Translations under genes and position numbers: made by a program
Notes under the pieces: model-generated
The model's input: only the letters and a program-made list of their open reading frames with translations
Database searches by the model: none
Told to the model about the DNA's origin: nothing
Assembly (NCBI GenBank): GCA_001898965.1
Contig: MKVW01000009.1
Location: 904,853 to 968,852 of the forward strand
DNA length: 64,000 nt
DNA from: Rhizobiales bacterium 62-17
Lineage (GTDB): Bacteria > Pseudomonadota > Alphaproteobacteria > Rhizobiales > Beijerinckiaceae
Direction of reading: 5' to 3'
Part shown: piece by piece, positions 1-64,000 of the stretch
Numbering within the stretch: position 1 is the first letter of the stretch
Layout: each line of letters starts with the position of its first letter

Positions 1-113
1 CGGGCGTCTATGCGGCGGGTGATATCGCCAGGCCGATGCACAACGCCACCTTCGCCTCAGCCGATGGCGTAATGGCCGGCGCTGGCGTGCACCACGCATT
101 GATCTTTGGCTAA
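1..113 (+). CDS. C-terminus of a thioredoxin-reductase-like FAD/NAD(P) oxidoreductase (partial)
   Basis: Only the last 36 residues are present; the reading frame starts at base 3. The text GVYAAGDIA followed by a small-residue helix (ATFASADGVMAGAG) is the C-terminal FAD-binding signature of thioredoxin-reductase-like flavoproteins, where the Asp of GD contacts the FAD ribityl chain and the next helix covers the isoalloxazine ring. No CxxC redox pair can be seen because the NAD(P) domain lies outside the window, so the substrate cannot be named. The stop codon (111-113) directly abuts the stop codon of the convergent DUF2778 gene (114-116), leaving no intergenic base. Confidence 0.75.
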   Translation, partial: GVYAAGDIARPMHNATFASADGVMAGAGVHHALIFG

Positions 114-1349
114 TTACACGCCGTCGTTGGTCGCCACACGGCGGCCGTTGCGGCGCGAGGCATAGCTTGGCACCGGATCCTGCGCGAGGCCGCTGACGAC
201 GACGATGCGGTTCACCTCGCCGCGCAGGAAGGCCTGCAGGAAACGGTTGTAGTCCTTGAAGGAGATGCAGCCGTTGGAATCGCCGCGCGGTCCCAGCATA
301 TAGGTGTGCGCCAGAATGCCGGCGCGGCCGTGAATGGCGCCGCTGCCGCCGACCGGGTTCATGCGGATGGCGCGCACGCCGTGGAACAGCGCTTCGCGTT
401 CGACGAGATTGTAGGTGCCGACCGGCGTCGGGCCTTGCATGCGCACATGCACGAAGCGCGGATCGTCCATCTTGTCGCCAAGGCCGGAATGGGCCTCGAG
501 CACGTCGCCGTTCGGCATCGTCACCGTGCGCGCGACGATGTTGTAGACGGCGGTGCCGGCGGCGACCGTCGGATTAGGCGCTGGATTGACGCGCACGCTG
601 GGGCGCAGATTGATGTCGGCTTCCGGTGAAGCATAGGCGAGCGCCGGGCCCGGCGCCGTCGCAGGCTGCGGATTGAACAGCTTTTCGAAGAAGGAGCGAT
701 TGTCGGCGGCCTGTGTCGGCGCCGTCGCCGGCACGACCGTCGTCTGCGCCCGTTGCGTCTGTCTGCCGGCGCGGGTCTGCGGTTCGGGGAAACGCAATTC
801 CGGCGGCCGCGGCACCGGCATGGGTACGTTCGGCAGCGGTTCCGGATCGAGCGTCGCCGGCTCCAGGGCGGCCACGGCCTGCGGTGCCGGTTCGGCCGGC
901 GCGACTTCAACGGTTTGCAGGTCGGTTGGCAAGTCGGTCGACAGCTCGACCGGCGCTTCGGGGATGGCGCGCGCGATGCGGAAGCCAGGCGCCGGTGGTG
1001 CATCCTGGCGGAAGGCCATGATGCCAGCCGGCAGGGTCGGCGCCGGCTGCATCATCAAGGCATAGTCCTCGGCGGTCGCCGCGATCGCCCGGCGGGCGGG
1101 CGCAGCCGTCAGGGTCGGATCGATCGGCTGGTCCGGCGGAATGCTGCCGGTCACTTCATAGGAGACGCCGGGGGCGGGCGTGCTGGCGACGGTCAGGCCA
1201 AAAACACCGTTCTGGGTCGCCAGATGGCCGCCGATCCCGATCGAGGCGGCCAGAAGCGCGGAAAAGCCCACTGCTGAGAGAAACGTGCCGCGACGGGTCA
1301 GGCGATGGCGGTGCGGAACCGGGCCGCCTGAGACTGGGCTGGACTGCAT
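114..1349 (-). CDS. DUF2778 (L,D-transpeptidase-like) membrane-anchored protein
   Basis: 411-residue protein. A basic N-terminus and one hydrophobic segment at about residues 22-42 should anchor it in the inner membrane. A Pro/Ala-rich, low-complexity linker of roughly 200 residues would span the periplasm. The C-terminal domain (about 270-395) carries AIHGR and NGCISF; His340 or His348 with Cys361 fits the His/Cys pair of the DUF2778 fold, which is related to L,D-transpeptidases and found in Tlde1-type proteins. In Rhizobiales such proteins are common chromosomal genes, so a housekeeping envelope role (peptidoglycan remodelling) is more likely than a secreted toxin. No immunity-like gene or secretion locus is adjacent. 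Start at 1349 was chosen because the anchor follows directly. Confidence 0.8.
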   Translation of the reverse strand: MQSSPVSGGPVPHRHRLTRRGTFLSAVGFSALLAASIGIGGHLATQNGVFGLTVASTPAPGVSYEVTGSIPPDQPIDPTLTAAPARRAIAATAEDYALMMQPAPTLPAGIMAFRQDAPPAPGFRIARAIPEAPVELSTDLPTDLQTVEVAPAEPAPQAVAALEPATLDPEPLPNVPMPVPRPPELRFPEPQTRAGRQTQRAQTTVVPATAPTQAADNRSFFEKLFNPQPATAPGPALAYASPEADINLRPSVRVNPAPNPTVAAGTAVYNIVARTVTMPNGDVLEAHSGLGDKMDDPRFVHVRMQGPTPVGTYNLVEREALFHGVRAIRMNPVGGSGAIHGRAGILAHTYMLGPRGDSNGCISFKDYNRFLQAFLRGEVNRIVVVSGLAQDPVPSYASRRNGRRVATNDGV

Positions 1350-1566
1350 AGGATTTGACTCAACAGAGACACAAACTTTAATCGCAGCTCATTCAGCGCC
1401 CGTTTGGTTAATCTTCGATAAAGTCCAGGCTTATCTCTGGCTTTTTGCTGTCCAGACAGGGCATGGAATGGCCCTAAACCGGCCGATGGACCCTTCGTCA
1501 CATTCTGGCTGTCACCCGCCCGTGCCATAGAGCGCGCCAATTCCTCGTAAAACTGCCTTTGGTTCC

Positions 1567-3189
1567 ATGATCCGCCTCGACAACATCAGCAAACAGAACG
1601 GCCACCAGATTCTCTTCATCGAGGCTTCGGCCGTGCTGTTGAAGGGCGAAAAAGTCGGCCTCGTCGGGCCGAACGGCGCCGGCAAGACCACTTTGTTCCG
1701 GATGATAACCGGCCAGGAGCTGCCCGACGAAGGCCAGGTCGGCGTCGATCGCGGCACCACCATCGGCTATTTCAGCCAGGATGTCGGCGAAATGTCCGGC
1801 CGCAGCGCCGTCGCCGAAGTGATGGACGGCGCCGGCCCGGTCTCCGTCGTCGCCGCGGAGCTGAAGGAACTGGAAACCGCCATGGTCGATCCCGACCGGG
1901 CCGATGAGATGGAAAGCCTGATCGAGCGCTACGGCGAGGTGCAGGCCCGCTTCGAGGAGCTCGACGGCTATGCGCTCGACGGGCGCGCCCGCGAAGTGCT
2001 GGCCGGCCTCAGCTTCACCCAGGAGATGATGGACGGCGATGTCGGCGCGCTTTCGGGCGGCTGGAAAATGCGCGTCGCTTTGGCGCGCATCCTCCTGATG
2101 CGTCCCGACGCCATGCTGCTCGACGAACCGAGCAACCATCTCGATCTCGAAAGCCTGATCTGGCTCGAAGAGTTTCTGAAAGGCTATGACGGCGCGCTGC
2201 TGATGACCTCGCACGATCGCGCTTTCATGAATCGCATCGTCGGCAAGATCATCGAGATCGACGGCGGCACGCTCACCACTTTTTCCGGCGACTACGAATT
2301 CTACGAACAGCAACGTGCGATGAACGAGAAGCAGCAGCAGGCGCAGTTTGAGCGCCAGCAGGCCATGCTCGCCAAGGAAATCAAGTTCATCGAGCGTTTC
2401 AAGGCACGGGCCTCCCATGCGGCGCAGGTGCAGAGCCGCGTCAAGAAGCTGGAGAAGATCGATCGCGTCGAGCCGCCGCGCCGTCGCCAGAGCGTGATGT
2501 TCGAATTCCCGCCAGCGCCGCGTTCCGGCGACGACGTGGTGGCGTTGAAGAACGTGCACAAACGCTATGGCAGTCGCGCCATCTACGAAGCTTTCGATTT
2601 CACCGTGCGCCGCAAGGAGCGCTGGTGCGTCATGGGCATCAATGGCGCCGGCAAATCGACCTTGCTGAAGCTTATCGCCGGCTCGACCGAGCCTGACGAT
2701 GGCACGGTGGCGCTCGGGGGCAGCGTGAAAATGGGCTATTTCGCTCAGCACGCCATGGATCTGCTCGATGGCGATCGCACGGTGTTTCAATCGCTCGAAG
2801 ATTCCTTCCCGCAGGCCGGGCAGGGCTCGCTGCGCGCGCTCGCCGGTTGTTTCGGCTTCTCGGGCGACGATGTCGAGAAGAAATGCCGCGTGCTTTCGGG
2901 CGGCGAGAAGGCGCGTCTCGTGATGGCGAAAATGCTTTACGATCCGCCGAATTTCCTGGTGCTCGACGAGCCGACCAACCATCTCGACATGGCGACCAAG
3001 GAGATGCTGATCCAGGCGCTCGCCAATTATGAAGGCACCATGCTGTTCGTCTCGCATGATCGCCATTTCCTGGCCGCGCTGTCGAACCGCGTGCTGGAAT
3101 TGACGCCCGAGGGTGTCCATCAATATGGTGGCGGCTATACGGATTACGTCGCCCGCACCGGCCAGGAAGCGCCGGGCCTGCGGCACTGA
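1567..3189 (+). CDS. ABC-F family ATPase (duplicated ATP-binding cassette)
   Basis: 540 residues with two complete ATP-binding cassettes and no membrane segment. Cassette 1 has Walker A GPNGAGKT (34-41), signature LSGGWKMR and Walker B LLDEPSNHLDL. Cassette 2 has Walker A NGAGKST, signature LSGGEKAR and Walker B VLDEPTNHLDM. A charged Gln/Lys-rich linker between them (about residues 245-305) matches the P-site tRNA-interaction motif of ABC-F proteins. Members act on the ribosome as translation factors (EttA, Uup and YheS types) or give antibiotic protection. Length and linker fit the Uup/YheS-like housekeeping group; the exact subfamily is not decided here. The gene is monocistronic, divergent from the DUF2778 gene across 217 bases, and is followed by repeats. 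Confidence 0.9.
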   Translation: MIRLDNISKQNGHQILFIEASAVLLKGEKVGLVGPNGAGKTTLFRMITGQELPDEGQVGVDRGTTIGYFSQDVGEMSGRSAVAEVMDGAGPVSVVAAELKELETAMVDPDRADEMESLIERYGEVQARFEELDGYALDGRAREVLAGLSFTQEMMDGDVGALSGGWKMRVALARILLMRPDAMLLDEPSNHLDLESLIWLEEFLKGYDGALLMTSHDRAFMNRIVGKIIEIDGGTLTTFSGDYEFYEQQRAMNEKQQQAQFERQQAMLAKEIKFIERFKARASHAAQVQSRVKKLEKIDRVEPPRRRQSVMFEFPPAPRSGDDVVALKNVHKRYGSRAIYEAFDFTVRRKERWCVMGINGAGKSTLLKLIAGSTEPDDGTVALGGSVKMGYFAQHAMDLLDGDRTVFQSLEDSFPQAGQGSLRALAGCFGFSGDDVEKKCRVLSGGEKARLVMAKMLYDPPNFLVLDEPTNHLDMATKEMLIQALANYEGTMLFVSHDRHFLAALSNRVLELTPEGVHQYGGGYTDYVARTGQEAPGLRH

Positions 3190-3200
3190 ACCAGCTCTCC

Positions 3201-3325
3201 GTGTCGTTCCCGATGCGCCGGAGGCGCGAGCGGGAATCCAAGCCAACGGCTTCTGTCGAGCGGCAAAAAATCTACCACGCGCTGTGGATCCCCGCCCGGC
3301 CGCTATGCGGCTGTCGGGGATGACA
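3201..3325. repeat. REP-like intergenic palindromes
   Basis: Two imperfect hairpins lie between the ABC-F gene and the cupin gene. The first has arms TTCCCG (3207-3212) and CGGGAA (3231-3236). The second has arms ATCCCCG (3288-3294) and CGGGGAT (3315-3321). Their texts, with the flanking GGAATCCA and TGGATCCCCG, resemble the widespread REP-type elements whose cores read as GGGAATCCA and its complement. They could also help to end ABC-F transcription. Confidence 0.5.
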
Positions 3326-3420
3326 CCAAGGCTTTCAACAACCTGCTAAATATTTTGCCGCATTGATCTTTTCTGAAAGGATCGGCGCTATGGTGTCGCC
3401 TTTCCGATGGGGAGGATGTC

Positions 3421-3885
3421 ATGCGGCGTGTCGGTCTGATCTGTCTTGCGGTTCTGCTGTGTGGCGGCGCTTTCGCCGAAGGTCCGGTGACGTTGCAGGC
3501 ACCGCAGGCGACACAGCCACCCTTCGTGCCGGCGCCCGTGCGCGTCAAACCGATCATCTCGACGACGATCACCGCGTCAGGTCAGGTGCTGCTCTTTCCG
3601 AAGGAGCCGGGGCGGGTGATCGCCGGCGAATATATCATCGCGCCGGGCGCCGTTCTGCCGCTGCACCAGCATCCCTATCCGCGCTTCGCCTATGTGCTGC
3701 AGGGCGAGCTCGAGGTCGAGAACCGCGACACCAATCAGATCTATCACTACAAGCCGGGCGAAGTGGTGGTGGAAATGATTGGGCAGCGCCATCTCGGCCG
3801 CAATAAGGGCGACGAGCCCGTGCGCCTCATCGTCTTCGATGTGACGCCAGCCGATGTCGAAAACAATGTGACCATGGCCAAATAG
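3421..3885 (+). CDS. Secreted cupin-domain protein
   Basis: 154 residues. An N-terminal hydrophobic signal (about 1-20, ending near AFAE) predicts export to the periplasm. The rest is a single small cupin barrel: HQHPYPRF supplies the H-x-H metal-ligand pair, followed by GELEVE, a turn with KPGEVV, and a late His in GQRHLG. The most likely role is a metal-binding barrel with no assignable reaction; many such periplasmic cupins are uncharacterised. The start is supported by a GGGGAGG ribosome site 5-10 bases upstream. It is followed 71 bases later by a LysE-type exporter on the same strand; a functional link is not evident. Confidence 0.8.
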   Translation: MRRVGLICLAVLLCGGAFAEGPVTLQAPQATQPPFVPAPVRVKPIISTTITASGQVLLFPKEPGRVIAGEYIIAPGAVLPLHQHPYPRFAYVLQGELEVENRDTNQIYHYKPGEVVVEMIGQRHLGRNKGDEPVRLIVFDVTPADVENNVTMAK

Positions 3886-3956
3886 GACTGTTGACGCACC
3901 GGAGCCGGATCGGGCTTGATGCCGGCCTTCTTCGGCTATCAGAACGCGGACCTATC

Positions 3957-4604
3957 ATGGATATCGTCACCCCCGGCGCCACCAATCTCGGTCTCTTCGC
4001 CAGCGCCGCTCTGGCGCTGTTGCTCATCCCGGGGCCCGCCGTTCTCTATGTCGTCGGCCGTTCACTGGCGCAGGGCCGTGGTGCGGGCCTGGTGTCCATC
4101 ATCGGCATTCACACGGCGACGCTCGTGCACATCGCCGCGGCCGCGCTCGGCCTGTCGGCCGTCCTGGCCGCTTCGGCGCTGGCCTTCGGCATCGTCAAAT
4201 ATGCAGGCGCCGCCTATCTGATCTGGCTCGGCCTGCGCAAGATTTTTGGGCCGGCCGAGCCCATGGCCTTGGGCGACATGCCCTCGCACGGGCACAAGCG
4301 CCTGCTGCGCGACGGCTTCATCGTCAATCTTTTGAATCCGAAGACGGCGCTGTTCTTCCTCGCCTTCCTGCCGCAATTCGTCGAACCGGAACGCGGCCAT
4401 GTCGCCATGCAGATGGCCATCCTCGGCTTCATCTTCGCCCTGCTTGGCCTGATCACCGATAGTTGCTACGCGCTCGCCGCCGGCAGCGCCCGCCACTGGC
4501 TGAAAAACAACGCCACGTTTCTGAAGAGCGAACGCTATGTCACCGGCGCGCTCTTCATCGGCCTCGGCGTCACGGCGGCGTTCGCCGGCAATCAGAAGAA
4601 ATAG
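3957..4604 (+). CDS. LysE/RhtB-family amino-acid or metabolite exporter
   Basis: 215 residues with about six hydrophobic segments. The N-terminal segment contains LLIPGPAVLYVVGRSLAQG, the Pro-Gly-Pro motif of the LysE/RhtB exporter family, and LNPKTALFFLAFLPQF is the second family hallmark at about residues 125-140. These proteins export amino acids, homoserine lactones or related small molecules with the proton gradient; the substrate cannot be read from sequence. The ATG at 3957 was chosen because the PGP segment then sits at its usual position; a TTG further upstream would add 22 unlikely residues. Confidence 0.85.
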   Translation: MDIVTPGATNLGLFASAALALLLIPGPAVLYVVGRSLAQGRGAGLVSIIGIHTATLVHIAAAALGLSAVLAASALAFGIVKYAGAAYLIWLGLRKIFGPAEPMALGDMPSHGHKRLLRDGFIVNLLNPKTALFFLAFLPQFVEPERGHVAMQMAILGFIFALLGLITDSCYALAAGSARHWLKNNATFLKSERYVTGALFIGLGVTAAFAGNQKK

Positions 4605-4638
4605 CGAGTCGGGATGTTGCCGTCCTTGGTCGTTGCCT

Positions 4639-5274
4639 ATGTCTTCTGACGTACCTGACCAGGATGCGTCATCGCAAAGGGATGACGAACCTTTGGCCTT
4701 TGCCGACAGAGGTTGCGAGCCCTTTAGCGGCTGCGCTTGGCGCTTTGCTATTGCGCTACCGACGTTGATTGCTTGCAGCCTTGTCTACTTCGGCTCTCCG
4801 ATAACTCTGTTTAGCATCTTCGCTTTGCCAAACTGGTATGTCCTCATACCGATACTGATAGCTGTGATCGCGACCGTTATGGTTTCGAGATGGATAAAAT
4901 CGCGTTGGTCAGCATTTATTTCTGCCGCGATCTTTGGGTTGGTGATCGCGCCTCTCAGTATGTTTGTTCTCGACAAAGTGAAAGAACGGGCCATCGCGCA
5001 ACTCGAGCCCGAGGCCGCTATCTCTCATTCATTCGCGGAATCCGCTGGGCAATTGGTTTGGGTAGACATGTTTTTTGTTCATGCCTTGGTTCTTAAGAAC
5101 TGCAAGGTTTATAGCTGGAGCTATCGGGAGATGACATTTTTCGAACTGCAAACAAATCGCGCTCGAATTCTGGCGCCATCAAAATGGGGAATGAATTGTC
5201 AGTGGTGGCGCCGAGAGCCCAGCGCTACCAAGAGGTCCAATATTCCACCCGAAACGAGCTATAGCGTTCCTTGA
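4639..5274 (+). CDS. Hypothetical lower-GC membrane protein
   Basis: 211 residues from the ATG at 4639. I do not recognise a family. Three hydrophobic segments can be seen (about residues 33-57, 62-85 and 92-115), followed by a soluble part rich in Trp and Cys (KNCKVYSWSY, NCQWWRRE). Base composition is clearly less GC-rich than in the neighbours and codon choice is less biased, which suggests recent acquisition. It begins 34 bases after the exporter gene and ends about 40 bases before the convergent small-protein pair. It may be an orphan gene; product existence is moderately sure, function unknown. Confidence 0.5.
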   Translation: MSSDVPDQDASSQRDDEPLAFADRGCEPFSGCAWRFAIALPTLIACSLVYFGSPITLFSIFALPNWYVLIPILIAVIATVMVSRWIKSRWSAFISAAIFGLVIAPLSMFVLDKVKERAIAQLEPEAAISHSFAESAGQLVWVDMFFVHALVLKNCKVYSWSYREMTFFELQTNRARILAPSKWGMNCQWWRREPSATKRSNIPPETSYSVP

Positions 5275-5313
5275 TACTTAGCTCACCGGCGGTTCTATCA
5301 GGATCAATAAACG

Positions 5314-5622
5314 TTACGCCACGCTGCCACGCCTGATCGCATTCATGTCCCGCCCAAAGCCACGGTTCAGCGCCTGCTCGATCTCGGCGATGAGCTTGCG
5401 CGCTTCGCTCGGCGAGAACAGCACGCGCTCGGGCGCACCGCCATGCAGCGTCAGCGCCACCTGGCCGTCGTCGCTTTCGATGGAGACCTCGCGATGACGG
5501 CTTGGCATGCGGATGAGCTCGCGCCTGACATTGGCGACGAGTTCGCGGCGCACGGCCTGTCGAACGGCTTCCTGCCGGGTGAAGGGACGGGCAATCTGTT
5601 GGGCTATGGCACGCATGGTCAC
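5314..5622 (-). CDS. Small hypothetical protein, second gene of a putative SOS unit
   Basis: 102 residues if translated from the GTG at 5622, or 100 from the ATG at 5616. A GAGG ribosome site lies 4 bases before the GTG and 10 before the ATG, so the start is not settled. The N-terminal third is basic and helical (many Arg, as in VRQAVRRELVANVRREL); the middle resembles a short beta sheet (VSIESDDGQVALTLHGG), followed by a helix with SPSEARKLIAEIEQALNRG. No named family recognised. The GTG overlaps the stop of the upstream 80-residue gene (GTGA), so the two are translationally coupled and share the LexA-type promoter at 5936-5964. Confidence 0.6.
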   Translation of the reverse strand: MTMRAIAQQIARPFTRQEAVRQAVRRELVANVRRELIRMPSRHREVSIESDDGQVALTLHGGAPERVLFSPSEARKLIAEIEQALNRGFGRDMNAIRRGSVA

Positions 5623-5861
5623 TCAACCTCGTTGGGGGTTTCGCCAAAGCGGGCGAGGATCACCGCCGGGGCGAAATCGCCGGCGGAAGGATCGCCCGTG
5701 CGCGAGAAAGCAATGGCACCGGCACTGACCGCCGCCATCGACCGGGCGCCGCGCAGGGCCGCCTGGCTGTTTTGATAGTCGCGGGCCTCGCCCGCCACCA
5801 GGTCGCCCTCTTCATTGGCGACGAAGGGCAAAGCCACGTAATAGGTCACATCGCTCATCAC
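5619..5861 (-). CDS. Small hypothetical protein, first gene of a putative SOS unit
   Basis: 80 residues, start ATG at 5861 (or the next ATG, 5858), preceded by GGGAGGTGTG. It reads like a compact acidic alpha/beta protein: DVTYYVALPFV, then NEEGDLVAGEARDY, then a helix with ARSMAAVSAGAIAFSR. I recognise no named domain. The gene overlaps the next by four bases. The stretch upstream carries a -35/-10 pair with a GAAC-N7-GAAC element, the alphaproteobacterial LexA operator, so DNA-damage control is likely. There is no signal peptide or membrane segment, so the protein should be cytoplasmic. Confidence 0.6.
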   Translation of the reverse strand: MMSDVTYYVALPFVANEEGDLVAGEARDYQNSQAALRGARSMAAVSAGAIAFSRTGDPSAGDFAPAVILARFGETPNEVE

Positions 5862-5911
5862 ACACCTCCCGCGCGCCGTTCATGCAACGAACGCGCAGAA
5901 CAGGATCGGCA

Positions 5912-5929
5912 AGCCCGCCGAAGCGGGCT
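5912..5929 (-). terminator. Strong hairpin with UUCG tetraloop
   Basis: Arms AGCCCGC and GCGGGCT around a 4-base loop; on the minus strand the loop reads TTCG closed by C-G, an extra-stable tetraloop. It lies about 70 bases after the histidine kinase stop and probably ends that operon, although no T-run follows. It also sits at the predicted 5' end of the transcript for the 5861-5314 pair, so it could instead form part of that leader. Confidence 0.5.
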
Positions 5930-5935
5930 GTTTGC

Positions 5936-5964
5936 ATGAGAACAAAAGAAGAACAAAAAGTCAA
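5936..5964 (-). promoter_or_regulatory. LexA (SOS) box inside a promoter
   Basis: GAACAAAAGAAGAAC at 5940-5954 is an exact GAAC-N7-GAAC, equal to GTTC-N7-GTTC on the minus strand, the alphaproteobacterial LexA operator. On the minus strand TTGACT (5964-5959) and TCTCAT (5941-5936) are spaced by 17 bases and fit -35 and -10 elements, with the box lying between them. It points at the small gene pair 5861-5314. Confidence 0.65.
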
Positions 5965-5995
5965 GCGCTCTTCGTAACAGGCCGCCCGCACCCAA

Positions 5996-7633
5996 TCAGG
6001 CCGGCAGGGTCAAACGGAAGCTAGCGCCGGGCCCCGAAGGATCGAGGCTGATCGTGCCGCCATGGGAGGCCAGCATGGAGCGGACGATGCCGAGACCCAT
6101 GCCGGTGCCGCCGCTTTCGCGCCGGGTGGTGAAAAACGTGTCGAACACTTTGTCGCGATTGTTAAGCGAAATGCCTTCGCCATCGTCGGTCACGGTGAGG
6201 ACGAGGTTGGGTGCCGTCGCTTCCAAACCAATCGTCAGGCGTTGTGCCCCATGGCGCAAGGCATTGTCGGCGAGATGGCCGAAGACGATACCGGCATCTT
6301 CCGCCGACAGCCCAAGCCGGATGTCGGCAGCCATGCCCTCGTGCGGCCCGGTTAAAACAATCGACAGGGCCGGATAAGCGGCGCGCACGTCGGCGAGAAC
6401 CGGGTCGAGCCTCGTCGTGCCGGCGTTCTGCGGATTGTCGGCGCGCGCCAGTTCGCGCAGCCGCTCGAGCAGGTGGGCGAGGCGGGTGGTGTCGGCGATC
6501 ATATTGTCGAGGAAACGCCGCTGCTGCGCTGGCTCCATCGGCCGCCTGCTGTTGGCCGCGTCGCGCATCAGCTCGGCCGCCCCCTGGATCGCGGTCAGAG
6601 GCGATTTCAATTCGTGCGAAACATGGGCGGCGAACGTGCTGAGATAGGCCGAGCGCTCCGAGAGACGCTGCGCCATGGCCTGAAAACTGTCGGCGAGCGC
6701 CGCCACCTCGCGCGTGCCGTAGTGCGACAGCGGGGCTTCGGCGCCACGTCCGTCGCGCCCGACGACGGCGGTCTGCGCGATCAATCCGTGGATCGGCCGG
6801 GTGATGGTGCGCGAGAACAGAAAGCCGATCAGAGAAACGACGACGACCAATGCGAGACCGGCCAGGATCAGTTTGCGACGCTCGCCGTAAAGGTGTCGTA
6901 CGACATTGTTGGGCGTGCGCGACGCATAGACCACACCGGCAACGCCCTGGTCGACGATCACCGGCATGGCGACGAAAATGCGCAAGGCCGTGCCCCGGCT
7001 CACCGAATAGATCGGCGGTTTCGGCGAACGCGACAAGCGAGTGCGCAAAACGCTGGCATAATGTCCGCGCAGCGCGATAGTGACTTCCTGCACGTTGGCC
7101 AGTGAGCGTCCCTGCTCGTCGCGGCTGCCGCCGATGACGATGCCGTTGGGATCGAGCAGGCGGAAGCCGGCAAGCGTCCGATCCTGGGTCGCTGCGGCGA
7201 TATCGGAGAGTTTCGCCCCTAAAGCCAGAAAGGCCGGATCGACGGGCACTGTCGCTGCCTGGGCCTCGGGCCGGCGCGGCAGGATGTCATCGCTAGCCAG
7301 ATCAAGACGTGGTTCGATGGGATGATAGGGCCCGACGGCGGGCGGCATGTCTGGTGTCTTGTCCGGCGTCAGTGGGCGCGGCTCTGTCGGACGCAACTCT
7401 ATCGGACGTACTTGCGCTTGCAGGGCCGGGTTGTCCTTGACGAAGGTCGCGAAGGTGGCGGCCAGCACCGTGGTCTGTCCGATCAGCTCCGCTTCGGTCT
7501 GGCGAATGAACTGGTTCTCATAAAGACGGAAGAAGAACAGGCCGAGCAAGGGAAGAGCGGCCACCGTCGCCAGGACGGCAAAGACGATCATGCTCAGGCT
7601 GGGCCGCCATTTGCGCGGCAGGGATGCGGTCAT
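5996..7633 (-). CDS. Membrane sensor histidine kinase
   Basis: 545 residues from the ATG at 7633. Architecture: first membrane segment (about 14-38), periplasmic sensing region of about 215 residues with a Pro-rich insert, second membrane segment, HAMP linker, DHp helix with HVSHELKSPLT (phospho-acceptor His), then the HATPase_c domain with N-box LADNALRHG, G1 DDGEGIS, F-box FDTFF and G2 GTGMGLGIV. It phosphorylates the response regulator encoded just upstream; its ATG overlaps that gene's stop (ATGA), so the two are translationally coupled. The signal sensed is unknown; the overall layout recalls CreC-type kinases. It is the last gene of the operon 10153-5996. Confidence 0.9.
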   Translation of the reverse strand: MTASLPRKWRPSLSMIVFAVLATVAALPLLGLFFFRLYENQFIRQTEAELIGQTTVLAATFATFVKDNPALQAQVRPIELRPTEPRPLTPDKTPDMPPAVGPYHPIEPRLDLASDDILPRRPEAQAATVPVDPAFLALGAKLSDIAAATQDRTLAGFRLLDPNGIVIGGSRDEQGRSLANVQEVTIALRGHYASVLRTRLSRSPKPPIYSVSRGTALRIFVAMPVIVDQGVAGVVYASRTPNNVVRHLYGERRKLILAGLALVVVVSLIGFLFSRTITRPIHGLIAQTAVVGRDGRGAEAPLSHYGTREVAALADSFQAMAQRLSERSAYLSTFAAHVSHELKSPLTAIQGAAELMRDAANSRRPMEPAQQRRFLDNMIADTTRLAHLLERLRELARADNPQNAGTTRLDPVLADVRAAYPALSIVLTGPHEGMAADIRLGLSAEDAGIVFGHLADNALRHGAQRLTIGLEATAPNLVLTVTDDGEGISLNNRDKVFDTFFTTRRESGGTGMGLGIVRSMLASHGGTISLDPSGPGASFRLTLPA

Positions 7634-8328
7634 TGCGGCGGCATCGTGCAGGGGCCCAGGCGAAAGCCGACGCCATGCACCGTTTCGACGATCGTGGTCG
7701 CGCCCAGCGCCGCGCATTTGGCGCGAATGTTGCGGATATGGCTGTCGATGGTGCGGTCCGAAACATGCACCTTGCCGTCATAGGCGGCCTGCATCAGCTG
7801 TTCGCGATCGAAGACGATACGGGGGCGTCGCGCCAGCGTTTGCAAGATGGCGAATTCCAACGGCGTCAGATCGAGGTCGTGGCCGGCGAGGGCGGCGGCA
7901 TGGCGCTGTGGGTCGAGGCTGAGCGTGCCGTGCAGGAGCAGTTGCACGTCGTCCGGCGGCGCCGGTCGCGCGCGTCGCAAGATGACATTGATGCGCGCGA
8001 TCAGTTCGCGCGGACTGAACGGCTTGGTGACATAGTCGTCGCCGCCAAGCTCCAAACCCAGCACACGGTCGATTTCATCGGAACGGGCCGAAAGAAACAG
8101 GATCGGCACGTCGGAAATTTTGCGCAGCCGACGCGACACCTCCAATCCGTCGAGCTCGGGCATGCCGATGTCGAGAACGATGAGATCCGGCGGTCGCCGT
8201 TCCACTTGCTTCAGCGCTTCCAGACCGTCGCGGGCGACGTCGATCGTCATGCCGGCCTGTTCCAGGGCAAAGCAGATGACATCGCGGATGTGTGGGTCAT
8301 CGTCGGCGACGAGAATGCGATGCGCCAT
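7630..8328 (-). CDS. OmpR-family response regulator
   Basis: 232 residues. Receiver domain (1-120): acidic pair DDD at 9-11, phospho-acceptor Asp53 in VLDIGMPE, conserved Ser in FLSARS and Lys in VTKPFSP. The winged-helix DNA-binding domain (about 135-225) has LTPLEFAILQTL and RTIDSHIRNIRAK, the OmpR/PhoB recognition helix. It should bind DNA as a phosphorylated dimer and activate sigma70 promoters. It lies 2 bases after the membrane protein gene (8331-9974) and overlaps the kinase gene by 4 bases, making a one-operon two-component system. Likely targets include its own operon, but no repeated site was identified. Confidence 0.92.
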   Translation of the reverse strand: MAHRILVADDDPHIRDVICFALEQAGMTIDVARDGLEALKQVERRPPDLIVLDIGMPELDGLEVSRRLRKISDVPILFLSARSDEIDRVLGLELGGDDYVTKPFSPRELIARINVILRRARPAPPDDVQLLLHGTLSLDPQRHAAALAGHDLDLTPLEFAILQTLARRPRIVFDREQLMQAAYDGKVHVSDRTIDSHIRNIRAKCAALGATTIVETVHGVGFRLGPCTMPPQ

Positions 8329-8330
8329 GA

Positions 8331-9974
8331 TCAGTTTCCGTCGCCTGGGGCGGTTGTGTCAGGGGCTCCCCGAGGAGGAACCGTTGCGTCTGTAACCCCG
8401 TTCTCTGGAGCCTTTATGGCAGCAGGTTCGCTGATCGAGGCCGTTTGCGGCCGCGCCGTGTCGAGATAATGCCACAGCCGGGCTTTCTGCAAGGTCCAGG
8501 CGCGCCAGTCACGATGCTTGCCTGGCTGGGCGATGCACCAGGCGAAGTTTGTCCGCAGCTGTTTGGCGTAGGCCAGCGTTCGCGCATCCGGCGGGCTGGT
8601 CATCCCGGCTTGCCGGGCCAGATAGCGGTCGAGAGCCGGCAATGCGTGCGGTCCGAGCTCTGCCATGTAGCGCATATCGAGCGCGACGCCGCGGCCGGTG
8701 AATTCGCGGGCATGATCGACGTTATAGTCAGCCACCATCGCCTCGAAATTGATGAAGCAGCAGCCGTAAAGCACGGCGACCGCAGCGGCGAGATTGATCT
8801 TGATCAGCCAATGGTTCGAACGCCGCCGCAAGATGCGCAACAGAATCAAGATCAGGCCGAAGGCAACGAGCCCCATCCAGATGAAGGCGGAGAGACGCAG
8901 GGTCGTCAGCGAATAGACCGCGACATAGAGATCGAGCCGCAGGATCGAGGAGATGACGAGCAACACGTTCTGCCCGACCCAGAGCGTGACGAGCCAGCGG
9001 ATCGGCGGCGAACGTTCGGCTTCCGAGCCCGGCCGCAACGCCACCAGAACGAAGGCAGCGGCCAGCAGCGCCGTCATCATCAGGGGATAGGCGCCCTGAT
9101 GGGCATAGGTGGCATAGGTCATACCATTGGGCAGGCGAACGCCGCCCCACAGATAGATGATGTCCATCACGCTCTGCAACGCGAACAGCAGATTGAACAG
9201 GATGAGCGCACGCAGAATGGTGCCTGTCGTCAGAAACAGCGATGTGTTGCCGAGGCTGGCCGGGAGTGTGTGTGGTGTGGCAATAATCGGCTTACGGTGA
9301 CGGCCTTTGATCTTTGCCGTGACACAGAGTAGCGGCAGTGTGAAGATTGCGAGCAGAATCCACAGCAGCGAGCGTGAGGAAAACAGCGGGTCGAGCCAGG
9401 TGCGAATGTCAAAATTGTCGAACACTTGGCGAATGAGCGGATTGGCCGACGCAAACAGCAGCAGGAAGATCGCGCCGAGGATGAGTGGCACGCACCAGGT
9501 GAAGAACAGGGCCGTATAAGGACGGCGCGGATCGCGCCGCCGCGCGATCTTCATGGCCTGCATCGTGCGGGCTGCCAGCCGCCATGGCCCGACATAGAGC
9601 CCGGCGATCTGCAACGCCGTCGCCAGCCGCACGCCGTGCCAGTGTCGCGTGACAATGAGCACGAAGGCGCCGAGCCCGGCAAGGCCGAAGCCGAGCGCCA
9701 GCAGATTCTTGTCATTGACCAGGGGCAGAAGCGCGGCGATCAGCAGGAGTACAGGGCCCATCCGCATCCGTCCATTGGTCCGCTCGTTGGCACGTCTTTG
9801 CGTCACGGCACTCAAGAGCGCGGTGGCGGCAAGAAAGAGCGCGACGGAAATGCCGAGAGGCCGTTGGAAGAACAGCCAGTCGCCAAGAGCAACGAGGATC
9901 AGGCAGGCAAGGGCCGCACGTTGCAGTCGCGACAGGCGAAACGAAGGTTGGGAGGACATGGCAAGATCGGTCAT
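8331..9974 (-). CDS. Polytopic membrane protein of the DUF4153/DUF4173 type
   Basis: 547 residues with about 12 hydrophobic segments and a soluble C-terminal tail of some 130 residues. The segments around YATYAHQGAYPLMM and LRLDLYVAVYSLTTLR, and the block NFEAMVADYNVDHA after the last segment, match what I know of DUF4153/DUF4173 proteins, whose biochemical role is unknown. The first start at 9974 overlaps the upstream 60-residue gene by four bases (ATGA); a second ATG at 9959 is also possible. Co-transcription with a response regulator and kinase suggests a role in signal perception or in the envelope response that the system controls. Confidence 0.75.
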   Translation of the reverse strand: MTDLAMSSQPSFRLSRLQRAALACLILVALGDWLFFQRPLGISVALFLAATALLSAVTQRRANERTNGRMRMGPVLLLIAALLPLVNDKNLLALGFGLAGLGAFVLIVTRHWHGVRLATALQIAGLYVGPWRLAARTMQAMKIARRRDPRRPYTALFFTWCVPLILGAIFLLLFASANPLIRQVFDNFDIRTWLDPLFSSRSLLWILLAIFTLPLLCVTAKIKGRHRKPIIATPHTLPASLGNTSLFLTTGTILRALILFNLLFALQSVMDIIYLWGGVRLPNGMTYATYAHQGAYPLMMTALLAAAFVLVALRPGSEAERSPPIRWLVTLWVGQNVLLVISSILRLDLYVAVYSLTTLRLSAFIWMGLVAFGLILILLRILRRRSNHWLIKINLAAAVAVLYGCCFINFEAMVADYNVDHAREFTGRGVALDMRYMAELGPHALPALDRYLARQAGMTSPPDARTLAYAKQLRTNFAWCIAQPGKHRDWRAWTLQKARLWHYLDTARPQTASISEPAAIKAPENGVTDATVPPRGAPDTTAPGDGN

Positions 9975-10153
9975 CGGTGAAGCGCTTTCATGAAGGGCAG
10001 AATGCGGGCTGAGGTGCGCGGCGTGTCTTCGCGAGCCGGCGGCTCAGCCAACCACCAGCCGTCGTTCAGCAGGCTGGCGGGCAACCGCTTGTCAGGTTTG
10101 CGCTGAGGGTGGCGGCGCGGAGAGAGAGGCGGTGGGGCGGCGGATTTCGTCAT
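9971..10153 (-). CDS. Small basic Pro-rich protein, first gene of the two-component operon
   Basis: 60 residues, rich in Pro, Arg and Lys in the first half, with no membrane segment and no family I recognise. The case for a real gene is positional: its stop overlaps the ATG of the membrane protein gene (ATGA at 9974-9971), the same coupling seen between the other operon members. It could be a short leader peptide that drives translation of the membrane protein rather than a functional protein. Confidence 0.4.
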   Translation of the reverse strand: MTKSAAPPPLSPRRHPQRKPDKRLPASLLNDGWWLAEPPAREDTPRTSARILPFMKALHR

Positions 10154-10248
10154 GCGCCACGGTTTAGAGCACCCCTGTGCACGTCAGGCGGCGCGGTTGC
10201 GCAGGCCGTCAGGTGTTTTGTGCAGATTTTCTGCAGACAGGTGTCGGC

Positions 10249-11190
10249 TTAGCCGGCAAAGGCCTGTTTCAGGCAGTTCAGCATCAGCGCCGTCGCTTCC
10301 GGCGGATCGGCTTGTCGCGAGACGGCGCGGACCGTGGCACCAGGGCCGGGCAGTTCGAGCGGCAGCACCGTCAACGTGCCGCCGTAGATCGGATTGCGGG
10401 CGATCGAGCCCGGCATCAGCGCCAGGGTCTGCGTGCGCGGCAGGAATTCCGGCAGCGCATGCAAGGCCGACCAGATCATACAGCCCGGCGGCAGTGTGAT
10501 CGCGTGGGCCGAGAGCATATCCATCAAAGTGCCATGGATGGCGGAGAAAGCCGGGGGCAGCACCCATTTGAAACCAGCGAGATCGCGCCAGCGCACGCGT
10601 TGCCGCTGCGCCAACGGATGCTGGCGGCCGCAGACGACCACGTAGGGATCGCTGCCGAGCAGCATTTCGCGAAACATTGATGCGTCGAGCGCAGGCGGTG
10701 TGCGGCTGATGACGAGATCGAACGTGCCATCCGCCAGGAGCGGAAACAATTTGTCGGTCGTGCCCTCGACGAGCGTGATGGTGACATCAGGCGTTTGCGC
10801 TTGAAACAAGGCGATCGCCTTCGGCAACGAATGCGTGACGGTGGGCACCGCGCCGATCGCCACGCGCCCGGCGGCGCCCGTGACAAGGCCGTCCAGTTCG
10901 GCGCGTCCATGTTCGATTTGCAGGAGAATTTCCATGCCGCGCTTGACGAGGATTTCTCCCGCCTCGGTGAAGGCAAGCTGGCGGCCGTTGCGCACGACGA
11001 GCGGCATCTGCAAGGCCGCTTCCATTTCGGCGATCTGTTTCGAAACGGCTGGCTGCGTCACGTTCAACGCCGCCGCGACTTTCTTGACTTGGCCGAGCCG
11101 CGCCAGGCTGACGAGCAGGCGCAGATGATTGAGGCGCAGCCCCAAGCGAAAGAAGCGTTCGACGGCGATGGATTGCGGGCTTGCTGTCAT
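10249..11190 (-). CDS. LysR-family transcriptional regulator
   Basis: 313 residues from the ATG at 11190, which has GGGAGG seven bases upstream. N-terminal winged helix-turn-helix: LRLLVSLARLGQVKKVAAALNVTQPAVSK in shortened form contains the LysR core AAALNVTQPAVSKQI. The effector domain follows from about residue 95. It is divergent from a tripartite-tricarboxylate binding protein gene and a sulfatase gene, its probable targets; an inverted repeat CCCAA-N10-TTGGG lies between them. The effector is unknown and may be the transported ligand. Confidence 0.9.
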   Translation of the reverse strand: MTASPQSIAVERFFRLGLRLNHLRLLVSLARLGQVKKVAAALNVTQPAVSKQIAEMEAALQMPLVVRNGRQLAFTEAGEILVKRGMEILLQIEHGRAELDGLVTGAAGRVAIGAVPTVTHSLPKAIALFQAQTPDVTITLVEGTTDKLFPLLADGTFDLVISRTPPALDASMFREMLLGSDPYVVVCGRQHPLAQRQRVRWRDLAGFKWVLPPAFSAIHGTLMDMLSAHAITLPPGCMIWSALHALPEFLPRTQTLALMPGSIARNPIYGGTLTVLPLELPGPGATVRAVSRQADPPEATALMLNCLKQAFAG

Positions 11191-11229
11191 CGGCCGCCTC
11201 CCTGGCATTACCTCTGAGTAATATTCAAA

Positions 11230-11249
11230 CCCAAAAAGTCAATATTGGG
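11230..11249. promoter_or_regulatory. Candidate LysR operator
   Basis: Inverted repeat CCCAA (11230-11234) and TTGGG (11245-11249) separated by 10 bases, inside an AT-rich stretch also framed by two AATATT words. It is in the 111-base gap between the divergent LysR and binding-protein genes, the usual place for a shared LysR site. Confidence 0.4.
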
Positions 11250-11301
11250 TGATGCCACGATGGTCTAGGGTGAGGCTCTGGAGGGATCGCCGGAGGGGAC
11301 G

Positions 11302-12273
11302 ATGGATCGCAGAGCCGTATTGAAAGCAACGCTCGCCCTTGCGGCCGGCGCGACAAGCGCACCGGTCCGCGCTCAGAGCCAGGCGCAAACGACACGGCTG
11401 ATCGTCGGCTTCCAGGCTGGCGCTGGCATGGACAGTCTGGCGCGCGTTCTGGCTGAACGGTTGCGCTCGGCGCTCGACACGGTGATCGTCGAAAATCAGG
11501 CTGGCGCGGGCGGCGTGATCGCCATTCGCGCGGTCAAAGCCGCGGCCGCCGATGGCCGCACGCTTTTGCTGACGCCCTCGTCGCCCTTGGTGCTCTCGCC
11601 GCACACGACGAACAATATCGGCTTCGATCCCTCGCTCGATCTCATGCCCATCGGCCGCGTGGCGACGTTCACCTATGCGCTTGCGGTCGCCGCCAAGACG
11701 CCGGCGCGTACGCTCGCCGAATATGTGGCCTTGGTGAAACGTGAGCCGGCCATGGCCTCGTTCGGCACGGCTGGGGCGCGGCTGACGACACATTTCCTGG
11801 GGCTGATTTTTGCGCGCGGCGTCGGCATCAACCTCGTGCATGTTCCCTATAGGGGCGCCGCGCCCGCGATCGAGGATGCGGTATCGGGACAAATTCCGGC
11901 GGTGATCTCGACGACGCCATCCCTGACGGCTCTGCATGAACGGGGACAGTTGCGCATCCTCGCCATCTCCGATGCGCAGCGCGACAGCGCTCTGCCCGAT
12001 GTGCCGACCTTCGCCGAACTGGGTTTCGGCAATCTAGTGATGGAGGAATGGTGCGGGATCTTCGCGCCGCCCGGCTTACCGAAGTCTATGGCCGAGACTA
12101 TCGATGCGGCGTTGCGACAGGCTCTGGCTGACGAACAGGTGCGCCAGCGTTTCGCTTATCTGGGCTTCAAGGCGACGCCACAACCTGGTCCCGCACTCGC
12201 GGTCACCTTGAAGGCCGACTCCGACCGCTGGGCCGACATCGTCAAATCATCAGGCTTCACCTCCAATGACTGA
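11302..12273 (+). CDS. Tripartite tricarboxylate transporter (TctC/Bug-type) substrate-binding protein
   Basis: 323 residues. An N-terminal signal peptide (about 1-25, with Arg-Arg near the start and an APVRAQS cleavage region) leads to a Bug-type two-lobed binding fold: RLIVGFQAGAGMDSLAR is the first ligand loop, VENQAGAGGVIA the second, and VPYRGAAPAIEDAVSGQI the third. Bug proteins bind carboxylates and deliver them to TctA/TctB permeases, but no permease gene is present here, as is common for this expanded family. The start has GGAGGGG eight bases upstream. The stop overlaps the sulfatase ATG by 8 bases, so the bound ligand may be the sulfatase product or substrate. Confidence 0.88.
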   Translation: MDRRAVLKATLALAAGATSAPVRAQSQAQTTRLIVGFQAGAGMDSLARVLAERLRSALDTVIVENQAGAGGVIAIRAVKAAAADGRTLLLTPSSPLVLSPHTTNNIGFDPSLDLMPIGRVATFTYALAVAAKTPARTLAEYVALVKREPAMASFGTAGARLTTHFLGLIFARGVGINLVHVPYRGAAPAIEDAVSGQIPAVISTTPSLTALHERGQLRILAISDAQRDSALPDVPTFAELGFGNLVMEEWCGIFAPPGLPKSMAETIDAALRQALADEQVRQRFAYLGFKATPQPGPALAVTLKADSDRWADIVKSSGFTSND

Positions 12274-13711
12274 AAGATCGTCAAACGTTCTCGTTCTCCT
12301 GTCGGATGAACATTGCGCCGATCTGATGGGTGTCGCCGGCCATCCGCTGGCGCGCACGCCGCATCTCGATGCCTTGGCAGCGCGCGGCACGCGTTTCACC
12401 AATGCCTATACGCCCTCGCCAATCTGCGTGTCGGCGCGTGCCAGTCTGGCGACCGGGCTTCCGGTCCATCAGCATCGCTGCTGGGATAATGCCATCGCTT
12501 ACGAAGGCCGTGACAAGAGTTGGGGCCATCGCTTGCAAGAAGCCGGCATTCGCGTCGAATCCATCGGCAAGCTGCATTATGTCGATGCCGCCAAGGATAC
12601 GGGTTTTGATGCGCAGCACGTGCCGATGCATATTCACGGCGGCATCGGCCAGGTGTGGGGATCGGTGCGCGATCCCTTGCCCGATCAGGCGCCCGCCGGC
12701 GGCATGTTTGCAAAACTGGGCGCCGGCGAGACCGACTACAATCGCTTCGATCGCGATGTCGCGACGCTGGCCGTGCAATGGCTGAAAGATCATGTCGAGG
12801 CGAAAGAGCCTTGGGTTCTGTTCGTCGGCTTCGTCGCGCCGCATTTCCCGCTGGTCGTACCATCAGCCTATCTCGACCAGTTTCCGGTCGATGCCATGCC
12901 GTTGCCGCGGCTGCATCCGCAGAACGGCTATCGGCGTCACCCCTGGGCGGACATCCAGGCGCGTTTTGGCGGCCACGACGAAGAGATCGGCACCGATACG
13001 CGCCGCCGTCTCGCCCTGGCGAGCTATCTCGGCCTCACCCGTTTCATGGACGAGCAGGTCGGCCGCGTGCTGACATCCTTGCAGCGCCTGAATCTCGATC
13101 GCTCCACCACGGTGATCTATGCCAGCGATCACGGCGATAATCTCGGCGTGCGCGGCATGTGGAACAAGAGCACGCTCTACCGCGAGGCCGCCGCCATTCC
13201 GATGATCCTGGCGGGCCCGGGCGTACCGCGAAATCAAATATGCAACACCAATGCCTCGTTGATCGATCTCTATCCGACGATCCTGCAAGCCGCAGGTGTT
13301 GCCAGTGACGAAATGCCGGGATTGTTGCCGCGCGGCTCGCTGCGCGATCTGGCCAGCCAGCCCGACGATGGCGCGCGTCTGGCGTTCAGCGAATATCATG
13401 CGATTGGCTCCGCCGGTGCCGCCTTCATGCTGGCCGATGGCCGCTACAAATTCCATCACTACGAAGAGTTCGAGCCGGAACTCTTCGATCTTGCGAGTGA
13501 TCGCGGCGAGACGGCCAATCTCGCGGCAAGGCCCGAACATCGCGACACCGTGGCGCGTTTCAGCCAGCGCCTGCGCGCGCTCATCGATCCGGCGGCGGTG
13601 GATCGCCGCGCCAAGGCCGACCAGGCGGCGCTCGTCGCGCGCTTTGGCGGGCGCGAGCAAGCCCTGCGCACCGGTACGCGCGGCGCGACGCCCGTGCCTG
13701 CGGCGGGTTGA
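12266..13711 (+). CDS. Sulfatase-like hydrolase (formylglycine-type alkaline phosphatase superfamily)
   Basis: 481 residues, no signal peptide. The metal-binding start VLLSDEHCADLMG has the Asp pair position, and CVSARASLATG (Cys52 region) is the sulfatase signature where Cys is converted to formylglycine; the third position is Ser instead of the usual Pro or Ala. Later metal ligands are in YASDHGDNLG, followed by a Lys (NKSTLY). The family hydrolyses sulfate esters or phosphonate/phosphate esters; choline-sulfatase-like cytoplasmic members look similar. It is translationally coupled to a Bug-type binding protein gene and faces a LysR gene, suggesting uptake and hydrolysis of an organic sulfate. 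The substrate is not determined. Confidence 0.85.
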   Translation: MTERSSNVLVLLSDEHCADLMGVAGHPLARTPHLDALAARGTRFTNAYTPSPICVSARASLATGLPVHQHRCWDNAIAYEGRDKSWGHRLQEAGIRVESIGKLHYVDAAKDTGFDAQHVPMHIHGGIGQVWGSVRDPLPDQAPAGGMFAKLGAGETDYNRFDRDVATLAVQWLKDHVEAKEPWVLFVGFVAPHFPLVVPSAYLDQFPVDAMPLPRLHPQNGYRRHPWADIQARFGGHDEEIGTDTRRRLALASYLGLTRFMDEQVGRVLTSLQRLNLDRSTTVIYASDHGDNLGVRGMWNKSTLYREAAAIPMILAGPGVPRNQICNTNASLIDLYPTILQAAGVASDEMPGLLPRGSLRDLASQPDDGARLAFSEYHAIGSAGAAFMLADGRYKFHHYEEFEPELFDLASDRGETANLAARPEHRDTVARFSQRLRALIDPAAVDRRAKADQAALVARFGGREQALRTGTRGATPVPAAG

Positions 13712-13777
13712 GTTGCCAGCCGTACAACTCTTCGCGTATCCAGTGTCTCGCTCGATGTGCTGCAGGAGAGAACACAT

Positions 13778-13990
13778 ATGCCCGCCGAGAAGGTGAAAGG
13801 GCCTGCTTCCTATTTTCCGTCCATCGAGAAGACCTATGGCAAGCCGGTGAGCCACTGGTTCTCAGTCCTCGACAAGCTGAAGGACAAGAAACACGGCGAG
13901 ATGGTATCCGCGCTCAAGACCGATCACGGGCTGGGCCATGGGCACGCCAATGCCCTGGTGGCCTATCATCGGGCCAAGAACGGCAAATAG
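13778..13990 (+). CDS. DUF4287 small protein
   Basis: 70 residues from the ATG at 13778, preceded by CAGGAGAGA. It shows the DUF4287 pattern: SYFPSIEKTYGKP, WFSVLDKL, then HGEMVSALKTDHGLGHGHANALVAYHRAK. The fold is predicted all-helical and cytoplasmic; function is unknown. It is a short monocistronic gene that ends 11 bases before the convergent livF stop. Confidence 0.85.
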   Translation: MPAEKVKGPASYFPSIEKTYGKPVSHWFSVLDKLKDKKHGEMVSALKTDHGLGHGHANALVAYHRAKNGK

Positions 13991-14001
13991 TCTTTGAGGC
14001 C

Positions 14002-14712
14002 TCAATGCCCGCCGAGATAGGCGGCAATCAGCTTCTCGTCGTGGATCAGCGTGTTGGCCGGTCCCGATTGCACGATCTCGCCCGTCTCGATGACATAGCC
14101 GTAGTCGGCCGTTTCCAGAGCGGCGCGGGCATTCTGTTCCACCAGCAGGATCGACACGCCGGTTTCGCGCAGCGAGGCGATGGTACGGAAAATTTCGCGC
14201 ACGATCAGCGGCGCGAGACCGAGGCTCGGCTCGTCCAGCATCAGCAGTTTCGGCCGGCTCATCAGCGCGCGACCGAGCGCCAGCATCTGCCGCTCGCCGC
14301 CCGATAGGGTGCCGGCCATCTGGCTGCGTCGCTCTTTCAAACGCGGAAAGCGTTCGAACACGCCTTCGAGATCCTGCGGCACCTGCGAGCGATCCTCCCG
14401 GCTGTAGGAGCCGAGGATCAGGTTGTCGTAGACGGACATGTCGTGGAACAGCTCGCGCTTTTCCGGCACCAGGCACAGGCCTTGGCCGACACGGCTTTCG
14501 ACATCGAGCCGCGCCAGATCCTGGCCGAGATATTCCATCCGGCCTTTCGATTTCAGCAGTCCGATGATCGCCATCATCAGAGTTGTCTTGCCGGCGCCGT
14601 TGGGGCCGATGACGGTGACGATCTGGCCAGCCTCGATGGACAGCGAGACGTTATGAACCGCCTCGACCTTGTCGTAGGACACGCAGACGTTTTCGATCGA
14701 CAGCAAAGCCAT
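14002..14712 (-). CDS. livF: Branched-chain-type ABC importer, ATP-binding subunit LivF
   Basis: 236 residues from the ATG at 14712. Walker A GPNGAGKT, signature LSGGERQML, Walker B LLMLDEPSLGLAP and the H-loop region (LLVEQNARAAL, with Glu-Gln typical of LivF) are all present. It hydrolyses ATP to power uptake through the LivH/LivM-type permeases encoded upstream. The ATG shares one base with the preceding stop codon (TAATG), so expression is coupled. Despite the Liv name, this family moves many amides and aromatic acids. The nearby aromatic cluster suggests such a ligand. Confidence 0.93.
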   Translation of the reverse strand: MALLSIENVCVSYDKVEAVHNVSLSIEAGQIVTVIGPNGAGKTTLMMAIIGLLKSKGRMEYLGQDLARLDVESRVGQGLCLVPEKRELFHDMSVYDNLILGSYSREDRSQVPQDLEGVFERFPRLKERRSQMAGTLSGGERQMLALGRALMSRPKLLMLDEPSLGLAPLIVREIFRTIASLRETGVSILLVEQNARAALETADYGYVIETGEIVQSGPANTLIHDEKLIAAYLGGH

Positions 14713-16481
14713 TATGCGACAGCCCCGAGATAAGCTTCCTGAACGCGCGCGTCGCTGCGGATTTCCTTCGGCTCGCCTTCGCAAAGCTTCGAGCCGAAAT
14801 CCATCACGACGATGCGGTCGACCAAACCCATGACGAAATCCATGTCGTGCTCGACCAGCAGAATGGTCAGATGATCGGAGCGCAGGGATCGTAACAGTTC
14901 GGCGAGTTGCAGTTTCTCCTGTCGGCGCAGGCCCGCGGCCGGCTCGTCGAGCACTAGCAGCAACGGGTCGGCAGCGAGCGCGCGGGCGATTTCGAGCACG
15001 CGCTGGCTGCCGAGCGGCAGATTACCGGCCAGCTCATAGGGCTTGTCGCCGAGGCCGACGCGCTTCAGCTGCGCGAGCGCTTCCTGATAGGCGCTCGCCT
15101 CCTCTTCCCGGTTCAGCCGCAACGCGCCGCGCCAGAACCCGGTCTTGGTGCGTGGGTAGGTGCCGAGCAGGACATTGTCGATCAGGGTCATGCGCGGCCG
15201 CAGCTTCACATGCTGGAAGGTGCGGGCGACGCCGGCACGGGCGATCTGATATTGCCGCTTGTCGGCCACCGATGCGCCTTCGAAGGCAACAGCGCCACCG
15301 CTCAGTTTCAGCGCGCCAGTGATGAGGTTGAACATCGTGCTCTTACCGGCGCCGTTGGGGCCGATGAGGCCGAGAATTTCGCCGGAGCGCACTTCGAAAC
15401 TGACCTCGTTCACCGCGATCAGGCCGCCGAAGCGGCGCAGGGCGGAATCGACCTTGAGGATCGTTTGGCCGGGCGGCGGCTGCGTCCGGCGCGGCAAGGG
15501 CGCTGCCGGTGGCGGCGGCTCATGCGCCGGTTCCGGCAGGAACTTGGCGACATAGGGCACGATGCCTTGCCGGGCGCGTTGCAGAAACAGGATGAACAGC
15601 GCCGAGAAGGCGACGATTTCCAACTGGCCGGAGGCGCCTTTGGCGATCAAAGGCAGATAGTCCTGAATGCTGTTCTTCAAGACCGTGACGATGGCCGCGC
15701 CGACGATGCCGCCGATGATGCTGCCGGCGCCGCCGATCATCGCCATCATCAGATATTCGATGCCCATGCCGGCTTCGAACGGCGTCGGGCTGACGAAACG
15801 GCTCATATGTGCATAGAGCCAACCGGAGACGGCGGCGAGCAGCGCCGCGATGATGAAGCTCGCCAGCTTGATCCAGAAGGCGTTGATGCCGAGGCTCTCG
15901 ACCAGGGTGTCGCCGCCGCGCAAGGTGCGCATGGCACGCCCGACGCGGGAGTTGAGCAGATTGTAGGCGAGAAGTACGGCGATGATGACGATGGCCCAGA
16001 TCAGATAATAGATCTGCGTGCTGCGGATCAGTTCGATGGAACCGAATGAAATCGGCGGGATCGAGGCGATGCCGTTGTAATTGCCGAGCCCTTCGATATT
16101 GCCGAACATGTAGGCGATCGCCAGGCCCCAGGCGATGGTGCTCAGCGAGAGAAAGTGGCCCTTGAGGCGCAGGGTGACGAACCCCAGGAAAGCCGCGATG
16201 CTGCACGTCAGCACCGCGCCCAGGAGGAGACCGAACCAGGGCGATGCGCCGCCGGTGGTCGACAGCCAGGCGGACGCATAAGCGGAAACGCCGACAAAGG
16301 CCGCCTGGCCGAAGGAGACGATGCCACCGACGCCGGTGAGCAGCGCCAGGCCGATCGCCACCAGCGCATAGATGCCGATGTAATTGAGCAGCGTGATGCT
16401 AAACGAGCCGAGAACATAGGGCGCGACGGCGAGACAGATAACGGCGAGGGCGCCGATGAGATGGATCTGAGAGCGTCTCAT
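14712..16481 (-). CDS. Fused LivM permease - LivG ATPase of a branched-chain-type ABC importer
   Basis: 589 residues. Residues 1-310 form a LivM-type permease with about nine hydrophobic segments, the motif GGIVSFGQAAFVGVSAY near 52-68, and the EAA-like loop GRAMRTLRGGDTLVESLGIN. A Pro-rich linker (about 320-340) leads to a LivG-type ATPase with Walker A GPNGAGKST, signature region LPLGSQRVLEIARAL (LSGGQ degenerated to LPLGSQ, as is common in LivG), and Walker B LLVLDEPAAGL. The fused order is known in some Rhizobiales. It overlaps livH by four bases (ATGA). Confidence 0.92.
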   Translation of the reverse strand: MRRSQIHLIGALAVICLAVAPYVLGSFSITLLNYIGIYALVAIGLALLTGVGGIVSFGQAAFVGVSAYASAWLSTTGGASPWFGLLLGAVLTCSIAAFLGFVTLRLKGHFLSLSTIAWGLAIAYMFGNIEGLGNYNGIASIPPISFGSIELIRSTQIYYLIWAIVIIAVLLAYNLLNSRVGRAMRTLRGGDTLVESLGINAFWIKLASFIIAALLAAVSGWLYAHMSRFVSPTPFEAGMGIEYLMMAMIGGAGSIIGGIVGAAIVTVLKNSIQDYLPLIAKGASGQLEIVAFSALFILFLQRARQGIVPYVAKFLPEPAHEPPPPAAPLPRRTQPPPGQTILKVDSALRRFGGLIAVNEVSFEVRSGEILGLIGPNGAGKSTMFNLITGALKLSGGAVAFEGASVADKRQYQIARAGVARTFQHVKLRPRMTLIDNVLLGTYPRTKTGFWRGALRLNREEEASAYQEALAQLKRVGLGDKPYELAGNLPLGSQRVLEIARALAADPLLLVLDEPAAGLRRQEKLQLAELLRSLRSDHLTILLVEHDMDFVMGLVDRIVVMDFGSKLCEGEPKEIRSDARVQEAYLGAVA

Positions 16482-17521
16482 TCGTCGACTTCCTCTTCGG
16501 AGTGGAGCGCGGCGAGCGACCGCCAGATGAGGATGGGAATGAGCATCGAGAAAACGATCACGTCCTTGAAGGCGCTGCTTTGGAACGAAGCGAAACTTTC
16601 CAGGATGCCGACGAAGATCGCGCCGATGGCGGTTCCCGGATAGCTGGCCAATCCGCCGATGATGGCACCCACGAAGGCCTTGAGGCCGATGAGGAAGCCC
16701 GAGTCATAGAAGATGGTGTTGACCGGCGCGATCAGAATGCCCGACACGCCGGCCATCAGCGATCCCAGGAGATAGGCGACCGTGCCGGCGCGCGCCGGCC
16801 GGATGCCCATCAGCCGCGCGCCGGTGCGATTGATCGCGGTGGCGCGCAGGGATTTGCCGACGAGAGTGAAGTCGAAAAAGAGATAGAGCAGCGCGCTGAA
16901 CACGATGGCCGCCACGACGATCAGGATCGTCTGGCCAGACAACATGATACCGGCGATCTCCATATGGAAGGAGGACAGGGGCTCCGTTCGCACGCCTTCC
17001 GGCCCGAAGAACAAGAGACCCAGGCCGACCAGAGCAAAGTGGAGTGCCACGGAAACGATCAGCAGCAGCAGCACCGTGCCGTCGGCGATGGGCCGGAAGA
17101 CGATGCGATCGAGCAGCGGCGCGATCGGCAATATCAACAGCAGCGCCATGGCGAGGCGTACGGGAAGCGGCGGCTTCAGCGGAATGAGCAGCCACACGAC
17201 CAGCGCAATTGCTGCCGGAATGACGAGATAATAGAGGAAGGCGTAAGGGATCTCGCGATACGCCTGTTTGCGCACCAGCGAAGTCACCTCGACCAGGGTC
17301 GCAAGGCAGGCGAGCGCCACCAGAAGGCCGATTGTGCCGGGAACCTGTCCGGTGTCCAAAGCGGCCAATGTCAAAGCGGTGAAAGCGGCGATATCTCCAA
17401 AGGGAATGAAGATGACGCGCGTAACCGTGAAGATGAGAACCGTACCGATCGCAACCAGAACGTAGATGGCACCAGTCGCAATGCCATCTACGCCTAGGAT
17501 CGCCGCAATATCAGGCGTCAT
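16478..17521 (-). CDS. livH: Branched-chain-type ABC importer permease LivH
   Basis: 347 residues, about nine to ten hydrophobic segments. It opens with GVDGIATGAIYVLVAIG, the LivH start pattern, and has the coupling loop GKSLRATAINRTGARLMGI followed by LLGSLMAGVSGILIAPVN. It is longer than the usual ~300-residue LivH because of an extra hydrophobic hairpin at about residues 75-130 (YREIPYAFLYYLVIPAAI and after). It pairs with the LivM part of the downstream fusion to form the channel. Start at 17521 lies 37 bases after the binding-protein gene. Confidence 0.9.
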   Translation of the reverse strand: MTPDIAAILGVDGIATGAIYVLVAIGTVLIFTVTRVIFIPFGDIAAFTALTLAALDTGQVPGTIGLLVALACLATLVEVTSLVRKQAYREIPYAFLYYLVIPAAIALVVWLLIPLKPPLPVRLAMALLLILPIAPLLDRIVFRPIADGTVLLLLIVSVALHFALVGLGLLFFGPEGVRTEPLSSFHMEIAGIMLSGQTILIVVAAIVFSALLYLFFDFTLVGKSLRATAINRTGARLMGIRPARAGTVAYLLGSLMAGVSGILIAPVNTIFYDSGFLIGLKAFVGAIIGGLASYPGTAIGAIFVGILESFASFQSSAFKDVIVFSMLIPILIWRSLAALHSEEEVDE

Positions 17522-17558
17522 GTGTGAGAAACCTTCTCCCTCGCGGGCCGTTCGCCGA

Positions 17559-18701
17559 TTAAGGCGCGTACTTCCAGGTACCGTTTTCGAGCTTGACGAT
17601 CACGAGCGCCCGATCATCGACGCCATAAGTTTCGCCCGGCTTGAAATTATAGACCGCGTGGGTGCCCGCCAGTTCCTTCGTCTTGAAGATTTCATCCTTC
17701 AAGGCGGTGCGGAACTCCGGCGTGCCGGGCTTGGCCACTTTCAGCGCACGCTCGGCCGCGCCCAGGAAGATCAGCCAGCCATCGAAAGCATAAGCCGAGA
17801 ACACGTCGGTCGTCGGCATGTTGTTGGCTTTTTGATATGCCTCGCGGAAGGCGAGCGAAATTTTCTTGGAGAAGTGATTGTCGGGAAGCTGTTCGGCGAC
17901 GATCACCGGGCCGGCCGACACCTGAATGCCTTCCGCCGCCTTGCCGCCGACGCGCACGAAGTCGGGATTGATCAAAGCCACCGTGCCGTAGTTCCTGCCC
18001 TTGTAGCCGCGCTCGGCAAGCGACAGCAAAGGCAGAGCGCCTTGCGTGCCCGAACCGCCGTTGAGCACGCCGTCCGGCCGCGCCGCCATCACCTTGAGGA
18101 TCTGGCCCGTCACCGACGTGTCGGCGCGTGCATAGCGCTCGTTGGTCAACACTTTGATGAGGCCTGCCTGTTCGGCGGCCTTCGCGCCGGTGTAGACGAG
18201 ATCGCCCCAGGCATCGGAAAAGCCAATGAAACCGACGTTTTTGACGCCATCGCGCACCATGCGGTCGGCGACGACCTTGACGAGCAGCGTCGCGGGCTGC
18301 GGCACGGCAATGGCCCATTGCTCGCCGCTGGCGGTCAGATTGATCGGCGATACCGCGATCATCGGCGTTTTCAGTTCGCCGGCGACGGCGGCCATGGCGA
18401 TGGTCGAGGGCGCTGTCGCCGTGCCGATCAGAATATCGACCTTTTCTTCTTCGACAAGCTTGCGCGTGTTGCGTGTCGCCGACGAGGGATCCGAGCCGTC
18501 ATCAAGTTGGATCAGGCGAATTTTCTCGCCACCGACTTCGCTGCGATATTCATAAGCGGCCGCGGCGCCGCGGCCATAAGGAATGCCGATCGATGAGCCC
18601 GCGCCGCTGAGCGATGTGACGAAGCCAACGCGAATTTCGGCGGACGCGGCTGTCGTCATCGCCAAGGCCGTCGATAAAAGCAGAAGTTTGAACGCGCGCA
18701 T
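17559..18701 (-). CDS. Branched-chain-type ABC importer, periplasmic substrate-binding protein
   Basis: 380 residues from the ATG at 18701, with GGGAG seven bases upstream. Signal peptide about 1-21 (LLLSTALAMTTAASA), then a type I periplasmic binding fold: RVGFVTSLSGAGSSIG, LDDGSDPSSATRNTRKL, IGTATAPSTIAMA and ISVSPI-type strands. It binds the ligand for the LivH/LivMG/LivF complex encoded downstream. It is clearly a paralogue of the protein at 31234-32397: both carry LAERGYKG, GPVIVAEQLPD and AYQKANN/TYQKANN blocks in the same order. First gene of the transporter operon, divergent from a hydrolase gene. Confidence 0.9.
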   Translation of the reverse strand: MRAFKLLLLSTALAMTTAASAEIRVGFVTSLSGAGSSIGIPYGRGAAAAYEYRSEVGGEKIRLIQLDDGSDPSSATRNTRKLVEEEKVDILIGTATAPSTIAMAAVAGELKTPMIAVSPINLTASGEQWAIAVPQPATLLVKVVADRMVRDGVKNVGFIGFSDAWGDLVYTGAKAAEQAGLIKVLTNERYARADTSVTGQILKVMAARPDGVLNGGSGTQGALPLLSLAERGYKGRNYGTVALINPDFVRVGGKAAEGIQVSAGPVIVAEQLPDNHFSKKISLAFREAYQKANNMPTTDVFSAYAFDGWLIFLGAAERALKVAKPGTPEFRTALKDEIFKTKELAGTHAVYNFKPGETYGVDDRALVIVKLENGTWKYAP

Positions 18702-18792
18702 ATTTATCTCCCTCGCCTGAAGCTTTTCGCTTCGCATTCTATCTTTAGAGTTTGCCGGTTCAGCATCGAGTGTTCTAGCTTCCGTTCAAGAC

Positions 18793-19644
18793 ATGTTTCG
18801 CCATCGGAAAGGCAAGCAAGTGCCGAGCCAAAAGAAAGTGCCTCGAGCTCAGACCTCCTTCGTTGAAACAACGTCTGGGCGCATTCACGTGGCCTGCGCG
18901 GGGGAAGGTTACCCCGTTCTTCTGCTGCACCAAACGCCGCGTTCGTGGGATGAATACCGCGACGTCCTGCCGATCCTGGGGCACTCCTTCCGCGCCATCG
19001 CGATGGATACGCCGGGCTTCGGCGCCTCCGATGGTTTGCCCGACGGACAGGTCTCGATCGAGGCCTGGGCGCGCACGGCGCTTGCCGTCCTCGATGCGCT
19101 TGGCATCGCCGAGGCGGCGGTCGTCGGTCATCACACCGGCGCCGCCATTGCCGTGGAAGTGGCGGCCGCGGCCCCGCAGCGCGTCAGCGCCTTGGTCCTC
19201 TCCGCCTGTCCTTATGTCGATGCGGCGCGGCGCGAAAAGCATGGCAAGGCTCAAGTCGTCGACGATGTCGAAGTCAGCGTTGATGGCGGCCATCTGGCGG
19301 AGCTTTGGCAGCGTCGTCAGCCGCTCTATCCCGTTGGCGATACAGAGCTTCTGACCCGCTTCATGATCGACGCGCTGCGCGCCGGCCCGCTCGCCGCGGA
19401 GGGCCATCGTGCCGTCAATCGCTATGTGATGGAAGAACGGATCGGTTTGCTGCGTTGCCCGACCTTGGTGCTGGCGCCCCGCGCGGATCCCCACGCTTAT
19501 CCGGCGGCGGCGCGTGTCGCGCAGGCCATTGCCGGCAGCGTTTTGCGGGAGGTTGAAGGAGCAATGGTGCCGTTTCCCGATCAGATGCCCGAGACTTTCG
19601 CCGCTCTCGTGCGCGATTTCATCGCGCAGCGGGTGGGAACCTGA
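18793..19644 (+). CDS. Alpha/beta-hydrolase-fold protein lacking the Ser nucleophile
   Basis: 283 residues, cytoplasmic. The fold elements are clear: oxyanion-hole strand VLLLHQTPRS (43-51), DTPGFGASDG (72-81), and a nucleophile elbow GHHTG at 112-116. At the nucleophile position the usual Ser/Asp/Cys is His114. The usual C-terminal catalytic His before the last helix is also absent (GAMVPFPDQMPE). The protein could be a non-hydrolytic member of the fold, a cofactor-free enzyme or an inactive homologue. It is divergent from the ABC importer operon (91-base gap), so co-regulation is possible. Start ATG at 18793; later starts are possible because the first 20 residues are only basic. Confidence 0.75.
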   Translation: MFRHRKGKQVPSQKKVPRAQTSFVETTSGRIHVACAGEGYPVLLLHQTPRSWDEYRDVLPILGHSFRAIAMDTPGFGASDGLPDGQVSIEAWARTALAVLDALGIAEAAVVGHHTGAAIAVEVAAAAPQRVSALVLSACPYVDAARREKHGKAQVVDDVEVSVDGGHLAELWQRRQPLYPVGDTELLTRFMIDALRAGPLAAEGHRAVNRYVMEERIGLLRCPTLVLAPRADPHAYPAAARVAQAIAGSVLREVEGAMVPFPDQMPETFAALVRDFIAQRVGT

Positions 19645-19799
19645 ACCGGAAGCGACACGGCAGTCCATGCTCAGGCGTCTCCAGCGCGGCGCCAGAGAGT
19701 GAGCAATGCCAAGCCCAAGAAGCCCCCTACCGACTGCCTCACGACAGTCTGCTCCAAGGCGTCATATCGGTCCCCTTCCATTGCCGATATCCCGACGGT

Positions 19800-19823
19800 A
19801 ATTCCTTTATACATAAAATGATA
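19800..19823. promoter_or_regulatory. Candidate MarR box 1
   Basis: Left arm AATTCCTTTA, centre TACA, right arm TAAAATGATA. It keeps the TTTA-N4-TAAAAT core and centre NNCA of the perfect palindrome at 32476-32501, with 7 of 10 positions matching in each arm. It lies about 565 bases upstream of the Rieske alpha gene. Confidence 0.4.
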
Positions 19824-20171
19824 AATCACCGATCGTCAACATGCCGATCTCCTTTCCGGCGGTTGTCGTCGCAAAATTATCGCGCGTGTTTCGCGCTCGA
19901 ACGATCCGCTTGTTTGATTACGCCCATCGCGATTGATGAAAAAAGCGATGAATATTGATGTTTTGCGATGCGTTTTGATCAAGCTCTGTGCATGCGGGCC
20001 TTGCACCGCGGCTCCTCGCGCATCGATCGTCGCTCCGAACGATTGACGGCAAAACTACTTTATGATTGAAGTTCATTGAATTCGGAGCGTGCTCTTCGCG
20101 GTCCGTCGGATCTCGATCCGACACACGCGCCGCCCCGGTTTCGCGACCGACGGGAGGGTCTTCATTCAATC

Positions 20172-20357
20172 ATGAGTGGATGGATCGAGACAGGCCTTCG
20201 TGCAATGCGTCATCCTTGGCGCCGCCCTGGCGGATTCTTTCCGCTGATGGGCGAGTGGCTTAAGGGCCTTACCTTTCTCACATATTTGAAAGCCTATCGG
20301 CAGCGTGAGCACGCGGATTATGATCCGGGCAGTGCATCAGCATCCGTTCATTCTTGA
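20172..20357 (+). CDS. Possible small protein upstream of the Rieske genes
   Basis: 61 codons, ending 30 bases before the Rieske alpha start. The sequence has Trp- and aromatic-rich helices (MSGWIETGLRAMRHPWRR, EWLKGLTFLTYLKAY) and no family I recognise. A GGGAGG word precedes the ATG at a spacing longer than usual. It could be a leader peptide, a real small protein or chance. Confidence 0.25.
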   Translation: MSGWIETGLRAMRHPWRRPGGFFPLMGEWLKGLTFLTYLKAYRQREHADYDPGSASASVHS

Positions 20358-20387
20358 TTTCCAACAGCCGAAAGCAGCGAGGAAGCC

Positions 20388-21701
20388 ATGGACACCTATC
20401 GAAACAATATCGATGCCGTCCGCGCGCTGGTTCGTGACGCCGAAGTGCATCGCGACGTCTATATCGACGACGAAATCTTTCAGCTTGAGATGGAACATCT
20501 GTTCCGAAACACCTGGGTTTATGTCGGCCACGACAGCCAGGTGCCGAATGCCGGCGATTATTTCGGCACGAGCATCGGCACGCAGCCGGTGCTGATGGTC
20601 CGCCACAGCGATGGCCAGGTCTATGTGCTGCACAACCGCTGCCCGCACAAAGGCACGCGCATCACCACGGAAACCTGCGGCAATACCGGCAAAATGTTCC
20701 GGTGCCCTTATCACGCCTGGAGCTTCCGCACCGATGGCTCGCTGCTTGGCGTGCCGCTGCGCAAGGGCTACGAACATGCGGGCTTCGACACCAGCGTAGC
20801 CAAGCAGGGCCTGAGCCAGGTCAAGCATGTGCGCAATTATCGCGGCTTCGTCTTCGCCAAGATCAGCGACCACGGCCCCGATTTCGAGGAATTCTTCGGC
20901 GGCAGCCTGTCGAGCATCGACAATATGGTCGATCGCTCGCCCGTCGGCCGGCTCGAAGTGGCCGGCGGCGTGCTGCGCTACATGCACAATTGCAATTGGA
21001 AGATGCTGGTCGAAAATCAGACCGACACCTGCCATCCCATGGTGGCGCATGAATCCTCCGCCGGCACCACGGTCGAAGTGTGGAAGACGGCACCTCCCGG
21101 CACGCCCAAGCCGATGGCGGTCGAAATCTACGCGCCGTTCATGTCGCCTTATGAATTCTATGAAGGTATGGGCATTCGTGTCTGGCCGAACGGCCACGGC
21201 CACACCGGCGTGACCAAGTCGATCCATTCCGATTATTCCAGCGTGCCCGGCTATACGGAAATGATGGAGAAGGCTTATGGCGCCGAGCGCGCCCATGCCA
21301 TTCTCAACGAGAACCGTCACAACACGGTCTATTTTCCCAATGTGATGATGAAGGGGCCGATCCAGCTCCTGCGCGTGTTCAAGCCTTTGGCGGCTGATCG
21401 CACCTTGGTCGAATCCTGGACGTTCCGTCTCGTCGAGGCGCCGGACATGCTTCTGCAACGTACGGTGATGTACAACCGCCTGATCAATGCGCCGACCTCG
21501 ATCGTCGGTCATGACGATCTGGAAATGTACGAGCGCGCCCAGGAAGGGCTGCATGTCGACGGCAATCAATGGGTCAACCTGCAGCGGCTCTATGTGCCGG
21601 GAGAAGAGCAGGGCGACGAAGCGGTGACCAACGGCACGAGCGAATGGCAGATGCGCAATCAGTTCCGCGCCTGGAACAAGTTCATGACCTTGTCGATGTG
21701 A
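20388..21701 (+). CDS. Aromatic-ring-hydroxylating Rieske oxygenase, alpha (catalytic) subunit
   Basis: 437 residues. Rieske 2Fe-2S ligands: Cys85 and His87 (CPHKGT) with Cys106 and His109 (CPYHAW). The mononuclear iron site has Asp213, His216 and His221 in TDTCHPMVAHE, the Asp-x2-His-x4-His pattern. It should insert both atoms (or one) of O2 into an aromatic or indole ring, using electrons from a reductase not encoded in this window. Its partner beta subunit follows at once. Context (isatin-hydrolase-like cyclase, Cys-less thiolase, oxidoreductase) suggests attack on indole-3-acetate to dioxindole-3-acetate, as done by the IadDE system of Variovorax. Other arylacetates or benzoates cannot be excluded. 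First gene of the plus-strand operon to 26194. Confidence 0.9.
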   Translation: MDTYRNNIDAVRALVRDAEVHRDVYIDDEIFQLEMEHLFRNTWVYVGHDSQVPNAGDYFGTSIGTQPVLMVRHSDGQVYVLHNRCPHKGTRITTETCGNTGKMFRCPYHAWSFRTDGSLLGVPLRKGYEHAGFDTSVAKQGLSQVKHVRNYRGFVFAKISDHGPDFEEFFGGSLSSIDNMVDRSPVGRLEVAGGVLRYMHNCNWKMLVENQTDTCHPMVAHESSAGTTVEVWKTAPPGTPKPMAVEIYAPFMSPYEFYEGMGIRVWPNGHGHTGVTKSIHSDYSSVPGYTEMMEKAYGAERAHAILNENRHNTVYFPNVMMKGPIQLLRVFKPLAADRTLVESWTFRLVEAPDMLLQRTVMYNRLINAPTSIVGHDDLEMYERAQEGLHVDGNQWVNLQRLYVPGEEQGDEAVTNGTSEWQMRNQFRAWNKFMTLSM

Positions 21702-21718
21702 GTGGGGCAGCGGAACAG

Positions 21719-22201
21719 ATGACAGTGCCGTCCAATCAGGATCTCATCGACTTTGTCGTGCGCGAAGCGCGGCTGATCGACCAGCATCGTTTCGAGGAAT
21801 GGCTCGACCTCTTCGCCGAGGACGGCATCTATTGGATGCCGCTCGAATGGGGCCAGACCGATCCGCGCCTGACCACATCCTTGATGTATGAAGACAAGCT
21901 GTTGCTGAAAATCCGCGTCGAGCGGCTCAAGGGCGCACGCACCTTCAGCCAGAAGCCGAAGAGCCGCTGCCATCATGTGCTGCAAGTGCCACAGGTCGAT
22001 CAGCGCGACGATGCCACGGGCACTTACGTGCTGTGGACACCGATGCATTATGTCGAAACGCGCCTCGATGAGCAGAAGCTCTATGCGGCCTGGGCAACGC
22101 ATACGCTGGCCTGGGCCGACGGGGCCCTGCGCATCAAGATGAAGCGGGTGGATATCGTCAATTGCGACGCCGCCTTCGGCAATATTCAGCTCTTCATGTA
22201 A
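21719..22201 (+). CDS. Rieske oxygenase beta (small) subunit
   Basis: 160 residues from the ATG at 21719; a GTG at 21698 that overlaps the alpha stop is an alternative. The pattern DLIDFVVREARLIDQHRFEEWLDLF is split here as FVVREARLID and EEWLDLFAEDGIYWMP, the start of the SnoaL-like beta-subunit fold of ring-hydroxylating oxygenases. C-terminal ADGALRIKMKRVDIVNCD is also typical. Beta subunits stabilise the alpha3beta3 hexamer and can influence substrate choice. It is 17 bases after the alpha gene and 10 bases before the SDR gene. Confidence 0.88.
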   Translation: MTVPSNQDLIDFVVREARLIDQHRFEEWLDLFAEDGIYWMPLEWGQTDPRLTTSLMYEDKLLLKIRVERLKGARTFSQKPKSRCHHVLQVPQVDQRDDATGTYVLWTPMHYVETRLDEQKLYAAWATHTLAWADGALRIKMKRVDIVNCDAAFGNIQLFM

Positions 22202-22211
22202 GGTTGCGGTG

Positions 22212-22943
22212 ATGACGGAACGCAAATTCGCGGTGGTGACGGGCGGCAGCGCGGGCATTGGCGCCGCCATCTGCCAGGCGCTTCTCGCCGCCGATTATGA
22301 TGTGGCCTCGCTCGATCGGCAAAAACCCACCTGGTCGCATGCGCGCTTGAAAAGCGTCGATGTCGATTTGATGGACGCGGCCGCCACCGAGCAGGCAGCC
22401 ACCGAACTGGCGAAGACTGCGCCGGTCAGCCATTTCGTTCACAATGCCGGCATCATCCTGCCAAACCTCGTCGAGAAGGCGCAGCCCGACGATCTCGTCG
22501 CCTTGACGCGATTGCATCTGGCCGCCCCGCTCGTTCTCCTGAAAGCCTTCCTGCCCGGCTTCAAGGCGCGGCGCGCGGGCCGCGTGATCCTCATTTCGTC
22601 GCGCGCGGCTCTCGGCGTCGTCACCCGCACGGCTTATTCGGCCACCAAGGCCGGCATCATCGGCATGGGCCGCACCTGGGCGCTGGAACTGGCGCAGCAC
22701 GGCATCACCGTTAATATGATCGCGCCGGGGCCGATCGGGACGACGCAGATGTTTCAGGAGCTCGTGCCTGTCGGCAGCGACGTGGAAGGCGCCATCGCAA
22801 AATCCATTCCCGTTGGCCGCCTCGGCGCACCCGAAGATGTTGCCAATGCGGTCGTGTTCTTCGCGCAGCCGCAATCCAGCTTCGTGACAGGCCAGGTGCT
22901 TTATGTGTGTGGCGGCGCCAGTGTCGGCGTCTCCCCAATCTAA
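22212..22943 (+). CDS. Short-chain dehydrogenase/reductase (SDR)
   Basis: 243 residues from the ATG at 22212 (a GTG lies one codon upstream). Cofactor loop TGGSAGIG, NAG in VHNAGI, catalytic Ser in ILISSRAAL, and Tyr/Lys in YSATK, all standard for a classical SDR using NAD(P). Acidic-residue position after beta-2 (SLDRQK) favours NAD+. It may oxidise or reduce an alcohol/ketone intermediate made by the Rieske oxygenase, for example a cis-dihydrodiol or hydroxy-oxindole. It has the complete catalytic set, in contrast with the SDR domain fused to DUF35 two genes downstream; the two could form an active/inactive pair as in BbsCD. Confidence 0.88.
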   Translation: MTERKFAVVTGGSAGIGAAICQALLAADYDVASLDRQKPTWSHARLKSVDVDLMDAAATEQAATELAKTAPVSHFVHNAGIILPNLVEKAQPDDLVALTRLHLAAPLVLLKAFLPGFKARRAGRVILISSRAALGVVTRTAYSATKAGIIGMGRTWALELAQHGITVNMIAPGPIGTTQMFQELVPVGSDVEGAIAKSIPVGRLGAPEDVANAVVFFAQPQSSFVTGQVLYVCGGASVGVSPI

Positions 22944-22969
22944 AATTCTATTCGTTCTGAAAGTCTCTC

Positions 22970-24148
22970 ATGCCCGGTTCCTTGCGCAGGCCCTATGATC
23001 GGATCGTCGTAGCCGCGCCCGTCACGATTCCTTATGCGCGTTATTCGATCAAAAGTGCCCATTGGTGGATCGGCCGCGCGCTAAAAGCGCTGACCGAGGC
23101 GGCCGGTATCACCGTCCGGGATATCGACGGCTTCTGCGTGTCGAGCTTCACGCTCGGCATGGATACGGGCATCGGCCTCACCCAGCATTTTGGCCTGTGC
23201 GTGCGCTGGCTCGATCACATCCCGCTGGGCGGCGCCAGCGCCATCGCGGCGCTGCGCCGCGCTGCCCGCGCCGTGGAGGCGCATGATGCCGACATCATCG
23301 CCTGCGTCGCCGGCGACACCAATCACACCGATTCCTTCCGCCGGACGCTCGAGAATTTCTCGCGCTTCTCGTCCGATGCGGTCTATCCTCATGGCGCCGG
23401 CGGCGCCAACGGCAGTTTCGCCTTGATCGCCCGCAACTACATGCGCACCTATGGCGTCAAGCGCGAAGATTTGGGCCGCATCGCCGTGTCACAGCGCGCG
23501 AATGCCTTGCGCAATCCGCATGCGCTGATGAAGACGCCGCTTACCTTGGAGCAATATATGGCGGCCCGGCCGATCGCTGATCCGATCCATTTGTTCGATT
23601 GCGTCATGCCTTGCGCCGGCGCCGAAGCCTTTCTGGTGATGCGCGAGGAAACGGCGAAAGCGCTCGGCATCACCGGCGCGAAACTGCTCGGCACCATCGA
23701 ACGCCACAATGCGTTCGGCAACGATCCGATGCAGGTGCGCGGCGGCTGGGCCATGGATATCGACGATCTCTATGGCATGGCCGGGGTGAAGCCGGACGAC
23801 ATGGATTTCGTCCAGACCTATGACGACTATCCGGTGATCTCCATGATGCAGTTCGAGGACCTCGGCTTTTGCAAGAAAGGCGAGGGCGCGGACTTCGTGC
23901 GCGGGCACGACCTGACCATCGACGGCGATTTTCCGCATAACACCAGCGGCGGCCAGCTTTCGGCTGGTCAGGCCGGCGCGGCGGGCGCCTATATCGGTGT
24001 CACCGAAGCGCTGCGGCAGGTTCTGGGCACCGCCGGCCCCACCCAGGTCAAGAACGCCAAGATCGGCCTCGCGTCGGGCTTCGGCATGATCAACTATGAT
24101 CGCGGCCTCTCCTCCGGCGCGGCGATTCTCGCGGGAGCTGCGTCATGA
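22970..24148 (+). CDS. Thiolase-superfamily protein without catalytic Cys (Ltp2/SCP2-like, probable retro-aldolase subunit)
   Basis: 392 residues with the SCP2/lipid-transfer thiolase fold. Where thiolases have the nucleophilic Cys, this protein has PLGGASAI (around residues 85-92), so no Cys; the late GHP motif reads SAGQAGAAG, with Gln334 where the catalytic His should be. It therefore cannot run a normal thiolase reaction. The Ltp2-DUF35 aldolases of steroid side-chain breakdown are also Cys-less thiolase-like proteins and split tertiary beta-hydroxyacyl-CoA esters. The next gene encodes a DUF35 protein and overlaps by four bases (ATGA), just the partner expected. I infer a retro-aldolase acting on a CoA ester such as dioxindole-3-acetyl-CoA. 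The alternative is a Bbs-type 2-acylsuccinyl-CoA thiolase. Confidence 0.8.
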   Translation: MPGSLRRPYDRIVVAAPVTIPYARYSIKSAHWWIGRALKALTEAAGITVRDIDGFCVSSFTLGMDTGIGLTQHFGLCVRWLDHIPLGGASAIAALRRAARAVEAHDADIIACVAGDTNHTDSFRRTLENFSRFSSDAVYPHGAGGANGSFALIARNYMRTYGVKREDLGRIAVSQRANALRNPHALMKTPLTLEQYMAARPIADPIHLFDCVMPCAGAEAFLVMREETAKALGITGAKLLGTIERHNAFGNDPMQVRGGWAMDIDDLYGMAGVKPDDMDFVQTYDDYPVISMMQFEDLGFCKKGEGADFVRGHDLTIDGDFPHNTSGGQLSAGQAGAAGAYIGVTEALRQVLGTAGPTQVKNAKIGLASGFGMINYDRGLSSGAAILAGAAS

Positions 24149-25386
24149 CCGAGCCGCTTGTCCGCCCGCGCCGCAAAAATCCGCTCGCTCGCACCCGTCT
24201 GCCGACCCTGCCGCCGCAATGGCGCAGCCGCACCTCCCATGAACTCACGCGCGCGGCTGCCGAAGGACGCTTCGCTCTGCAATGCTGCGCGGCCTGCGGC
24301 CACTTCACCTATCCGGCGCGCGATGCCTGCCCAGTGTGCCTGTCGGATGAATTGGTGTTCAAGGATGCGCCGCACGGCGGCACCGTTCTGTCCGAGACCA
24401 CGTTGCACATTCCAGCCGATGTCTATTTCCGCGAACGGGCACCCTGGCGCATCGGTCTCGTCAAACTCGACGCCGGCCCGACCATGGTCGCGCACCTGCA
24501 TGGCGACAGCAAGGAAGGCGATACCGTTCGCATGAGCTTGCAGATCGACAAGGCCGGCCAGCCGGTGGCTTTCGCCCAACCTCAGACAGAGACGCCGCAC
24601 ATGAGCGATGACAAGCAATGGCGGGAAATGACCGCCGATCCGAAATTCCGCCGCGTGCTCGTCACCAATGGCCGCACGGTGATCGGCCAGGAGGTGGTGC
24701 GCGCGATGAAGGAGGCGGGTGCCTCCATCATCTTCGTCGGCATCGCCGATGCCTGGAAGCCTTTCCCGGGTGAAGCGGCATTGCGTGCCATGGAAGGCGT
24801 CACCATCGTGCCGCTGAACACGGCGGATGAGAAATCGACCTTCGATCTCGCCGCCGATATCGGCGCCAAGATCGATATACTCGTCAACACCTCCGAACAT
24901 ATTCGCGGCGGCGGGCTGCTTGATCGTCATGGCACCAGCACGTCGGTCGACGAGATCGAGCAGAGCTATATGGCCTTCCTGCATCTGGCCCAGGCTTTTG
25001 GCCCGGTGATGCGCATGCGCGGCGCTGATGGCGTCAACAGCGCCGTCGCCTGGGTGAATATTCTGTCGGTCTATGCCTTCGCCAACTGGCCGCAGTTCGG
25101 CCAGTATTCCGCCGTTCAGGCCGCCTGCCTGTCGCTGTCGCAATGCCTGCGCGCGGAACTTAGGCCAGGCGGCGTACGCGTCATGAACGTGTTCACTGGC
25201 CCGCTCGATACCGAATGGTTTCAGACCGTGCCGCCGCCGAAACTGGCGCCGCGCGTGCTCGCCACCGGCCTCGTGCGCGGTCTGAAGAACGGGCTTGAGG
25301 ATGCTTTCATCGGCGATGTCGCCGAGGAAGTGCGCCAACGCTTCGCCGCCAATCCGAAGGCGCTCGAACGCGAACTCGGCCAGTAA
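24145..25386 (+). CDS. Fusion of a DUF35 OB-fold/zinc-ribbon protein with a degenerate SDR domain
   Basis: 413 residues. Residues 1-70: basic leader and rubredoxin-like zinc ribbon with ligands Cys48, Cys51, Cys62, Cys65 (CAACGHFTYPARDACPVC). Residues 72-150: DUF35 OB-fold. From about 153: SDR domain starting MSDDKQW, Rossmann strand RVLVTNGRTVIG, and the active-site strand with Tyr321 in YSAVQ, where the essential Lys is Gln325. The SDR half is thus probably not an active dehydrogenase. DUF35 proteins serve as acyl-CoA-binding partners of thiolase-like enzymes, here the preceding gene. The fused SDR may dock the active SDR (22212-22943). There is no ribosome site before the internal ATG at 24601, so it is one fused protein. 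Confidence 0.85.
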   Translation: MTEPLVRPRRKNPLARTRLPTLPPQWRSRTSHELTRAAAEGRFALQCCAACGHFTYPARDACPVCLSDELVFKDAPHGGTVLSETTLHIPADVYFRERAPWRIGLVKLDAGPTMVAHLHGDSKEGDTVRMSLQIDKAGQPVAFAQPQTETPHMSDDKQWREMTADPKFRRVLVTNGRTVIGQEVVRAMKEAGASIIFVGIADAWKPFPGEAALRAMEGVTIVPLNTADEKSTFDLAADIGAKIDILVNTSEHIRGGGLLDRHGTSTSVDEIEQSYMAFLHLAQAFGPVMRMRGADGVNSAVAWVNILSVYAFANWPQFGQYSAVQAACLSLSQCLRAELRPGGVRVMNVFTGPLDTEWFQTVPPPKLAPRVLATGLVRGLKNGLEDAFIGDVAEEVRQRFAANPKALERELGQ

Positions 25387-25414
25387 TTTTCAAGAAACAC
25401 AGTTGGAGACGGGA

Positions 25415-26194
25415 ATGGATAAATCGCCCCTTCAGGATTTCGCCGCGGCGATTGCATCCGGCAAAGTCAGGATCGTCGATCTGACCTTCACCCTGAGCCC
25501 GGATTTCCCGGTCATCGTTCTGCCGCCGGAAGTCGGGCAGGCGATGCCGATGCGCATTCAGCGCATCTCGCGTTATGACGATGCCGGCCCGGGTTGGTAT
25601 TGGAACAACATCACGCTCTGCGAACACACCGGTACGCATTTCGACGCGCCGATCCATTGGCACACTGGCAAGGATCTGCCTAACAATGCGGTCGACACTT
25701 TGCCGCCGCAGGACATGATCGCGCCGGCTTGCGTCATCGATTGCTCGGCCGAAGCGGCGAAGGATGCGGATTTTCTGCTCACCGTTCCGATGGTCGAAGC
25801 CTGGGAGGCCAAGCACGGCCGTATCCCCGAGCGCCACTGGGTGCTGCTGCGTACCGATTGGTCGAAGAAGAATTTCCGCGACTACGCCAATCTGAAGGAA
25901 GATGGCGCTCACACGCCGGGGCCGAATGCCGAAGTCATGCGCTGGCTCGTTCACGAGCGTGGCATCATCGGCTTTGGCACCGAGACCATCGGCACCGACT
26001 GGGGCCAGGCCTTCCATCTCGATCCGCCGCTGCCGGCGCATCATTATCTGCATGGCGCGGGCCGCTACGGCCTGCAATGCTTGTGCAATCTCGATCAACT
26101 GCCGCCCACCGGCGCGATGATCGTCTCGGCGCCGCTGAAGATCGAAAACGGCTCGGGCAGCCCGCTGCGCGTGCTGGCGCTGGTGTCGAATTAG
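25415..26194 (+). CDS. Cyclase-family metal hydrolase, probable isatin-hydrolase-like enzyme
   Basis: 259 residues from the ATG at 25415, with GGAGA nine bases before. The PF04199 metal site HTGTHFDAPIH gives His71, His75, Asp77 and His81. Family members are kynurenine formamidase and isatin hydrolase, both Mn2+/Zn2+ enzymes that open N-acyl or lactam bonds on aniline rings. With a Rieske oxygenase and an indolepyruvate-type oxidoreductase nearby, isatin to isatinate is the best guess; kynurenine formamidase is possible but no kynureninase or tryptophan dioxygenase gene is seen. Last gene of the 20388-26194 operon. Confidence 0.82.
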   Translation: MDKSPLQDFAAAIASGKVRIVDLTFTLSPDFPVIVLPPEVGQAMPMRIQRISRYDDAGPGWYWNNITLCEHTGTHFDAPIHWHTGKDLPNNAVDTLPPQDMIAPACVIDCSAEAAKDADFLLTVPMVEAWEAKHGRIPERHWVLLRTDWSKKNFRDYANLKEDGAHTPGPNAEVMRWLVHERGIIGFGTETIGTDWGQAFHLDPPLPAHHYLHGAGRYGLQCLCNLDQLPPTGAMIVSAPLKIENGSGSPLRVLALVSN

Positions 26195-26200
26195 TTCTTA

Positions 26201-26228
26201 CGTCATTGCGAGCGTAGCGCAGCAATCC
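26201..26228. repeat. Dispersed intergenic palindrome (CATTGCGAGCG type)
   Basis: The text CGTCATTGCGAGCGTAGC, then GCAGCAATCC, with arms ATTGC (26205-26209) and GCAAT (26222-26226), is a familiar short repeat scattered in intergenic DNA of Bradyrhizobium relatives and other bacteria. It starts a few bases after the cyclase stop. Confidence 0.5.
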
Positions 26229-26247
26229 AGGGCAAACGGTTAGGCTT

Positions 26248-26281
26248 GGGAGAGTGCGGAGCATAATTCCGCCGCTCTCCC
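26248..26281 (+). terminator. Hairpin after the cyclase gene
   Basis: GGGAGAG (26248-26254) pairs with CTCTCCC (26275-26281), and GCGGA (26256-26260) with TCCGC (26268-26272), leaving a small internal loop and a 7-base loop. A short T-containing tract (TTCGTATTC) follows. It should end the plus-strand operon. Confidence 0.5.
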
Positions 26282-26364
26282 TTCGTATTCTGAACCCTCA
26301 TTTCACCGCGTCGCGGTGACGAGGGGAGGGGGTGTCGCGCAATTCTGAGGAACAACCCCATGCA

Positions 26365-26383
26365 AGGGCCATTACAAGGCCCT
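26365..26383 (-). terminator. Hairpin at the end of the minus-strand CoA ligase gene
   Basis: AGGGCC (26365-26370) and GGCCCT (26378-26383) form a 6-base stem with a 7-base loop, beginning right at the stop codon of the ligase gene. No clear T-run follows, so it is only a candidate. Confidence 0.35.
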
Positions 26384-28032
26384 CAGGCCTTGCCGGCCGG
26401 TGCCTTGCGCAACTGCGCCTTCAAGGCCCTGAAGTCGAAAACGGCTTGATCGCGCAATGCATTGTTCGCCAGCGTCTTGACCTCGCCACGCGCGATCTTC
26501 TTGGTTGACGAAAGCGGCAGCGCATCGACGAAAGCGATATAGGCCGGCACTTTATGATAGGCCAATGACGCCGCCGCGCCTTGAACGATCGCTTCGGCCA
26601 GCGCTGCATCCGCCTTGGCTGCGGGGTCGGCCTTGACCACGAAGGCGAACACTTCCTCACCTCTGATATCGTCTTGCACCGGCGTCACCGCCGTCGCCTC
26701 CACCTCAGGCAGTTTGTGCAAAGCCGATTCGACTTCCAGCACCGCGATATTCTCGCCACTGCGCCGCACGATGCTCTTCTTACGATCGAAGAACGTCAGC
26801 AGGCCGTCAGCGCCGGCGGAAACATAATCGCCGGTGTGGAACCAGCCGCCGGCCCAGGCTTCCGCCGTGCTCTGCGGATCGTCGAGATAAGCAGTGAAGA
26901 AACCGGCTTTCGGATCATCGCCTTTGGCGCGCACCAGCAATTCGCCGGGCTCGCCCGTCTTCACGTCCTCGCCTTCTTCATTGACCAGCCGATAATCCAT
27001 GCTTTGCGCCGGGCGGCCGATGCAGCGCGATGGGAAACCGCTTGGCTCCTGCGCCGTCGTCGTCGCGGCCGCGCCGCCGGTCTCCGTCATCGCCCAGGCA
27101 TCGACGATGGGAAGGCCGTAGCGCTCCTCGAAGGTCGCGCGATGGCGCACGTCCACGGCCGGAGCGAAGGCGAACCGCGCTTTGTGCCGCCGCTCCGCTT
27201 CGCTCACCGGCAGTTGCAGCAGAATGGCGGGAATGACGCCCAGGCAATGCACGATGGTCGCCTCGCTGTCGGCGACGCAGGCCCACCAGCGCGTCGCGCT
27301 GAAACGGTCGAGCGGCACGACGGCGCCGCCGATCGCCATCATGCCGACGGCGCTGGCGCCGAGCGCATTCATATGGAACATCGGCAGCGGCGTCAGATTG
27401 ATTTCGCCCTCGCTCTTCACCGCCGCCGTGCCGCCCTGGTTGACGTACCAGTCGGCGACGCCGGTGAAATAGCGGTTCGACAGCACGCAGCCTTTCGGCA
27501 AGGCCGTGCTGCCCGATGTGAAAAGCAGAGCGCATTCATTGCCGGACGCATCGTTCTGCCCGCTCACCACGCTTTGGCAGGCGGGAATGGCCGCGCCCGG
27601 TTCGATGAGGCGCGTCGGTCCCAGGTCCGCCTGCCGCGCCAGTGCCATCCGTTCGTAGGCGGCGATCAGGAGATCGGCTTTCGATTTGCGCAACTGATAG
27701 GTCAGCTCGTCCGGTCGCAGATCCGGATTGATCGGCGCGATCGAAACGCCGAGCGCATTGAGCGCCAGCCAATGCACGAAGAATTCTGGACGATTGTCGA
27801 GCAGCAGCGCCACGCGCGCGCCGCAGCCATAGCCGGCGGCTGAAAATTCCGCCTTCAAAGCCTCGACCTGTTTCAGCATGTCGCCATAGCTGATGCGAAA
27901 GCCGTCGCGCGCATAGGACAATTCGGCGCTGGCCGGCGCGATCAGAAACGGCGCATCCGGCCGCCGCGCCGCCGCTTTTGCGAAAGCTTCGTATGGAGAG
28001 CGGTACTGCATCAGGACATCGAGATGCGACAT
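26383..28032 (-). CDS. Acyl-CoA ligase (AMP-forming), first of two
   Basis: 549 residues. The P-loop-like adenylate motif LLFTSGSTALPKG, the A5 region DAWAMTETGG, and A8-type GWFHTGDYVSAGADGLLTFFDRKKS are present; the A10 Lys is in STKKIARGE. It makes an acyl-AMP from a carboxylic acid and ATP and transfers it to CoA. Divergent from the second ligase over about 110 bases, and both share the MarR-like box at 28061-28084. I infer an aromatic or indole-derived acid as substrate. It is about 30-40 percent similar by eye to the next ligase, so they probably act on different acids of the pathway. Confidence 0.9.
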   Translation of the reverse strand: MSHLDVLMQYRSPYEAFAKAAARRPDAPFLIAPASAELSYARDGFRISYGDMLKQVEALKAEFSAAGYGCGARVALLLDNRPEFFVHWLALNALGVSIAPINPDLRPDELTYQLRKSKADLLIAAYERMALARQADLGPTRLIEPGAAIPACQSVVSGQNDASGNECALLFTSGSTALPKGCVLSNRYFTGVADWYVNQGGTAAVKSEGEINLTPLPMFHMNALGASAVGMMAIGGAVVPLDRFSATRWWACVADSEATIVHCLGVIPAILLQLPVSEAERRHKARFAFAPAVDVRHRATFEERYGLPIVDAWAMTETGGAAATTTAQEPSGFPSRCIGRPAQSMDYRLVNEEGEDVKTGEPGELLVRAKGDDPKAGFFTAYLDDPQSTAEAWAGGWFHTGDYVSAGADGLLTFFDRKKSIVRRSGENIAVLEVESALHKLPEVEATAVTPVQDDIRGEEVFAFVVKADPAAKADAALAEAIVQGAAASLAYHKVPAYIAFVDALPLSSTKKIARGEVKTLANNALRDQAVFDFRALKAQLRKAPAGKA

Positions 28033-28060
28033 GAGTTCACCAGAAAGACGGGGCGGTCAA

Positions 28061-28084
28061 AATCACTTTAGGCATAAAATATCT
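28061..28084. promoter_or_regulatory. Candidate MarR box 2
   Basis: Left arm AATCACTTTA, centre GGCA, right arm TAAAATATCT. It matches the perfect palindrome at 32476-32501 in 7 of 10 and 8 of 10 arm positions. It sits in the gap between the two divergent CoA ligase genes, 29 bases before one start and 60 before the other, where it could control both. Confidence 0.5.
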
Positions 28085-28143
28085 CGTAATCCATAGTCCT
28101 CTATGCCATAGTTTTGGCGAGCACGGTTCCAGGGAGATCGCAA

Positions 28144-29769
28144 GTGACAGCGGATGTGCGGCAAGCCGCCGAGGCTGGCGTGGCAAACGATCGCTTTCAG
28201 GAGATCGCCGCGACCTTCGCCTCCTCCGACCGCGTTCTGCCGACCATTTTGCAGCGCCAAGCGGCGCGCTATAGCGACCGCACGCTGCTGATCGCCGGGG
28301 ATGTGAGCTGGACCTATAAGCAAGCGGCGTCTGTCGCCGCCGCATCGGCGCGCGCTCTTGCGGCAGCCGGCATCAAGCCCGGTGACCGGGTCGCCATTCT
28401 GGCCTCGAACCGCGCGGAATTCCTCGAGATTTATCTCGGTTGCGCCTGGCTCGGCGCCATCGCCGTGCCAGTCAATCCGGCGCTGCGCGGCCCGCAATTG
28501 CAGCATATTTTCCGCAATTCCGGCCCGAAACTCCTGGTCGTGGAAGAGATCTATCGATCCAATCTTGAGGCCGTCACCGAAGCCGGTCTGTTGCCGCCTC
28601 GGCTGTGGACCATCGACGCCTCTGGCATCACGCGCGGCGCGGCATCTCAGGCGGCGCAGGATGAAGACCTGCCCCTGCCGCGCCCTGGCGACACGGTGGC
28701 GGTTCTCTACACGTCAGGCACGACGGGTCCCGCAAAAGGCGTCTGCTGTCCGCAGGCGCAGATGTTCTGGTGGGGCATCTATTCGGCCCGCGCACTCGGC
28801 ATCCGCGAGGGCGACGTCCTGCTGACGACGCTGCCGATCTTTCACACCAATGCGCTGAATGCCTTCTATCAGGCGCTGCTCAATGGCTGCACTTATGTGC
28901 TGGAACCGAAATTCTCAGCATCCGGATTCTGGCCGACGGTGCGCAAATACAAAGCAACCGTCACTTATCTCCTTGGTGCCATGGCGGCGATCCTGCTGGC
29001 ACAGCCGGAGAGCGCTGACGATAAGGACCATTCCGTCCGCGTCGCTTTGGGCGGCGGCGTACCAGGGCGGTTTCACGATCTTTTCCGCGAACGTTTCGGC
29101 GTGCCTTTGGTCGATGGCTATGGATCGACGGAAACCAATTTCGTTTTCGCGAGCCCCATTCCCTCCGATCGGCCGGGCTCCATGGGCTATCTGGCCGATG
29201 GCGTTGAAGCCCGCATTGTCGATGCCGACGATGCGCCGGTTGCCGATGGCGAGGCGGGCGAATTGATCCTGCGCGCCCGCGAGCCTTTCGCCTTTGCCTC
29301 CGGCTATTTCGGCATGCCCGAGAAAACGGTCGAAGCCTGGCGCAATCTCTGGTTTCACTCAGGCGATCGTGTCTTCAAACATGCAAGCGGCCATTATTAT
29401 TTCATCGACCGGATGAAGGACGCGATCCGCCGGCGCGGCGAAAATGTCTCGTCCTGGGAGGTTGAAGACGTCATCCAGGCCCATCCCGCCGTCGCCGCCT
29501 GCGCGGTTTATCCGGTGCCCTCCGAACTGGGCGAGGATGAAGTGGCGGTTGCCATCCAGCGCAAGGATGGCGTGGATCTGCCGCCGCTCGATCTCATCAA
29601 ATATTGCGAAGGGCGGATGGCCTATTTCGCCGTGCCGCGCTTCGTTCGCTTCGTCGATGCCATGCCTTTGACGGAGAACGGCAAGATCAAGAAGGTGAGC
29701 CTGCGCGAAGCCGGCATCACCGCCGACATGTGGGATCGCGAGAAGTCGGGCTATAAACTGCGCCGATAG
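28144..29769 (+). CDS. Acyl-CoA ligase (AMP-forming), second of two
   Basis: 541 residues from the GTG at 28144, which has AGGGAG seven bases upstream; a TTG 30 bases earlier is less likely. Motifs: VAVLYTSGTTGPAKGV, VDGYGSTETNFV, LWFHSGDRVFK, FIDRMKDAIRRRGENVSSWEVE, and the C-terminal Lys in LTENGKIKK. The layout resembles ATP-dependent crotonobetaine/carnitine and aryl-acid CoA ligases. It should activate an acid of the aromatic pathway, for example dioxindole-3-acetate ahead of aldolytic cleavage. Followed by a rhizobial repeat and the convergent marR gene. Confidence 0.9.
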   Translation: MTADVRQAAEAGVANDRFQEIAATFASSDRVLPTILQRQAARYSDRTLLIAGDVSWTYKQAASVAAASARALAAAGIKPGDRVAILASNRAEFLEIYLGCAWLGAIAVPVNPALRGPQLQHIFRNSGPKLLVVEEIYRSNLEAVTEAGLLPPRLWTIDASGITRGAASQAAQDEDLPLPRPGDTVAVLYTSGTTGPAKGVCCPQAQMFWWGIYSARALGIREGDVLLTTLPIFHTNALNAFYQALLNGCTYVLEPKFSASGFWPTVRKYKATVTYLLGAMAAILLAQPESADDKDHSVRVALGGGVPGRFHDLFRERFGVPLVDGYGSTETNFVFASPIPSDRPGSMGYLADGVEARIVDADDAPVADGEAGELILRAREPFAFASGYFGMPEKTVEAWRNLWFHSGDRVFKHASGHYYFIDRMKDAIRRRGENVSSWEVEDVIQAHPAVAACAVYPVPSELGEDEVAVAIQRKDGVDLPPLDLIKYCEGRMAYFAVPRFVRFVDAMPLTENGKIKKVSLREAGITADMWDREKSGYKLRR

Positions 29770-29822
29770 AGCGTTTTCAAGCGAAGTGGATGCCGGTTCG
29801 CGTGAAGAAAACGCGTCCAAAT
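29768..29822. repeat. Rhizobiales intergenic repeat
   Basis: AGAGCGTTTTCAAGCGAAG, then TGGATGCCGGTTCGCGTG, then AAGAAAACGCGTC, corresponds to a short element I have often met in intergenic DNA of Rhizobiales, where GAAGTGGAtaCCGGTTCGCGTGAAGAAAACGCG is usual in part. It can fold (CGCGT with ACGCG). It fills most of the 64 bases between the ligase and marR stops and may serve as a terminator for both. Confidence 0.55.
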
Positions 29823-29833
29823 AAGAGGGACGC

Positions 29834-30349
29834 CTATTTTCCCGCGCCGTCCGGCTCGCTGTCTTTCAGCACTTTCTTCAGCCGTGAGAGCTGCTGAACC
29901 ATCGCCTCGATATCCTCGATATCGACGTCCTGGAACATGTCGTTCAGCCATTGGCCGTGCTTTTTCGCCATGCGGCGAAATTTCTTGCGGCCTTCCACCG
30001 TGAGGCAAACGATCTGCACCCGCCGATCGAGATTCGACGGGGCGCGCGTGATGTAGCCTTCCTCGATCAGGCGCGTGAGAATGGGCGTGATATTGCCGGC
30101 CGAGACCATCAGCCGCTTGGACAATTCGCCCAGCACGAGGCCGCCCGGCTCGAAGTCGAGCTGCGCCAGCAGTTCGAAACGCGGCAGGGTGAAATCGAAT
30201 TGCTCGCGGAAATTGCGACGCAGTTTGCCGCTGATCAGGGTGGTGCAGGCGAGCAGCCGCAGCCAGAGCCGGATCTCGGCGCGATATTCGCTTGCCTCTT
30301 CCGGCTTTGAGGCCAGAGACAGATCATCGCTTTCCACGTTGCTCGCCAA
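29834..30349 (-). CDS. MarR-family transcriptional regulator
   Basis: 171 residues. Start TTG at 30349 is supported by GGAG seven bases upstream. The winged helix-turn-helix spans about 50-125: LPRFELLAQLDFEPGGLVLGEL, split here into PRFELLAQLDF and VLGELSKRLMVSAGNITPIL, then DLxRRVQIVCLT-type wing (NLDRRVQIVCLT). MarR dimers bind palindromes and release them when a phenolic or acidic ligand binds. This gene lies inside the aromatic cluster, divergent from the thioesterase gene. Four similar palindromes in the cluster's promoter regions are candidate sites. MarR proteins control the auxin-degradation loci of Variovorax and Bradyrhizobium relatives, which fits the proposed role. Confidence 0.9.
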   Translation of the reverse strand: MASNVESDDLSLASKPEEASEYRAEIRLWLRLLACTTLISGKLRRNFREQFDFTLPRFELLAQLDFEPGGLVLGELSKRLMVSAGNITPILTRLIEEGYITRAPSNLDRRVQIVCLTVEGRKKFRRMAKKHGQWLNDMFQDVDIEDIEAMVQQLSRLKKVLKDSEPDGAGK

Positions 30350-30682
30350 AATAGTCTCCTGGAATTTCCCTCTGATCTCAGATGCAATGCGGCGTTGTCC
30401 AGCCCTGAAATCGGATTGGCGCGGCCATCCAGCCGCTCCCGGATTTCAGCAAGCCGCCAACTCTTTTATATCTCAATCATTACCGGGGCGCGATGGGGAT
30501 GTCGAGTTTGGACGTTCGGCAGGCAGTTCTCCACACGGGAAAGCAGCATTCAGCCGCATTTTTCGGCATCTCGCTCACCTCCTGCCTATCCGCCTTCGCG
30601 GGTCGATCATCCCGGTAGACTTGCGCCAAATGCTCAGGTACGTATTAAATAACTTCATGCACAAACTAAATTGAAGGCCCCG
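30350..30682. other. 333-base gap between marR and the thioesterase gene
   Basis: It holds a degenerate MarR-like site (30459-30482) and a possible promoter for the thioesterase operon: TTGCGC near 30619 and TATTAA about 16 bases further. The 3' part is AT-rich (GTATTAAATAACTTC). No other gene-like frame with good signals was found. Confidence 0.4.
30459..30482. promoter_or_regulatory. Candidate MarR box 3 (weak)
   Basis: The left arm AACTCTTTTA matches 9 of 10 positions of AACTATTTTA from the perfect palindrome at 32476-32501; the right arm (TCAATCATTA) is poor. It would be placed to control the divergent marR and thioesterase genes. Confidence 0.25.
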
Positions 30683-31171
30683 ATGCCGCGCTTTGCTCCC
30701 CTGTCGCTCTCCTCTTTGCCTGGCAGCGTCTGGCGCAGAAGCTTTCTGATCCGGTTTGGCGACTGCGATCCCGCCGGCATCGTTTATACGCCGGAATATT
30801 TCAATATTTTCAATGGGGTAATCGAGGATTGGTATGGCCAATGCCTAGGGCTGCCCTATCCCATGCTGATTGGCCAGCGGCGCATGGGTCTGGGCTATGC
30901 CCATGTCTCCGCCGACTTCTCCCAGCCCAGCTCCATGGGCGAAGTGCTTGAGGCCGCAATCATCGTCAAGAGCATCGGCCGGTCTTCGGTGGCCCTGTCC
31001 GTGCATGCCTTCAAGGCCGGCGTCGAATGTGTACGGGCCAATTTCGTGACTGTGACCACATCCTTGCGCGATCATTCGGTGATCGCAATTCCCGACGATC
31101 TGCGTCAGGCCTTCGAAACCTATCGGCAGGGCTGTAATGTGCCGGAGCTTTCAGAGAGCGTGGTGCAATAG
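30683..31171 (+). CDS. 4-Hydroxybenzoyl-CoA-thioesterase-like hot-dog protein
   Basis: 162 residues from the ATG at 30683 (GAAGG five bases before). FGDCDPAGIVYTPEYF (residues 25-40) is the hallmark of the 4-hydroxybenzoyl-CoA thioesterase group; Asp27 or Asp29 would be the catalytic acid. It hydrolyses an aromatic acyl-CoA to the free acid. In this cluster anthraniloyl-CoA to anthranilate is the attractive reaction, after the 2-oxoacid oxidoreductase encoded in the same operon. It heads a plus-strand series with the binding protein at 31234 and the oxidoreductase genes. Confidence 0.85.
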   Translation: MPRFAPLSLSSLPGSVWRRSFLIRFGDCDPAGIVYTPEYFNIFNGVIEDWYGQCLGLPYPMLIGQRRMGLGYAHVSADFSQPSSMGEVLEAAIIVKSIGRSSVALSVHAFKAGVECVRANFVTVTTSLRDHSVIAIPDDLRQAFETYRQGCNVPELSESVVQ

Positions 31172-31233
31172 CGAATACGCGATCAAGATTTTCTGCGAGA
31201 TTTTCGCGAGAGTGTCCCAATGGAGGTGCTTCG

Positions 31234-32397
31234 ATGAAACGCATGCTGGTATCCGCCCTCGCGATCGGTCTGATATGGCCGGGCGCCGCCTCCGCCGAAA
31301 TCGTTGTTGGTTTCGTCACGGGCCTGAGCGGCGCCGTCTCTTCCATCGGCATTCCCATTGGCAAAGGCATTGCCGCCGGCCAGGTCTATCGCGGTGAGAT
31401 CGACGGCGAGCCCATTCGCGTCATTGAACTCGACGATGCGTCCGATCCATCCATGGCGGCGCGCAACACCCGCAAACTCGTCGAGCAGGAAAAGGTCGAC
31501 GCCCTGATCGGCACGTCGGGCGCGCCGCAAACCGTGGCCATGGCGACGATTGCGGTTGAACTGAAGGTGCCGATGGTCGCGGTCTCCCCCATCACGCCGC
31601 CGCCGACAGGCGAAGGCGGCCCGTGGGTGGTGCAGTCCTTGCAACCGCAGTTGCTGTTGTTCCAAGGCATTGTCGGCCACATGAAGGCGAACAAGGTGAA
31701 GACGGTGGCGTTCATCGGCTTCAACGATGCGCTGGGCGATCTGATGTACAGCTCGCTGGTCGAGAGCGCTAAGGAAGCCGGCATCAACATCGTCGCCAAC
31801 GAGCGTTATGCGCGCACCGAAACCTCCGTCACCGGCCAGATCTTGAAAATCGTGTCGCAGCGGCCGGATGCCATCGTTATCGGCGGCACGGCCACGCCAG
31901 CCGCGCTGCCCGCCCTCGCTCTCGCCGAGCGTGGCTACAAGGGATTGGTCTATGGCAACAACGGCATGATCAGCGCCGATTTCCTGCGCGTCGCCGGCAA
32001 GGCCGCCAATGGCATCATCTGCCCGACGGGGCCGGTCATCGTCGCCGAACAGCTGCCCGATTCCAACCCGACCAAGAAAGTTTCGATTGCCTATCGTGAG
32101 ACCTATCAGAAGGCTAATAATGCGCCGGCGATCGATGGGTTCTCGCCCTATGCCTTCGACGGCTGGGTGATCTTGACCGACGCGATCAAGCGCGCCAAAG
32201 CAACCGGCGCGAAGTCGGGGACGCCGGAATTCCGGGCCGCGATCCGTGCGGCGCTTTATTCGACGAAAGAACTCGCCGGCGCCTATGGCGTTTATAATTT
32301 TACGCCAGCCAGCACCTATGGCGTCGACGAACGTTCGGTGACCTTGGTGAAAATCGACAATGGTGCCTGGAAACTGTTGCCGGCGGCTACGCCCTAA
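31234..32397 (+). CDS. Branched-chain-type ABC substrate-binding protein (second copy)
   Basis: 387 residues with a signal peptide (about 1-21, GLIWPGAASA) and the type I binding fold: VVGFVTGLSGAVSSIG, ELDDASDPSMAARNTRKL, and LAERGYKG. It is a close paralogue of the protein at 17559-18701 throughout its length. No permease or ATPase genes lie next to it, so it probably delivers ligand to the LivH/LivMG/LivF importer at 14002-17521. Position inside the aromatic block suggests that the ligand is a pathway substrate. Start ATG at 31234, GGAGG nine bases upstream. Confidence 0.9.
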   Translation: MKRMLVSALAIGLIWPGAASAEIVVGFVTGLSGAVSSIGIPIGKGIAAGQVYRGEIDGEPIRVIELDDASDPSMAARNTRKLVEQEKVDALIGTSGAPQTVAMATIAVELKVPMVAVSPITPPPTGEGGPWVVQSLQPQLLLFQGIVGHMKANKVKTVAFIGFNDALGDLMYSSLVESAKEAGINIVANERYARTETSVTGQILKIVSQRPDAIVIGGTATPAALPALALAERGYKGLVYGNNGMISADFLRVAGKAANGIICPTGPVIVAEQLPDSNPTKKVSIAYRETYQKANNAPAIDGFSPYAFDGWVILTDAIKRAKATGAKSGTPEFRAAIRAALYSTKELAGAYGVYNFTPASTYGVDERSVTLVKIDNGAWKLLPAATP

Positions 32398-32402
32398 GCA
32401 GC

Positions 32403-32426
32403 TGAAGCGTCTGAAATGACGCTTCA
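32403..32426 (+). terminator. Hairpin after the second binding-protein gene
   Basis: Perfect 9-base arms TGAAGCGTC (32403-32411) and GACGCTTCA (32418-32426) with a 6-base loop, six bases after the stop codon. Only a weak AT tract follows. Likely ends the 30683-32397 transcript ahead of the separate promoter at 32469. Confidence 0.5.
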
Positions 32427-32468
32427 ATAGGCATGAAGAAGAGGATGCGGCGGCGGGGTGAAAGCGCC

Positions 32469-32501
32469 TTGACGCAAACTATTTTAGACATAAAATAGTT
32501 T
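32469..32501 (+). promoter_or_regulatory. Promoter overlapped by a perfect 11-base palindrome (MarR box 4)
   Basis: -35 TTGACG (32469-32474) and -10 TAAAAT (32491-32496), 16-base spacing. The same stretch is a perfect inverted repeat: AAACTATTTTA (32476-32486), spacer GACA, and its reverse complement TAAAATAGTTT (32491-32501). A repressor bound here would cover the -10 and most of the spacer. The likely repressor is the MarR protein at 29834-30349; the target is the oxidoreductase operon starting at 32584. Confidence 0.65.
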
Positions 32502-32583
32502 CACTTCGTCGGTGCATCCTATTGCAATCGGTACGAAACAGCGCGCCACAGTAAGATGGCGCAGGGCCGCGAAGGAGCGGAAC

Positions 32584-34734
32584 ATGGCAGAGCGTTCATT
32601 CGCCAGTGAAGTCGAGGATCTCCGTCTGGGTGAAGGCGAGGTCTTTCGCGGCGAGGGCATTCTCGCCATCACCAAAGCCTTGCTGCAATCGGGCGTCGCC
32701 TATGTCGGCGGCTATCAAGGCTCGCCGATCTCGCATCTGATGGACGTGTTGGCCGACGCCAAGGACGTGCTCGATGAGCTGGGCGTCCACTTCGAATCTT
32801 CCGCATCGGAAGCCGCTGCCGCCGCCATGCTGTCGGCCTCGGTCATGTATCCGCTGCGCGGCGCGGTGACGTGGAAATCCACCGCCGGCACCAATGTCGC
32901 CTCCGATGCGCTGACCAATCTGTCGTCGAGCGGCGTCAACGGCGGCGCGCTGATCATCGTCGGGGAGGATTTCGGCGAGGGGTCTTCGATCCCGCAGGAA
33001 CGCACCCATGCCTTTGCGATGAAGTCGCAGATGTGGATGCTCGATCCGCGCCCCAACCTGCCGTCCATGGTCGATGCGGTGGAGACCGGCTTCGAACTGT
33101 CGGAAGCCTCCAACACGCCGGTGATCCTGCAGGTGCGTATTCGTGCTTGTCACGTGCACGGCCAGTTCACGACCAAGGCCAATCGCGCGCCGCGCTATAC
33201 GATGCAGGAAGCGCTGCAGAATCCGCAGCGCGATCTTAATCGCATCGTCCTGCCGCCGGCCTCCTACATGCAGGACAAGCAGAAGCTCAACGAGCGTTGG
33301 CCTGCCGCCGTCAAATTCGTCAAGGAGCGCCGCCTGAACGAATGGTTCGGGCCGGACGAGGGCGAGGTCGGCATCATTCTGCAAGGCGGAATGTACAATT
33401 CGCTGATCCGCGCTTTGCAATATCTCGGTCTCGCCGATGTCTATGGCGATTCGAAAATCCCGCTCTATGTGATGAACGTCACCTATCCTCTGATCGACGA
33501 TGAGGTGGCGAAGTTCTGTGCCGGCAAGCGCGCCGTTCTGATGGTCGAGGAAGGCCATCCCGAATATCTCGAACAGGCTGTCAACACGATCCTGCGCCGT
33601 CGCGACATCAATGCGCGGCTCGAGGGCAAAGGCATGCTGCCGCTCGGCGGCGACTATACGGCCGACGTTCTGACCAAGGGTGTCGAAACCTTCCTCGAAG
33701 CCCATGCCAAGCCGCTGCTCGGCAACCGCTCGCCGATGCCGACCGCTGCCGGCGTGCTGAGCAATCCGAAGGTCAAGGCGCTTGCCGATGTGGTGCCGCA
33801 GCGCCCGGCCGGCTTCTGCACCGGCTGTCCGGAGCGGCCGATCTTCGCGGCGATGAAACTGGTCGAGCAGGAGCTGGGGCCGCATCAGATCTCCTCCGAT
33901 ATTGGCTGTCATCTCTTCTCCATTCTGCCGCCCTTCAATCTCGGCGGCACGACCATGGGTTACGGGCTGGGCCCGGCCTCGGCCTCGGCCTTCAACGTCG
34001 CTTCGAAGAAGAAAGCGGTGTCCTTCCTGGGTGACGGCGGCTTCTGGCATAACGGCCTGTCGTCCAGTGTCGGCAACGCGGTCTTCAACAAGCAGGACCA
34101 GGTGATCGTCGTCGTCGACAACTACTATTCCTCGGCAACCGGCGGTCAGGACATTCTCTCCTCGCGTGCCGAGAACGAGCGCCGGTCGACCAACAATTCC
34201 ATCGTCACGGCGGTGAAGGGCATCGGCGCCAAATGGGTGCGGCAGATCGATCGCACCTATGATGTCGGCAAGATGCGCGACACGCTAAAGGAAGCGCTTA
34301 CCAGCAACGAACCCGGCCCGAAGATCATCGTCGCTTCGTCGGAATGCATGCTGAACAAGCAGCGTCGCGTGAAGCCGCTGTTCGACAAAGCCGTCAAGAA
34401 CGGCGAGCGCGCGATCAAGCAGCGTTTCGGCGTCGATGAGGATGTCTGCACCGGCGATCACGCCTGCATGCGCCTGTCCGGCTGTCCCTCGCTGTCGGTG
34501 AAACATACCAACGATCCGTTGAAGGATGATCCGGTCGCTGCGATCGATCAGACCTGCGTCGGCTGCGGCAATTGCGGCGAGGTCGCCGAGGCCGCCGTGC
34601 TGTGCCCCTCCTTCTATCGCGCCGATGTCATCAACAACCCGACGCGGTGGGATCGCGGCGTGGCTCGGGTGCGCGAGGCCGTCATCGGCTTCCTGCAGCG
34701 CCGGCGCGAGGCCCGCCGGCCTGTGTTCATCTGA
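32584..34734 (+). CDS. Indolepyruvate-type 2-oxoacid:ferredoxin oxidoreductase, alpha subunit
   Basis: 716 residues from the ATG at 32584 (GGAG nine bases upstream). N-terminal pyrimidine/2-oxoacid domain (AYVGGYQGSPISHLMD), middle domain with FCTGCPERP, TPP-binding block GDGGFWHNGLSSSVGN followed by VDNYYSSATGGQ, and a C-terminal ferredoxin-like region with CTGDHACMRLSGCP and CVGCGNC...LCP for [4Fe-4S] clusters. The enzyme decarboxylates an arylpyruvate or aryl-glyoxylate, makes the acyl-CoA and reduces ferredoxin. In this cluster isatinate (2-aminophenylglyoxylate) to anthraniloyl-CoA is my inference; indolepyruvate to indoleacetyl-CoA is the classic alternative. The beta-type gene follows 37 bases later. 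Confidence 0.92.
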   Translation: MAERSFASEVEDLRLGEGEVFRGEGILAITKALLQSGVAYVGGYQGSPISHLMDVLADAKDVLDELGVHFESSASEAAAAAMLSASVMYPLRGAVTWKSTAGTNVASDALTNLSSSGVNGGALIIVGEDFGEGSSIPQERTHAFAMKSQMWMLDPRPNLPSMVDAVETGFELSEASNTPVILQVRIRACHVHGQFTTKANRAPRYTMQEALQNPQRDLNRIVLPPASYMQDKQKLNERWPAAVKFVKERRLNEWFGPDEGEVGIILQGGMYNSLIRALQYLGLADVYGDSKIPLYVMNVTYPLIDDEVAKFCAGKRAVLMVEEGHPEYLEQAVNTILRRRDINARLEGKGMLPLGGDYTADVLTKGVETFLEAHAKPLLGNRSPMPTAAGVLSNPKVKALADVVPQRPAGFCTGCPERPIFAAMKLVEQELGPHQISSDIGCHLFSILPPFNLGGTTMGYGLGPASASAFNVASKKKAVSFLGDGGFWHNGLSSSVGNAVFNKQDQVIVVVDNYYSSATGGQDILSSRAENERRSTNNSIVTAVKGIGAKWVRQIDRTYDVGKMRDTLKEALTSNEPGPKIIVASSECMLNKQRRVKPLFDKAVKNGERAIKQRFGVDEDVCTGDHACMRLSGCPSLSVKHTNDPLKDDPVAAIDQTCVGCGNCGEVAEAAVLCPSFYRADVINNPTRWDRGVARVREAVIGFLQRRREARRPVFI

Positions 34735-34771
34735 TCAGTCGTAACCAACGACGAAAACGAAAGATACGACT

Positions 34772-36325
34772 GTGGACCGGACACATCCTGATAAACCGAT
34801 CGCTCTTGCCATCCTCGCCATGGGTGGTCAGGGCGGCGGTGTGCTCAGCGACTGGATCGTCGCGCTGGCGGAAAGCCAGAACTGGGCCGCCCAGTCCACC
34901 TCCGTGCCGGGCGTCGCGCAACGCACCGGCGCCACCATCTACTATGTCGAAATGATGCCGCCCCAGGGCGATCGCATGCCGGTGCTGTCGCTCATGCCGA
35001 CCCCGGGCGATGTCGATGTGGTGATGGCGGCCGAATATATGGAAGCTGGCCGTTCGATGATGCGTGGGCTCGTCACGCCCGAACGCACGACGTTGATCGC
35101 TTCGAGCCATCGCTCCTTGGCGGTCAGCGAAAAGGAACAGGCCGGCGACGGCATTGCCGATTCCGGTGTTGTGGTCGAGGCCACGCCGGTGGCGGCCAAG
35201 CGCTCCGTCGTCTTCGACATGCAGACGATGGCCGAGAAGAATGGCAGCGTCATTTCCGCGGTTATGTTCGGCGCTCTGGCCGGCGCCAAAGTGCTGCCGT
35301 TCGATCGGGAGGCTTTCGAGGGCGCGATCCGCGCTGGCGGCAAGGGTGTCACCCAAAGCTTGAAAGCCTTCGGTGCCGGCTTCGATCGCACCGTCAGTCC
35401 GGTTGCCGAAGTGGCGGAGCCAAGGAGCGGCAAGGAATTTCTGGAGCCGCCGCAATCTCTGAAGGATCCGCGCCTCGACAAGCTGTTGCAGCAAATCCGG
35501 CAGAACTATCCGGCGGCTTTGACGCCGCTGCTCTATACCGCCATCACCCGTCTGGTCGATTACCAGGATCCGGCCTACGCGCAGGACTATCTCGATCGCA
35601 TCGCGGCGATCCATCGCCTCGACACGAGCCTGTCGGGCGAGAGGCACAATTTCGCGCTAACCCGCGAAGCGGCTAAATATGTCGCCATCGCCATGGCCTA
35701 TGACGATGTCATCCGCGTCGCCGATCTGAAGACGCGCGCCAGCCGTTTCGCGCGGGTCGATGCGGAAGTCGGCAAAAAGCAGGACCAACTGCTTTACATG
35801 ACCGAGTTCATGCATCCGCGTATGGAGGAAGTGGCGGGCACCATGCCGGCCGGCCTCGGCCGCTGGCTCGAAAATCATCCGGCCGTGTTCAATCGGCTCG
35901 ACAAACTGGTCAACCGCGGCCGGCGCGTGCAGACCCGCACGGTCTTCTGGTTTTTCTCGCTCTACATGGTCGGCGGCATGCGGCGCTTTCGTCGTGGCCT
36001 GTTGCGTCATGAGAAAGAGTTGGCGCATCTCAACGGCTGGCTGAAGCTCGTCACCGAGACGGCGCCGAAGGATTATCCTCTCGCCGTGGAAATCTTGAAA
36101 TGTCGCCGTTTGGTCAAAGGCTATTCGGATACGGCGGCGCGCGGCAATTCCCGTTTCGAGCGCGTCTTGCAGAGCGTGCCGCAACTGATCGGCAAGCCCG
36201 ACAGTGCCGGCTGGCTACGCCGCCTCACCACCGCCGCGCTCGCCGATGAGGACGGCACCAAACTGACGGGCGCTCAGAAGACGCTCGAAACCGCTTTCGA
36301 AGCGGAGCAGCCGCGCGTCGCATAA
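34772..36325 (+). CDS. Indolepyruvate-type oxidoreductase, beta-type subunit (long form)
   Basis: 517 residues, GTG start at 34772. The N-terminal 190 residues are the gamma/beta catalytic domain of 2-oxoacid:ferredoxin oxidoreductases, starting LAILAMGGQGGGVLSDWI with the Gly-rich loop, then SVPGVAQRTGATIYYVE. The C-terminal half (about 225-500) is a helical domain (DUF6537 type) that marks the long beta family of aerobic Proteobacteria. It completes the enzyme with the 716-residue alpha subunit. No separate ferredoxin gene is adjacent. Last gene of the operon; a convergent asparaginase-like gene ends 17 bases on. Confidence 0.88.
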   Translation: MDRTHPDKPIALAILAMGGQGGGVLSDWIVALAESQNWAAQSTSVPGVAQRTGATIYYVEMMPPQGDRMPVLSLMPTPGDVDVVMAAEYMEAGRSMMRGLVTPERTTLIASSHRSLAVSEKEQAGDGIADSGVVVEATPVAAKRSVVFDMQTMAEKNGSVISAVMFGALAGAKVLPFDREAFEGAIRAGGKGVTQSLKAFGAGFDRTVSPVAEVAEPRSGKEFLEPPQSLKDPRLDKLLQQIRQNYPAALTPLLYTAITRLVDYQDPAYAQDYLDRIAAIHRLDTSLSGERHNFALTREAAKYVAIAMAYDDVIRVADLKTRASRFARVDAEVGKKQDQLLYMTEFMHPRMEEVAGTMPAGLGRWLENHPAVFNRLDKLVNRGRRVQTRTVFWFFSLYMVGGMRRFRRGLLRHEKELAHLNGWLKLVTETAPKDYPLAVEILKCRRLVKGYSDTAARGNSRFERVLQSVPQLIGKPDSAGWLRRLTTAALADEDGTKLTGAQKTLETAFEAEQPRVA

Positions 36326-36342
36326 TCGCGGCGCCCGTCTTC

Positions 36343-38031
36343 TCAATGAGTCGAGAAGACGTCCTGATAACGCGCCACGGCTTTGCGGATCGCGTCTAGC
36401 TCAGTCGAAGTCGGCTTGTCGGGGTCCTTGGCCGCGGGCAGGCTGCCGAATTTCAGCAGGCACGCCATGAGCAGCAGCCGCGCCTTCGTCGCCGTCAGAT
36501 TGGTGGCGGCGATCTGGAAATCATGCGGATCCGCGAAACCTTCCGGTGCATTGCGACCGACCTTGGCGACGGGAAGGCCGCTGAACGCCGCTTTCAACAT
36601 GAGCTTATGCCGCGCGGTCGAGGGCAGGGAGCCGTAAGGCACGAGCCCTTCGATGACGATGCCGGTCAACATGCCAAGCGATAGTTTATGTTCGATGGAG
36701 GCGATGAGATCGGCTTCGAGCGCCGGGTCGTCGCCAAATTCCAATGTTGAATAGCTGCCGTCCTTGATGATGGAGACCACCGGAATAGCGCTTGCCAGCA
36801 GTTTGCCGGCGGCGTCCTTCACGGCGACGTTCACCTGTTCCAATCCGGCGGCACCACGTTTCACCGCGCTGACGCTATGAGGCAATTGGCTGAGACGCAG
36901 CTCCGACTGAAACGTATGTTTGAACACCGGCAAGTAGGTCAGCGCCAGCCGGCCGGTGTGGCTGATCTGACCGATGATGCCGCCATGGCCGCCAGTCGCC
37001 ACATAGCCGCCAGGGCGGGCATCCACTTTGGCGACTTCGCGGGCCGCGAAAATCTGCTGCTCCTGGATGACGACGACACCGCAACGATCCCGTCCCTGAT
37101 CGTCGGCCCAGATTTTCGATTGGATATAGCTGGCGCTGTCGACGATATTCTTTGGCCCGTCATTGCTGATCTGGCCTTGCGGGCGTTGTGCCGCGTTGCC
37201 GCAGATCGGTTTTGCCGTGTCGATCAGCAGATTGAACCAATAGGCTGACTCTTCTACTTGCGGACTGCCTTGCGTCCAGATCACGCCGTCATAGTCGGGG
37301 CTGTCGACCAGGGCTTGCATGTCGTTGGTGACCTTCGCCAGCATTGGGCGCGGCGGGGCGGTCGCCAGATGATAGGGCTTGTAGCCGAAGAAATTATGCC
37401 CGCGCCGCTCCGGCGCGATGTCGCCCTCGCCTTTGTCGGCGCGCAGATGCGCCGGCTTGCCCTTGGTGAAGCCGCCCGGCGGCGCGCCGCGATAGAAATC
37501 GATCTCGGCGATGGAGGACAATTGGCTGGCCACGCCTTCGGTGCCGATGGAGAGTCGATCGATCTCTTCGAAACTGCGCGAGCCGTCGGGGAAGAAGCCT
37601 TGCCGTCCGTCCGGCGCGCCGGGTGCCACGCATTCTTCCTCCCAGGCGGTGCCGTTTGCCTGGCGCGCCATATAAGGCAGGGGATAGAGACCGTCCTCCG
37701 GCTTCAGTTCGATCTCATAGACAGGCTTGTCGTCGTCACCAGACTTCGTCGTCTTGAACACGCCGTCGGGTCCCATATAGCCATCGGGCGGTCCGTAAAG
37801 TTCGGCGACATCGGCTTCAAGCGGATGAGCGGAGAATTGCTCCACATAGATCTTCACGGGCGCCGCAAGACGTTGCGCCCGCAAGGCATCGTATTTCATC
37901 GCACTGCCATCGGGATTGGGCAGCAGTGGCAGGCCATATTTGGCGCGCGCTTTGTTGGAGGTGACCAAAGGCGGCGTGTTTTGAATGGTCGCCGTCGGGC
38001 CGGCGAGATGGGCGATCCTGGCTTTGGTCAT
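36343..38031 (-). CDS. Asparaginase-domain protein
   Basis: 562 residues. The central part has the type I/II asparaginase marks: DYDGVIWTQGSPQVEESAYW (the Thr/Glu-rich signature loop, residues about 248-267) and TGGHGGIIGQ-type glycine-rich stretch. It is much longer than the usual ~330 residues, with an N-terminal extension of about 200 residues full of Pro and acidic residues that I cannot assign. No signal peptide. It could hydrolyse an amide side chain or act as a non-canonical amidohydrolase. It lies in an operon with an acetamidase/formamidase (16-base gap) behind a GntR-type site, which favours amide catabolism. Confidence 0.75.
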   Translation of the reverse strand: MTKARIAHLAGPTATIQNTPPLVTSNKARAKYGLPLLPNPDGSAMKYDALRAQRLAAPVKIYVEQFSAHPLEADVAELYGPPDGYMGPDGVFKTTKSGDDDKPVYEIELKPEDGLYPLPYMARQANGTAWEEECVAPGAPDGRQGFFPDGSRSFEEIDRLSIGTEGVASQLSSIAEIDFYRGAPPGGFTKGKPAHLRADKGEGDIAPERRGHNFFGYKPYHLATAPPRPMLAKVTNDMQALVDSPDYDGVIWTQGSPQVEESAYWFNLLIDTAKPICGNAAQRPQGQISNDGPKNIVDSASYIQSKIWADDQGRDRCGVVVIQEQQIFAAREVAKVDARPGGYVATGGHGGIIGQISHTGRLALTYLPVFKHTFQSELRLSQLPHSVSAVKRGAAGLEQVNVAVKDAAGKLLASAIPVVSIIKDGSYSTLEFGDDPALEADLIASIEHKLSLGMLTGIVIEGLVPYGSLPSTARHKLMLKAAFSGLPVAKVGRNAPEGFADPHDFQIAATNLTATKARLLLMACLLKFGSLPAAKDPDKPTSTELDAIRKAVARYQDVFSTH

Positions 38032-38047
38032 GCGGTCTCCTTGGGCA

Positions 38048-39007
38048 TCAGGCCATCTGCGTCAGCGTGGGATGTACGATCGTCTTGGCGATCATGGCGT
38101 GAATGCCTTTCGAGCCGTTGACCGTCTGCGTCACTCTCAGATCACAGGCGAGGCTGCACAGCATATAGGCGTCCTCGCGCGACAGATTGGCCTTTTCGCC
38201 GAGGAGAACAATCATGTCGCGCAGCGCCATCACGGCGCATTGGTCGAGATCCGGATCCATGCCCATGGTGATGTAATGGGTCGGCGTTTCGGCACGCGGA
38301 TAGGTAAATTTTAGATCGTCGCGCACGGTGAGCGTGAATGTCCCTTGCAAGGAGGTTTCGATGGCGGTCACGTTGACCTCGCCATCGCCTTGCGCCCCAT
38401 GGCCGTCGCCGCAGGTGAACAGCGCGCCTTCGACGAAAATCGGCAGATAGAGCGTCGCGCCGGCCACAAGCTCTTTGTTGTCGAGATTGCCGCCGAAAGC
38501 GCGCGGAATGATCGAGGTGACCCTGCCCCAGTTGAGCGGCGGCGCCACCGACATGATGCCGAAGAACGGGTTGAGCGCCAGCTCCAGCCCCCACGGCATC
38601 ACGCCGACCATCTTCTTGTGATCGAGCGGAATGAGCGTGGCGCGCGTCTCCTCGAAGTCATAAGGCAGCGTGCCGGCCAGCGGGCGGATCATGTTGATCC
38701 CCCAGTCCTGCAGCAGGTTTACCGCTTCGATCTTCACTTCGAGAACGGAGCCGGGCTTGGCACCCTCGACATAGACCGGACCGGTGAGAATATGTGGCCC
38801 CGGACCCTGCGCGACTTCCGCATGGATGGCGGTCAGTTCGGGGGGAATGAAAAATCGATCGGCCGGCGGCAGATGCGCCTTGTTGCCGGACATGGTGTCG
38901 ATGGTGACGCGGTCGCCGCTTTTGATGGTCGCGACGGGCTTCGACAGCGGGTCGAAATAACCCCACTGACAGGTGGACGGACCAGCTTTGACGCGATGTT
39001 CGGCCAT
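38048..39007 (-). CDS. Acetamidase/formamidase-family hydrolase
   Basis: 319 residues from the ATG at 39007 (GGGGAAG just upstream). The order of conserved blocks fits FmdA/AmdA: TGPVYVEGAKPGSVLEVKI-type beta strands, MPWGLELALNPFFGIM, and the metal-site region GDGHGAQGDGEVNVTA, with Asp and His residues expected for the binuclear metal centre. It should release ammonia from a small amide. First gene of a two-gene minus-strand operon with the asparaginase-like gene, controlled by the TGTATACA site 39 bases upstream. Confidence 0.88.
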   Translation of the reverse strand: MAEHRVKAGPSTCQWGYFDPLSKPVATIKSGDRVTIDTMSGNKAHLPPADRFFIPPELTAIHAEVAQGPGPHILTGPVYVEGAKPGSVLEVKIEAVNLLQDWGINMIRPLAGTLPYDFEETRATLIPLDHKKMVGVMPWGLELALNPFFGIMSVAPPLNWGRVTSIIPRAFGGNLDNKELVAGATLYLPIFVEGALFTCGDGHGAQGDGEVNVTAIETSLQGTFTLTVRDDLKFTYPRAETPTHYITMGMDPDLDQCAVMALRDMIVLLGEKANLSREDAYMLCSLACDLRVTQTVNGSKGIHAMIAKTIVHPTLTQMA

Positions 39008-39357
39008 CGACTTCCCCCGCAAAAGCAGCCCTAACGAGGCTTGAATGTATACAATCTAGCCACAAGCTAACAATCGTAGGAAATTGCTGTCAAGCAGAAG
39101 GTGTGTGCTTATTTATATGTAATATAAGCATTTATGTTTATATGCACTGCAATAAATCAGTTTGCCTCTCATGCGGGCATCGGCCGTTTAAAGCGTCATA
39201 TGGGCAGGATTGTATTATAAAGCCCTCATCTCCCTGATTTCGTTGCTTTCCTAACGAATAATCGTCCACCACCGCGCATGGCACCTGCCTTGCACTCATG
39301 CCCCTCAGTCTCGCTGACGCTTTGGCACGATGACTTGGACATGATGAGAGGTGGTGC
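39008..39357. other. 350-base divergent intergenic region
   Basis: AT-rich, between the amidase operon and the peptide-type binding protein gene. It holds the GntR-type TGTATACA site (39046-39053), an inverted repeat TGCTTAT (39106-39112)/ATAAGCA (39124-39130), and GATTGTATTAT at 39208-39218, an 11-base word repeated at 43576-43586 ahead of the permease gene. I see no RNA gene in it. Confidence 0.45.
39046..39053. promoter_or_regulatory. GntR (FCD)-type operator 1
   Basis: The palindrome TGTATACA, flanked by AA and AT, is the core recognised by many FCD-type GntR regulators. The same 8-mer occurs at 43465-43472 upstream of the GntR gene. Position fits repression of the acetamidase gene and possibly the divergent transporter. 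Confidence 0.5.
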
Positions 39358-40974
39358 ATGAACCGTTCGGGCATGTCTGTTCTCCGATCGATCCGCTTCA
39401 GATCTGCGCTGCTCGGCGTGACGTTTGGCTTGGCTGCGATGACAGCGGGCCATGGCGCTGTTGCGGCGCCAAGCGTCCTGCGCGTTGCCATGACCGCCGC
39501 CGACATTCCCGATTGGCGCGGCCAGCCCGATCAAGGCTTTGAAGGCAATCGTTTCGTCGGCTTCTCTCTCTACGACACCTTGATCGAATGGGATCTGTCG
39601 AGCCGTGACAAGGAAGTCGGGTTGCGTGCAGGGCTGGCGACCACCTGGTCGATTGATCCCGCCGATCACAAGAAATGGATTTTCAATCTCCGCGAAGGCG
39701 TCAAGTTTCATGACGGTTGCGATTGGAATGCCGCCGCCGCCGTCTGGAATTTCGAGCGGCTGATCTCCGACAAGCATCCGGCCTTCACGCCTTATAATTT
39801 TGGCCGCGCGCGCTCGCGCACCAACAATATCGATCGCATCGAGAAGACCGGCGATTATCAGGTTGCTTTCTACACCAAGACGCCGGAGTCGCTTTTTCAC
39901 TTCAACATGCCCTTCCTCTTCATGCTGTCGCCCTGCGCGGTGGAGAAGGCCGGCAACAATCTCGATGTCTTTGCCAAGGCGCCGGCCGGCACGGGGCCTT
40001 ACAAATTCGTCAGCGCCGTGCCGCGCGAACGGCTCGAACTTGCCAAGAACGAGGACTATTGGGACAAGAGCCGCATTCCCAAACATGATCGGCTCGTGCT
40101 TCTGCCGATGCCGGAGGCGACGACCCGGGTCGCCGCTTTATTGTCGGGCCAGGTCGATTTCATCGAAGCCCCGCCGCCCGATGCCATCCCGGCGTTGAAA
40201 GCGGCAAAAATGCAGATCGTCACCAATATCTATCCGCACACCTGGCCTTACATCCTCAACGTGGCGCGCGGACCGTTCAAGGATATCCGCGTCCGCCAGG
40301 CCGCCAATTGGGCGGTCAATCGGCAGGAGATGGTCGATCTGCTTTCCGGTTTGGCGCAGCCCAGTTCCGGCATCTACGTGCCGCAGCAGAAATACTACGG
40401 CAAACCGGTGGAATATGGCTTCGATCAGAAGAAGGCGACGGCGCTTTTGAAGGAAGCCGGCTGTTATCCATGCGAAATCATGATCGGCATTTCCACGTCG
40501 GGCTCTGGCCAGATGCAGCCATTGCCGATGAACGAACTCATCAAGGAACAGCTCGAAGCGGTCGGCTTCAAGGTGAAATTCGACACGGTCGATTGGAACA
40601 CCTTGCTCGATGTCTATTTCAAAGGGCAGGAGAAGTTTCCCTATGACGGGGTCAATTTCAGCAGCGGCGCGACCGATCCGCTGAACTTCCTGAAAGGCTC
40701 GATGACCAAATATAAGGGGCCCGTCGGCACCAACTGGGGCTGGTACAGCAATCCGAAAGTGGACGAACTGGCGGAAACGGCACTGAACAGTTTCGATCCG
40801 GCCGTGTGGGAGCCGATCGTCACCCAAATCCACGAAATCCTGGTCAATGAAGCGCGCAATCTGTTCATCGTCAGCGATCTCAATCCGCGCGCCATGTCAC
40901 CCCGGGTGAAGGGCTTCGTCCAGGCCCAGAGCTGGTTTCAGGACATCACACCGATTACAGTCGATCCAAAATAA
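39358..40974 (+). CDS. Peptide/nickel-type ABC transporter substrate-binding protein (family 5)
   Basis: 538 residues with an N-terminal signal (about 15-37, LLGVTFGLAAMTAGHGAVAA). Family 5 features: LATTWSIDPADHKKWIFNLREGVKFHDG, here split as TTWSIDPADHKKW and LREGVKFHDG, and the AAVWNFERL block. It would bind an oligopeptide, an opine or another amide and hand it to the permease genes at 43670-45556 and the ATPases at 45553-47666. The gene and its permeases are separated by an amidase pair and a GntR gene on the other strand. Confidence 0.9.
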   Translation: MNRSGMSVLRSIRFRSALLGVTFGLAAMTAGHGAVAAPSVLRVAMTAADIPDWRGQPDQGFEGNRFVGFSLYDTLIEWDLSSRDKEVGLRAGLATTWSIDPADHKKWIFNLREGVKFHDGCDWNAAAAVWNFERLISDKHPAFTPYNFGRARSRTNNIDRIEKTGDYQVAFYTKTPESLFHFNMPFLFMLSPCAVEKAGNNLDVFAKAPAGTGPYKFVSAVPRERLELAKNEDYWDKSRIPKHDRLVLLPMPEATTRVAALLSGQVDFIEAPPPDAIPALKAAKMQIVTNIYPHTWPYILNVARGPFKDIRVRQAANWAVNRQEMVDLLSGLAQPSSGIYVPQQKYYGKPVEYGFDQKKATALLKEAGCYPCEIMIGISTSGSGQMQPLPMNELIKEQLEAVGFKVKFDTVDWNTLLDVYFKGQEKFPYDGVNFSSGATDPLNFLKGSMTKYKGPVGTNWGWYSNPKVDELAETALNSFDPAVWEPIVTQIHEILVNEARNLFIVSDLNPRAMSPRVKGFVQAQSWFQDITPITVDPK

Positions 40975-40996
40975 TCGAACCGGTGGAGGCGGCACT

Positions 40997-41200
40997 ATGC
41001 AGGACGACAAGGATGCGATCGCGGAACTGAAAGAGCGGCTGGCAAACCAGGGCCTGCATCTGCCGGCGGGTGATCTCGAAGGATTGAAGGCGGCCATCCT
41101 CGAGATCGAAGCCGGATCGGTGGCGCTGCGGCGCGATCGTCCCTTCTCGCTGGAGCCGGCTTTCGCGCTGCGTCTCGCCAAGGCGGAGAAAAACGCATGA
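40997..41200 (+). CDS. AtzG-like (DUF4089) small subunit
   Basis: 67 residues, with GAGG eight bases before the ATG. A GatC-like helical small protein: AIAELKERLANQGLHLPAGDLEGLKAAI (shortened) fits AtzG/DUF4089, a partner of AtzE-type amidases that resembles the GatC subunit of GatCAB. The amidase gene follows with an overlapping ATGA. It probably stabilises that amidase. Confidence 0.65.
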   Translation: MQDDKDAIAELKERLANQGLHLPAGDLEGLKAAILEIEAGSVALRRDRPFSLEPAFALRLAKAEKNA

Positions 41201-42606
41201 GCGATCTCTGCCATCTGACGATCGCTGAAGCTTCGAAGTTGATCGCCCAGCGCAAGCTCTCCCCCGTCGAATTGACGAGCGCCTTTCTCGATCGCATCGA
41301 GCGGCTCGATCCGCAGATCAATGCTTATCTTCTGGTGTTGCGCGATGAAGCCTTGGCGCGCGCGCGTGCGGCGGAAGCCGAAATCGCCGCCGGCCGCTAC
41401 AAGGGACCGCTGCACGGCATCCCCATCGCGCTGAAGGATATCTACGCCACCAAAGGCATCCGCACGACCGGCCATTCCGCTTTGCTGAAAGACCATGTGC
41501 CGGACGAGGATGCGTTCACCGCCGCGGTATTGGTGCAGGCCGGCGCGATCCTGCTCGGCAAGACAGCGACATGGGAATTCGCCATCGGTGGCACCAGTTT
41601 CGATCTGCCTTGGCCGCCGGCGCGCAATCCCTGGAACATTGCCCATGACCCCGGCGGTTCGTCGTCGGGATCGGCAGCGGCCGTCGCATCGGGCCTTGCG
41701 ATGGCGGCCATGGGCACGGATACGGGCGGGTCGATCCGCGGCCCGGCCGCTCTATGCGGCATCGCCGGCATCAAGCCGACTTACGGTCTCGTCAGCCGGC
41801 GCGGCATCTTCCCGCTCTCTTTCAGCCTCGATCATGCCGGCCCGATGTGCTGGACCGCCGAGGATTGCGCCTTGATGCTCGATGTCCTGGCAGGCCACGA
41901 TCCACTTGATAATGCCAGTGCCGATGTGGCGAAGCCCGATTTCTCCGGCATTGCGACGCCGGTGCACGGCCTCAAGATCGGCTTCGCCAGGGGCATGACC
42001 GAGGAAGCCGGCGTCGAACCTGACGTGCGCGCCGCGCTCGATGACGCCCTGAAAGTGTTCGGCGATCTCGGTGCCGAAGTCGTCGATGTCTCCTTGGCGT
42101 CTTCGCTGGAATATGCCGACGTCGGCACGACGATTTCGCGTTCCGAAGGCTATGCCATCCATGAACATGCGCTGACGCATACACCAGAAAAATTCGGCCA
42201 GAGTTTTCGCCAGCGCATCGTGCCCGGCGCCTTCATCCGGGCCTGCGATTACGTCAACGCCATGCGCGAGCGCACGCGTTTGATCGCCGGGATTGCCGAT
42301 GTGATGAAGAGCGTGGATCTGATCGTCACGCCAAGCTGGGTGTCGGCGGCGCATCCGCTTGGAAAAGGCGCGCCGATGTCGCGGACGCGGCCCTCGTTCA
42401 TGCGTCCGTTCAATGTCACCGGATCGCCGGCGCTCTCCGTCTGCAGCGGCTTTAGCGCCGCCGGCCTGCCGCTCGCCATGCAGATTGTCGGCCGCCCGTT
42501 CGAGGATCATCTCGTCTTGCGCGCTGGCTATGCCTTCGAACAGGCCACGCAATGGCGTCAACGCCGGCCGCAAGATCCAGCGCCGCTGTCGGAGGCGGCG
42601 CAGTAA
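41197..42606 (+). CDS. Amidase-signature hydrolase (GatA/AtzE-like)
   Basis: 469 residues. The Ser-cis-Ser-Lys triad is complete: Lys80 in GIPIALKDI, cis-Ser in GGSSSGS (153-159) and nucleophile Ser179 in DTGGSIRGP. The preceding gene encodes an AtzG-like partner and the start overlaps it by four bases, so this is more likely an AtzE-type amidase (1-carboxybiuret hydrolase in the cyanuric acid pathway) than GatA. Other genes of a triazine pathway are absent, so another amide or ureido acid is possible. Ends two bases before the convergent GntR stop. Confidence 0.88.
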   Translation: MSDLCHLTIAEASKLIAQRKLSPVELTSAFLDRIERLDPQINAYLLVLRDEALARARAAEAEIAAGRYKGPLHGIPIALKDIYATKGIRTTGHSALLKDHVPDEDAFTAAVLVQAGAILLGKTATWEFAIGGTSFDLPWPPARNPWNIAHDPGGSSSGSAAAVASGLAMAAMGTDTGGSIRGPAALCGIAGIKPTYGLVSRRGIFPLSFSLDHAGPMCWTAEDCALMLDVLAGHDPLDNASADVAKPDFSGIATPVHGLKIGFARGMTEEAGVEPDVRAALDDALKVFGDLGAEVVDVSLASSLEYADVGTTISRSEGYAIHEHALTHTPEKFGQSFRQRIVPGAFIRACDYVNAMRERTRLIAGIADVMKSVDLIVTPSWVSAAHPLGKGAPMSRTRPSFMRPFNVTGSPALSVCSGFSAAGLPLAMQIVGRPFEDHLVLRAGYAFEQATQWRQRRPQDPAPLSEAAQ

Positions 42607-42607
42607 T

Positions 42608-43339
42608 TTACGGCGCCACCGGTTGCGGTGGCGCGCTGCCGTCGGCACGTGCCATCGCAGCCGCATGGGCCGCCTGCATTTCATGTTCGCGCATGCGTTC
42701 GACGACGAACAGACCAGCCTTGTAGATGTGCTCACGCGCCAAGGATTCCGCGCGCACCGCCTGCCGCTGGGTGATCGCCTCCAGAATGGTCACGTGTTCT
42801 TCATGCGCCTTGGCGATGCGATTGAGATCGAAGCGCCGGAACATGGAGGAATAGACCAGCGGAATGCTGCGTGACTTGCGCAACAGCCACGCCAGATGGT
42901 CGTTATGCGCGGCTTCGAGAATGGCGCCGTGAAACCACGTGTTGATATGGCTCCAGAAGACGGTGACATCGGCTTCCCAGCGCCGCCGGCTCAACACCGC
43001 CTCGGTCTCGTCGATGGCGCGCTGCATCAGGGCGCGTTGTGCCTCGGTGACGCCGTTTTCGACGGCTTGGCGTGTCGCGAGCCCTTCCAGCGCCGCGCGC
43101 GCCTCGAAAATGCCCAGCATCTGTTGCGCCGAATAGGTGCGCACCGAATAGCCGGCGTTCGGCATGTAATCGAGCAAGCCTTCGGAGGCGAGTTCCGACA
43201 GGGCCGCGCGGATCGGCGTGCGCGACACGCCGAACTCCGCCGCCAGATCGACTTCGTTCAATCGGCTGCCGGCGATATGATCGCCCCGAATGATGCTGTC
43301 GCGTAATTGCGTGCAAACTCGTTCCGCGCGCGTCGACAT
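42608..43339 (-). CDS. GntR-family (FadR/FCD) transcriptional regulator
   Basis: 243 residues from the ATG at 43339. N-terminal winged helix: LRDSIIRGDHIAGSRLNE, LAAEFGVSRTPIRAAL, then an all-helical FCD ligand domain with Asp/His-type metal residues expected in HINTWFHGAIL. It should repress nearby genes and respond to a carboxylic acid. TGTATACA sites upstream of its own gene (43465) and the acetamidase gene (39046) are the best operator candidates. It sits in the middle of the amide locus, convergent with the amidase gene. Confidence 0.9.
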   Translation of the reverse strand: MSTRAERVCTQLRDSIIRGDHIAGSRLNEVDLAAEFGVSRTPIRAALSELASEGLLDYMPNAGYSVRTYSAQQMLGIFEARAALEGLATRQAVENGVTEAQRALMQRAIDETEAVLSRRRWEADVTVFWSHINTWFHGAILEAAHNDHLAWLLRKSRSIPLVYSSMFRRFDLNRIAKAHEEHVTILEAITQRQAVRAESLAREHIYKAGLFVVERMREHEMQAAHAAAMARADGSAPPQPVAP

Positions 43340-43669
43340 CGCCTTCTCGTCCTTTTCACTTTGGCGCCGCCGGTCTTTCCCGTGTCGCCATCGCTGCAAA
43401 CCTGCTCTCTCGCCGGGCGAAGTGCCACCAGAAATGACAAATGATCGTCCCGCGAGCAGTGTAATGTATACACGATCGCGAGACCCATTCTGGTCGTTCA
43501 GCTCTGCGGCGGATTTCCAGGGAGTTTAGCATCAAACGAAGCTGAAATCTCTACCTCTGCGACCGCCTCGCTGACGATTGTATTATCGCGGGCTCGGGCA
43601 GCCTGAATTGGCACTCATGTTGCATTGCACTCCTGGCGCGCTGACCTGTGGTCCGCCGCCGGAGAAGTC
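43340..43669. other. 330-base divergent intergenic region
   Basis: Between the GntR gene and the permease gene. It holds the second TGTATACA site and GATTGTATTAT (43576-43586), which also occurs at 39208. Promoters for both sides are expected but I could not place -35/-10 boxes with confidence. Confidence 0.4.
43465..43472. promoter_or_regulatory. GntR (FCD)-type operator 2
   Basis: TGTATACA, flanked by TAA and CGA, 126 bases upstream of the GntR ATG. Identical core to the site at 39046; supports autoregulation. Confidence 0.5.
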
Positions 43670-44626
43670 ATGTGGTACTACGCCGCCCGACGCATCCTGA
43701 TGAGCATTCCGATCGCGCTTGGCGTGACGGTCGTCTGCTACGCCCTCGTCCTCCTGGCGCCGGGCGATCCGATCCAGTCGCTGCTGCCGCCCGATGCCTC
43801 GCCCGAGGAGATCGCCTATCTCCGCAAGGTCTACGGCTTCGATAAGCCGATCCCAGTGCAATATCTCCTGTGGTTGCAGCGCGCTCTGTCGGGCGATCTT
43901 GGCATCTCATTGCAGACCAACCGCCCGGTCATGCTGGAAGTGCTGAACGCGCTGTCCAACACTTTCGTCATTTCCGTCGGCGCGGTGCTACTCGCCTTCT
44001 CGCTGGCCTTCATCCTTGGCACAATCGCCGCCTATCACATCGGCAAGCCGGCGGATCGCATCGCCACCGGCGTCGCCGTTGTCGGTGTCAGCGTGCCGAA
44101 CTATTGGCTCGGCATCGTTCTTGTCATCGTCTTCGCGGTGAAGCTCGGTGTGCTGCCCGCGACCGGCATGGGATCGGCCGGCTCGTCGAGTTTCAGCATT
44201 TTCGACTGGAACCAGGCCAAATATGCGGTCCTGCCGATCCTGACCATGTCGCTGGTGCCGCTCGGCATCATCATGCGCACGACGCGCTCGGCCGTGGCCG
44301 AAGTGCTCAACAATGATTTCGTGCAGATGCTGCGCGCCAAAGGTTTGGGGCCGCTCGCCGTGCTCCGGCATGCGATCTGGAATGCCTTGCCGCAGGTGTT
44401 GACGGTGATGGGCTTGCAGCTCGGCTATCTCGTCGGCGGCTCCATCCTGATTGAAACGATTTTCACCTGGCCGGGCACCGGCTTCCTGATGAGCAAGGCC
44501 ATCCTCACCCGCGACGTGCCGGTGTTGCAGGGTGCTATCCTGGTTCTCTCGCTCACCTTCGTCTCCATCAATCTCATGGTCGATTTGCTGCAGACGGCGG
44601 TCGATCCGCGCATCAAACGCGCCTGA
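43670..44626 (+). CDS. Peptide/nickel-type ABC permease, DppB-like
   Basis: 318 residues from the ATG at 43670, with GGAGAAG just upstream. Six hydrophobic segments; the N-terminal one is MWYYAARRILMSIPIALGV, typical of DppB. The coupling loop has MLRAKGLGPLAVLRHAIWNALPQ, the permease EAA motif. Forms the channel with the DppC-like protein 30 bases downstream. Transports the ligand of the binding protein at 39358. Confidence 0.92.
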   Translation: MWYYAARRILMSIPIALGVTVVCYALVLLAPGDPIQSLLPPDASPEEIAYLRKVYGFDKPIPVQYLLWLQRALSGDLGISLQTNRPVMLEVLNALSNTFVISVGAVLLAFSLAFILGTIAAYHIGKPADRIATGVAVVGVSVPNYWLGIVLVIVFAVKLGVLPATGMGSAGSSSFSIFDWNQAKYAVLPILTMSLVPLGIIMRTTRSAVAEVLNNDFVQMLRAKGLGPLAVLRHAIWNALPQVLTVMGLQLGYLVGGSILIETIFTWPGTGFLMSKAILTRDVPVLQGAILVLSLTFVSINLMVDLLQTAVDPRIKRA

Positions 44627-44656
44627 GCCTCAGGCGGAACATGACAAGGACGTAGA

Positions 44657-45556
44657 ATGACGGACGTCAGTGCTTTCCGCCTTCCTCTCTTCCGGCGAAA
44701 ACGTGAAGCGCGGGAAGTGCGTGGCTACTGGGCTTCGGTCGCCAACCGTCTGCGCTACGACTATGTCACGCTGTTCTTTCTCGCCATCATCCTGACCATC
44801 GTTCTGCTGTCGATCTTTGCGCCGCTGCTGGCACCATTCGATCCCACGAAAACCAGCATGGCCTATCGGATGAAACCGATGGGCTTTCGCAATTTCATCC
44901 TCGGCACCGACGAATTAGGCCGCGACATGCTTTCGCGCCTGCTTTGGGGCGGGCGCACGTCACTGATGATGGGGCTCGTGCCGGTGGCGGCAGCAACCGT
45001 CATTGGTGGTCTGCTTGGTGTCATCGCCGGCTTTCGCGGCGGCTGGGTCAACAGCGCCATCATGCGCACGATGGATGTCTTCTACGCCTTTCCGTCCGTT
45101 CTACTGGCGGTGGCGATCTCGGGCACTTTGGGCGGCGGCAGCAAGAACGGCATGATCGCCCTGACCCTGGTGTTCATCCCCTCGATCTGCCGCATCGCCG
45201 AATCCGCCACCACCCAGGTGCGCAGCCTCGATTTCGTCGAAGCCGCGCGCGCCAGCGGCGCCTCCACCTTGTCGATCATCTGGCATCACATTCTCGGCAA
45301 TGTGCTGGGGCCGGTCTTCATCTTCGCGTCGAGCATGATCTCCGTTTCCATCCTGCTTGGTTCCGGTCTGTCCTTCCTTGGGCTTGGTGTCGAACCGCCG
45401 ACACCGGATTGGGGCCTGATGCTCTCCACCCTGCGAGCCGGCATCTATGTGCAGCCCCTGGTCTGCGCGCTGCCCGGCGTCGCCATCTTCATCACGTCGC
45501 TGTCGTTCAACCTGGTCAGCGACGGGCTACGTCAGGCCATGGATGTCAAAGCATGA
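44657..45556 (+). CDS. Peptide/nickel-type ABC permease, DppC-like
   Basis: 299 residues, six hydrophobic segments. The N-terminal cytoplasmic part precedes a first segment with FFLAIILTIVLLSIFAPLL; LGTDELGRDMLSRLLWG is the classic DppC/OppC block, and the coupling motif DFVEAARASGASTLSIIWHHIL is split as DFVEAARASGA and IIWHHIL. The stop codon overlaps the ATPase ATG (ATGA). Confidence 0.92.
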   Translation: MTDVSAFRLPLFRRKREAREVRGYWASVANRLRYDYVTLFFLAIILTIVLLSIFAPLLAPFDPTKTSMAYRMKPMGFRNFILGTDELGRDMLSRLLWGGRTSLMMGLVPVAAATVIGGLLGVIAGFRGGWVNSAIMRTMDVFYAFPSVLLAVAISGTLGGGSKNGMIALTLVFIPSICRIAESATTQVRSLDFVEAARASGASTLSIIWHHILGNVLGPVFIFASSMISVSILLGSGLSFLGLGVEPPTPDWGLMLSTLRAGIYVQPLVCALPGVAIFITSLSFNLVSDGLRQAMDVKA

Positions 45557-46638
45557 GCGCTTTCGATTTCATCGGTGCCGATTTGATCTCCCAGGAGGAG
45601 CCTCAGGCCGCAAGCCTGGACGAACGCGATCGCGGCGGCAAGCAGCAGCCGATGCTGATCGTCAACGGCCTGCGCAAATATTTCCCGATCCGCAGCGGCA
45701 TTCTGCAACGCCATGTCGGTGACGTGAAAGCCGTCGACGATGTCTCCTTCTCCGTGTTGAAAGGCGAGACCTTAGGGATTGTCGGCGAGTCCGGCTGCGG
45801 CAAGTCGACCCTCGCGCGTCTACTGATGCATCTTATTCCAAGCGACAGCGGCGAGATGATTTTCGACGGCGATCCGGTCGGCGGCATGCGCGGCCTGTCC
45901 TTGCGCGATCTGCGCCGTAACATGCAGATGGTCTTTCAGGACAGCTATTCTTCTCTTAACCCGCGCCTGCCGGTCCAGGATTCGGTGGCTTACGGCCCGC
46001 GCGTTCATGGCATGAGCCGCACCGATGCCATGGATCTGGCCTGCGATCTGCTCGATAAAGTGGGCCTGCGCGCCGCCATGTTCGGCGCCCGCTATCCCCA
46101 TGAACTGTCGGGCGGCCAAAAGCAGCGCGTCAATATCGCGCGCGCCTTGGCGCTCAACCCGCGCATGATCATTCTCGATGAAGCAGTGTCGGCGCTGGAC
46201 AAATCGGTCGAAGCACAGGTGCTCAATCTGCTCGGCCATCTCAAGCGCGAATTCAATCTGACTTACGTATTCATCTCGCACGATCTCAACGTCGTCCAAT
46301 ACATCTCCGATCGCGTGCTGGTGATGTACCTCGGCCAGGTCGTCGAAATCGGCTCGGTCGATGCGATCTACGATACGCCTTTGCATCCCTATTCCAGAGC
46401 TTTGCTCGACTCGCGTCTGTCGATGGATCCGGATGATCGGATGACCGAGCCGCCGATCAGCGGCGATCCTCCTAATCCGGTGAATCCACCGTCAGGATGC
46501 CGGTTCCGTACCCGCTGCGCTTTCGCCGAGACGGTCTGTGCCGCGGAGGCGCCATCGCTGTCGCAGGCTGGTCCCGATCATTTCGTCGCCTGTCACATGG
46601 TGCGCCGGGGTTCCGGCCATAGCCGGCTGTTGAGCTGA
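45553..46638 (+). CDS. Peptide/nickel-type ABC ATPase, first copy (DppF/OppF-like)
   Basis: 361 residues from the ATG at 45553, which overlaps the dppC-like stop. Walker A GESGCGKST, signature LSGGQKQRV, Walker B IILDEAVSALD (Ala-Val instead of Pro-Thr) and the oligopeptide C-terminal zone with CRFRTRCAFAETVC. The N-terminus has about 35 extra residues before the first beta strand. Provides one of two nucleotide-binding domains. The next ATPase starts on the last base of the stop (TGATG). Confidence 0.92.
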   Translation: MSAFDFIGADLISQEEPQAASLDERDRGGKQQPMLIVNGLRKYFPIRSGILQRHVGDVKAVDDVSFSVLKGETLGIVGESGCGKSTLARLLMHLIPSDSGEMIFDGDPVGGMRGLSLRDLRRNMQMVFQDSYSSLNPRLPVQDSVAYGPRVHGMSRTDAMDLACDLLDKVGLRAAMFGARYPHELSGGQKQRVNIARALALNPRMIILDEAVSALDKSVEAQVLNLLGHLKREFNLTYVFISHDLNVVQYISDRVLVMYLGQVVEIGSVDAIYDTPLHPYSRALLDSRLSMDPDDRMTEPPISGDPPNPVNPPSGCRFRTRCAFAETVCAAEAPSLSQAGPDHFVACHMVRRGSGHSRLLS

Positions 46639-47666
46639 TGGAGATGCCGATGCAACTCGATCTTGCCGTGGAAGACCGAAAGCCAGTCACGTTTGCGGAG
46701 GTATCAGAACCTCTGGTCGAGGTGCGCGACCTCTCGGTGAAATTCGTCAGCCGCGAGGCGGTGAACAGAGCGGTCAATGGCGTCAGCTTTTCCCTGGCGC
46801 CAAGCGAAGTGCTCTGCATCATCGGTGAATCGGGCTCCGGCAAATCCGTCACTATGCGGGCGCTGATGAAACTGCTGCCGCCCAAGCGCACCGTCATTGA
46901 AGGCGGCATGCGCGTCGGCCCCCATGACATCGTTAAGATGCGCGAAGCGGATATGCGGGCGGTGCGCGGCTCCGCCATATCGATGATCTTTCAGGAGCCG
47001 ATGACGGCGCTCGATCCGGTCTACACCATTGGCGACCAGATCGCCGAAACCGTGATGCGACACCAGAAGATCGGTCGCGGCGCGGCGATGGAGCGGGCGC
47101 TCGAACTTTTGAAATTGGTGCGTGTGCCTTCGCCCGAGCGGCGGCTGAAGGCCTATCCGCATGAACTCTCCGGCGGTCTGCGCCAGCGCGCCATGATCGC
47201 GGTGGCGCTGTCGTGCAATCCACAGCTTCTCTTGGCCGACGAGCCGACGACGGCGCTCGATGCCACGGTTCAGATTCAGGTTCTCGTCCTGCTGCGTCGC
47301 CTGCAGCAGGAACTGGGCATGGCTGTCATCTTCGTCACCCACGATCTTGGTGTCGCGGCACAGATCGCCGACAAAGTGGCGGTGATGTATGCCGGTCGCA
47401 TCGTCGAATATGGCGCGGTGGCCGATGTGATGATGAAACCGCGCCATCCCTACACCGTCGGCATGCTGGCCTCCACCGTGCATGGCCATATGCGCGGACA
47501 TGACATCGATGCCATTCCCGGCAGCCCACCCGATCTCAGAAAACCGATTGTTGGCTGCAGTTTCGCGCCGCGCTGCAAGGTGGTGTCGGCCGTCTGCCAG
47601 ACCCATTCTCCACCCACAAAGAGCTTCGGCAATGGACAATATGCGGCCTGTTTCCATGCCGAATAG
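46638..47666 (+). CDS. Peptide/nickel-type ABC ATPase, second copy (DppD/OppD-like)
   Basis: 342 residues from the ATG at 46638. Walker A GESGSGKSV, signature LSGGLRQRA, Walker B LLADEPTTALD and the C-terminal oligopeptide domain with CSFAPRCKVVSAVC. Together with the preceding ATPase it drives the importer. Last transporter gene of the operon; a cysteine hydrolase gene follows 48 bases on. Confidence 0.92.
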   Translation: MEMPMQLDLAVEDRKPVTFAEVSEPLVEVRDLSVKFVSREAVNRAVNGVSFSLAPSEVLCIIGESGSGKSVTMRALMKLLPPKRTVIEGGMRVGPHDIVKMREADMRAVRGSAISMIFQEPMTALDPVYTIGDQIAETVMRHQKIGRGAAMERALELLKLVRVPSPERRLKAYPHELSGGLRQRAMIAVALSCNPQLLLADEPTTALDATVQIQVLVLLRRLQQELGMAVIFVTHDLGVAAQIADKVAVMYAGRIVEYGAVADVMMKPRHPYTVGMLASTVHGHMRGHDIDAIPGSPPDLRKPIVGCSFAPRCKVVSAVCQTHSPPTKSFGNGQYAACFHAE

Positions 47667-47714
47667 CTGAAATCCCGGCCGCGACAGGGGTTATCAAACC
47701 AAGGAGACCACGTG

Positions 47715-48425
47715 ATGCATGAATTCACGATGCCGCAATGGGCCATTGATCGCGTCAAGCAACGCCGCGAGAAAATACACGTCTTCGACGACATGGTGCC
47801 AAGCCGGACGGCGCTCGTCGTCGTCGATCTGCAAAACGGTTTCATGGTTCCCGAACACACGCCGATGCCCGTGGCGACGGCGATCGGCACGGTTCCGAAA
47901 GTCAATCAACTGGCGGCGACGCTCCGCAAGACCGGCGGCAAGGTATTCTGGATCAAGAACACTATCGACGAAAGCAATCTGGAAAGCTGGTCGAACTGGT
48001 TCGCCATGGGCAAGCCGGCGATGAAGGCGCAGCGCGTCGAAACCTTCAAGGATGGCGCGCCGGGCCATGACATCTATGCGGATCTGGAGGTGAAACCGGA
48101 AGACGAGATCGTCAAGAAATTCCGCTTCAGCGCCTTCCTGCCGGAATCTTCCGACATCGCCGAGCGTCTGCGTGCACAGGGCTACGATACGGTGCTGATC
48201 GTCGGCACCGTCACCAACGTCTGCTGCGAATCCTCGGCGCGCGACGCGATGATGATGAATTTCAAGACGATCATGGTCAGCGACGGCAACTCCGCCTTCA
48301 GCGATCATGAACACACGGCGACCCTGGCGGCGTTCTATTCCATCTTCGGCGACGTGATGGAGACCGACGAGGTCTGCATGCTGCTGGAGCGGAATGCCGG
48401 CGCCCTGCCGATCGCCGCGGAATAA
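47715..48425 (+). CDS. Cysteine hydrolase of the isochorismatase family
   Basis: 236 residues from the ATG at 47715, AGGAG nine bases before. Catalytic triad: Asp38 in VVVDLQNGF, Lys135 in KFRFSAF and Cys170 in TVTNVCCESSARD. The family includes N-carbamoylsarcosine amidase, ureidoacrylate amidohydrolase (RutB), biuret hydrolase and nicotinamidase. By context, hydrolysis of an N-carbamoyl or amide compound imported by the upstream ABC system is likely; substrate not decided. A long N-terminal helix (1-25) precedes the core. Confidence 0.88.
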   Translation: MHEFTMPQWAIDRVKQRREKIHVFDDMVPSRTALVVVDLQNGFMVPEHTPMPVATAIGTVPKVNQLAATLRKTGGKVFWIKNTIDESNLESWSNWFAMGKPAMKAQRVETFKDGAPGHDIYADLEVKPEDEIVKKFRFSAFLPESSDIAERLRAQGYDTVLIVGTVTNVCCESSARDAMMMNFKTIMVSDGNSAFSDHEHTATLAAFYSIFGDVMETDEVCMLLERNAGALPIAAE

Positions 48426-48447
48426 CTCGTTCTCGAAAGTGAACCGA

Positions 48448-48467
48448 CCGCCGGTTCCATCCGGCGG
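48448..48467. terminator. Hairpin between convergent genes
   Basis: CCGCCGG (48448-48454), loop TTCCAT, CCGGCGG (48461-48467). A 7-base GC stem without a T-run on either side, between the stop codons of the cysteine hydrolase and the TRAP binding protein. It could serve both directions. Confidence 0.45.
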
Positions 48468-48478
48468 CCGGCGATTGA

Positions 48479-49474
48479 TCAGGCGACGTTGCGCACGGCG
48501 TTGATCTTGTCGGCGCCGCCGACAATTCCGGCGAAATCCTGCCACACGCCCTGGGCGCCTTTCTGCCAGTCTTCGAAGGCCTCCGGCTTCAGCAGTTTGC
48601 CGCCCTTGGCGAGCGCCGTTTGCACGGAGGTCGTCTCGTCTTCGACGATGAGCTGATTGAAATAGAGCGCGCCTTCGCGGGAGGCTTCGGTCAGCGCTGC
48701 CTTTTCGTCGGCATCGAGCTGGTTCCAGAAGCCACGCGCATAATAGATCACGCCGGAGGCCCAGATATGGCCGGTTTCCGTCATGTTGGGCACGACTTCA
48801 TAAAGCTTAAAACCGGCATAGGCGGATTTCGTCAGATCCATCGCATCGGCGACGCCGGTCGCCAGCGCGTTATAGGTTTCGGTGATCGGAATGCCGACCG
48901 GGATCGTCCCGAAGGCGCTCCACAATTTGGTGTGCAGCGGGCTCTGGATGACGCGGATCTTCTTGCCCTTGAGTTGATCCGGCCGGGTGACGGGTTCCTT
49001 GGTCAGGAGATGGCGCGCGCCGTAATTGATGAAATCGCCGACGACGAACTGCTGGGCGGCGAGTTTATCCTTCAAGCCGGCACCGGTATCGCCGCTCACC
49101 ACTTTGCGCACGTGGTCGGCGTCGCGGAACAGGAAAGGCAGATCGAGAATTTGCAATTCCGGCACCCAACCGGTCAGGGAGGAGACAGTCGAGAGGCTGG
49201 CCTGGACGGAGCCCAGGCGCACGCCTTCGGCCACTTCCTTCTCGCCGCCGAGTGCACCGCTCTTGACGATGTTGAACTTGAAGCGGCCGGGCAGTTTCGC
49301 CTCGACCAGTTCGCCGATCTTCACCCAGATCTTCGTCTCGGGCTTGTCGTCGCCGAACAGCGACGCGACGGTGACGTTACGCGTGCGAGCGCTGGCTGTG
49401 TTGACGAAACCGGGCGCAGCCAGCGTGGCGCTGGCGGCGGAGAGTTTGAGGAGCGTACGGCGATTGAGATTCAT
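48479..49474 (-). CDS. TRAP transporter substrate-binding protein (DctP family)
   Basis: 331 residues. An N-terminal Arg-Arg signal (MNLNRRTLLKLSAASATLA, likely Tat-dependent) precedes the DctP fold with KTKIWVKIGELVEA-like opening, a helix before SPLHTKLWSAFGTIP, and PETYNALATGVADAMD-like ligand region (seen as TETYNALATGVADAM). The conserved Arg that salt-bridges the ligand carboxylate is expected in KIRVIQSP. It supplies an organic acid to the fused DctQM permease 16 bases downstream. Confidence 0.9.
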   Translation of the reverse strand: MNLNRRTLLKLSAASATLAAPGFVNTASARTRNVTVASLFGDDKPETKIWVKIGELVEAKLPGRFKFNIVKSGALGGEKEVAEGVRLGSVQASLSTVSSLTGWVPELQILDLPFLFRDADHVRKVVSGDTGAGLKDKLAAQQFVVGDFINYGARHLLTKEPVTRPDQLKGKKIRVIQSPLHTKLWSAFGTIPVGIPITETYNALATGVADAMDLTKSAYAGFKLYEVVPNMTETGHIWASGVIYYARGFWNQLDADEKAALTEASREGALYFNQLIVEDETTSVQTALAKGGKLLKPEAFEDWQKGAQGVWQDFAGIVGGADKINAVRNVA

Positions 49475-49490
49475 GATCCTTGGTCCTTGA

Positions 49491-51323
49491 TTAGAAAATG
49501 ATGGCCCAGGCGCACAGGACGCCTAAGGAAACGAGCAGAGACAGCAGATAGGGCACGACCGCGCGGAACAAAGCGGTGGCCGGCACGCGGGTGACGCCGC
49601 TGACCACGAAGATCAGCATGCCAAGCGGCGGCGTCAGCCCGTGGATCATCAGATTGACCACGAGGATGACGCCGAAATGGATCGGATCGATGCCGGCGGC
49701 GACGGCAGCCGGCAGCAGGATCGGCCCGAACAACAGGATCGCCGCGCCGATATCGAGCACCAGGCCGACGGCGAAGAGAATGACGTTCGCCAGCATGATG
49801 ACGGCAAAGGCGCTGCCGCCGAGCACAGTGACGAAATTGGAGACGAGGCCCGAGACGTTGTCAACGGCGAGCAGGAAGGCGAACGGGCCGGCTGTGCCGA
49901 TCAACAGGCCGATGGCCGCTGCCTCCGTCGCCGCCTGGGTGAAGCTCGCCAGGATGCGGCCGCCGCCAAGCCGCATGCCGAAAGCGAGCAGCAGCGTATA
50001 GAGCGCGGCGAGTGCCGCCGCTTCCGTCGTGGTGACGATGCCGATGCGGATGCCGACGACGACGATCACGCCGAGGCCGAAGGCCGGGATGGCCGCGACC
50101 GCTGCCTGCCAACGCTCGCGCGCCGGGGCGCGCGGCCGCGTTTCCACATCGCGCACGGTGTAATGGATCGCCACCGCCAGACAGATCGCCATCAAGCCGC
50201 CGGCAAAGAACCCACCGACCAGCAAAGAGCCGACGGAAAGATTGGTGGCGGTCGCCAGAATGAGAAAGGCGATCGACGGCGGGATGATGTTATCGAGCAC
50301 GGAGGTGGCGGCAATGATCGCGCCGGCCTGTGCCGGCGGATAACCGTGCTTCACCAGTTCAGGCTGAAACGTCGAAGCGCCGAAGGCGGCATTGGCAACG
50401 GAGGAGCCGGAGGCGCCGGAAAACAGCACGCTGGTCAGCAGCGTCGTCTGGGCGAGGCCGGCGCGGCGATGGCCGACCATGGCGGCAGCGAAGCGCACGA
50501 GCTGGTTGGCAACGCCCGACGTGGTGAGCAGTCCACCCGCCAAAAGAAAGAACGGAATGGCGAGCAGCAGGAATTTCGACATGCCGGTGACGGTCGACGA
50601 GACGATGGCCGGCTCTGGCAACGTGCTGCCGAAAGCAATGGCGACATAGGCGGCCGCCAGAAAGGCATGGGCCAAAGGCGCGGCGAGCACCAGACCGAGG
50701 CCGGCGATCAGCGCCAGGAACAGGCTCGGCGGTAGGCGGGTGTCGATGAAGAGCTGCGGCAGGCCGAAGTAAAGCGCCGCACCCACGCCGATCGACAGGA
50801 GGATTGCGATCGCTTTGCCTTCCGCGATCCGCTGCAAGGACAGAACCAAAAGGATCAATCCGCCGCCGATGCCGAGAAAGGCGAAGCGCACCCATTCCGG
50901 CAGGCCGAGTGTCGGTGAAATGCCGCCGAGCAGGCTGATGATCTCGCTGCCGCCGAAAAGCAGAATGAAAGCGGCGAGCACCGAGAAAACATCGGCAAGC
51001 CCTTCGGCGGTGGGATGCAGCCGCTCCGGCAGCAGCCGCACGAAGACATCGAGCCGCATGGCGAGCGCGCTCTTCAGGCTGAGCGGCGCGCCAACGGCGA
51101 TCAAGGCGACGTGCAGCCAGATACCGAGATCTTCGGCGCCGATGAAGCCGGTGGCGAAGACATAACGCAGCGTGACATTGGTCAGAACGACGGCGAGCAG
51201 CACGGCCAACAGCGCCGCGGCCGCGTAGCCGAGACCGGCCTCGATGATTTTGAGCGCCCGTGTCGCAAGGCCACGGACCGAGACCGCCGGTTGCGCGAGA
51301 GTGGGAGAGGAAGTGACGGTCAC
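49491..51323 (-). CDS. Fused TRAP permease DctQ-DctM
   Basis: 610 residues from the GTG at 51323 (AAGGA eight bases before). Residues 1-180 contain the four-helix DctQ part (YVFATGFIGAEDLGIWLHVAL), and about 185-610 the DctM large permease with its repeated inverted topology and GASGSSVANAAFG. About 16 hydrophobic segments in total. Sodium-coupled uptake of the acid bound by the DctP protein. The monooxygenase gene begins 23 bases upstream on the same strand. Confidence 0.9.
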   Translation of the reverse strand: MTVTSSPTLAQPAVSVRGLATRALKIIEAGLGYAAAALLAVLLAVVLTNVTLRYVFATGFIGAEDLGIWLHVALIAVGAPLSLKSALAMRLDVFVRLLPERLHPTAEGLADVFSVLAAFILLFGGSEIISLLGGISPTLGLPEWVRFAFLGIGGGLILLVLSLQRIAEGKAIAILLSIGVGAALYFGLPQLFIDTRLPPSLFLALIAGLGLVLAAPLAHAFLAAAYVAIAFGSTLPEPAIVSSTVTGMSKFLLLAIPFFLLAGGLLTTSGVANQLVRFAAAMVGHRRAGLAQTTLLTSVLFSGASGSSVANAAFGASTFQPELVKHGYPPAQAGAIIAATSVLDNIIPPSIAFLILATATNLSVGSLLVGGFFAGGLMAICLAVAIHYTVRDVETRPRAPARERWQAAVAAIPAFGLGVIVVVGIRIGIVTTTEAAALAALYTLLLAFGMRLGGGRILASFTQAATEAAAIGLLIGTAGPFAFLLAVDNVSGLVSNFVTVLGGSAFAVIMLANVILFAVGLVLDIGAAILLFGPILLPAAVAAGIDPIHFGVILVVNLMIHGLTPPLGMLIFVVSGVTRVPATALFRAVVPYLLSLLVSLGVLCAWAIIF

Positions 51324-51346
51324 CGCTTGATCCTTGTGGCAGATAT

Positions 51347-52504
51347 TTAACGTGCCAAGACTTTCGGCGGGGCGTCCGTCGCCATCACCGTCGACAGATC
51401 GCGATCGAAGAGCGTCGACCAGGTGAAGTGACGTGCCTGTGAAACCTGACGCGAGACATCGAGGCGCGGCAGCACTTTCTCGCCGAAGCGCCAGGCTTCT
51501 TCGAGCAGCGGCATGCCCGACAGAATGAAGGTCTCGACACCGGCCTTGCGATAGGCCTCCAAGGTGCGGATCACCGTATCGGGCGAGCCGACGATGGCGG
51601 TGCCAGGGCCGGGACGGACGAGGCCGATGCCGGCCCACAGATCCGGCGCGATTTCGAGATCGCGCAGATTCTCCGGCTTGTGTCCGCCATGCATCGCGGT
51701 CATGCGCTGCTGGCCAACGGAATCGCTCTTGCCGACAAAACGCTGATTGGCAGCGATGGCCGTATCATCCATGCGTGCGTAAAGGTCGGCGGCCGCATCC
51801 CAGGCCTGCGCATCGGTATCGCGGACGATGACATAGAGACGGATGCCATATTCGAGTTCGCGGCCGTAGTGCTCGGCGCGCGCCTTCACCGCTTTGACTT
51901 TCTCGCCGATCTGCTCCGGCGTTTCGCCCCAGGAGAGATAGGTCTGTACGTGCTTGGCCGCGACATCGAGCGCTTTGTCGGAAGAACCGCCAAACCACAG
52001 CGGCGGTGCGGCGATGCTGTCGCCGACGGGTAGCGCCAGTTTGGCGCCGTCCGTGTTGAAATATTGGCCCTTGAAGTTCACGGTCTCGCCGGCGAACAGC
52101 CGATGCCAGATCTGCAGATATTCGTCCGCCATGGCATAGCGATCGTCGTGCGGCATGGTCATGCCATAAGCGCCGAGCATTTTGGCGTCGCCCGAGACGA
52201 CGTTGATGAGCAGGCGTCCGCGCGAGAAGTCCTGCAAGGTCGCCGCCATTTTTGCCAGAAGCGTCGGCGCGACCAGGCCCGGATGAATGGCGACGAGGAA
52301 TTTCAGCCGTTCGGTGTAAGAGAGCAGGGCGCCGGCCAGCACCCACACATCGTGGGCGCCGGTGGCGAACAATGCGCCTGTGTAGCCGAGCTGATCATAG
52401 GCCAGCGCCAATTGCTTGTAGTAGCCGAGATCGACCTTGCGCGAGCCTTCCGGCTGCCAGGGATAGGCGCCGTCGGGCGCGCACATATACCAGAGAACGT
52501 TCAT
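51347..52504 (-). CDS. FMNH2-dependent alkanesulfonate-monooxygenase-like enzyme (SsuD type)
   Basis: 385 residues with AAGGAG eight bases before the ATG. Bacterial luciferase-like barrel: GYTGALFATGAHDVWVLA, AIHPGLVAPTLLAKMAATLQDFSRGRL (split here) and INVVSGD are SsuD hallmarks, and GSPDTVIRTLEAYR is the C-terminal helix. It would use FMNH2 and O2 to release sulfite from a C1-C10 sulfonate or a related sulfur compound. No flavin reductase gene is present nearby. It lies between a TRAP permease and a SsuA-like gene; whether the TRAP system carries a sulfonate is open. Confidence 0.9.
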   Translation of the reverse strand: MNVLWYMCAPDGAYPWQPEGSRKVDLGYYKQLALAYDQLGYTGALFATGAHDVWVLAGALLSYTERLKFLVAIHPGLVAPTLLAKMAATLQDFSRGRLLINVVSGDAKMLGAYGMTMPHDDRYAMADEYLQIWHRLFAGETVNFKGQYFNTDGAKLALPVGDSIAAPPLWFGGSSDKALDVAAKHVQTYLSWGETPEQIGEKVKAVKARAEHYGRELEYGIRLYVIVRDTDAQAWDAAADLYARMDDTAIAANQRFVGKSDSVGQQRMTAMHGGHKPENLRDLEIAPDLWAGIGLVRPGPGTAIVGSPDTVIRTLEAYRKAGVETFILSGMPLLEEAWRFGEKVLPRLDVSRQVSQARHFTWSTLFDRDLSTVMATDAPPKVLAR

Positions 52505-52545
52505 GCCAGAGGCTCCTTACAAGTCTTTCGCGCCAGCTCTCTCGT

Positions 52546-53388
52546 CTAGGCGGCGATACCGGCCTGGCCGGTCGCAACCGGCGCCGAAAAATGGCCGTGC
52601 CGGAACAGCGTGTCGGCTTCGTCCTGCTGTTCCGCGAGGATCTCCTGATCGGCGGGGACGACGGTGAAATCGCGCGAGCGCAAGACGCGTGCCCAGGAGC
52701 CGGCATCGCCTTCGCTGCCGGGCTGGGCGGCAAGCAGCGCCGCCGCCTTGTCGATGTCGGCCATCACGGCGCGGCCGATGCGATCAAGCTCGTGCGCGAT
52801 GGCGAGACGGGTGTCGGGCGACAATGCGTAACGCTCCAGCGTCCAGAACAGCGAGCGATTGGGGATGGTCGATCCACATCGCACGAGCAGATGCAGATCG
52901 TCGCGATCGAGCGCCTTCTCCAGGCGCGGCGACATGGTCACCCAGGCATCGACCTCGCCATCGAGCAGATCCTGCTGGGCATCGCGGGTGGCGCTTTCGA
53001 TACGGGTGACATCGCCGAGGCCGAGGCCTTCGGTCTCCAGGCTGCGGGCGAGCAGATAGGTATGGAACGAGCCGTCGATCAAAGCGACGCGCTGGCCGGC
53101 GAGATCGGCGACGGAACGGATCGGGCTGTTCTTGCGCACGAGGATGGCGCCGTTCGCCGGGCGCGGGGCGGAGCCCGCGATATAGACGACGCCAAGGCCC
53201 TGGGCGTCGGCTTCGATCGGCGGTGTCGAGCCGGTGCCGCCGAAGTGGATGGCGCCCTTGTCGAGCAGGGCGCCCGTATCGCGCCCCTCGCCATAGAAGA
53301 CGAATTCCGGCGCGAAGTCGACGAAGGCTCCGGGCCAGAGGCGGGCCAGCCTGAGATGAAGATTGTTCGAATGAACCCCGATTTTCAT
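52546..53388 (-). CDS. SsuA/TauA-like binding-protein homologue without signal peptide
   Basis: 280 residues. The sequence starts MKIGVHSNNLHLRLARLW, equal to the first strand of a mature SsuA-like protein; an in-frame TAA lies 24 bases before the ATG, so no signal peptide can be added. The rest has GTGSTPPIEADAQGL, VAGSAPRPANGAI-like strands (seen as YIAGSAPRPANGAILV) and the DLAGQRVALI helix typical of the family. It should stay in the cytoplasm, so it is either a soluble ligand binder or an enzyme of the same fold (DszB desulfinase is one such case). Next to SsuD, a sulfinate or sulfonate ligand is the natural guess. Confidence 0.8.
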   Translation of the reverse strand: MKIGVHSNNLHLRLARLWPGAFVDFAPEFVFYGEGRDTGALLDKGAIHFGGTGSTPPIEADAQGLGVVYIAGSAPRPANGAILVRKNSPIRSVADLAGQRVALIDGSFHTYLLARSLETEGLGLGDVTRIESATRDAQQDLLDGEVDAWVTMSPRLEKALDRDDLHLLVRCGSTIPNRSLFWTLERYALSPDTRLAIAHELDRIGRAVMADIDKAAALLAAQPGSEGDAGSWARVLRSRDFTVVPADQEILAEQQDEADTLFRHGHFSAPVATGQAGIAA

Positions 53389-53449
53389 GCTTGGGCCTTG
53401 CCTTTGCCATTAGTCTATTTTTTCTATATACATTATTTATCGTGTCAAT

Positions 53450-53463
53450 CTATATTTTTATAG
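53450..53463. promoter_or_regulatory. AT-rich inverted repeat near the ArsR gene
   Basis: CTATA (53450-53454), four T, TATAG (53459-53463). It sits in a very AT-rich patch (53410-53475) between the divergent SsuA-like gene and the arsR-type gene, and a related word CTATTTTTTCTATATA occurs just before it. It could be an operator. Confidence 0.3.
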
Positions 53464-53621
53464 AATATATTGTGCGATGCAACGAGAGGAAAAATGCGGC
53501 AATTTGAATGACTTCGAGGCAAAGGGCCGGTCGCGCCCGACGAAGCCCTTGAGTCTGTGGGGTTTTAAAAATAGGAAGAGCCTACAATTTACTTTTTTGT
53601 AGATCGGATGAGAGGACGCCC

Positions 53622-53987
53622 GTGACGAAGCCCATCTCCAATCGCATCTGTCACAGCGTCGGCGAGGCGAGCGACCTGCTCAAACTCATCGCCAATGCCA
53701 ACCGTCTGGCGATCGTCTGCTTTCTGATGGAAACGGAAGCCTCGGTCGCCACCTTGGAAGCCCAGCTCGGCATCGTTCAGCCGACCCTGTCCCAGCAGCT
53801 CGCCGAGCTGCGCGAAGCCGGCGTGATCATCGGCCGCCGCGAAGGCAAGACCACAGTCTATCAGGTCGGCGATCCAAGAGTGGAGGAGATCGTTCACCTG
53901 TTGCGCGGCTTCTTCGCCGGCCTCGACGATGTGACCAACACCAGTGCGATGCGCAAAGTGCCGGTCGATGAGATGATGTTCGACTAG
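53622..53987 (+). CDS. ArsR/SmtB-family transcriptional regulator
   Basis: 121 residues from the GTG at 53622. Winged helix with LLKLIANANRLAIVCFLMETE, then VATLEAQLGIVQPTLSQQLAELREAGVI (shortened), the ArsR recognition helix PTLSQQLAEL. No CxC metal motif on alpha-3, so metal sensing of the ArsR type is unlikely; redox or sulfur-ligand sensing, as in BigR/YgaV proteins, is possible, although a paired Cys is not obvious. Divergent from the SsuA-like gene and 13 bases before the glutathione transferase gene. Confidence 0.85.
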   Translation: MTKPISNRICHSVGEASDLLKLIANANRLAIVCFLMETEASVATLEAQLGIVQPTLSQQLAELREAGVIIGRREGKTTVYQVGDPRVEEIVHLLRGFFAGLDDVTNTSAMRKVPVDEMMFD

Positions 53988-54000
53988 ATGATCGATTGCT

Positions 54001-54630
54001 ATGATTGATTTCTACACTTGGATCACGCCGAACGGCCTCAAGATTTCGATCGCTTTGGAGGAGTTCGGGCTGCCCTACAAAGCCCATGCGATCGACATCA
54101 CCAAAGGCGAACAATTCGCGCCGGATTATATAAAGATCAATCCGGCCTCGAAAATTCCAGCCATCGTCGACCACGACACCGGCATTACTCTTACCGAATC
54201 CGGCGCCATCCTCATCTATCTCGCCGAGAAGACCGGTCGCTTTTTGCCGTGCGATGGCCTGGCGCGCTTGCGCACGCTCGAATGGCTGATGTGGCAGACC
54301 GGCGGCCTTGGCCCGACGCTGGGCTATGCACACCAATTTCTCACCTATAACGCCGGCAAAGCGCCATTCGCCGAGCGTATTTTTGCCGACGACACACACC
54401 GTCTTTATCAAACGTTGAACGAACGTCTCGCTGGGCGGAACTATATCGTCGATGATTATTCGATTGCCGACATGGCCGCCTGGCCATGGGTGTCGCGCTT
54501 TGAGCGGCATAAGATCAATCTTAGCGACTTCCCCGCTGTGAAGCGCTGGTATCTGGCACTTGCTGCACGCCCGCAGGTGCAACGCGGTTATGAAGTGCCG
54601 TTCTTCACATCGGCCGTGCCCATTCCCTGA
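54001..54630 (+). CDS. Glutathione S-transferase (YfcG/GstB-like)
   Basis: 209 residues. N-terminal thioredoxin fold: TWITPNGLKISIALEE (Asn near position 11 of the G-site), KINPASKIPAIVD with cis-Pro and SGAILIYLAEK. The C-terminal helical domain includes DYSIADMAAWPW, which holds the typical Asp cap. The mixture resembles YfcG-type disulfide-bond oxidoreductase GSTs more than classical conjugating enzymes. It follows the ArsR gene by 13 bases and may be its target. Confidence 0.88.
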   Translation: MIDFYTWITPNGLKISIALEEFGLPYKAHAIDITKGEQFAPDYIKINPASKIPAIVDHDTGITLTESGAILIYLAEKTGRFLPCDGLARLRTLEWLMWQTGGLGPTLGYAHQFLTYNAGKAPFAERIFADDTHRLYQTLNERLAGRNYIVDDYSIADMAAWPWVSRFERHKINLSDFPAVKRWYLALAARPQVQRGYEVPFFTSAVPIP

Positions 54631-54705
54631 CAGGTGAAACGGCGAACGCTGGCCTCACCGGGCCGTGCGCGTTACCATATAGCCTGTCGAGAATGAGGAC
54701 ATGCG

Positions 54706-55746
54706 ATGCGTTGGATGAAGATTATGGCTCTGCTGGTGCCGGTGGCCGCTGCATCGGCGGAACCAATTCAATCCTACGACAGCTATAAGTCGTGGCTCGT
54801 CGCCTGCGACAATGGCTTGACCTGCATAGCGAAAGGCTTTGCCGAAGATGCCAAGCGCGCGCAGATGACGATTGAGCGCACCGCCGGACCAGCGGGCACG
54901 ATCACCGCCACAATCAGCGCCGAAAACAAATTTACGCTCGCGGACGTGCGGCTCGATGGCAAATCCGTCGAACTCAATCCGCAGGATTGGACGCTTGATG
55001 GCGGCGATGGCGAGTTTTCGTTGTCCTCCGATCGTCTGCCGGCCATTCAGGCGTTGGTCGCGCGCCTGCGCAATGGATCGAAACTCACTCTGGCCGATGG
55101 CGCCCAGGTGCCATTGGATGGTTTCGCCGCCGCGATGTTGCGGGTCGACGAACGCCAGGGTCGTTTGGAGACTGTCACCGCGCTGGCCAAGCCGGGAGCG
55201 ACACCAGCTTCCCAAGTGCCGTCAGCGCCGGCTCTGCCGCGCATTCCCGCGCATCCCATCGCGGCGAAACTCGCTTCGGGTGAAGCGCAGAAGCTGATCA
55301 CCAACGTTCGCACCGCGCAAAAGGCGGTCTTCGAGAAGGAAGATTGCGAAGCGGAGGTCTCGGTGATGAAACCCGAGGCCTATGCGCTGGATGACAAGCT
55401 GGCTTTGGTGCTACTGCCTTGCATCATGGGCGCCTATCAAGGCTCTTCGCTGGCCTTTCTGGCGCCGCGCGATGGCGGAACGGCCACGCAATTGATCGCG
55501 CCTCTGGCCTATGCCGGCAACAAGCCTGATCGCAGCGGCGTCACGATGTTCACCGAATCCGATTTCGATCCCGACACAGGCACGCTCGCCATGGCGGCGC
55601 GTGGTCGCGGACTGGCCGATTGCGGCATGTCGGCGAGCTGGATCTGGGATGGTCAGGCGTTTCGCATGGCGTCGCTGTCGCTGCAGACGGCTTGCGGTGG
55701 TCTCTCGCCTGGTGACTGGCCGACATTGTTTCGCTCGATCCAATGA
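54706..55746 (+). CDS. DUF1176 periplasmic protein
   Basis: 346 residues with an N-terminal signal of about 18 residues (LLVPVAAASAEP). The DUF1176 pattern is a first block with YDSYKSWLVACDNGLTC, a middle Ala/Pro linker (about 160-185), then CEAEVSVMKPEAYALDD and ADCGMSASWIWDG, and the C-terminal QTACGG. Four to six Cys would form periplasmic disulfides. Function unknown. It is a single gene, ending 12 bases before the convergent LysR gene. Confidence 0.85.
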   Translation: MRWMKIMALLVPVAAASAEPIQSYDSYKSWLVACDNGLTCIAKGFAEDAKRAQMTIERTAGPAGTITATISAENKFTLADVRLDGKSVELNPQDWTLDGGDGEFSLSSDRLPAIQALVARLRNGSKLTLADGAQVPLDGFAAAMLRVDERQGRLETVTALAKPGATPASQVPSAPALPRIPAHPIAAKLASGEAQKLITNVRTAQKAVFEKEDCEAEVSVMKPEAYALDDKLALVLLPCIMGAYQGSSLAFLAPRDGGTATQLIAPLAYAGNKPDRSGVTMFTESDFDPDTGTLAMAARGRGLADCGMSASWIWDGQAFRMASLSLQTACGGLSPGDWPTLFRSIQ

Positions 55747-55758
55747 CGGCGAGGCCAT

Positions 55759-56643
55759 CTACGCGTTCGTCACCAGATGCGTGAACAGATCGCGCGCCGG
55801 CGCGGTCAGCGCCTTTTCATCGCGCACGCACACCGACAACTGCCGCTTGGCCCATGGATCGGTCAGGCGTACGGCGGTGATCGGCAGGGATTGCGCACAC
55901 CGTCGTGCCACCGTCTCCGGCACGATGCCGAGCCCGACCTTGTCGGCGACCAGGCGGCAGATGCCTTCGAAGGTCCGCAGCCGCACCCGCATCTTCAGCC
56001 GGGCGCCCGTGCGCGCCGCGTGGGCCTCGATATGATCCTGCAAGGCGCCACCCGCCAGTCCGACGAAGTGTTCGTGTAGAATATCGGCGAAAGCGATTTG
56101 CTTACGTGCCGCGATGTCGTGGTCGCGCGGCACGACCACCAATAACTGATCGATCGCGAAGGGCCGGAGCATCAGGCCGCTGGTATCGACCGCGTCGGAC
56201 AGAATGCCAATCTCCACCAGTCCCGCCGCGACGGCCTTGGCGATCTCGATGCTCTGGCGTTCCTTGATCTCAAGATTGACCTGCGCATGCGCCGCCATCC
56301 AGGCGCCGAGCCGTTCCGGCAGGAATTCGGTCATCGCGGCCGTATTGGCGGCAAGCCTGATGGTCGTGCGCAGCCCCTTGGCATGGGCACCAAGCTCGCC
56401 GCGCATATCGGCCATTTGCCGTTCGATCCGGCGCGCATGATGCGCCAGCGCTTCGCCGGCCTCCGTCGGCACGACGCCTCGGCGGCCGCGTTCCAGCAGC
56501 TTGACCGCGCCGCTCGCCTCCATGTCGCGCAGCCGTTCGCTTGCCGCCGGCAAGGACAGGCCAACGCGCTCCGCACCATGGGTGATACTGCCGGCATCCA
56601 CTACGGCGAGAAACAGGCGCAGGTCGGTCAGGTCAAAACGCAT
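55759..56643 (-). CDS. LysR-family transcriptional regulator
   Basis: 294 residues from the ATG at 56643. The helix-turn-helix has LRLFLAVVDAGSITHGAERVGLS and LPAASERLRDME, a variant where Ala-Ala-Ser replaces the usual Pro-Ala-Val-Ser. The effector domain starts about residue 90. Divergent from the TauE/SafE gene with a 99-base gap, so it probably controls this exporter. Sensed ligand unknown. Confidence 0.9.
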   Translation of the reverse strand: MRFDLTDLRLFLAVVDAGSITHGAERVGLSLPAASERLRDMEASGAVKLLERGRRGVVPTEAGEALAHHARRIERQMADMRGELGAHAKGLRTTIRLAANTAAMTEFLPERLGAWMAAHAQVNLEIKERQSIEIAKAVAAGLVEIGILSDAVDTSGLMLRPFAIDQLLVVVPRDHDIAARKQIAFADILHEHFVGLAGGALQDHIEAHAARTGARLKMRVRLRTFEGICRLVADKVGLGIVPETVARRCAQSLPITAVRLTDPWAKRQLSVCVRDEKALTAPARDLFTHLVTNA

Positions 56644-56742
56644 GAAAGCGAGATTATCCGACGGAGAGCCTTCGGGCCAGCCGAAGCCTGCCTGCGGATC
56701 ATCCGCATTGTCGATTTCGGCCGATGCCGTAATCCCGATCGC

Positions 56743-57492
56743 ATGATGAATATGTCGATCGAACTCCTCGTCGTGGCTGCCGTGACATTCTTTGTCGCCG
56801 GCATCGTCAAGGGTGTCACCGGCATGGGTTTGCCGACGGTCGCCATGGGCGTGCTCGGTGCGCTGATTTCGCCGCTGGCGGCCGCCGGGCTGTTGATCGT
56901 CCCGTCCTTCGTCACCAATGTCTGGCAGCTTTTCGCCGGGCCAAGCGTTTACCAACTTGTTTCGCGCCTCTGGCCGATGATGCTGGCGATCATCGTCGGC
57001 ACGGTCGCCGGCGCCTCGTTGCTGACCAGCGGCAATACGCAACTGACGACGGCCGCGTTGGGCGCCGCGCTCGTCATCTATGCCGCCTATACGCTCCTGG
57101 CGCGTCAGCTCCGGGTTCCCGAAAGAATGGAGCTATGGCTGTCGCCGTTGATCGGCGGGATCACCGGTCTTGTCACCGGCGGCACCGGTGTCTTCGTCAT
57201 TCCGGCGGTGCCTTATCTGCAGTCGCTCGGTCTTGAAAAGGACGATCTGGTCCAGGCGCTCGGTCTGTCCTTCACAGTGTCGACGATCGCTTTAGGCGCG
57301 GGGCTGGCCTCGCGCGGCGCGCTTCAGCTCGACAATCTCATTCTGTCAACACTGGCGATCGCGCCGGCGCTCGTGGGCATGTGGGTCGGGCAGATCGCGC
57401 GCAATCGCATCAGCCCGACGACCTTTCGACGCTGGTTCCTGCTTTGCCTGCTGGTCCTGGGCGTCGAAATGGTCGTCAGGCCGCTGCTGTAA
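56743..57492 (+). CDS. TauE/SafE-family membrane exporter
   Basis: 249 residues with about eight hydrophobic segments in two halves. The inner repeats start VAGIVKGVTGMGLPTVAMG and LIGGITGLVTGGTGVFVIP, each holding the Gly-rich TauE/SafE motif. The family carries sulfite, sulfoacetate or other organic anions across the inner membrane. ATG at 56743 or the next (56746). Divergent from the LysR gene; ends 12 bases before the convergent ppk2 stop. Confidence 0.88.
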   Translation: MMNMSIELLVVAAVTFFVAGIVKGVTGMGLPTVAMGVLGALISPLAAAGLLIVPSFVTNVWQLFAGPSVYQLVSRLWPMMLAIIVGTVAGASLLTSGNTQLTTAALGAALVIYAAYTLLARQLRVPERMELWLSPLIGGITGLVTGGTGVFVIPAVPYLQSLGLEKDDLVQALGLSFTVSTIALGAGLASRGALQLDNLILSTLAIAPALVGMWVGQIARNRISPTTFRRWFLLCLLVLGVEMVVRPLL

Positions 57493-57504
57493 CGGCGATC
57501 GCAC

Positions 57505-58410
57505 TCAATAGAGTTCGGGCACGTAAAGCTCCGGCGGCACCGGCTTGCGGTGATAATCCGCATGGCGAACGCGGCCGGGCAGTTCGATATCCGCTTTCGG
57601 CACATCTTCGTAGGGAACCTGGGCCAGCAGGTGCGAGATGCAGTTGAGCCGGGCTCTTTTCTTGTCGATGGCCTGCACGACCCACCAAGGCGCATGCGGC
57701 GTATGGGTGCGTTCGAGCATGTCTTCCTTGGCGTGGGTGTAGTCTTCCCAGTGGACACGGCTTTCCAAATCCATTGGCGAAAGCTTCCACTGTTTCAGCG
57801 GATCCTCGATGCGCATGCGGAAGCGGAATTCCTGCTCTTCGTCGGTGATCGAGAACCAGTATTTGAGCAGGATGATGCCCGAGCGCACCAGCATATGCTC
57901 GAATTCCGGCACGGAACGGAAGAATTCTTCCAATTCTTCCGGTGTGCAGAAGCCCATGACGCGCTCGACGCCGGCGCGGTTGTACCAGCTGCGGTCGAAC
58001 AGAACCATTTCGCCCGCCGTCGGCAGGTGCTGGATATAGCGCTGGAAATACCATTGATGGCGTTCACGCTCGGTCGGCGCCGGCAGCGCCACGACGCGGC
58101 AGATGCGCGGGTTGAGACGCTGCGTGACGCGCTTGATCGCGCCGCCCTTGCCGGCGGAATCGCGACCCTCGAACAGCACGACCACTTTCAGCTTCTTGTA
58201 CTGAATCCAGTCCTGCAACCGCACCAGTTCGTGCTGGAGGCGGAAAAGTTCACGGAAATAGACTTTCCGGTCGAGCGTATCGGCATCGGAGCCCGACACG
58301 CCTTGCGCGACCAGTTCGTCCAGCCGGTCTTCGTCGAGCTGCATCTCCAGCTCTTCGTCGAAACTGTCGGCGATCTCGGCTTTGATACGGTCCAGGTCAT
58401 CGATGCTCAT
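57505..58410 (-). CDS. ppk2: Polyphosphate kinase 2
   Basis: 301 residues. PPK2 core: Walker A GRDSAGKGG, then VALPAPTERERHQWYFQRY (shortened) and the Walker B/lid region LFDRSWYNRAGVERVMGF. The last third WEDYTHAKEDMLERT matches class I PPK2. It moves phosphate between inorganic polyphosphate and GDP/ADP; class I enzymes prefer making ATP or GTP from polyphosphate. It lies just downstream of acetate kinase on the same strand, an arrangement that links two ways of making ATP by substrate-level phosphorylation. Confidence 0.92.
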   Translation of the reverse strand: MSIDDLDRIKAEIADSFDEELEMQLDEDRLDELVAQGVSGSDADTLDRKVYFRELFRLQHELVRLQDWIQYKKLKVVVLFEGRDSAGKGGAIKRVTQRLNPRICRVVALPAPTERERHQWYFQRYIQHLPTAGEMVLFDRSWYNRAGVERVMGFCTPEELEEFFRSVPEFEHMLVRSGIILLKYWFSITDEEQEFRFRMRIEDPLKQWKLSPMDLESRVHWEDYTHAKEDMLERTHTPHAPWWVVQAIDKKRARLNCISHLLAQVPYEDVPKADIELPGRVRHADYHRKPVPPELYVPELY

Positions 58411-58444
58411 AACGTCGTCCTATGCGGTGAGTTGAAAAGGCGGA

Positions 58445-59659
58445 TCAGGCGTAAACGTCGCTGCGGCGTGTCGAGGCTTGCTGAGCCCGAAGCTGCCAGG
58501 CCGTGTGTCGCGCGATCATCAGTTCTTCATTGGTGCGGATGATAAAGGCCCGCACGCGGGAGCGATCGGAGGAAATAACCTCAGTATTTTCACGGTTGCG
58601 ATCAAGATCCAACTCGATTCCGATCCATTCCATCGCTTCGAGCGCGCATTCACGGATGAGCCGCGAATTCTCCCCGATCCCGCCACAAAAGACCACCGCA
58701 TCGAGACCGCCGAGCACGGCGGCCATCGCGCCGATTTCGCGGCGCACGCGAAAGACGAAATAATCGATCGCCTGTTTGGCATGCGGATGGTCCGAGGCCT
58801 CCAGATCGCGCATGTCGTTGGAAATGCCGGACAAGCCTTTGAGGCCGGAGGATTTATAGAGCAGATCGGAAATCGCCTGCGCGTTCATGCCCTTCTGATC
58901 CATCAGATAAAGCAGAACGCCGGGATCGATCTGTCCCGGCCGCGTTCCCATCGGTAGGCCATCGAGCGCCGAAAAGCCCATGGTCGAGGCCACCGAATAA
59001 CCGTTGCGGATGGCGCACATCGAAGCGCCGGAGCCGAGATGGCAGATGATCACCCGTCCCTTGGCGTGGAACGGCGCGATCTCGGCGAGCTTGCCGGTGA
59101 CATATTCGTAGGAGAGGCCGTGAAAGCCATAGCGCCGCACGCCTTCCTCATAGAAGGAGCGCGGCAGAGCGAACGTGTCGTTGACGAAGGGATGGGCGCG
59201 ATGGAAGGCCGTGTCGAAACAGGCGACTTGAGGGACACCGGGAAAAGCCGTTTGCGCGGCGCGGATGCCCGACAGATTGTGCGGCTGATGCAGCGGCGCC
59301 AGTGGCACGAGTTCGCTCAATTGCGACAGGATCGGTTCGTCGACCAGCACCGGCGCTGAATGCACCATGCCGCCATGGACGATGCGATGGCCGACGGCGG
59401 CGATCTCCGCCTGCGGATAATGCATGGCAATCGTATCGAGTACGAGGCGCATGGCGCCCGCATGATCGTCGATCGCGCGTTCACCCTCCAGCGGATCGGA
59501 TACGATCTTCTGACCGCTGCCGTCCTTCAGCACGAAATGTGGATTGGTGCCGAGCCCGTCGATCATGCCGACGGCGACGCAATCGAGCGCGACGTCGCTG
59601 AAAAGCGCGAATTTAAGCGACGACGAGCCGGCGTTAATGGTCAGAATATGTTCGCCCAT
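58445..59659 (-). CDS. ackA: Acetate kinase
   Basis: 404 residues from the ATG at 59659. Starts ILTINAGSSSLKFALF (family signature), VGHRIVHGG, NLSGIRAAQ, FDTAFH and YGFHGLS, CHLGSGAS, and GGIGENS near the C-terminus, all as in AckA. It converts acetyl phosphate and ADP to acetate and ATP or the reverse. The partner phosphate acetyltransferase is encoded seven bases upstream, so the pair forms the Pta-AckA pathway; together with the DUF3141 gene they look like one operon. Confidence 0.95.
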   Translation of the reverse strand: MGEHILTINAGSSSLKFALFSDVALDCVAVGMIDGLGTNPHFVLKDGSGQKIVSDPLEGERAIDDHAGAMRLVLDTIAMHYPQAEIAAVGHRIVHGGMVHSAPVLVDEPILSQLSELVPLAPLHQPHNLSGIRAAQTAFPGVPQVACFDTAFHRAHPFVNDTFALPRSFYEEGVRRYGFHGLSYEYVTGKLAEIAPFHAKGRVIICHLGSGASMCAIRNGYSVASTMGFSALDGLPMGTRPGQIDPGVLLYLMDQKGMNAQAISDLLYKSSGLKGLSGISNDMRDLEASDHPHAKQAIDYFVFRVRREIGAMAAVLGGLDAVVFCGGIGENSRLIRECALEAMEWIGIELDLDRNRENTEVISSDRSRVRAFIIRTNEELMIARHTAWQLRAQQASTRRSDVYA

Positions 59660-59666
59660 GCGCCAC

Positions 59667-61097
59667 CTATTCCGCTGCCTGCGCCAGGGCTTCATCGCCC
59701 AGCGCTTCGCCATGCTGCCGCCAATAGTCGTAAAGCTGCGCCACCGCGCAGGAGGCGAGGCGAGCTTTGTCGTTGTCGGCGCGCGAGGTGAGAATGACGG
59801 GAGCCTTCGCGCCGACGACGAGGCCGGCCGCCTCCGCCCGCGCGACGAAGGTCAATTGTTTGGCCAGCATATTGCCGGCTTCGAGATTGGGCACGATCAG
59901 CACATCGGCATGGCCGGCGACCGACGACACGATGCCCTTGGTGCGCGCTGCTTCCGTATCGACCGCATTGTCCATGGCGAGCGGGCCATCGACCAAGGCG
60001 CCGGTGATCTGCCCACGGTCGGCCATTTTGGCGAGCGCCGCCGCTTCCAGCGTCGAGGGCATGTTGACATTGACGGTTTCGACGGCGGCGAGAATGCCGA
60101 CCTTCGGCGTCTTCAGCCCGCAGGCCAGCGCCAGATCGATGGCGTTCTGCACGATGTCGATCTTGGTGACGAGATCCGGCGCGATATTGATGGCAGCGTC
60201 GGAGATGAAGAACAGATTGTTTCGGGTCGGCGCATCCATCACGAAAACGTGGCTGATGCGCCGCGATCCACGCAGGCCGCCGTCCTTCTTGACCACCTGG
60301 CCGAGCAATTCATCCGAATGGACATTGCCTTTCATCACGGCGCGGGCCTCGCGCGCATTGACCATGGCGACCGCTTGTTTCGCCGCCGCCGCGTGATCCT
60401 CGATGTCGATCAGTTGCAGCGCCGAAATATCGGCTTCGAGACTGTCGGCGGCGCGCAGGATGCGCGAACGCGAACCGATCAGGATCGGCTCGATCAGGCC
60501 TTCGCGCATGGAGAGCAGGGCGCCGCCCAGCGAATTGGCATCGTCGGGAACGACGATGGCGGTCGGCATGGCCGGCAGCCGTTTGCAGCGTTCCACCAGG
60601 GCGCTGAAATGATCGTGCTGGTCGAGGAGGAGCAGCGGCAGATTGCGCTTTTCCTCGATGATCGTGACGGTCGGCGCTTCGACTTCGGCAACGCCTTCCA
60701 GAATGAGCGTGCCGTCGGTCTTCTCGACACGGGTTTCGAAGATAGCGTGCGGCTTCTCGCGCTTTTCCAGGCAGCGCACCGAGATTTTCAGTCGGTCGCC
60801 CAGATGGGCGCGTCCGGGAAAGCGAAAGGTCTGGCTGTTGTAGAGCGTGCCCGAACCCGGCAGGACCGTGCCGAGCACCGAGGACACCAGCGAGCCGACC
60901 CACAGCGACGGCGCGACCGTGTCGCTCGTGCCGTCATGATTGATGTCGGCGCCGGGCATATGCAGCGGATTGGTATTGCCCGAGGCATGGGCGAAGACAT
61001 AGAGGTCGTTGGCCGTGACGGGCCGCTCGATGCTCGCCGTCTGTCCGACGACGAGTTCATCGAAAGTGGTGTTCCGGTGCGAGAGGGCGCTCATCAT
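59667..61097 (-). CDS. MaoC-like hydratase fused to phosphate acetyltransferase
   Basis: 476 residues from the ATG at 61097 (AAGGAG 5 bases before; a second ATG follows directly). Residues 1-140 hold a MaoC/hot-dog domain: FAHASGNTNPLH carries the hydratase Asp/His-type region (Asn here at the usual Asp-x5-His site). From about 165 to the end is a phosphate acetyl/butyryltransferase domain with PTAIVVPDDANSLGG and GVAMVLIVPNLEAGNMLAKQ-like blocks (seen as VLIVPNLEAGNML). Such fusions are known as bifunctional enoyl-CoA hydratase/phosphate acetyltransferases next to ackA. It supplies acetyl or other acyl phosphate for AckA. Confidence 0.9.
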   Translation of the reverse strand: MMSALSHRNTTFDELVVGQTASIERPVTANDLYVFAHASGNTNPLHMPGADINHDGTSDTVAPSLWVGSLVSSVLGTVLPGSGTLYNSQTFRFPGRAHLGDRLKISVRCLEKREKPHAIFETRVEKTDGTLILEGVAEVEAPTVTIIEEKRNLPLLLLDQHDHFSALVERCKRLPAMPTAIVVPDDANSLGGALLSMREGLIEPILIGSRSRILRAADSLEADISALQLIDIEDHAAAAKQAVAMVNAREARAVMKGNVHSDELLGQVVKKDGGLRGSRRISHVFVMDAPTRNNLFFISDAAINIAPDLVTKIDIVQNAIDLALACGLKTPKVGILAAVETVNVNMPSTLEAAALAKMADRGQITGALVDGPLAMDNAVDTEAARTKGIVSSVAGHADVLIVPNLEAGNMLAKQLTFVARAEAAGLVVGAKAPVILTSRADNDKARLASCAVAQLYDYWRQHGEALGDEALAQAAE

Positions 61098-61127
61098 CCG
61101 TGCTCCTTGACGGTTCAAAGTTGATGC

Positions 61128-63398
61128 TTACGCGGCCTGTTCGGCGTCACCGGCATTCGTCGGGCGGCGGCCGAGCATCGCTTCGAATTCGCGATAAAGC
61201 GCCAGGGCTTGCGGATGCATGGTTTCTACCGGTCCGGCGACGCGCATCACCAGATCGAGCGCCCGGTGCCGTTCCGCTGGCGTATCGAGCAGTTTCGGCA
61301 GGCTGGCCTTGGCGCGCTCGGTCGCGAAGCGGACGATCAGGGATTGCTCATAGATGAGCTTGGCGCGCCGATCCTCGCCCATCGTGGCGAAAGGCTGTTC
61401 CGTGGCGAAGAGCTGCAATTCGCGTTCGAGCCGCGAGCGGCGGACATAGCCGCGCGCTTCCGACAGCAGTTCGAGCATGCGCACCGTGCCTTCGGCCTCG
61501 CCGCCGGTTTCGATATTGGCGAGCGCGTTGCGCACATCCGGCAGCATCAGCAGGTTTTCATCGCTCGTCTGTTCGCGACCGGCCATTTCCTGTCGGCCGA
61601 CCCATTGCATCGGCGCCGAACCGTAAAGCGCATGGAATGACAGTTCATGGAAAGCGTCGCGGATGTCGCGATAGAGATCCAGGTTCTGCTCGATCAGGTC
61701 CGACATCAGATGTTCAGCCGCCAGGAACGGATTGTTGGCCTCGACAGGCTGGCGATGAGCGCGCACTTGTTCGGCCAGTGCGCCGACCGGCGCCAGCAAC
61801 GCGTTGCGATCGGAGAGAAGCGAACGCTCAAGCCGCAGCGGGCGCGTGCGGAAGAACTGCTTCGCCGTGTCTTCATTGACCATGGCGCGCACGAACGGAC
61901 GCACGAGGTTTTCGTAAACGGTGGCGCCGGTTTCGGAGACGCGGGCCACGGCGGCGAACATTTCTTCGTCCTTGCGGCCGTCGTCGAGTTTCAAAATGTC
62001 GTCGACGGAACGTGGCGCGAATTTGATGTGCAGTCTGTCTTTGCCCTGTTCCAGTTCCATTTCATAGAGACCGGGCGGCAGGGCCTCGATCGCCCGCATC
62101 GTATCGGTGATCGCTTCATGTTCGCGCCCAGCCACTTTCGCCGAGACGAAAATGCCGAGATGGCCGATCGAATCGTGCAGCAGATAGACGATGCGCTGGC
62201 CGCGCGCCTTGATCTCATTGACGTTGTGGAACGTATCAGCGATCCAGTTCAGCGCCTGTTGCGGCGGCGTTATGTTGTCGCCATGCGAGGCGAAGACGAT
62301 GATCGGCGAGCGGATGCTTTTCAGATCGATCCGTTCGTCGCCAAAATAGGCTTGGCCGAAGGCCAACCGATTGCCGACGAAGAGGTTTTCGACGATCCAG
62401 CGGATTTCTTCCTCATTCATCATGAAGAAGCCGCCCCACCAACGTTCGAACTCCAGGAAACGTTCGGCCTCGGTGTCGACCTTGGCGTAGAGATTATAGA
62501 GCTTCTTCCAATAGCTGTTGGCCGGGTTGAGCTCTTCGAAATTCTGCACCAGCAGCGAACCGTCGAACACGCCATTGCCGAGATCGGCCATCAGCATCGC
62601 CGGCCAGACGCCGCCGACACGGCCGCCCGTGTAGCGCATCGGATTCTTGCCGGCCGTGCCGCCCCAATAGGCCATCGGCGCGCCGTTGATGGCGATCGGG
62701 CCGACTTTATCGGGATGCGCGGCGGCCAATAGCATGCAGCCCCAGCCGCCCTGGCAATTGCCGATGACCACCGGCTTTTCGACATCGGGATGGCGGCGAT
62801 GGATTTCGTCGAGGAAGGCGGCTTCCGCTTCGCGCACGTCAGCCAGGGTCTGGCCGGGTTCCGGCCATTGCCGGAAGATGACGAAATAGACCGCATGGCC
62901 GTCGGCGAAGGCGTCGCCCACCTGGCTTTCCGGCTTGAAGCCACCGATGCCGGCGCCATGGCCGGCACGCGGATCGACGATCATGAAGGGCCGGCGCTTC
63001 GGATCGATGGTGACGCCGGCCGGTGGCGTGATCACCACCAGCGAATAATTGACCGGGCGCGGCAGCGAGCGCCCGTCGATCACCAGTTCGTAGTCGAAAT
63101 CGAGGACCGGCGGAATATTGCCGTCGCTGTGCGCGTTGAAGGCATTGCCACGCTGGCGCAAGGTGTCGAGCACCAGGATGGAGCGCTGCATCGCGTCGGT
63201 CGCATAGCTGCTCCAGGCCGTCCAGGGATTGAGGTTCTGAGCCGGCTTGAACAGTTCGGCGGCTTTGTCGGCGCGCGCTTGAAACAGTTTGATCTGTTCC
63301 TGGGCGATCCGCTGTCCGTGGCCGAGCCACAGGCGCGAGAGAATATTGGCGTTTTCGAGATTGATGGCGATGGCGTCGTTCACGACTTTGAAGTTCAT
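61128..63398 (-). CDS. DUF3141 protein (PHA-synthase-like alpha/beta hydrolase)
   Basis: 756 residues from the ATG at 63398 (GGAAAG upstream); an ATG 15 bases earlier is possible. The central alpha/beta-hydrolase fold has the elbow GNCQGGWG, where the nucleophile is Cys, as in PHA synthases, and a late His in DSIGHLGIFVS. N- and C-terminal helical extensions are DUF3141-specific. It is likely involved in polyhydroxyalkanoate or 3-hydroxyacyl-CoA handling; no test has been seen by me. It precedes the Pta fusion by 30 bases and shares its strand, and the divergent gene encodes a 3-hydroxyacyl-CoA dehydrogenase, all consistent with C4 acyl-CoA metabolism. Confidence 0.85.
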   Translation of the reverse strand: MNFKVVNDAIAINLENANILSRLWLGHGQRIAQEQIKLFQARADKAAELFKPAQNLNPWTAWSSYATDAMQRSILVLDTLRQRGNAFNAHSDGNIPPVLDFDYELVIDGRSLPRPVNYSLVVITPPAGVTIDPKRRPFMIVDPRAGHGAGIGGFKPESQVGDAFADGHAVYFVIFRQWPEPGQTLADVREAEAAFLDEIHRRHPDVEKPVVIGNCQGGWGCMLLAAAHPDKVGPIAINGAPMAYWGGTAGKNPMRYTGGRVGGVWPAMLMADLGNGVFDGSLLVQNFEELNPANSYWKKLYNLYAKVDTEAERFLEFERWWGGFFMMNEEEIRWIVENLFVGNRLAFGQAYFGDERIDLKSIRSPIIVFASHGDNITPPQQALNWIADTFHNVNEIKARGQRIVYLLHDSIGHLGIFVSAKVAGREHEAITDTMRAIEALPPGLYEMELEQGKDRLHIKFAPRSVDDILKLDDGRKDEEMFAAVARVSETGATVYENLVRPFVRAMVNEDTAKQFFRTRPLRLERSLLSDRNALLAPVGALAEQVRAHRQPVEANNPFLAAEHLMSDLIEQNLDLYRDIRDAFHELSFHALYGSAPMQWVGRQEMAGREQTSDENLLMLPDVRNALANIETGGEAEGTVRMLELLSEARGYVRRSRLERELQLFATEQPFATMGEDRRAKLIYEQSLIVRFATERAKASLPKLLDTPAERHRALDLVMRVAGPVETMHPQALALYREFEAMLGRRPTNAGDAEQAA

Positions 63399-63653
63399 CG
63401 GCTTTCCAATCATGGTTCAGCCCAGGCGTTGTCGCGGCTGGTCGGCCACCGGCTTGGGAGGGGTGATGCCTGGGTGGCCCTGCACTGCGGCGCAATATCG
63501 AAGGGCCAAATGACAGGGCGATGAAGGCGGTTGTCCGCAGGGTGAGCTGTGGGCGGTTGTCGCGACCGCCTGTCATCGGCATGAAAAATGGATCATTGAG
63601 ATAGGCATCGCGCCGCGTGCAGGGCGTTGAGCCGCTTTTCAAAGAGGATTTTC

Positions 63654-64000
63654 ATGTCGACAGGCAAATCTCGCATCGGCGTCGTCGGCGCCGGCACCAT
63701 GGGCAATGGCATTGCGCAACTTTTCGCCGCCGCGGGCCATCCGGTCACCTTGCGGGACCTGAAGCCGGAATTCCTCGATCGCGGCCTGGCCGCTGTCGGC
63801 GATAGCCTCGGCCGCCTGGTGGCGAAAGAGAAGATGAGCGCTGCGGATCGTGACGCCGTTTTGGCCCGGATCAAACCGACCACCGACGCGGCTGAGCTCG
63901 CCGGCTGCGCCGTCGTGGTCGAAGCCGTCGTCGAAAACTATGACATCAAGGCCGGCCTGATCCGCGAACTCGACGCGATCTGCAGCGAGGAGACGATTTT
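63654..64000 (+). CDS. 3-Hydroxyacyl-CoA dehydrogenase (partial, N-terminus)
   Basis: The first 115 residues are in the window; the gene runs off the right edge. GAGG eight bases before the ATG. The Rossmann start RIGVVGAGTMGNGIAQLFAAAG is here shown only by GAGTMGNGIA, the NAD-binding loop of 3-hydroxybutyryl-CoA dehydrogenases; then an Asp after beta-2 (LRDLKPE) for NAD+ and the block VVVEAVVEN with catalytic-domain approach. It oxidises 3-hydroxyacyl-CoA with NAD+. Divergent from the DUF3141 gene. Confidence 0.88.
   Translation, partial: MSTGKSRIGVVGAGTMGNGIAQLFAAAGHPVTLRDLKPEFLDRGLAAVGDSLGRLVAKEKMSAADRDAVLARIKPTTDAAELAGCAVVVEAVVENYDIKAGLIRELDAICSEETI

Follow-up and report, generated by a model that had tools for sequence, protein, structure and literature searches.

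Which reactions are encoded by the genes at positions 20388 to 36325 of a 64,000-nucleotide stretch of the genome of Rhizobiales bacterium 62-17 (the whole stretch is referred to here as the window), and do they lead from indole-3-acetate (IAA) to anthranilate, as an earlier note on this DNA had proposed? All the genes listed in that note are open frames with significant family matches (Table 1), and the block is probably, judging from its genes, an iad-type IAA degradation locus with a proposed route from IAA to 2-aminobenzoyl-CoA/anthranilate. The iad locus type is already known and, as a locus, the block is one further iad cluster; the reactions downstream of dioxindole-3-acetate, for which the enzyme assignments in PMC12633357 are largely annotation-based, are the main subject of what follows. 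Three genes of the region had been missing from the earlier list: the SDR dehydrogenase IadJ, a second CoA ligase, and the binding protein at 31234-32397.

Table 1. Features of the iad-type block and its flanks (positions in the window).
Feature	Position	Strand	Evidence and remarks
LivF of branched-chain-type ABC transporter	14002-14784	-	ABC_tran Pfam match
Fused LivM-LivG	14712-16481	-	Named from sequence reading, not family search
LivH	16478-17521	-	Named from sequence reading, not family search
IadK2-like periplasmic IAA-binding protein (predicted)	17559-18737	-	60% identical to 7ylt, E 2e-143
Alpha/beta hydrolase	18793-19644	+	PF00561
IadD, Rieske oxygenase alpha	20388-21701	+	PF00355 E 1.6e-19, PF00848; full-length Variovorax CL014 IadD match
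IadE, Rieske oxygenase beta	21719-22201 (start inferred; open frame 21569-22201)	+	PF00866 E 7e-23; beside IadD in 80/80 named loci
IadJ, SDR dehydrogenase	22209-22943	+	Intact Tyr/Lys active site, TGxxxGxG motif; role from PMC12633357
IadG, thiolase-fold retro-aldolase candidate	22970-24148	+	PF22691 E 9e-35; YDDY motif at 284-287
IadH, DUF35 (C4 zinc finger + OB) fused to degenerate SDR	24145-25386	+	zf-ChsH2, OB_ChsH2_C; proposed IadG partner
IadI, isatin hydrolase	25415-26194 (start inferred; open frame 25295-26194)	+	PF04199 E 4e-40; 5nnb/5nna E 1e-110
AMP-forming acyl-CoA ligase, iadF clade; candidate dioxindole-3-acetate CoA ligase	26383-28032	-	PF00501
Second, divergent acyl-CoA ligase	28114-29769	+	NF004808 828 bits, over cut-off
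Hot-dog (4HBT_2) thioesterase; candidate 2-aminobenzoyl-CoA thioesterase	30671-31171	+	PF13279
Second periplasmic binding protein, IadK3-like	31234-32397	+	7ylt E 6e-127; Leu at Trp172 position
IadA, 2-oxoacid:ferredoxin oxidoreductase alpha; proposed isatinate oxidoreductase	32584-34734 (start inferred; frame 32512-34734)	+	TIGR03336, TPP_enzyme_C
IadB, oxidoreductase beta	34772-36325	+	POR + DUF6537 (PF01558, PF20169); accompanies IadA in iad loci

The IAA-to-anthranilate reading is supported by the full-length IadD match, the isatin hydrolase match and the gene content, which agrees with the named Achromobacter and Bradyrhizobium loci. Like the iad locus of Variovorax paradoxus CL14 and Achromobacter (iadABCDEFGHIJKLMNR), the window has homologues of iadA, B, D, E, F, G, H, I and J, as well as binding protein(s) and a Liv transporter, and the iadF-iadJ set (ligase, thiolase-like protein, DUF35-SDR, cyclase, SDR) is present in full (5/5). 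It differs from that locus in the order of its genes, in the opposite strand of the iadF-type ligase, in one additional ligase and one thioesterase, in the absence of iadC, and in the lack of a MarR-type regulator in a Pfam scan of 28 window proteins (a LysR, 10249-11208, and a GntR/FCD regulator, 42608-43399, are present). Among the 80 named iad loci, i.e., the best of 564 IadD-related places found with IadD (contig ends shorten some stretches), IadE recurred in 80, IadJ in 71, the thiolase-like protein in 59, IadH in 56, the oxidoreductase alpha subunit in 56 and isatin hydrolase in 54. Because the same genes recur across these loci, their co-occurrence in the block exceeds chance. In the homologue alignments, matches below 38% identity or 75% length were excluded, and rows with in-frame stops were removed (one for IadJ, five for IadA, one for the iadF-type ligase, none for IadG, IadH and IadI).

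IadDE is orthologous to Variovorax IadDE, IadD by its match and IadE by PF00866 and synteny. Against solved chains, IadD matched 9o71 (E 1.1e-186; the code 9O71 is confirmed as Variovorax IadDE in PMC12633357) and 7yls/8h2t (5.6e-185; 7yls is apparently the IadD of PMC10374108), the next solved sequence following at E 1e-44. It is 58% identical to the IadD of locus L015, from a genome in which IadD closely resembles that of Variovorax CL14, and is therefore not a near copy. The conversion of IAA to dioxindole-3-acetate had been ascribed to the oxygenase alone; IadDE is not expected to suffice, since isotope work in Variovorax shows monooxygenation followed by dehydrogenation by IadJ (PMC12633357), and the Tyr/Lys pair of IadJ is kept in 74 of the 74 homologues counted. 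As had been remarked, the Rieske reductase is not in the window, where no IadC-type match was detected, and "complete" is for this reason too strong a word for the pathway. The best IadC match in the genome (43%) lies at C9:626485-627351, and the nearest to it of eight Rieske alpha genes located in the genome, about 300 kb away, is the window's own IadD. An IadC neighbour is usual, not defining, for iad loci: among the 70 named loci whose upstream sequence extends for 4 kb or more, 16 gave no match, and iadDE is the minimal vector in PMC9613470.

The assignment of the cyclase-family protein as isatin hydrolase is confirmed down to active-site residues. IadI matches isatin hydrolase A (Labrenzia aggregata 5NNA/5NNB, Ralstonia solanacearum 5NMP) over its full length and keeps the Mn ligands (His69, His73, Asp75; LaIHA numbers), the Asp-His-His set (His79/Asp193/His207), the Trp pocket and the Gln-Cys of the GLQC motif; the Mn site, the Asp-His-His set and the GLQC motif are likewise present in 56/56 homologues. 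Eleven of the 12 LaIHA positions checked are kept in all 56; the position of Tyr204 is Leu in the window IadI.

For the next step, oxidative decarboxylation by an indolepyruvate-type oxidoreductase had been suggested, and this gained comparative support from gene linkage. IadA and IadB are 57-74% and 46-59% identical, respectively, to the copies in named loci. Matches to IadA were found in 29 genomes (for 16 of them the gene surroundings outside iad loci were retrieved), and in 17 of the 23 genomes having both IadA and isatin hydrolase the two genes are no more than 10 kb apart; 14 of these 17 have no match to IadD among the top few candidates scored per genome, as was done for IadD, IadA and isatin hydrolase alike. 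Fisher's test gave p 1e-29 for this linkage, a value that ignores relatedness (eight of the 17 linked genomes belong to one genus). On the same scoring, isatin hydrolase occurred without IadA in two genomes (G237, G327) and IadA without isatin hydrolase in six, and none of eight IadA-search places at 52-55% identity had an isatin hydrolase match at a distance of 10 kb or less. Genes of the NF006101 type adjoin an IadA-type oxidoreductase in several genomes and are found elsewhere in this genome, outside the window; they occur in 5 of the 80 iad loci, or in one under a stricter length filter. We liken them to 2-aminobenzoyl-CoA monooxygenase/reductase, which has a two-domain architecture, although the NCBIfam name of the family is salicylyl-CoA 5-hydroxylase. 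Since IadA is linked to isatin hydrolase and is sometimes beside this monooxygenase-type enzyme, oxidation of isatinate to 2-aminobenzoyl-CoA is suggested.

Against this step, the Variovorax iadC-K2 region, which lacks iadAB, restored anthranilate (PMC12633357), and IadAB is therefore not needed for anthranilate in that organism; iadAB is never mentioned by name in the text of this preprint. IadAB might instead be an ordinary indolepyruvate oxidoreductase acting upstream, which with the thioesterase would convert indolepyruvate to IAA, while isatinate would pass via 2-aminobenzaldehyde to anthranilate independently of IadAB. Besides the Variovorax result, a compound of the formula of 2-aminobenzaldehyde (C7H7NO) was detected there (PMC12633357), and the top curated match of IadA is indolepyruvate ferredoxin oxidoreductase alpha (TIGR03336, E 4e-84). 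That match, however, reaches only 283 bits against a cut-off of 650.9, which places IadA in the same superfamily but not in that equivalog, and the IadA gene accompanies isatin hydrolase in genomes with no IadD match. Furthermore, C8H7NO3 (the isatinate formula) accumulated only in HS33-deletion strains overexpressing iadC-K2, the deletion lacking iadA by the gene numbers in PMC9613470 and hence presumably also iadB, and no aminotransferase was seen among the genes of the block. We consider the indolepyruvate explanation unlikely and keep isatinate as the proposed substrate of IadAB.

The retro-aldol step proposed for the thiolase-like protein and its DUF35 partner also gained comparative support. 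The protein had been described as Cys-less, and both thiolase cysteines are indeed missing: Gly87-Gly88 stands where the nucleophilic Cys is expected in 76 of 77 IadG rows (one gap), and the YDDY motif is invariant save for one residue in one row. Tyr284, the catalytic Tyr of the YDxx motif, is present in 77/77 rows, as are Asp286 and Gln334, which take the place of the acid Cys of Sal or the second Tyr of Ltp2, so that IadG may act like Sal, but we assign it to neither of these two enzymes. The fold predicted from a single sequence was useless (pLDDT 34) and reached pLDDT 80.7 from a 28-sequence alignment. The adjoining gene encodes a DUF35 with a C4 zinc finger (the complex is predicted), and the four zinc cysteines of IadH (Cys48/51/62/65) are all present in 74 of 75 rows; in these 75 and 77 rows one gene is counted twice (L032 and L219). 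In its SDR part, the Tyr+Lys pair is kept in one row only (L225), the window protein reads Tyr321...Gln325 at the Tyr-x3-Lys site, and the TGxxxGxG motif has Asp for the first Gly in 75/75 rows (Asn in the window) and keeps the second in 2/75. The closest known systems are the steroid aldolases Sal-Shy (CtSal with the DUF35 of CtShy) and Ltp2-ChsH2, which share a thiolase fold without the nucleophilic Cys, a catalytic Tyr and a DUF35 partner fused to another domain; IadG resembles CtSal itself. The pair differs from them in the acid residue (Asp286 vs Cys304 in CtSal or Tyr344 in Ltp2), in the fusion of DUF35 to a degenerate SDR rather than a MaoC hydratase, and in a predicted aromatic rather than steroid substrate, and the zinc finger (C-x2-C-x10-C-x2-C) is like that of ChsH2, not the C3H1 of Shy.

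Some evidence speaks against a plain retro-aldol reaction, including the one IadH (L225) in which both SDR residues survive. IadG has Asp where CtSal requires Cys304, the replacement of which by Ala, Ser or His abolished activity, and the reaction would give isatin, whereas in Variovorax C8H7NO2 (the dioxindole formula) was found upstream of IadI and side-chain removal was called reductive (PMC12633357). By that annotation IadG could be a true thiolase, or IadH could serve as the reductase in a reductive side-chain removal by IadGH that leads straight to dioxindole; C8H7NO2 built up when iadI was deleted and also in a strain expressing the other genes but not iadI (PMC12633357), and thiolase-named models match IadG, although below their cut-offs. 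The missing cysteines, the tertiary beta-hydroxyl of a proposed substrate that has no beta-keto group, the absence of the Tyr+Lys pair in 74/75 IadH rows and the degenerate glycines make this improbable. IadG as a thiolase or ketothiolase was rejected on the replacement of both catalytic Cys positions in the aligned homologues, and IadH as a dehydrogenase on active site and cofactor motif, with the one exception; the names "ketothiolase" and "alcohol dehydrogenase" thus look wrong.

A single CoA ligase had been foreseen for dioxindole-3-acetyl-CoA; an AMP-forming ligase is present, but there are two candidates. The first is 43-47% identical to, and in the same tree group (FastTree) as, ligases at the iadF position in named loci. 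The iadF clade occurs in 50 of the 80 loci, the clade of the second ligase in 22 and both in 11, the second replacing the first in 10. That both ligases fall apart from the ligase of the genome's monooxygenase cluster (FastTree, supports not printed) argues against either being an anthranilate-CoA ligase. As for the final thioesterase step, the hot-dog gene is present but is not a conserved iad gene: 92 other iad-search stretches held no match at E<=0.01 (best E 0.016), which rules it out as a core iad gene. Of 20 fetched stretches, four carry a homologue (31-41%), and each of these four also has an NF006101-type monooxygenase.

Upstream of IadD, the Liv transporter, homologues of which occur in many iad loci, is likely, from its position, to serve aromatic-acid/IAA uptake. 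The IadK2-like protein keeps F168, W172, R199, F308 and Y311, named as IAA-binding in PMC10374108; only these five were used because the solved chain 7ylt, apparently IadK2 of that study, has Ala at 125 where Thr is named. Ser104 and Asn126 are kept in neither binding protein. A change at Trp172, which is Leu in the second protein, impairs IAA binding (PMC10374108), and the first is, by its residues, the better IadK2 candidate. The alpha/beta hydrolase has copies (61-68% identical) in 9 of the 80 named loci. That the block degrades another indole acid, e.g., a substituted indoleacetate, might be read from the distance of IadD and the Leu of the second binding protein, but is very improbable given the five residues kept in the first, an isatin hydrolase and IadJ that fit the IAA route, and a gene set like that of Achromobacter and Bradyrhizobium, for which IAA degradation is reported.

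In the proposed route, IAA would be taken up by the IadK2-like protein and the Liv transporter, and its indole ring monooxygenated by IadDE with electrons from a reductase encoded elsewhere; IadJ would oxidise the hydrated product to dioxindole-3-acetate, as shown in Variovorax, and one of the two ligases would form dioxindole-3-acetyl-CoA. IadG, held by the DUF35 of IadH, would cleave this beta-hydroxyacyl-CoA to isatin and acetyl-CoA, as its active-site residues and fold suggest. By strong homology, IadI would convert isatin to isatinate, from which IadAB may form 2-aminobenzoyl-CoA by oxidative decarboxylation, in line with the gene linkage. The thioesterase could then free anthranilate, or 2-aminobenzoyl-CoA may be consumed by the monooxygenase-type pathway encoded elsewhere in the genome. 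We lean, by a small measure and on sequence comparison, towards the joint reading that IadAB is an isatinate:ferredoxin oxidoreductase, that isatin hydrolase and IadAB form a stand-alone isatin module independent of an auxin oxygenase, and that IadGH is a non-steroid Tyr/Asp retro-aldolase on a dead SDR scaffold.

Root growth is shaped by bacterial auxin degradation, and iad genes are being transferred into soil bacteria (PMC12633357). For this family of loci, two annotations of that study (ketothiolase IadG and alcohol dehydrogenase IadH) are probably wrong, residues for testing are named, and iadAB is given a proposed substrate and product. If the joint reading is true, auxin carbon could enter a CoA-bound pathway without free anthranilate, and the linkage points to a wider isatin module beyond auxin loci.

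The gene block belongs to the iad type, a kind of locus already known. Over its full length, the Rieske alpha subunit (IadD) had two strong matches among solved sequences, at E 1.1e-186 and 5.6e-185, whereas the next solved Rieske enzyme stood at E 1e-44. The first of the two, 9O71, comes from Variovorax paradoxus CL014, where it is IadDE (PMC12633357). Six aligned IadD homologues served as the query, and 80 named iad loci, the best of 564, were fetched, among them those of Bradyrhizobium, Achromobacter, Azoarcus and Aromatoleum evansii KB740. The window proteins, together with a reductase query, were searched against these 80 loci and 12 further stretches. In Achromobacter the order is iadA, iadB, reductase, iadD, iadE, ligase, thiolase-like gene, DUF35-SDR, cyclase, SDR, binding protein and transporter; the window shares this gene set, although its order differs and the reductase is missing. 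The Achromobacter-type gene set and the IadD match therefore identify the window locus. The earlier note had read 20388-36325 as a possible complete route from indole-3-acetate (IAA) to anthranilate: all genes it claimed are present as open frames with clear family matches, and its pathway is right in outline but incomplete in detail. An intact SDR (IadJ), the second acyl-CoA ligase and the binding protein inside the block were absent from that reading.

Window coordinates of genes in and beside the iad block
Feature	Coordinates	Strand	Remark
Liv-type transporter	14002-17521		immediately upstream of block
Second binding protein	17559-18737		upstream flank
Alpha/beta hydrolase	18793-19644		upstream flank
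IadD	20388-21701	+	Rieske alpha
IadE	21719-22201	+	
IadJ	22209-22943	+	intact SDR
IadG	22970-24148	+	proposed thiolase-fold retro-aldolase
IadH	24145-25386	+	DUF35-SDR, proposed partner of IadG
IadI	25415-26194	+	isatin hydrolase
Ligase	26383-28032	-	iadF-type
Ligase	28114-29769	+	
Thioesterase	30671-31171	+	
Binding protein	31234-32397		within block
IadA	32584-34734	+	
IadB	34772-36325	+	

The upstream alpha/beta hydrolase adjoins a binding protein, has 61-68% identical copies in 9 of the 80 named iad loci (best 80 of 564), and could release IAA from a conjugate. After the block, 36343-47666 encodes asparaginase-like, FmdA/AmdA-type and amidase proteins, an ABC transporter of the oligopeptide type and a regulator of the GntR/FCD family, possibly an uptake and hydrolysis cluster for an amide or amide-conjugate; its asparaginase-like and FmdA/AmdA-type genes had no matches in the other stretches compared.

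In Variovorax, IadCDE carries out a monooxygenation and IadJ, a dehydrogenase, completes dioxindole-3-acetate (PMC12633357). The Tyr/Lys pair of IadJ is kept in the window copy and in 74 of 74 homologues. No gene for the reductase IadC was found in the window, nor in 16 of the 70 named loci (from the best 80 of 564) whose stretch includes 4 kb or more upstream of IadD. The best IadC-like protein of the host genome (5.66 Mb in 9 contigs) has 43% identity and lies at C9:626485, where the nearest of eight genomic Rieske alphas is the window's own, ~300 kb off; it is a candidate reductase partner. Another Rieske pair resembling IadDE (35% and 37% identity to the window pair) lies at C9:1268696. 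The upstream binding protein is 60% identical to chain 7ylt, taken to be IadK2, and keeps F168, W172, R199, F308 and Y311. The binding protein within the block has Leu at position 172; in IadK2, replacing Trp172 impaired the binding of IAA (PMC10374108).

IadI matched isatin hydrolase A at E 1e-110. The window protein and 56 of 56 homologues retain 11 (Mn ligands, Asp-His-His, Trp pocket, Gln-Cys; residues from PMC6117287) of the 12 LaIHA positions checked; Tyr204 is replaced by Leu in the window protein. The host has a second isatin hydrolase (57-59%; C9:1416000-1432000), ~1.6 kb from a second copy (53%) of the plus-strand ligase.

We surveyed 398 genomes of the phylum (IadA, E<=1e-120; isatin hydrolase, E<=1e-50), scoring the top few candidates per genome. 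IadA homologues occurred in 29 genomes (in four at 52-55% identity only), isatin hydrolase in 25 and both in 23 (Fisher p 1e-29, uncorrected for relatedness). The two lie within 10 kb in 17 of the 23, spanning 10 genera with eight genomes in one genus, and 14 of the 17 had no IadD match at E<=1e-60; none of the eight IadA-like places in the 52-55% identity range had an isatin hydrolase match within 10 kb. Among 16 IadA stretches outside iad loci, the hydrolase adjoins IadA in 4, a CrtI-like flavoenzyme stands between them in 8, and no hydrolase was found in the remaining 4. This CrtI/phytoene-desaturase-like enzyme, between or beside hydrolase and oxidoreductase in stretches without IadD (L181, L182, L186, L187, L197-L200; also L188, L193, L196), may oxidise an indole in the direction of isatin.

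On the simplest reading, IadAB converts isatinate to 2-aminobenzoyl-CoA. Against this reading counts that Variovorax yields anthranilate without iadAB (PMC12633357); judged from gene numbering, the strain used lacks iadA. The accumulation of C8H7NO3 and C7H7NO reported for it there agrees with the loss of an isatinate-consuming enzyme, but overexpression is a confounder.

NF006101-type flavin monooxygenase/reductases, whose two-domain architecture we take to be that of 2-aminobenzoyl-CoA monooxygenase/reductase (the NCBIfam name refers to salicylyl-CoA), were found nearby in 4 of the 16 IadA stretches outside iad loci and in 5 of the 80 named loci (best 80 of 564). Homologues of the window thioesterase (E 1e-16 or better) occurred in 4 of 20 fetched stretches, all four with such a monooxygenase, and in two directly between it and IadB. 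The host encodes one at C9:246 kb, clustered with RidA-like, SDR, acyl-CoA dehydrogenase and ligase genes; another lies at C5:117 kb. In A. evansii KB740, a strain with a known anaerobic IAA pathway (PMC9613470), the stretch covering ~10 kb on each side of IadD likewise shows such a monooxygenase beside the iad locus.

Variant loci were also seen. In two surveyed genomes without an IadD match (L189 in G392, L190 in G265), ligase, IadG, IadH and isatin hydrolase genes stand together, perhaps as a side-chain-removal module for another first oxygenase; in L189 the gene run also holds a thioesterase and an NF006101-type monooxygenase. In 13 of the 80 named loci, all Bradyrhizobium, iadA has an acyl-CoA dehydrogenase gene next to it, frequently together with a RidA-like gene, and IadG, IadH and IadI were not found within the fetched stretches; in two relatives an isatin hydrolase lies 17-20 kb from iadA.

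In the titles and abstract openings of the papers listed, with subscription papers and bioRxiv proper outside the scope, we found no published proposal of the IadGH retro-aldol step or of isatinate oxidation by IadAB, and we claim no priority; the value lies in testable proposals on IadG, IadH and IadAB.
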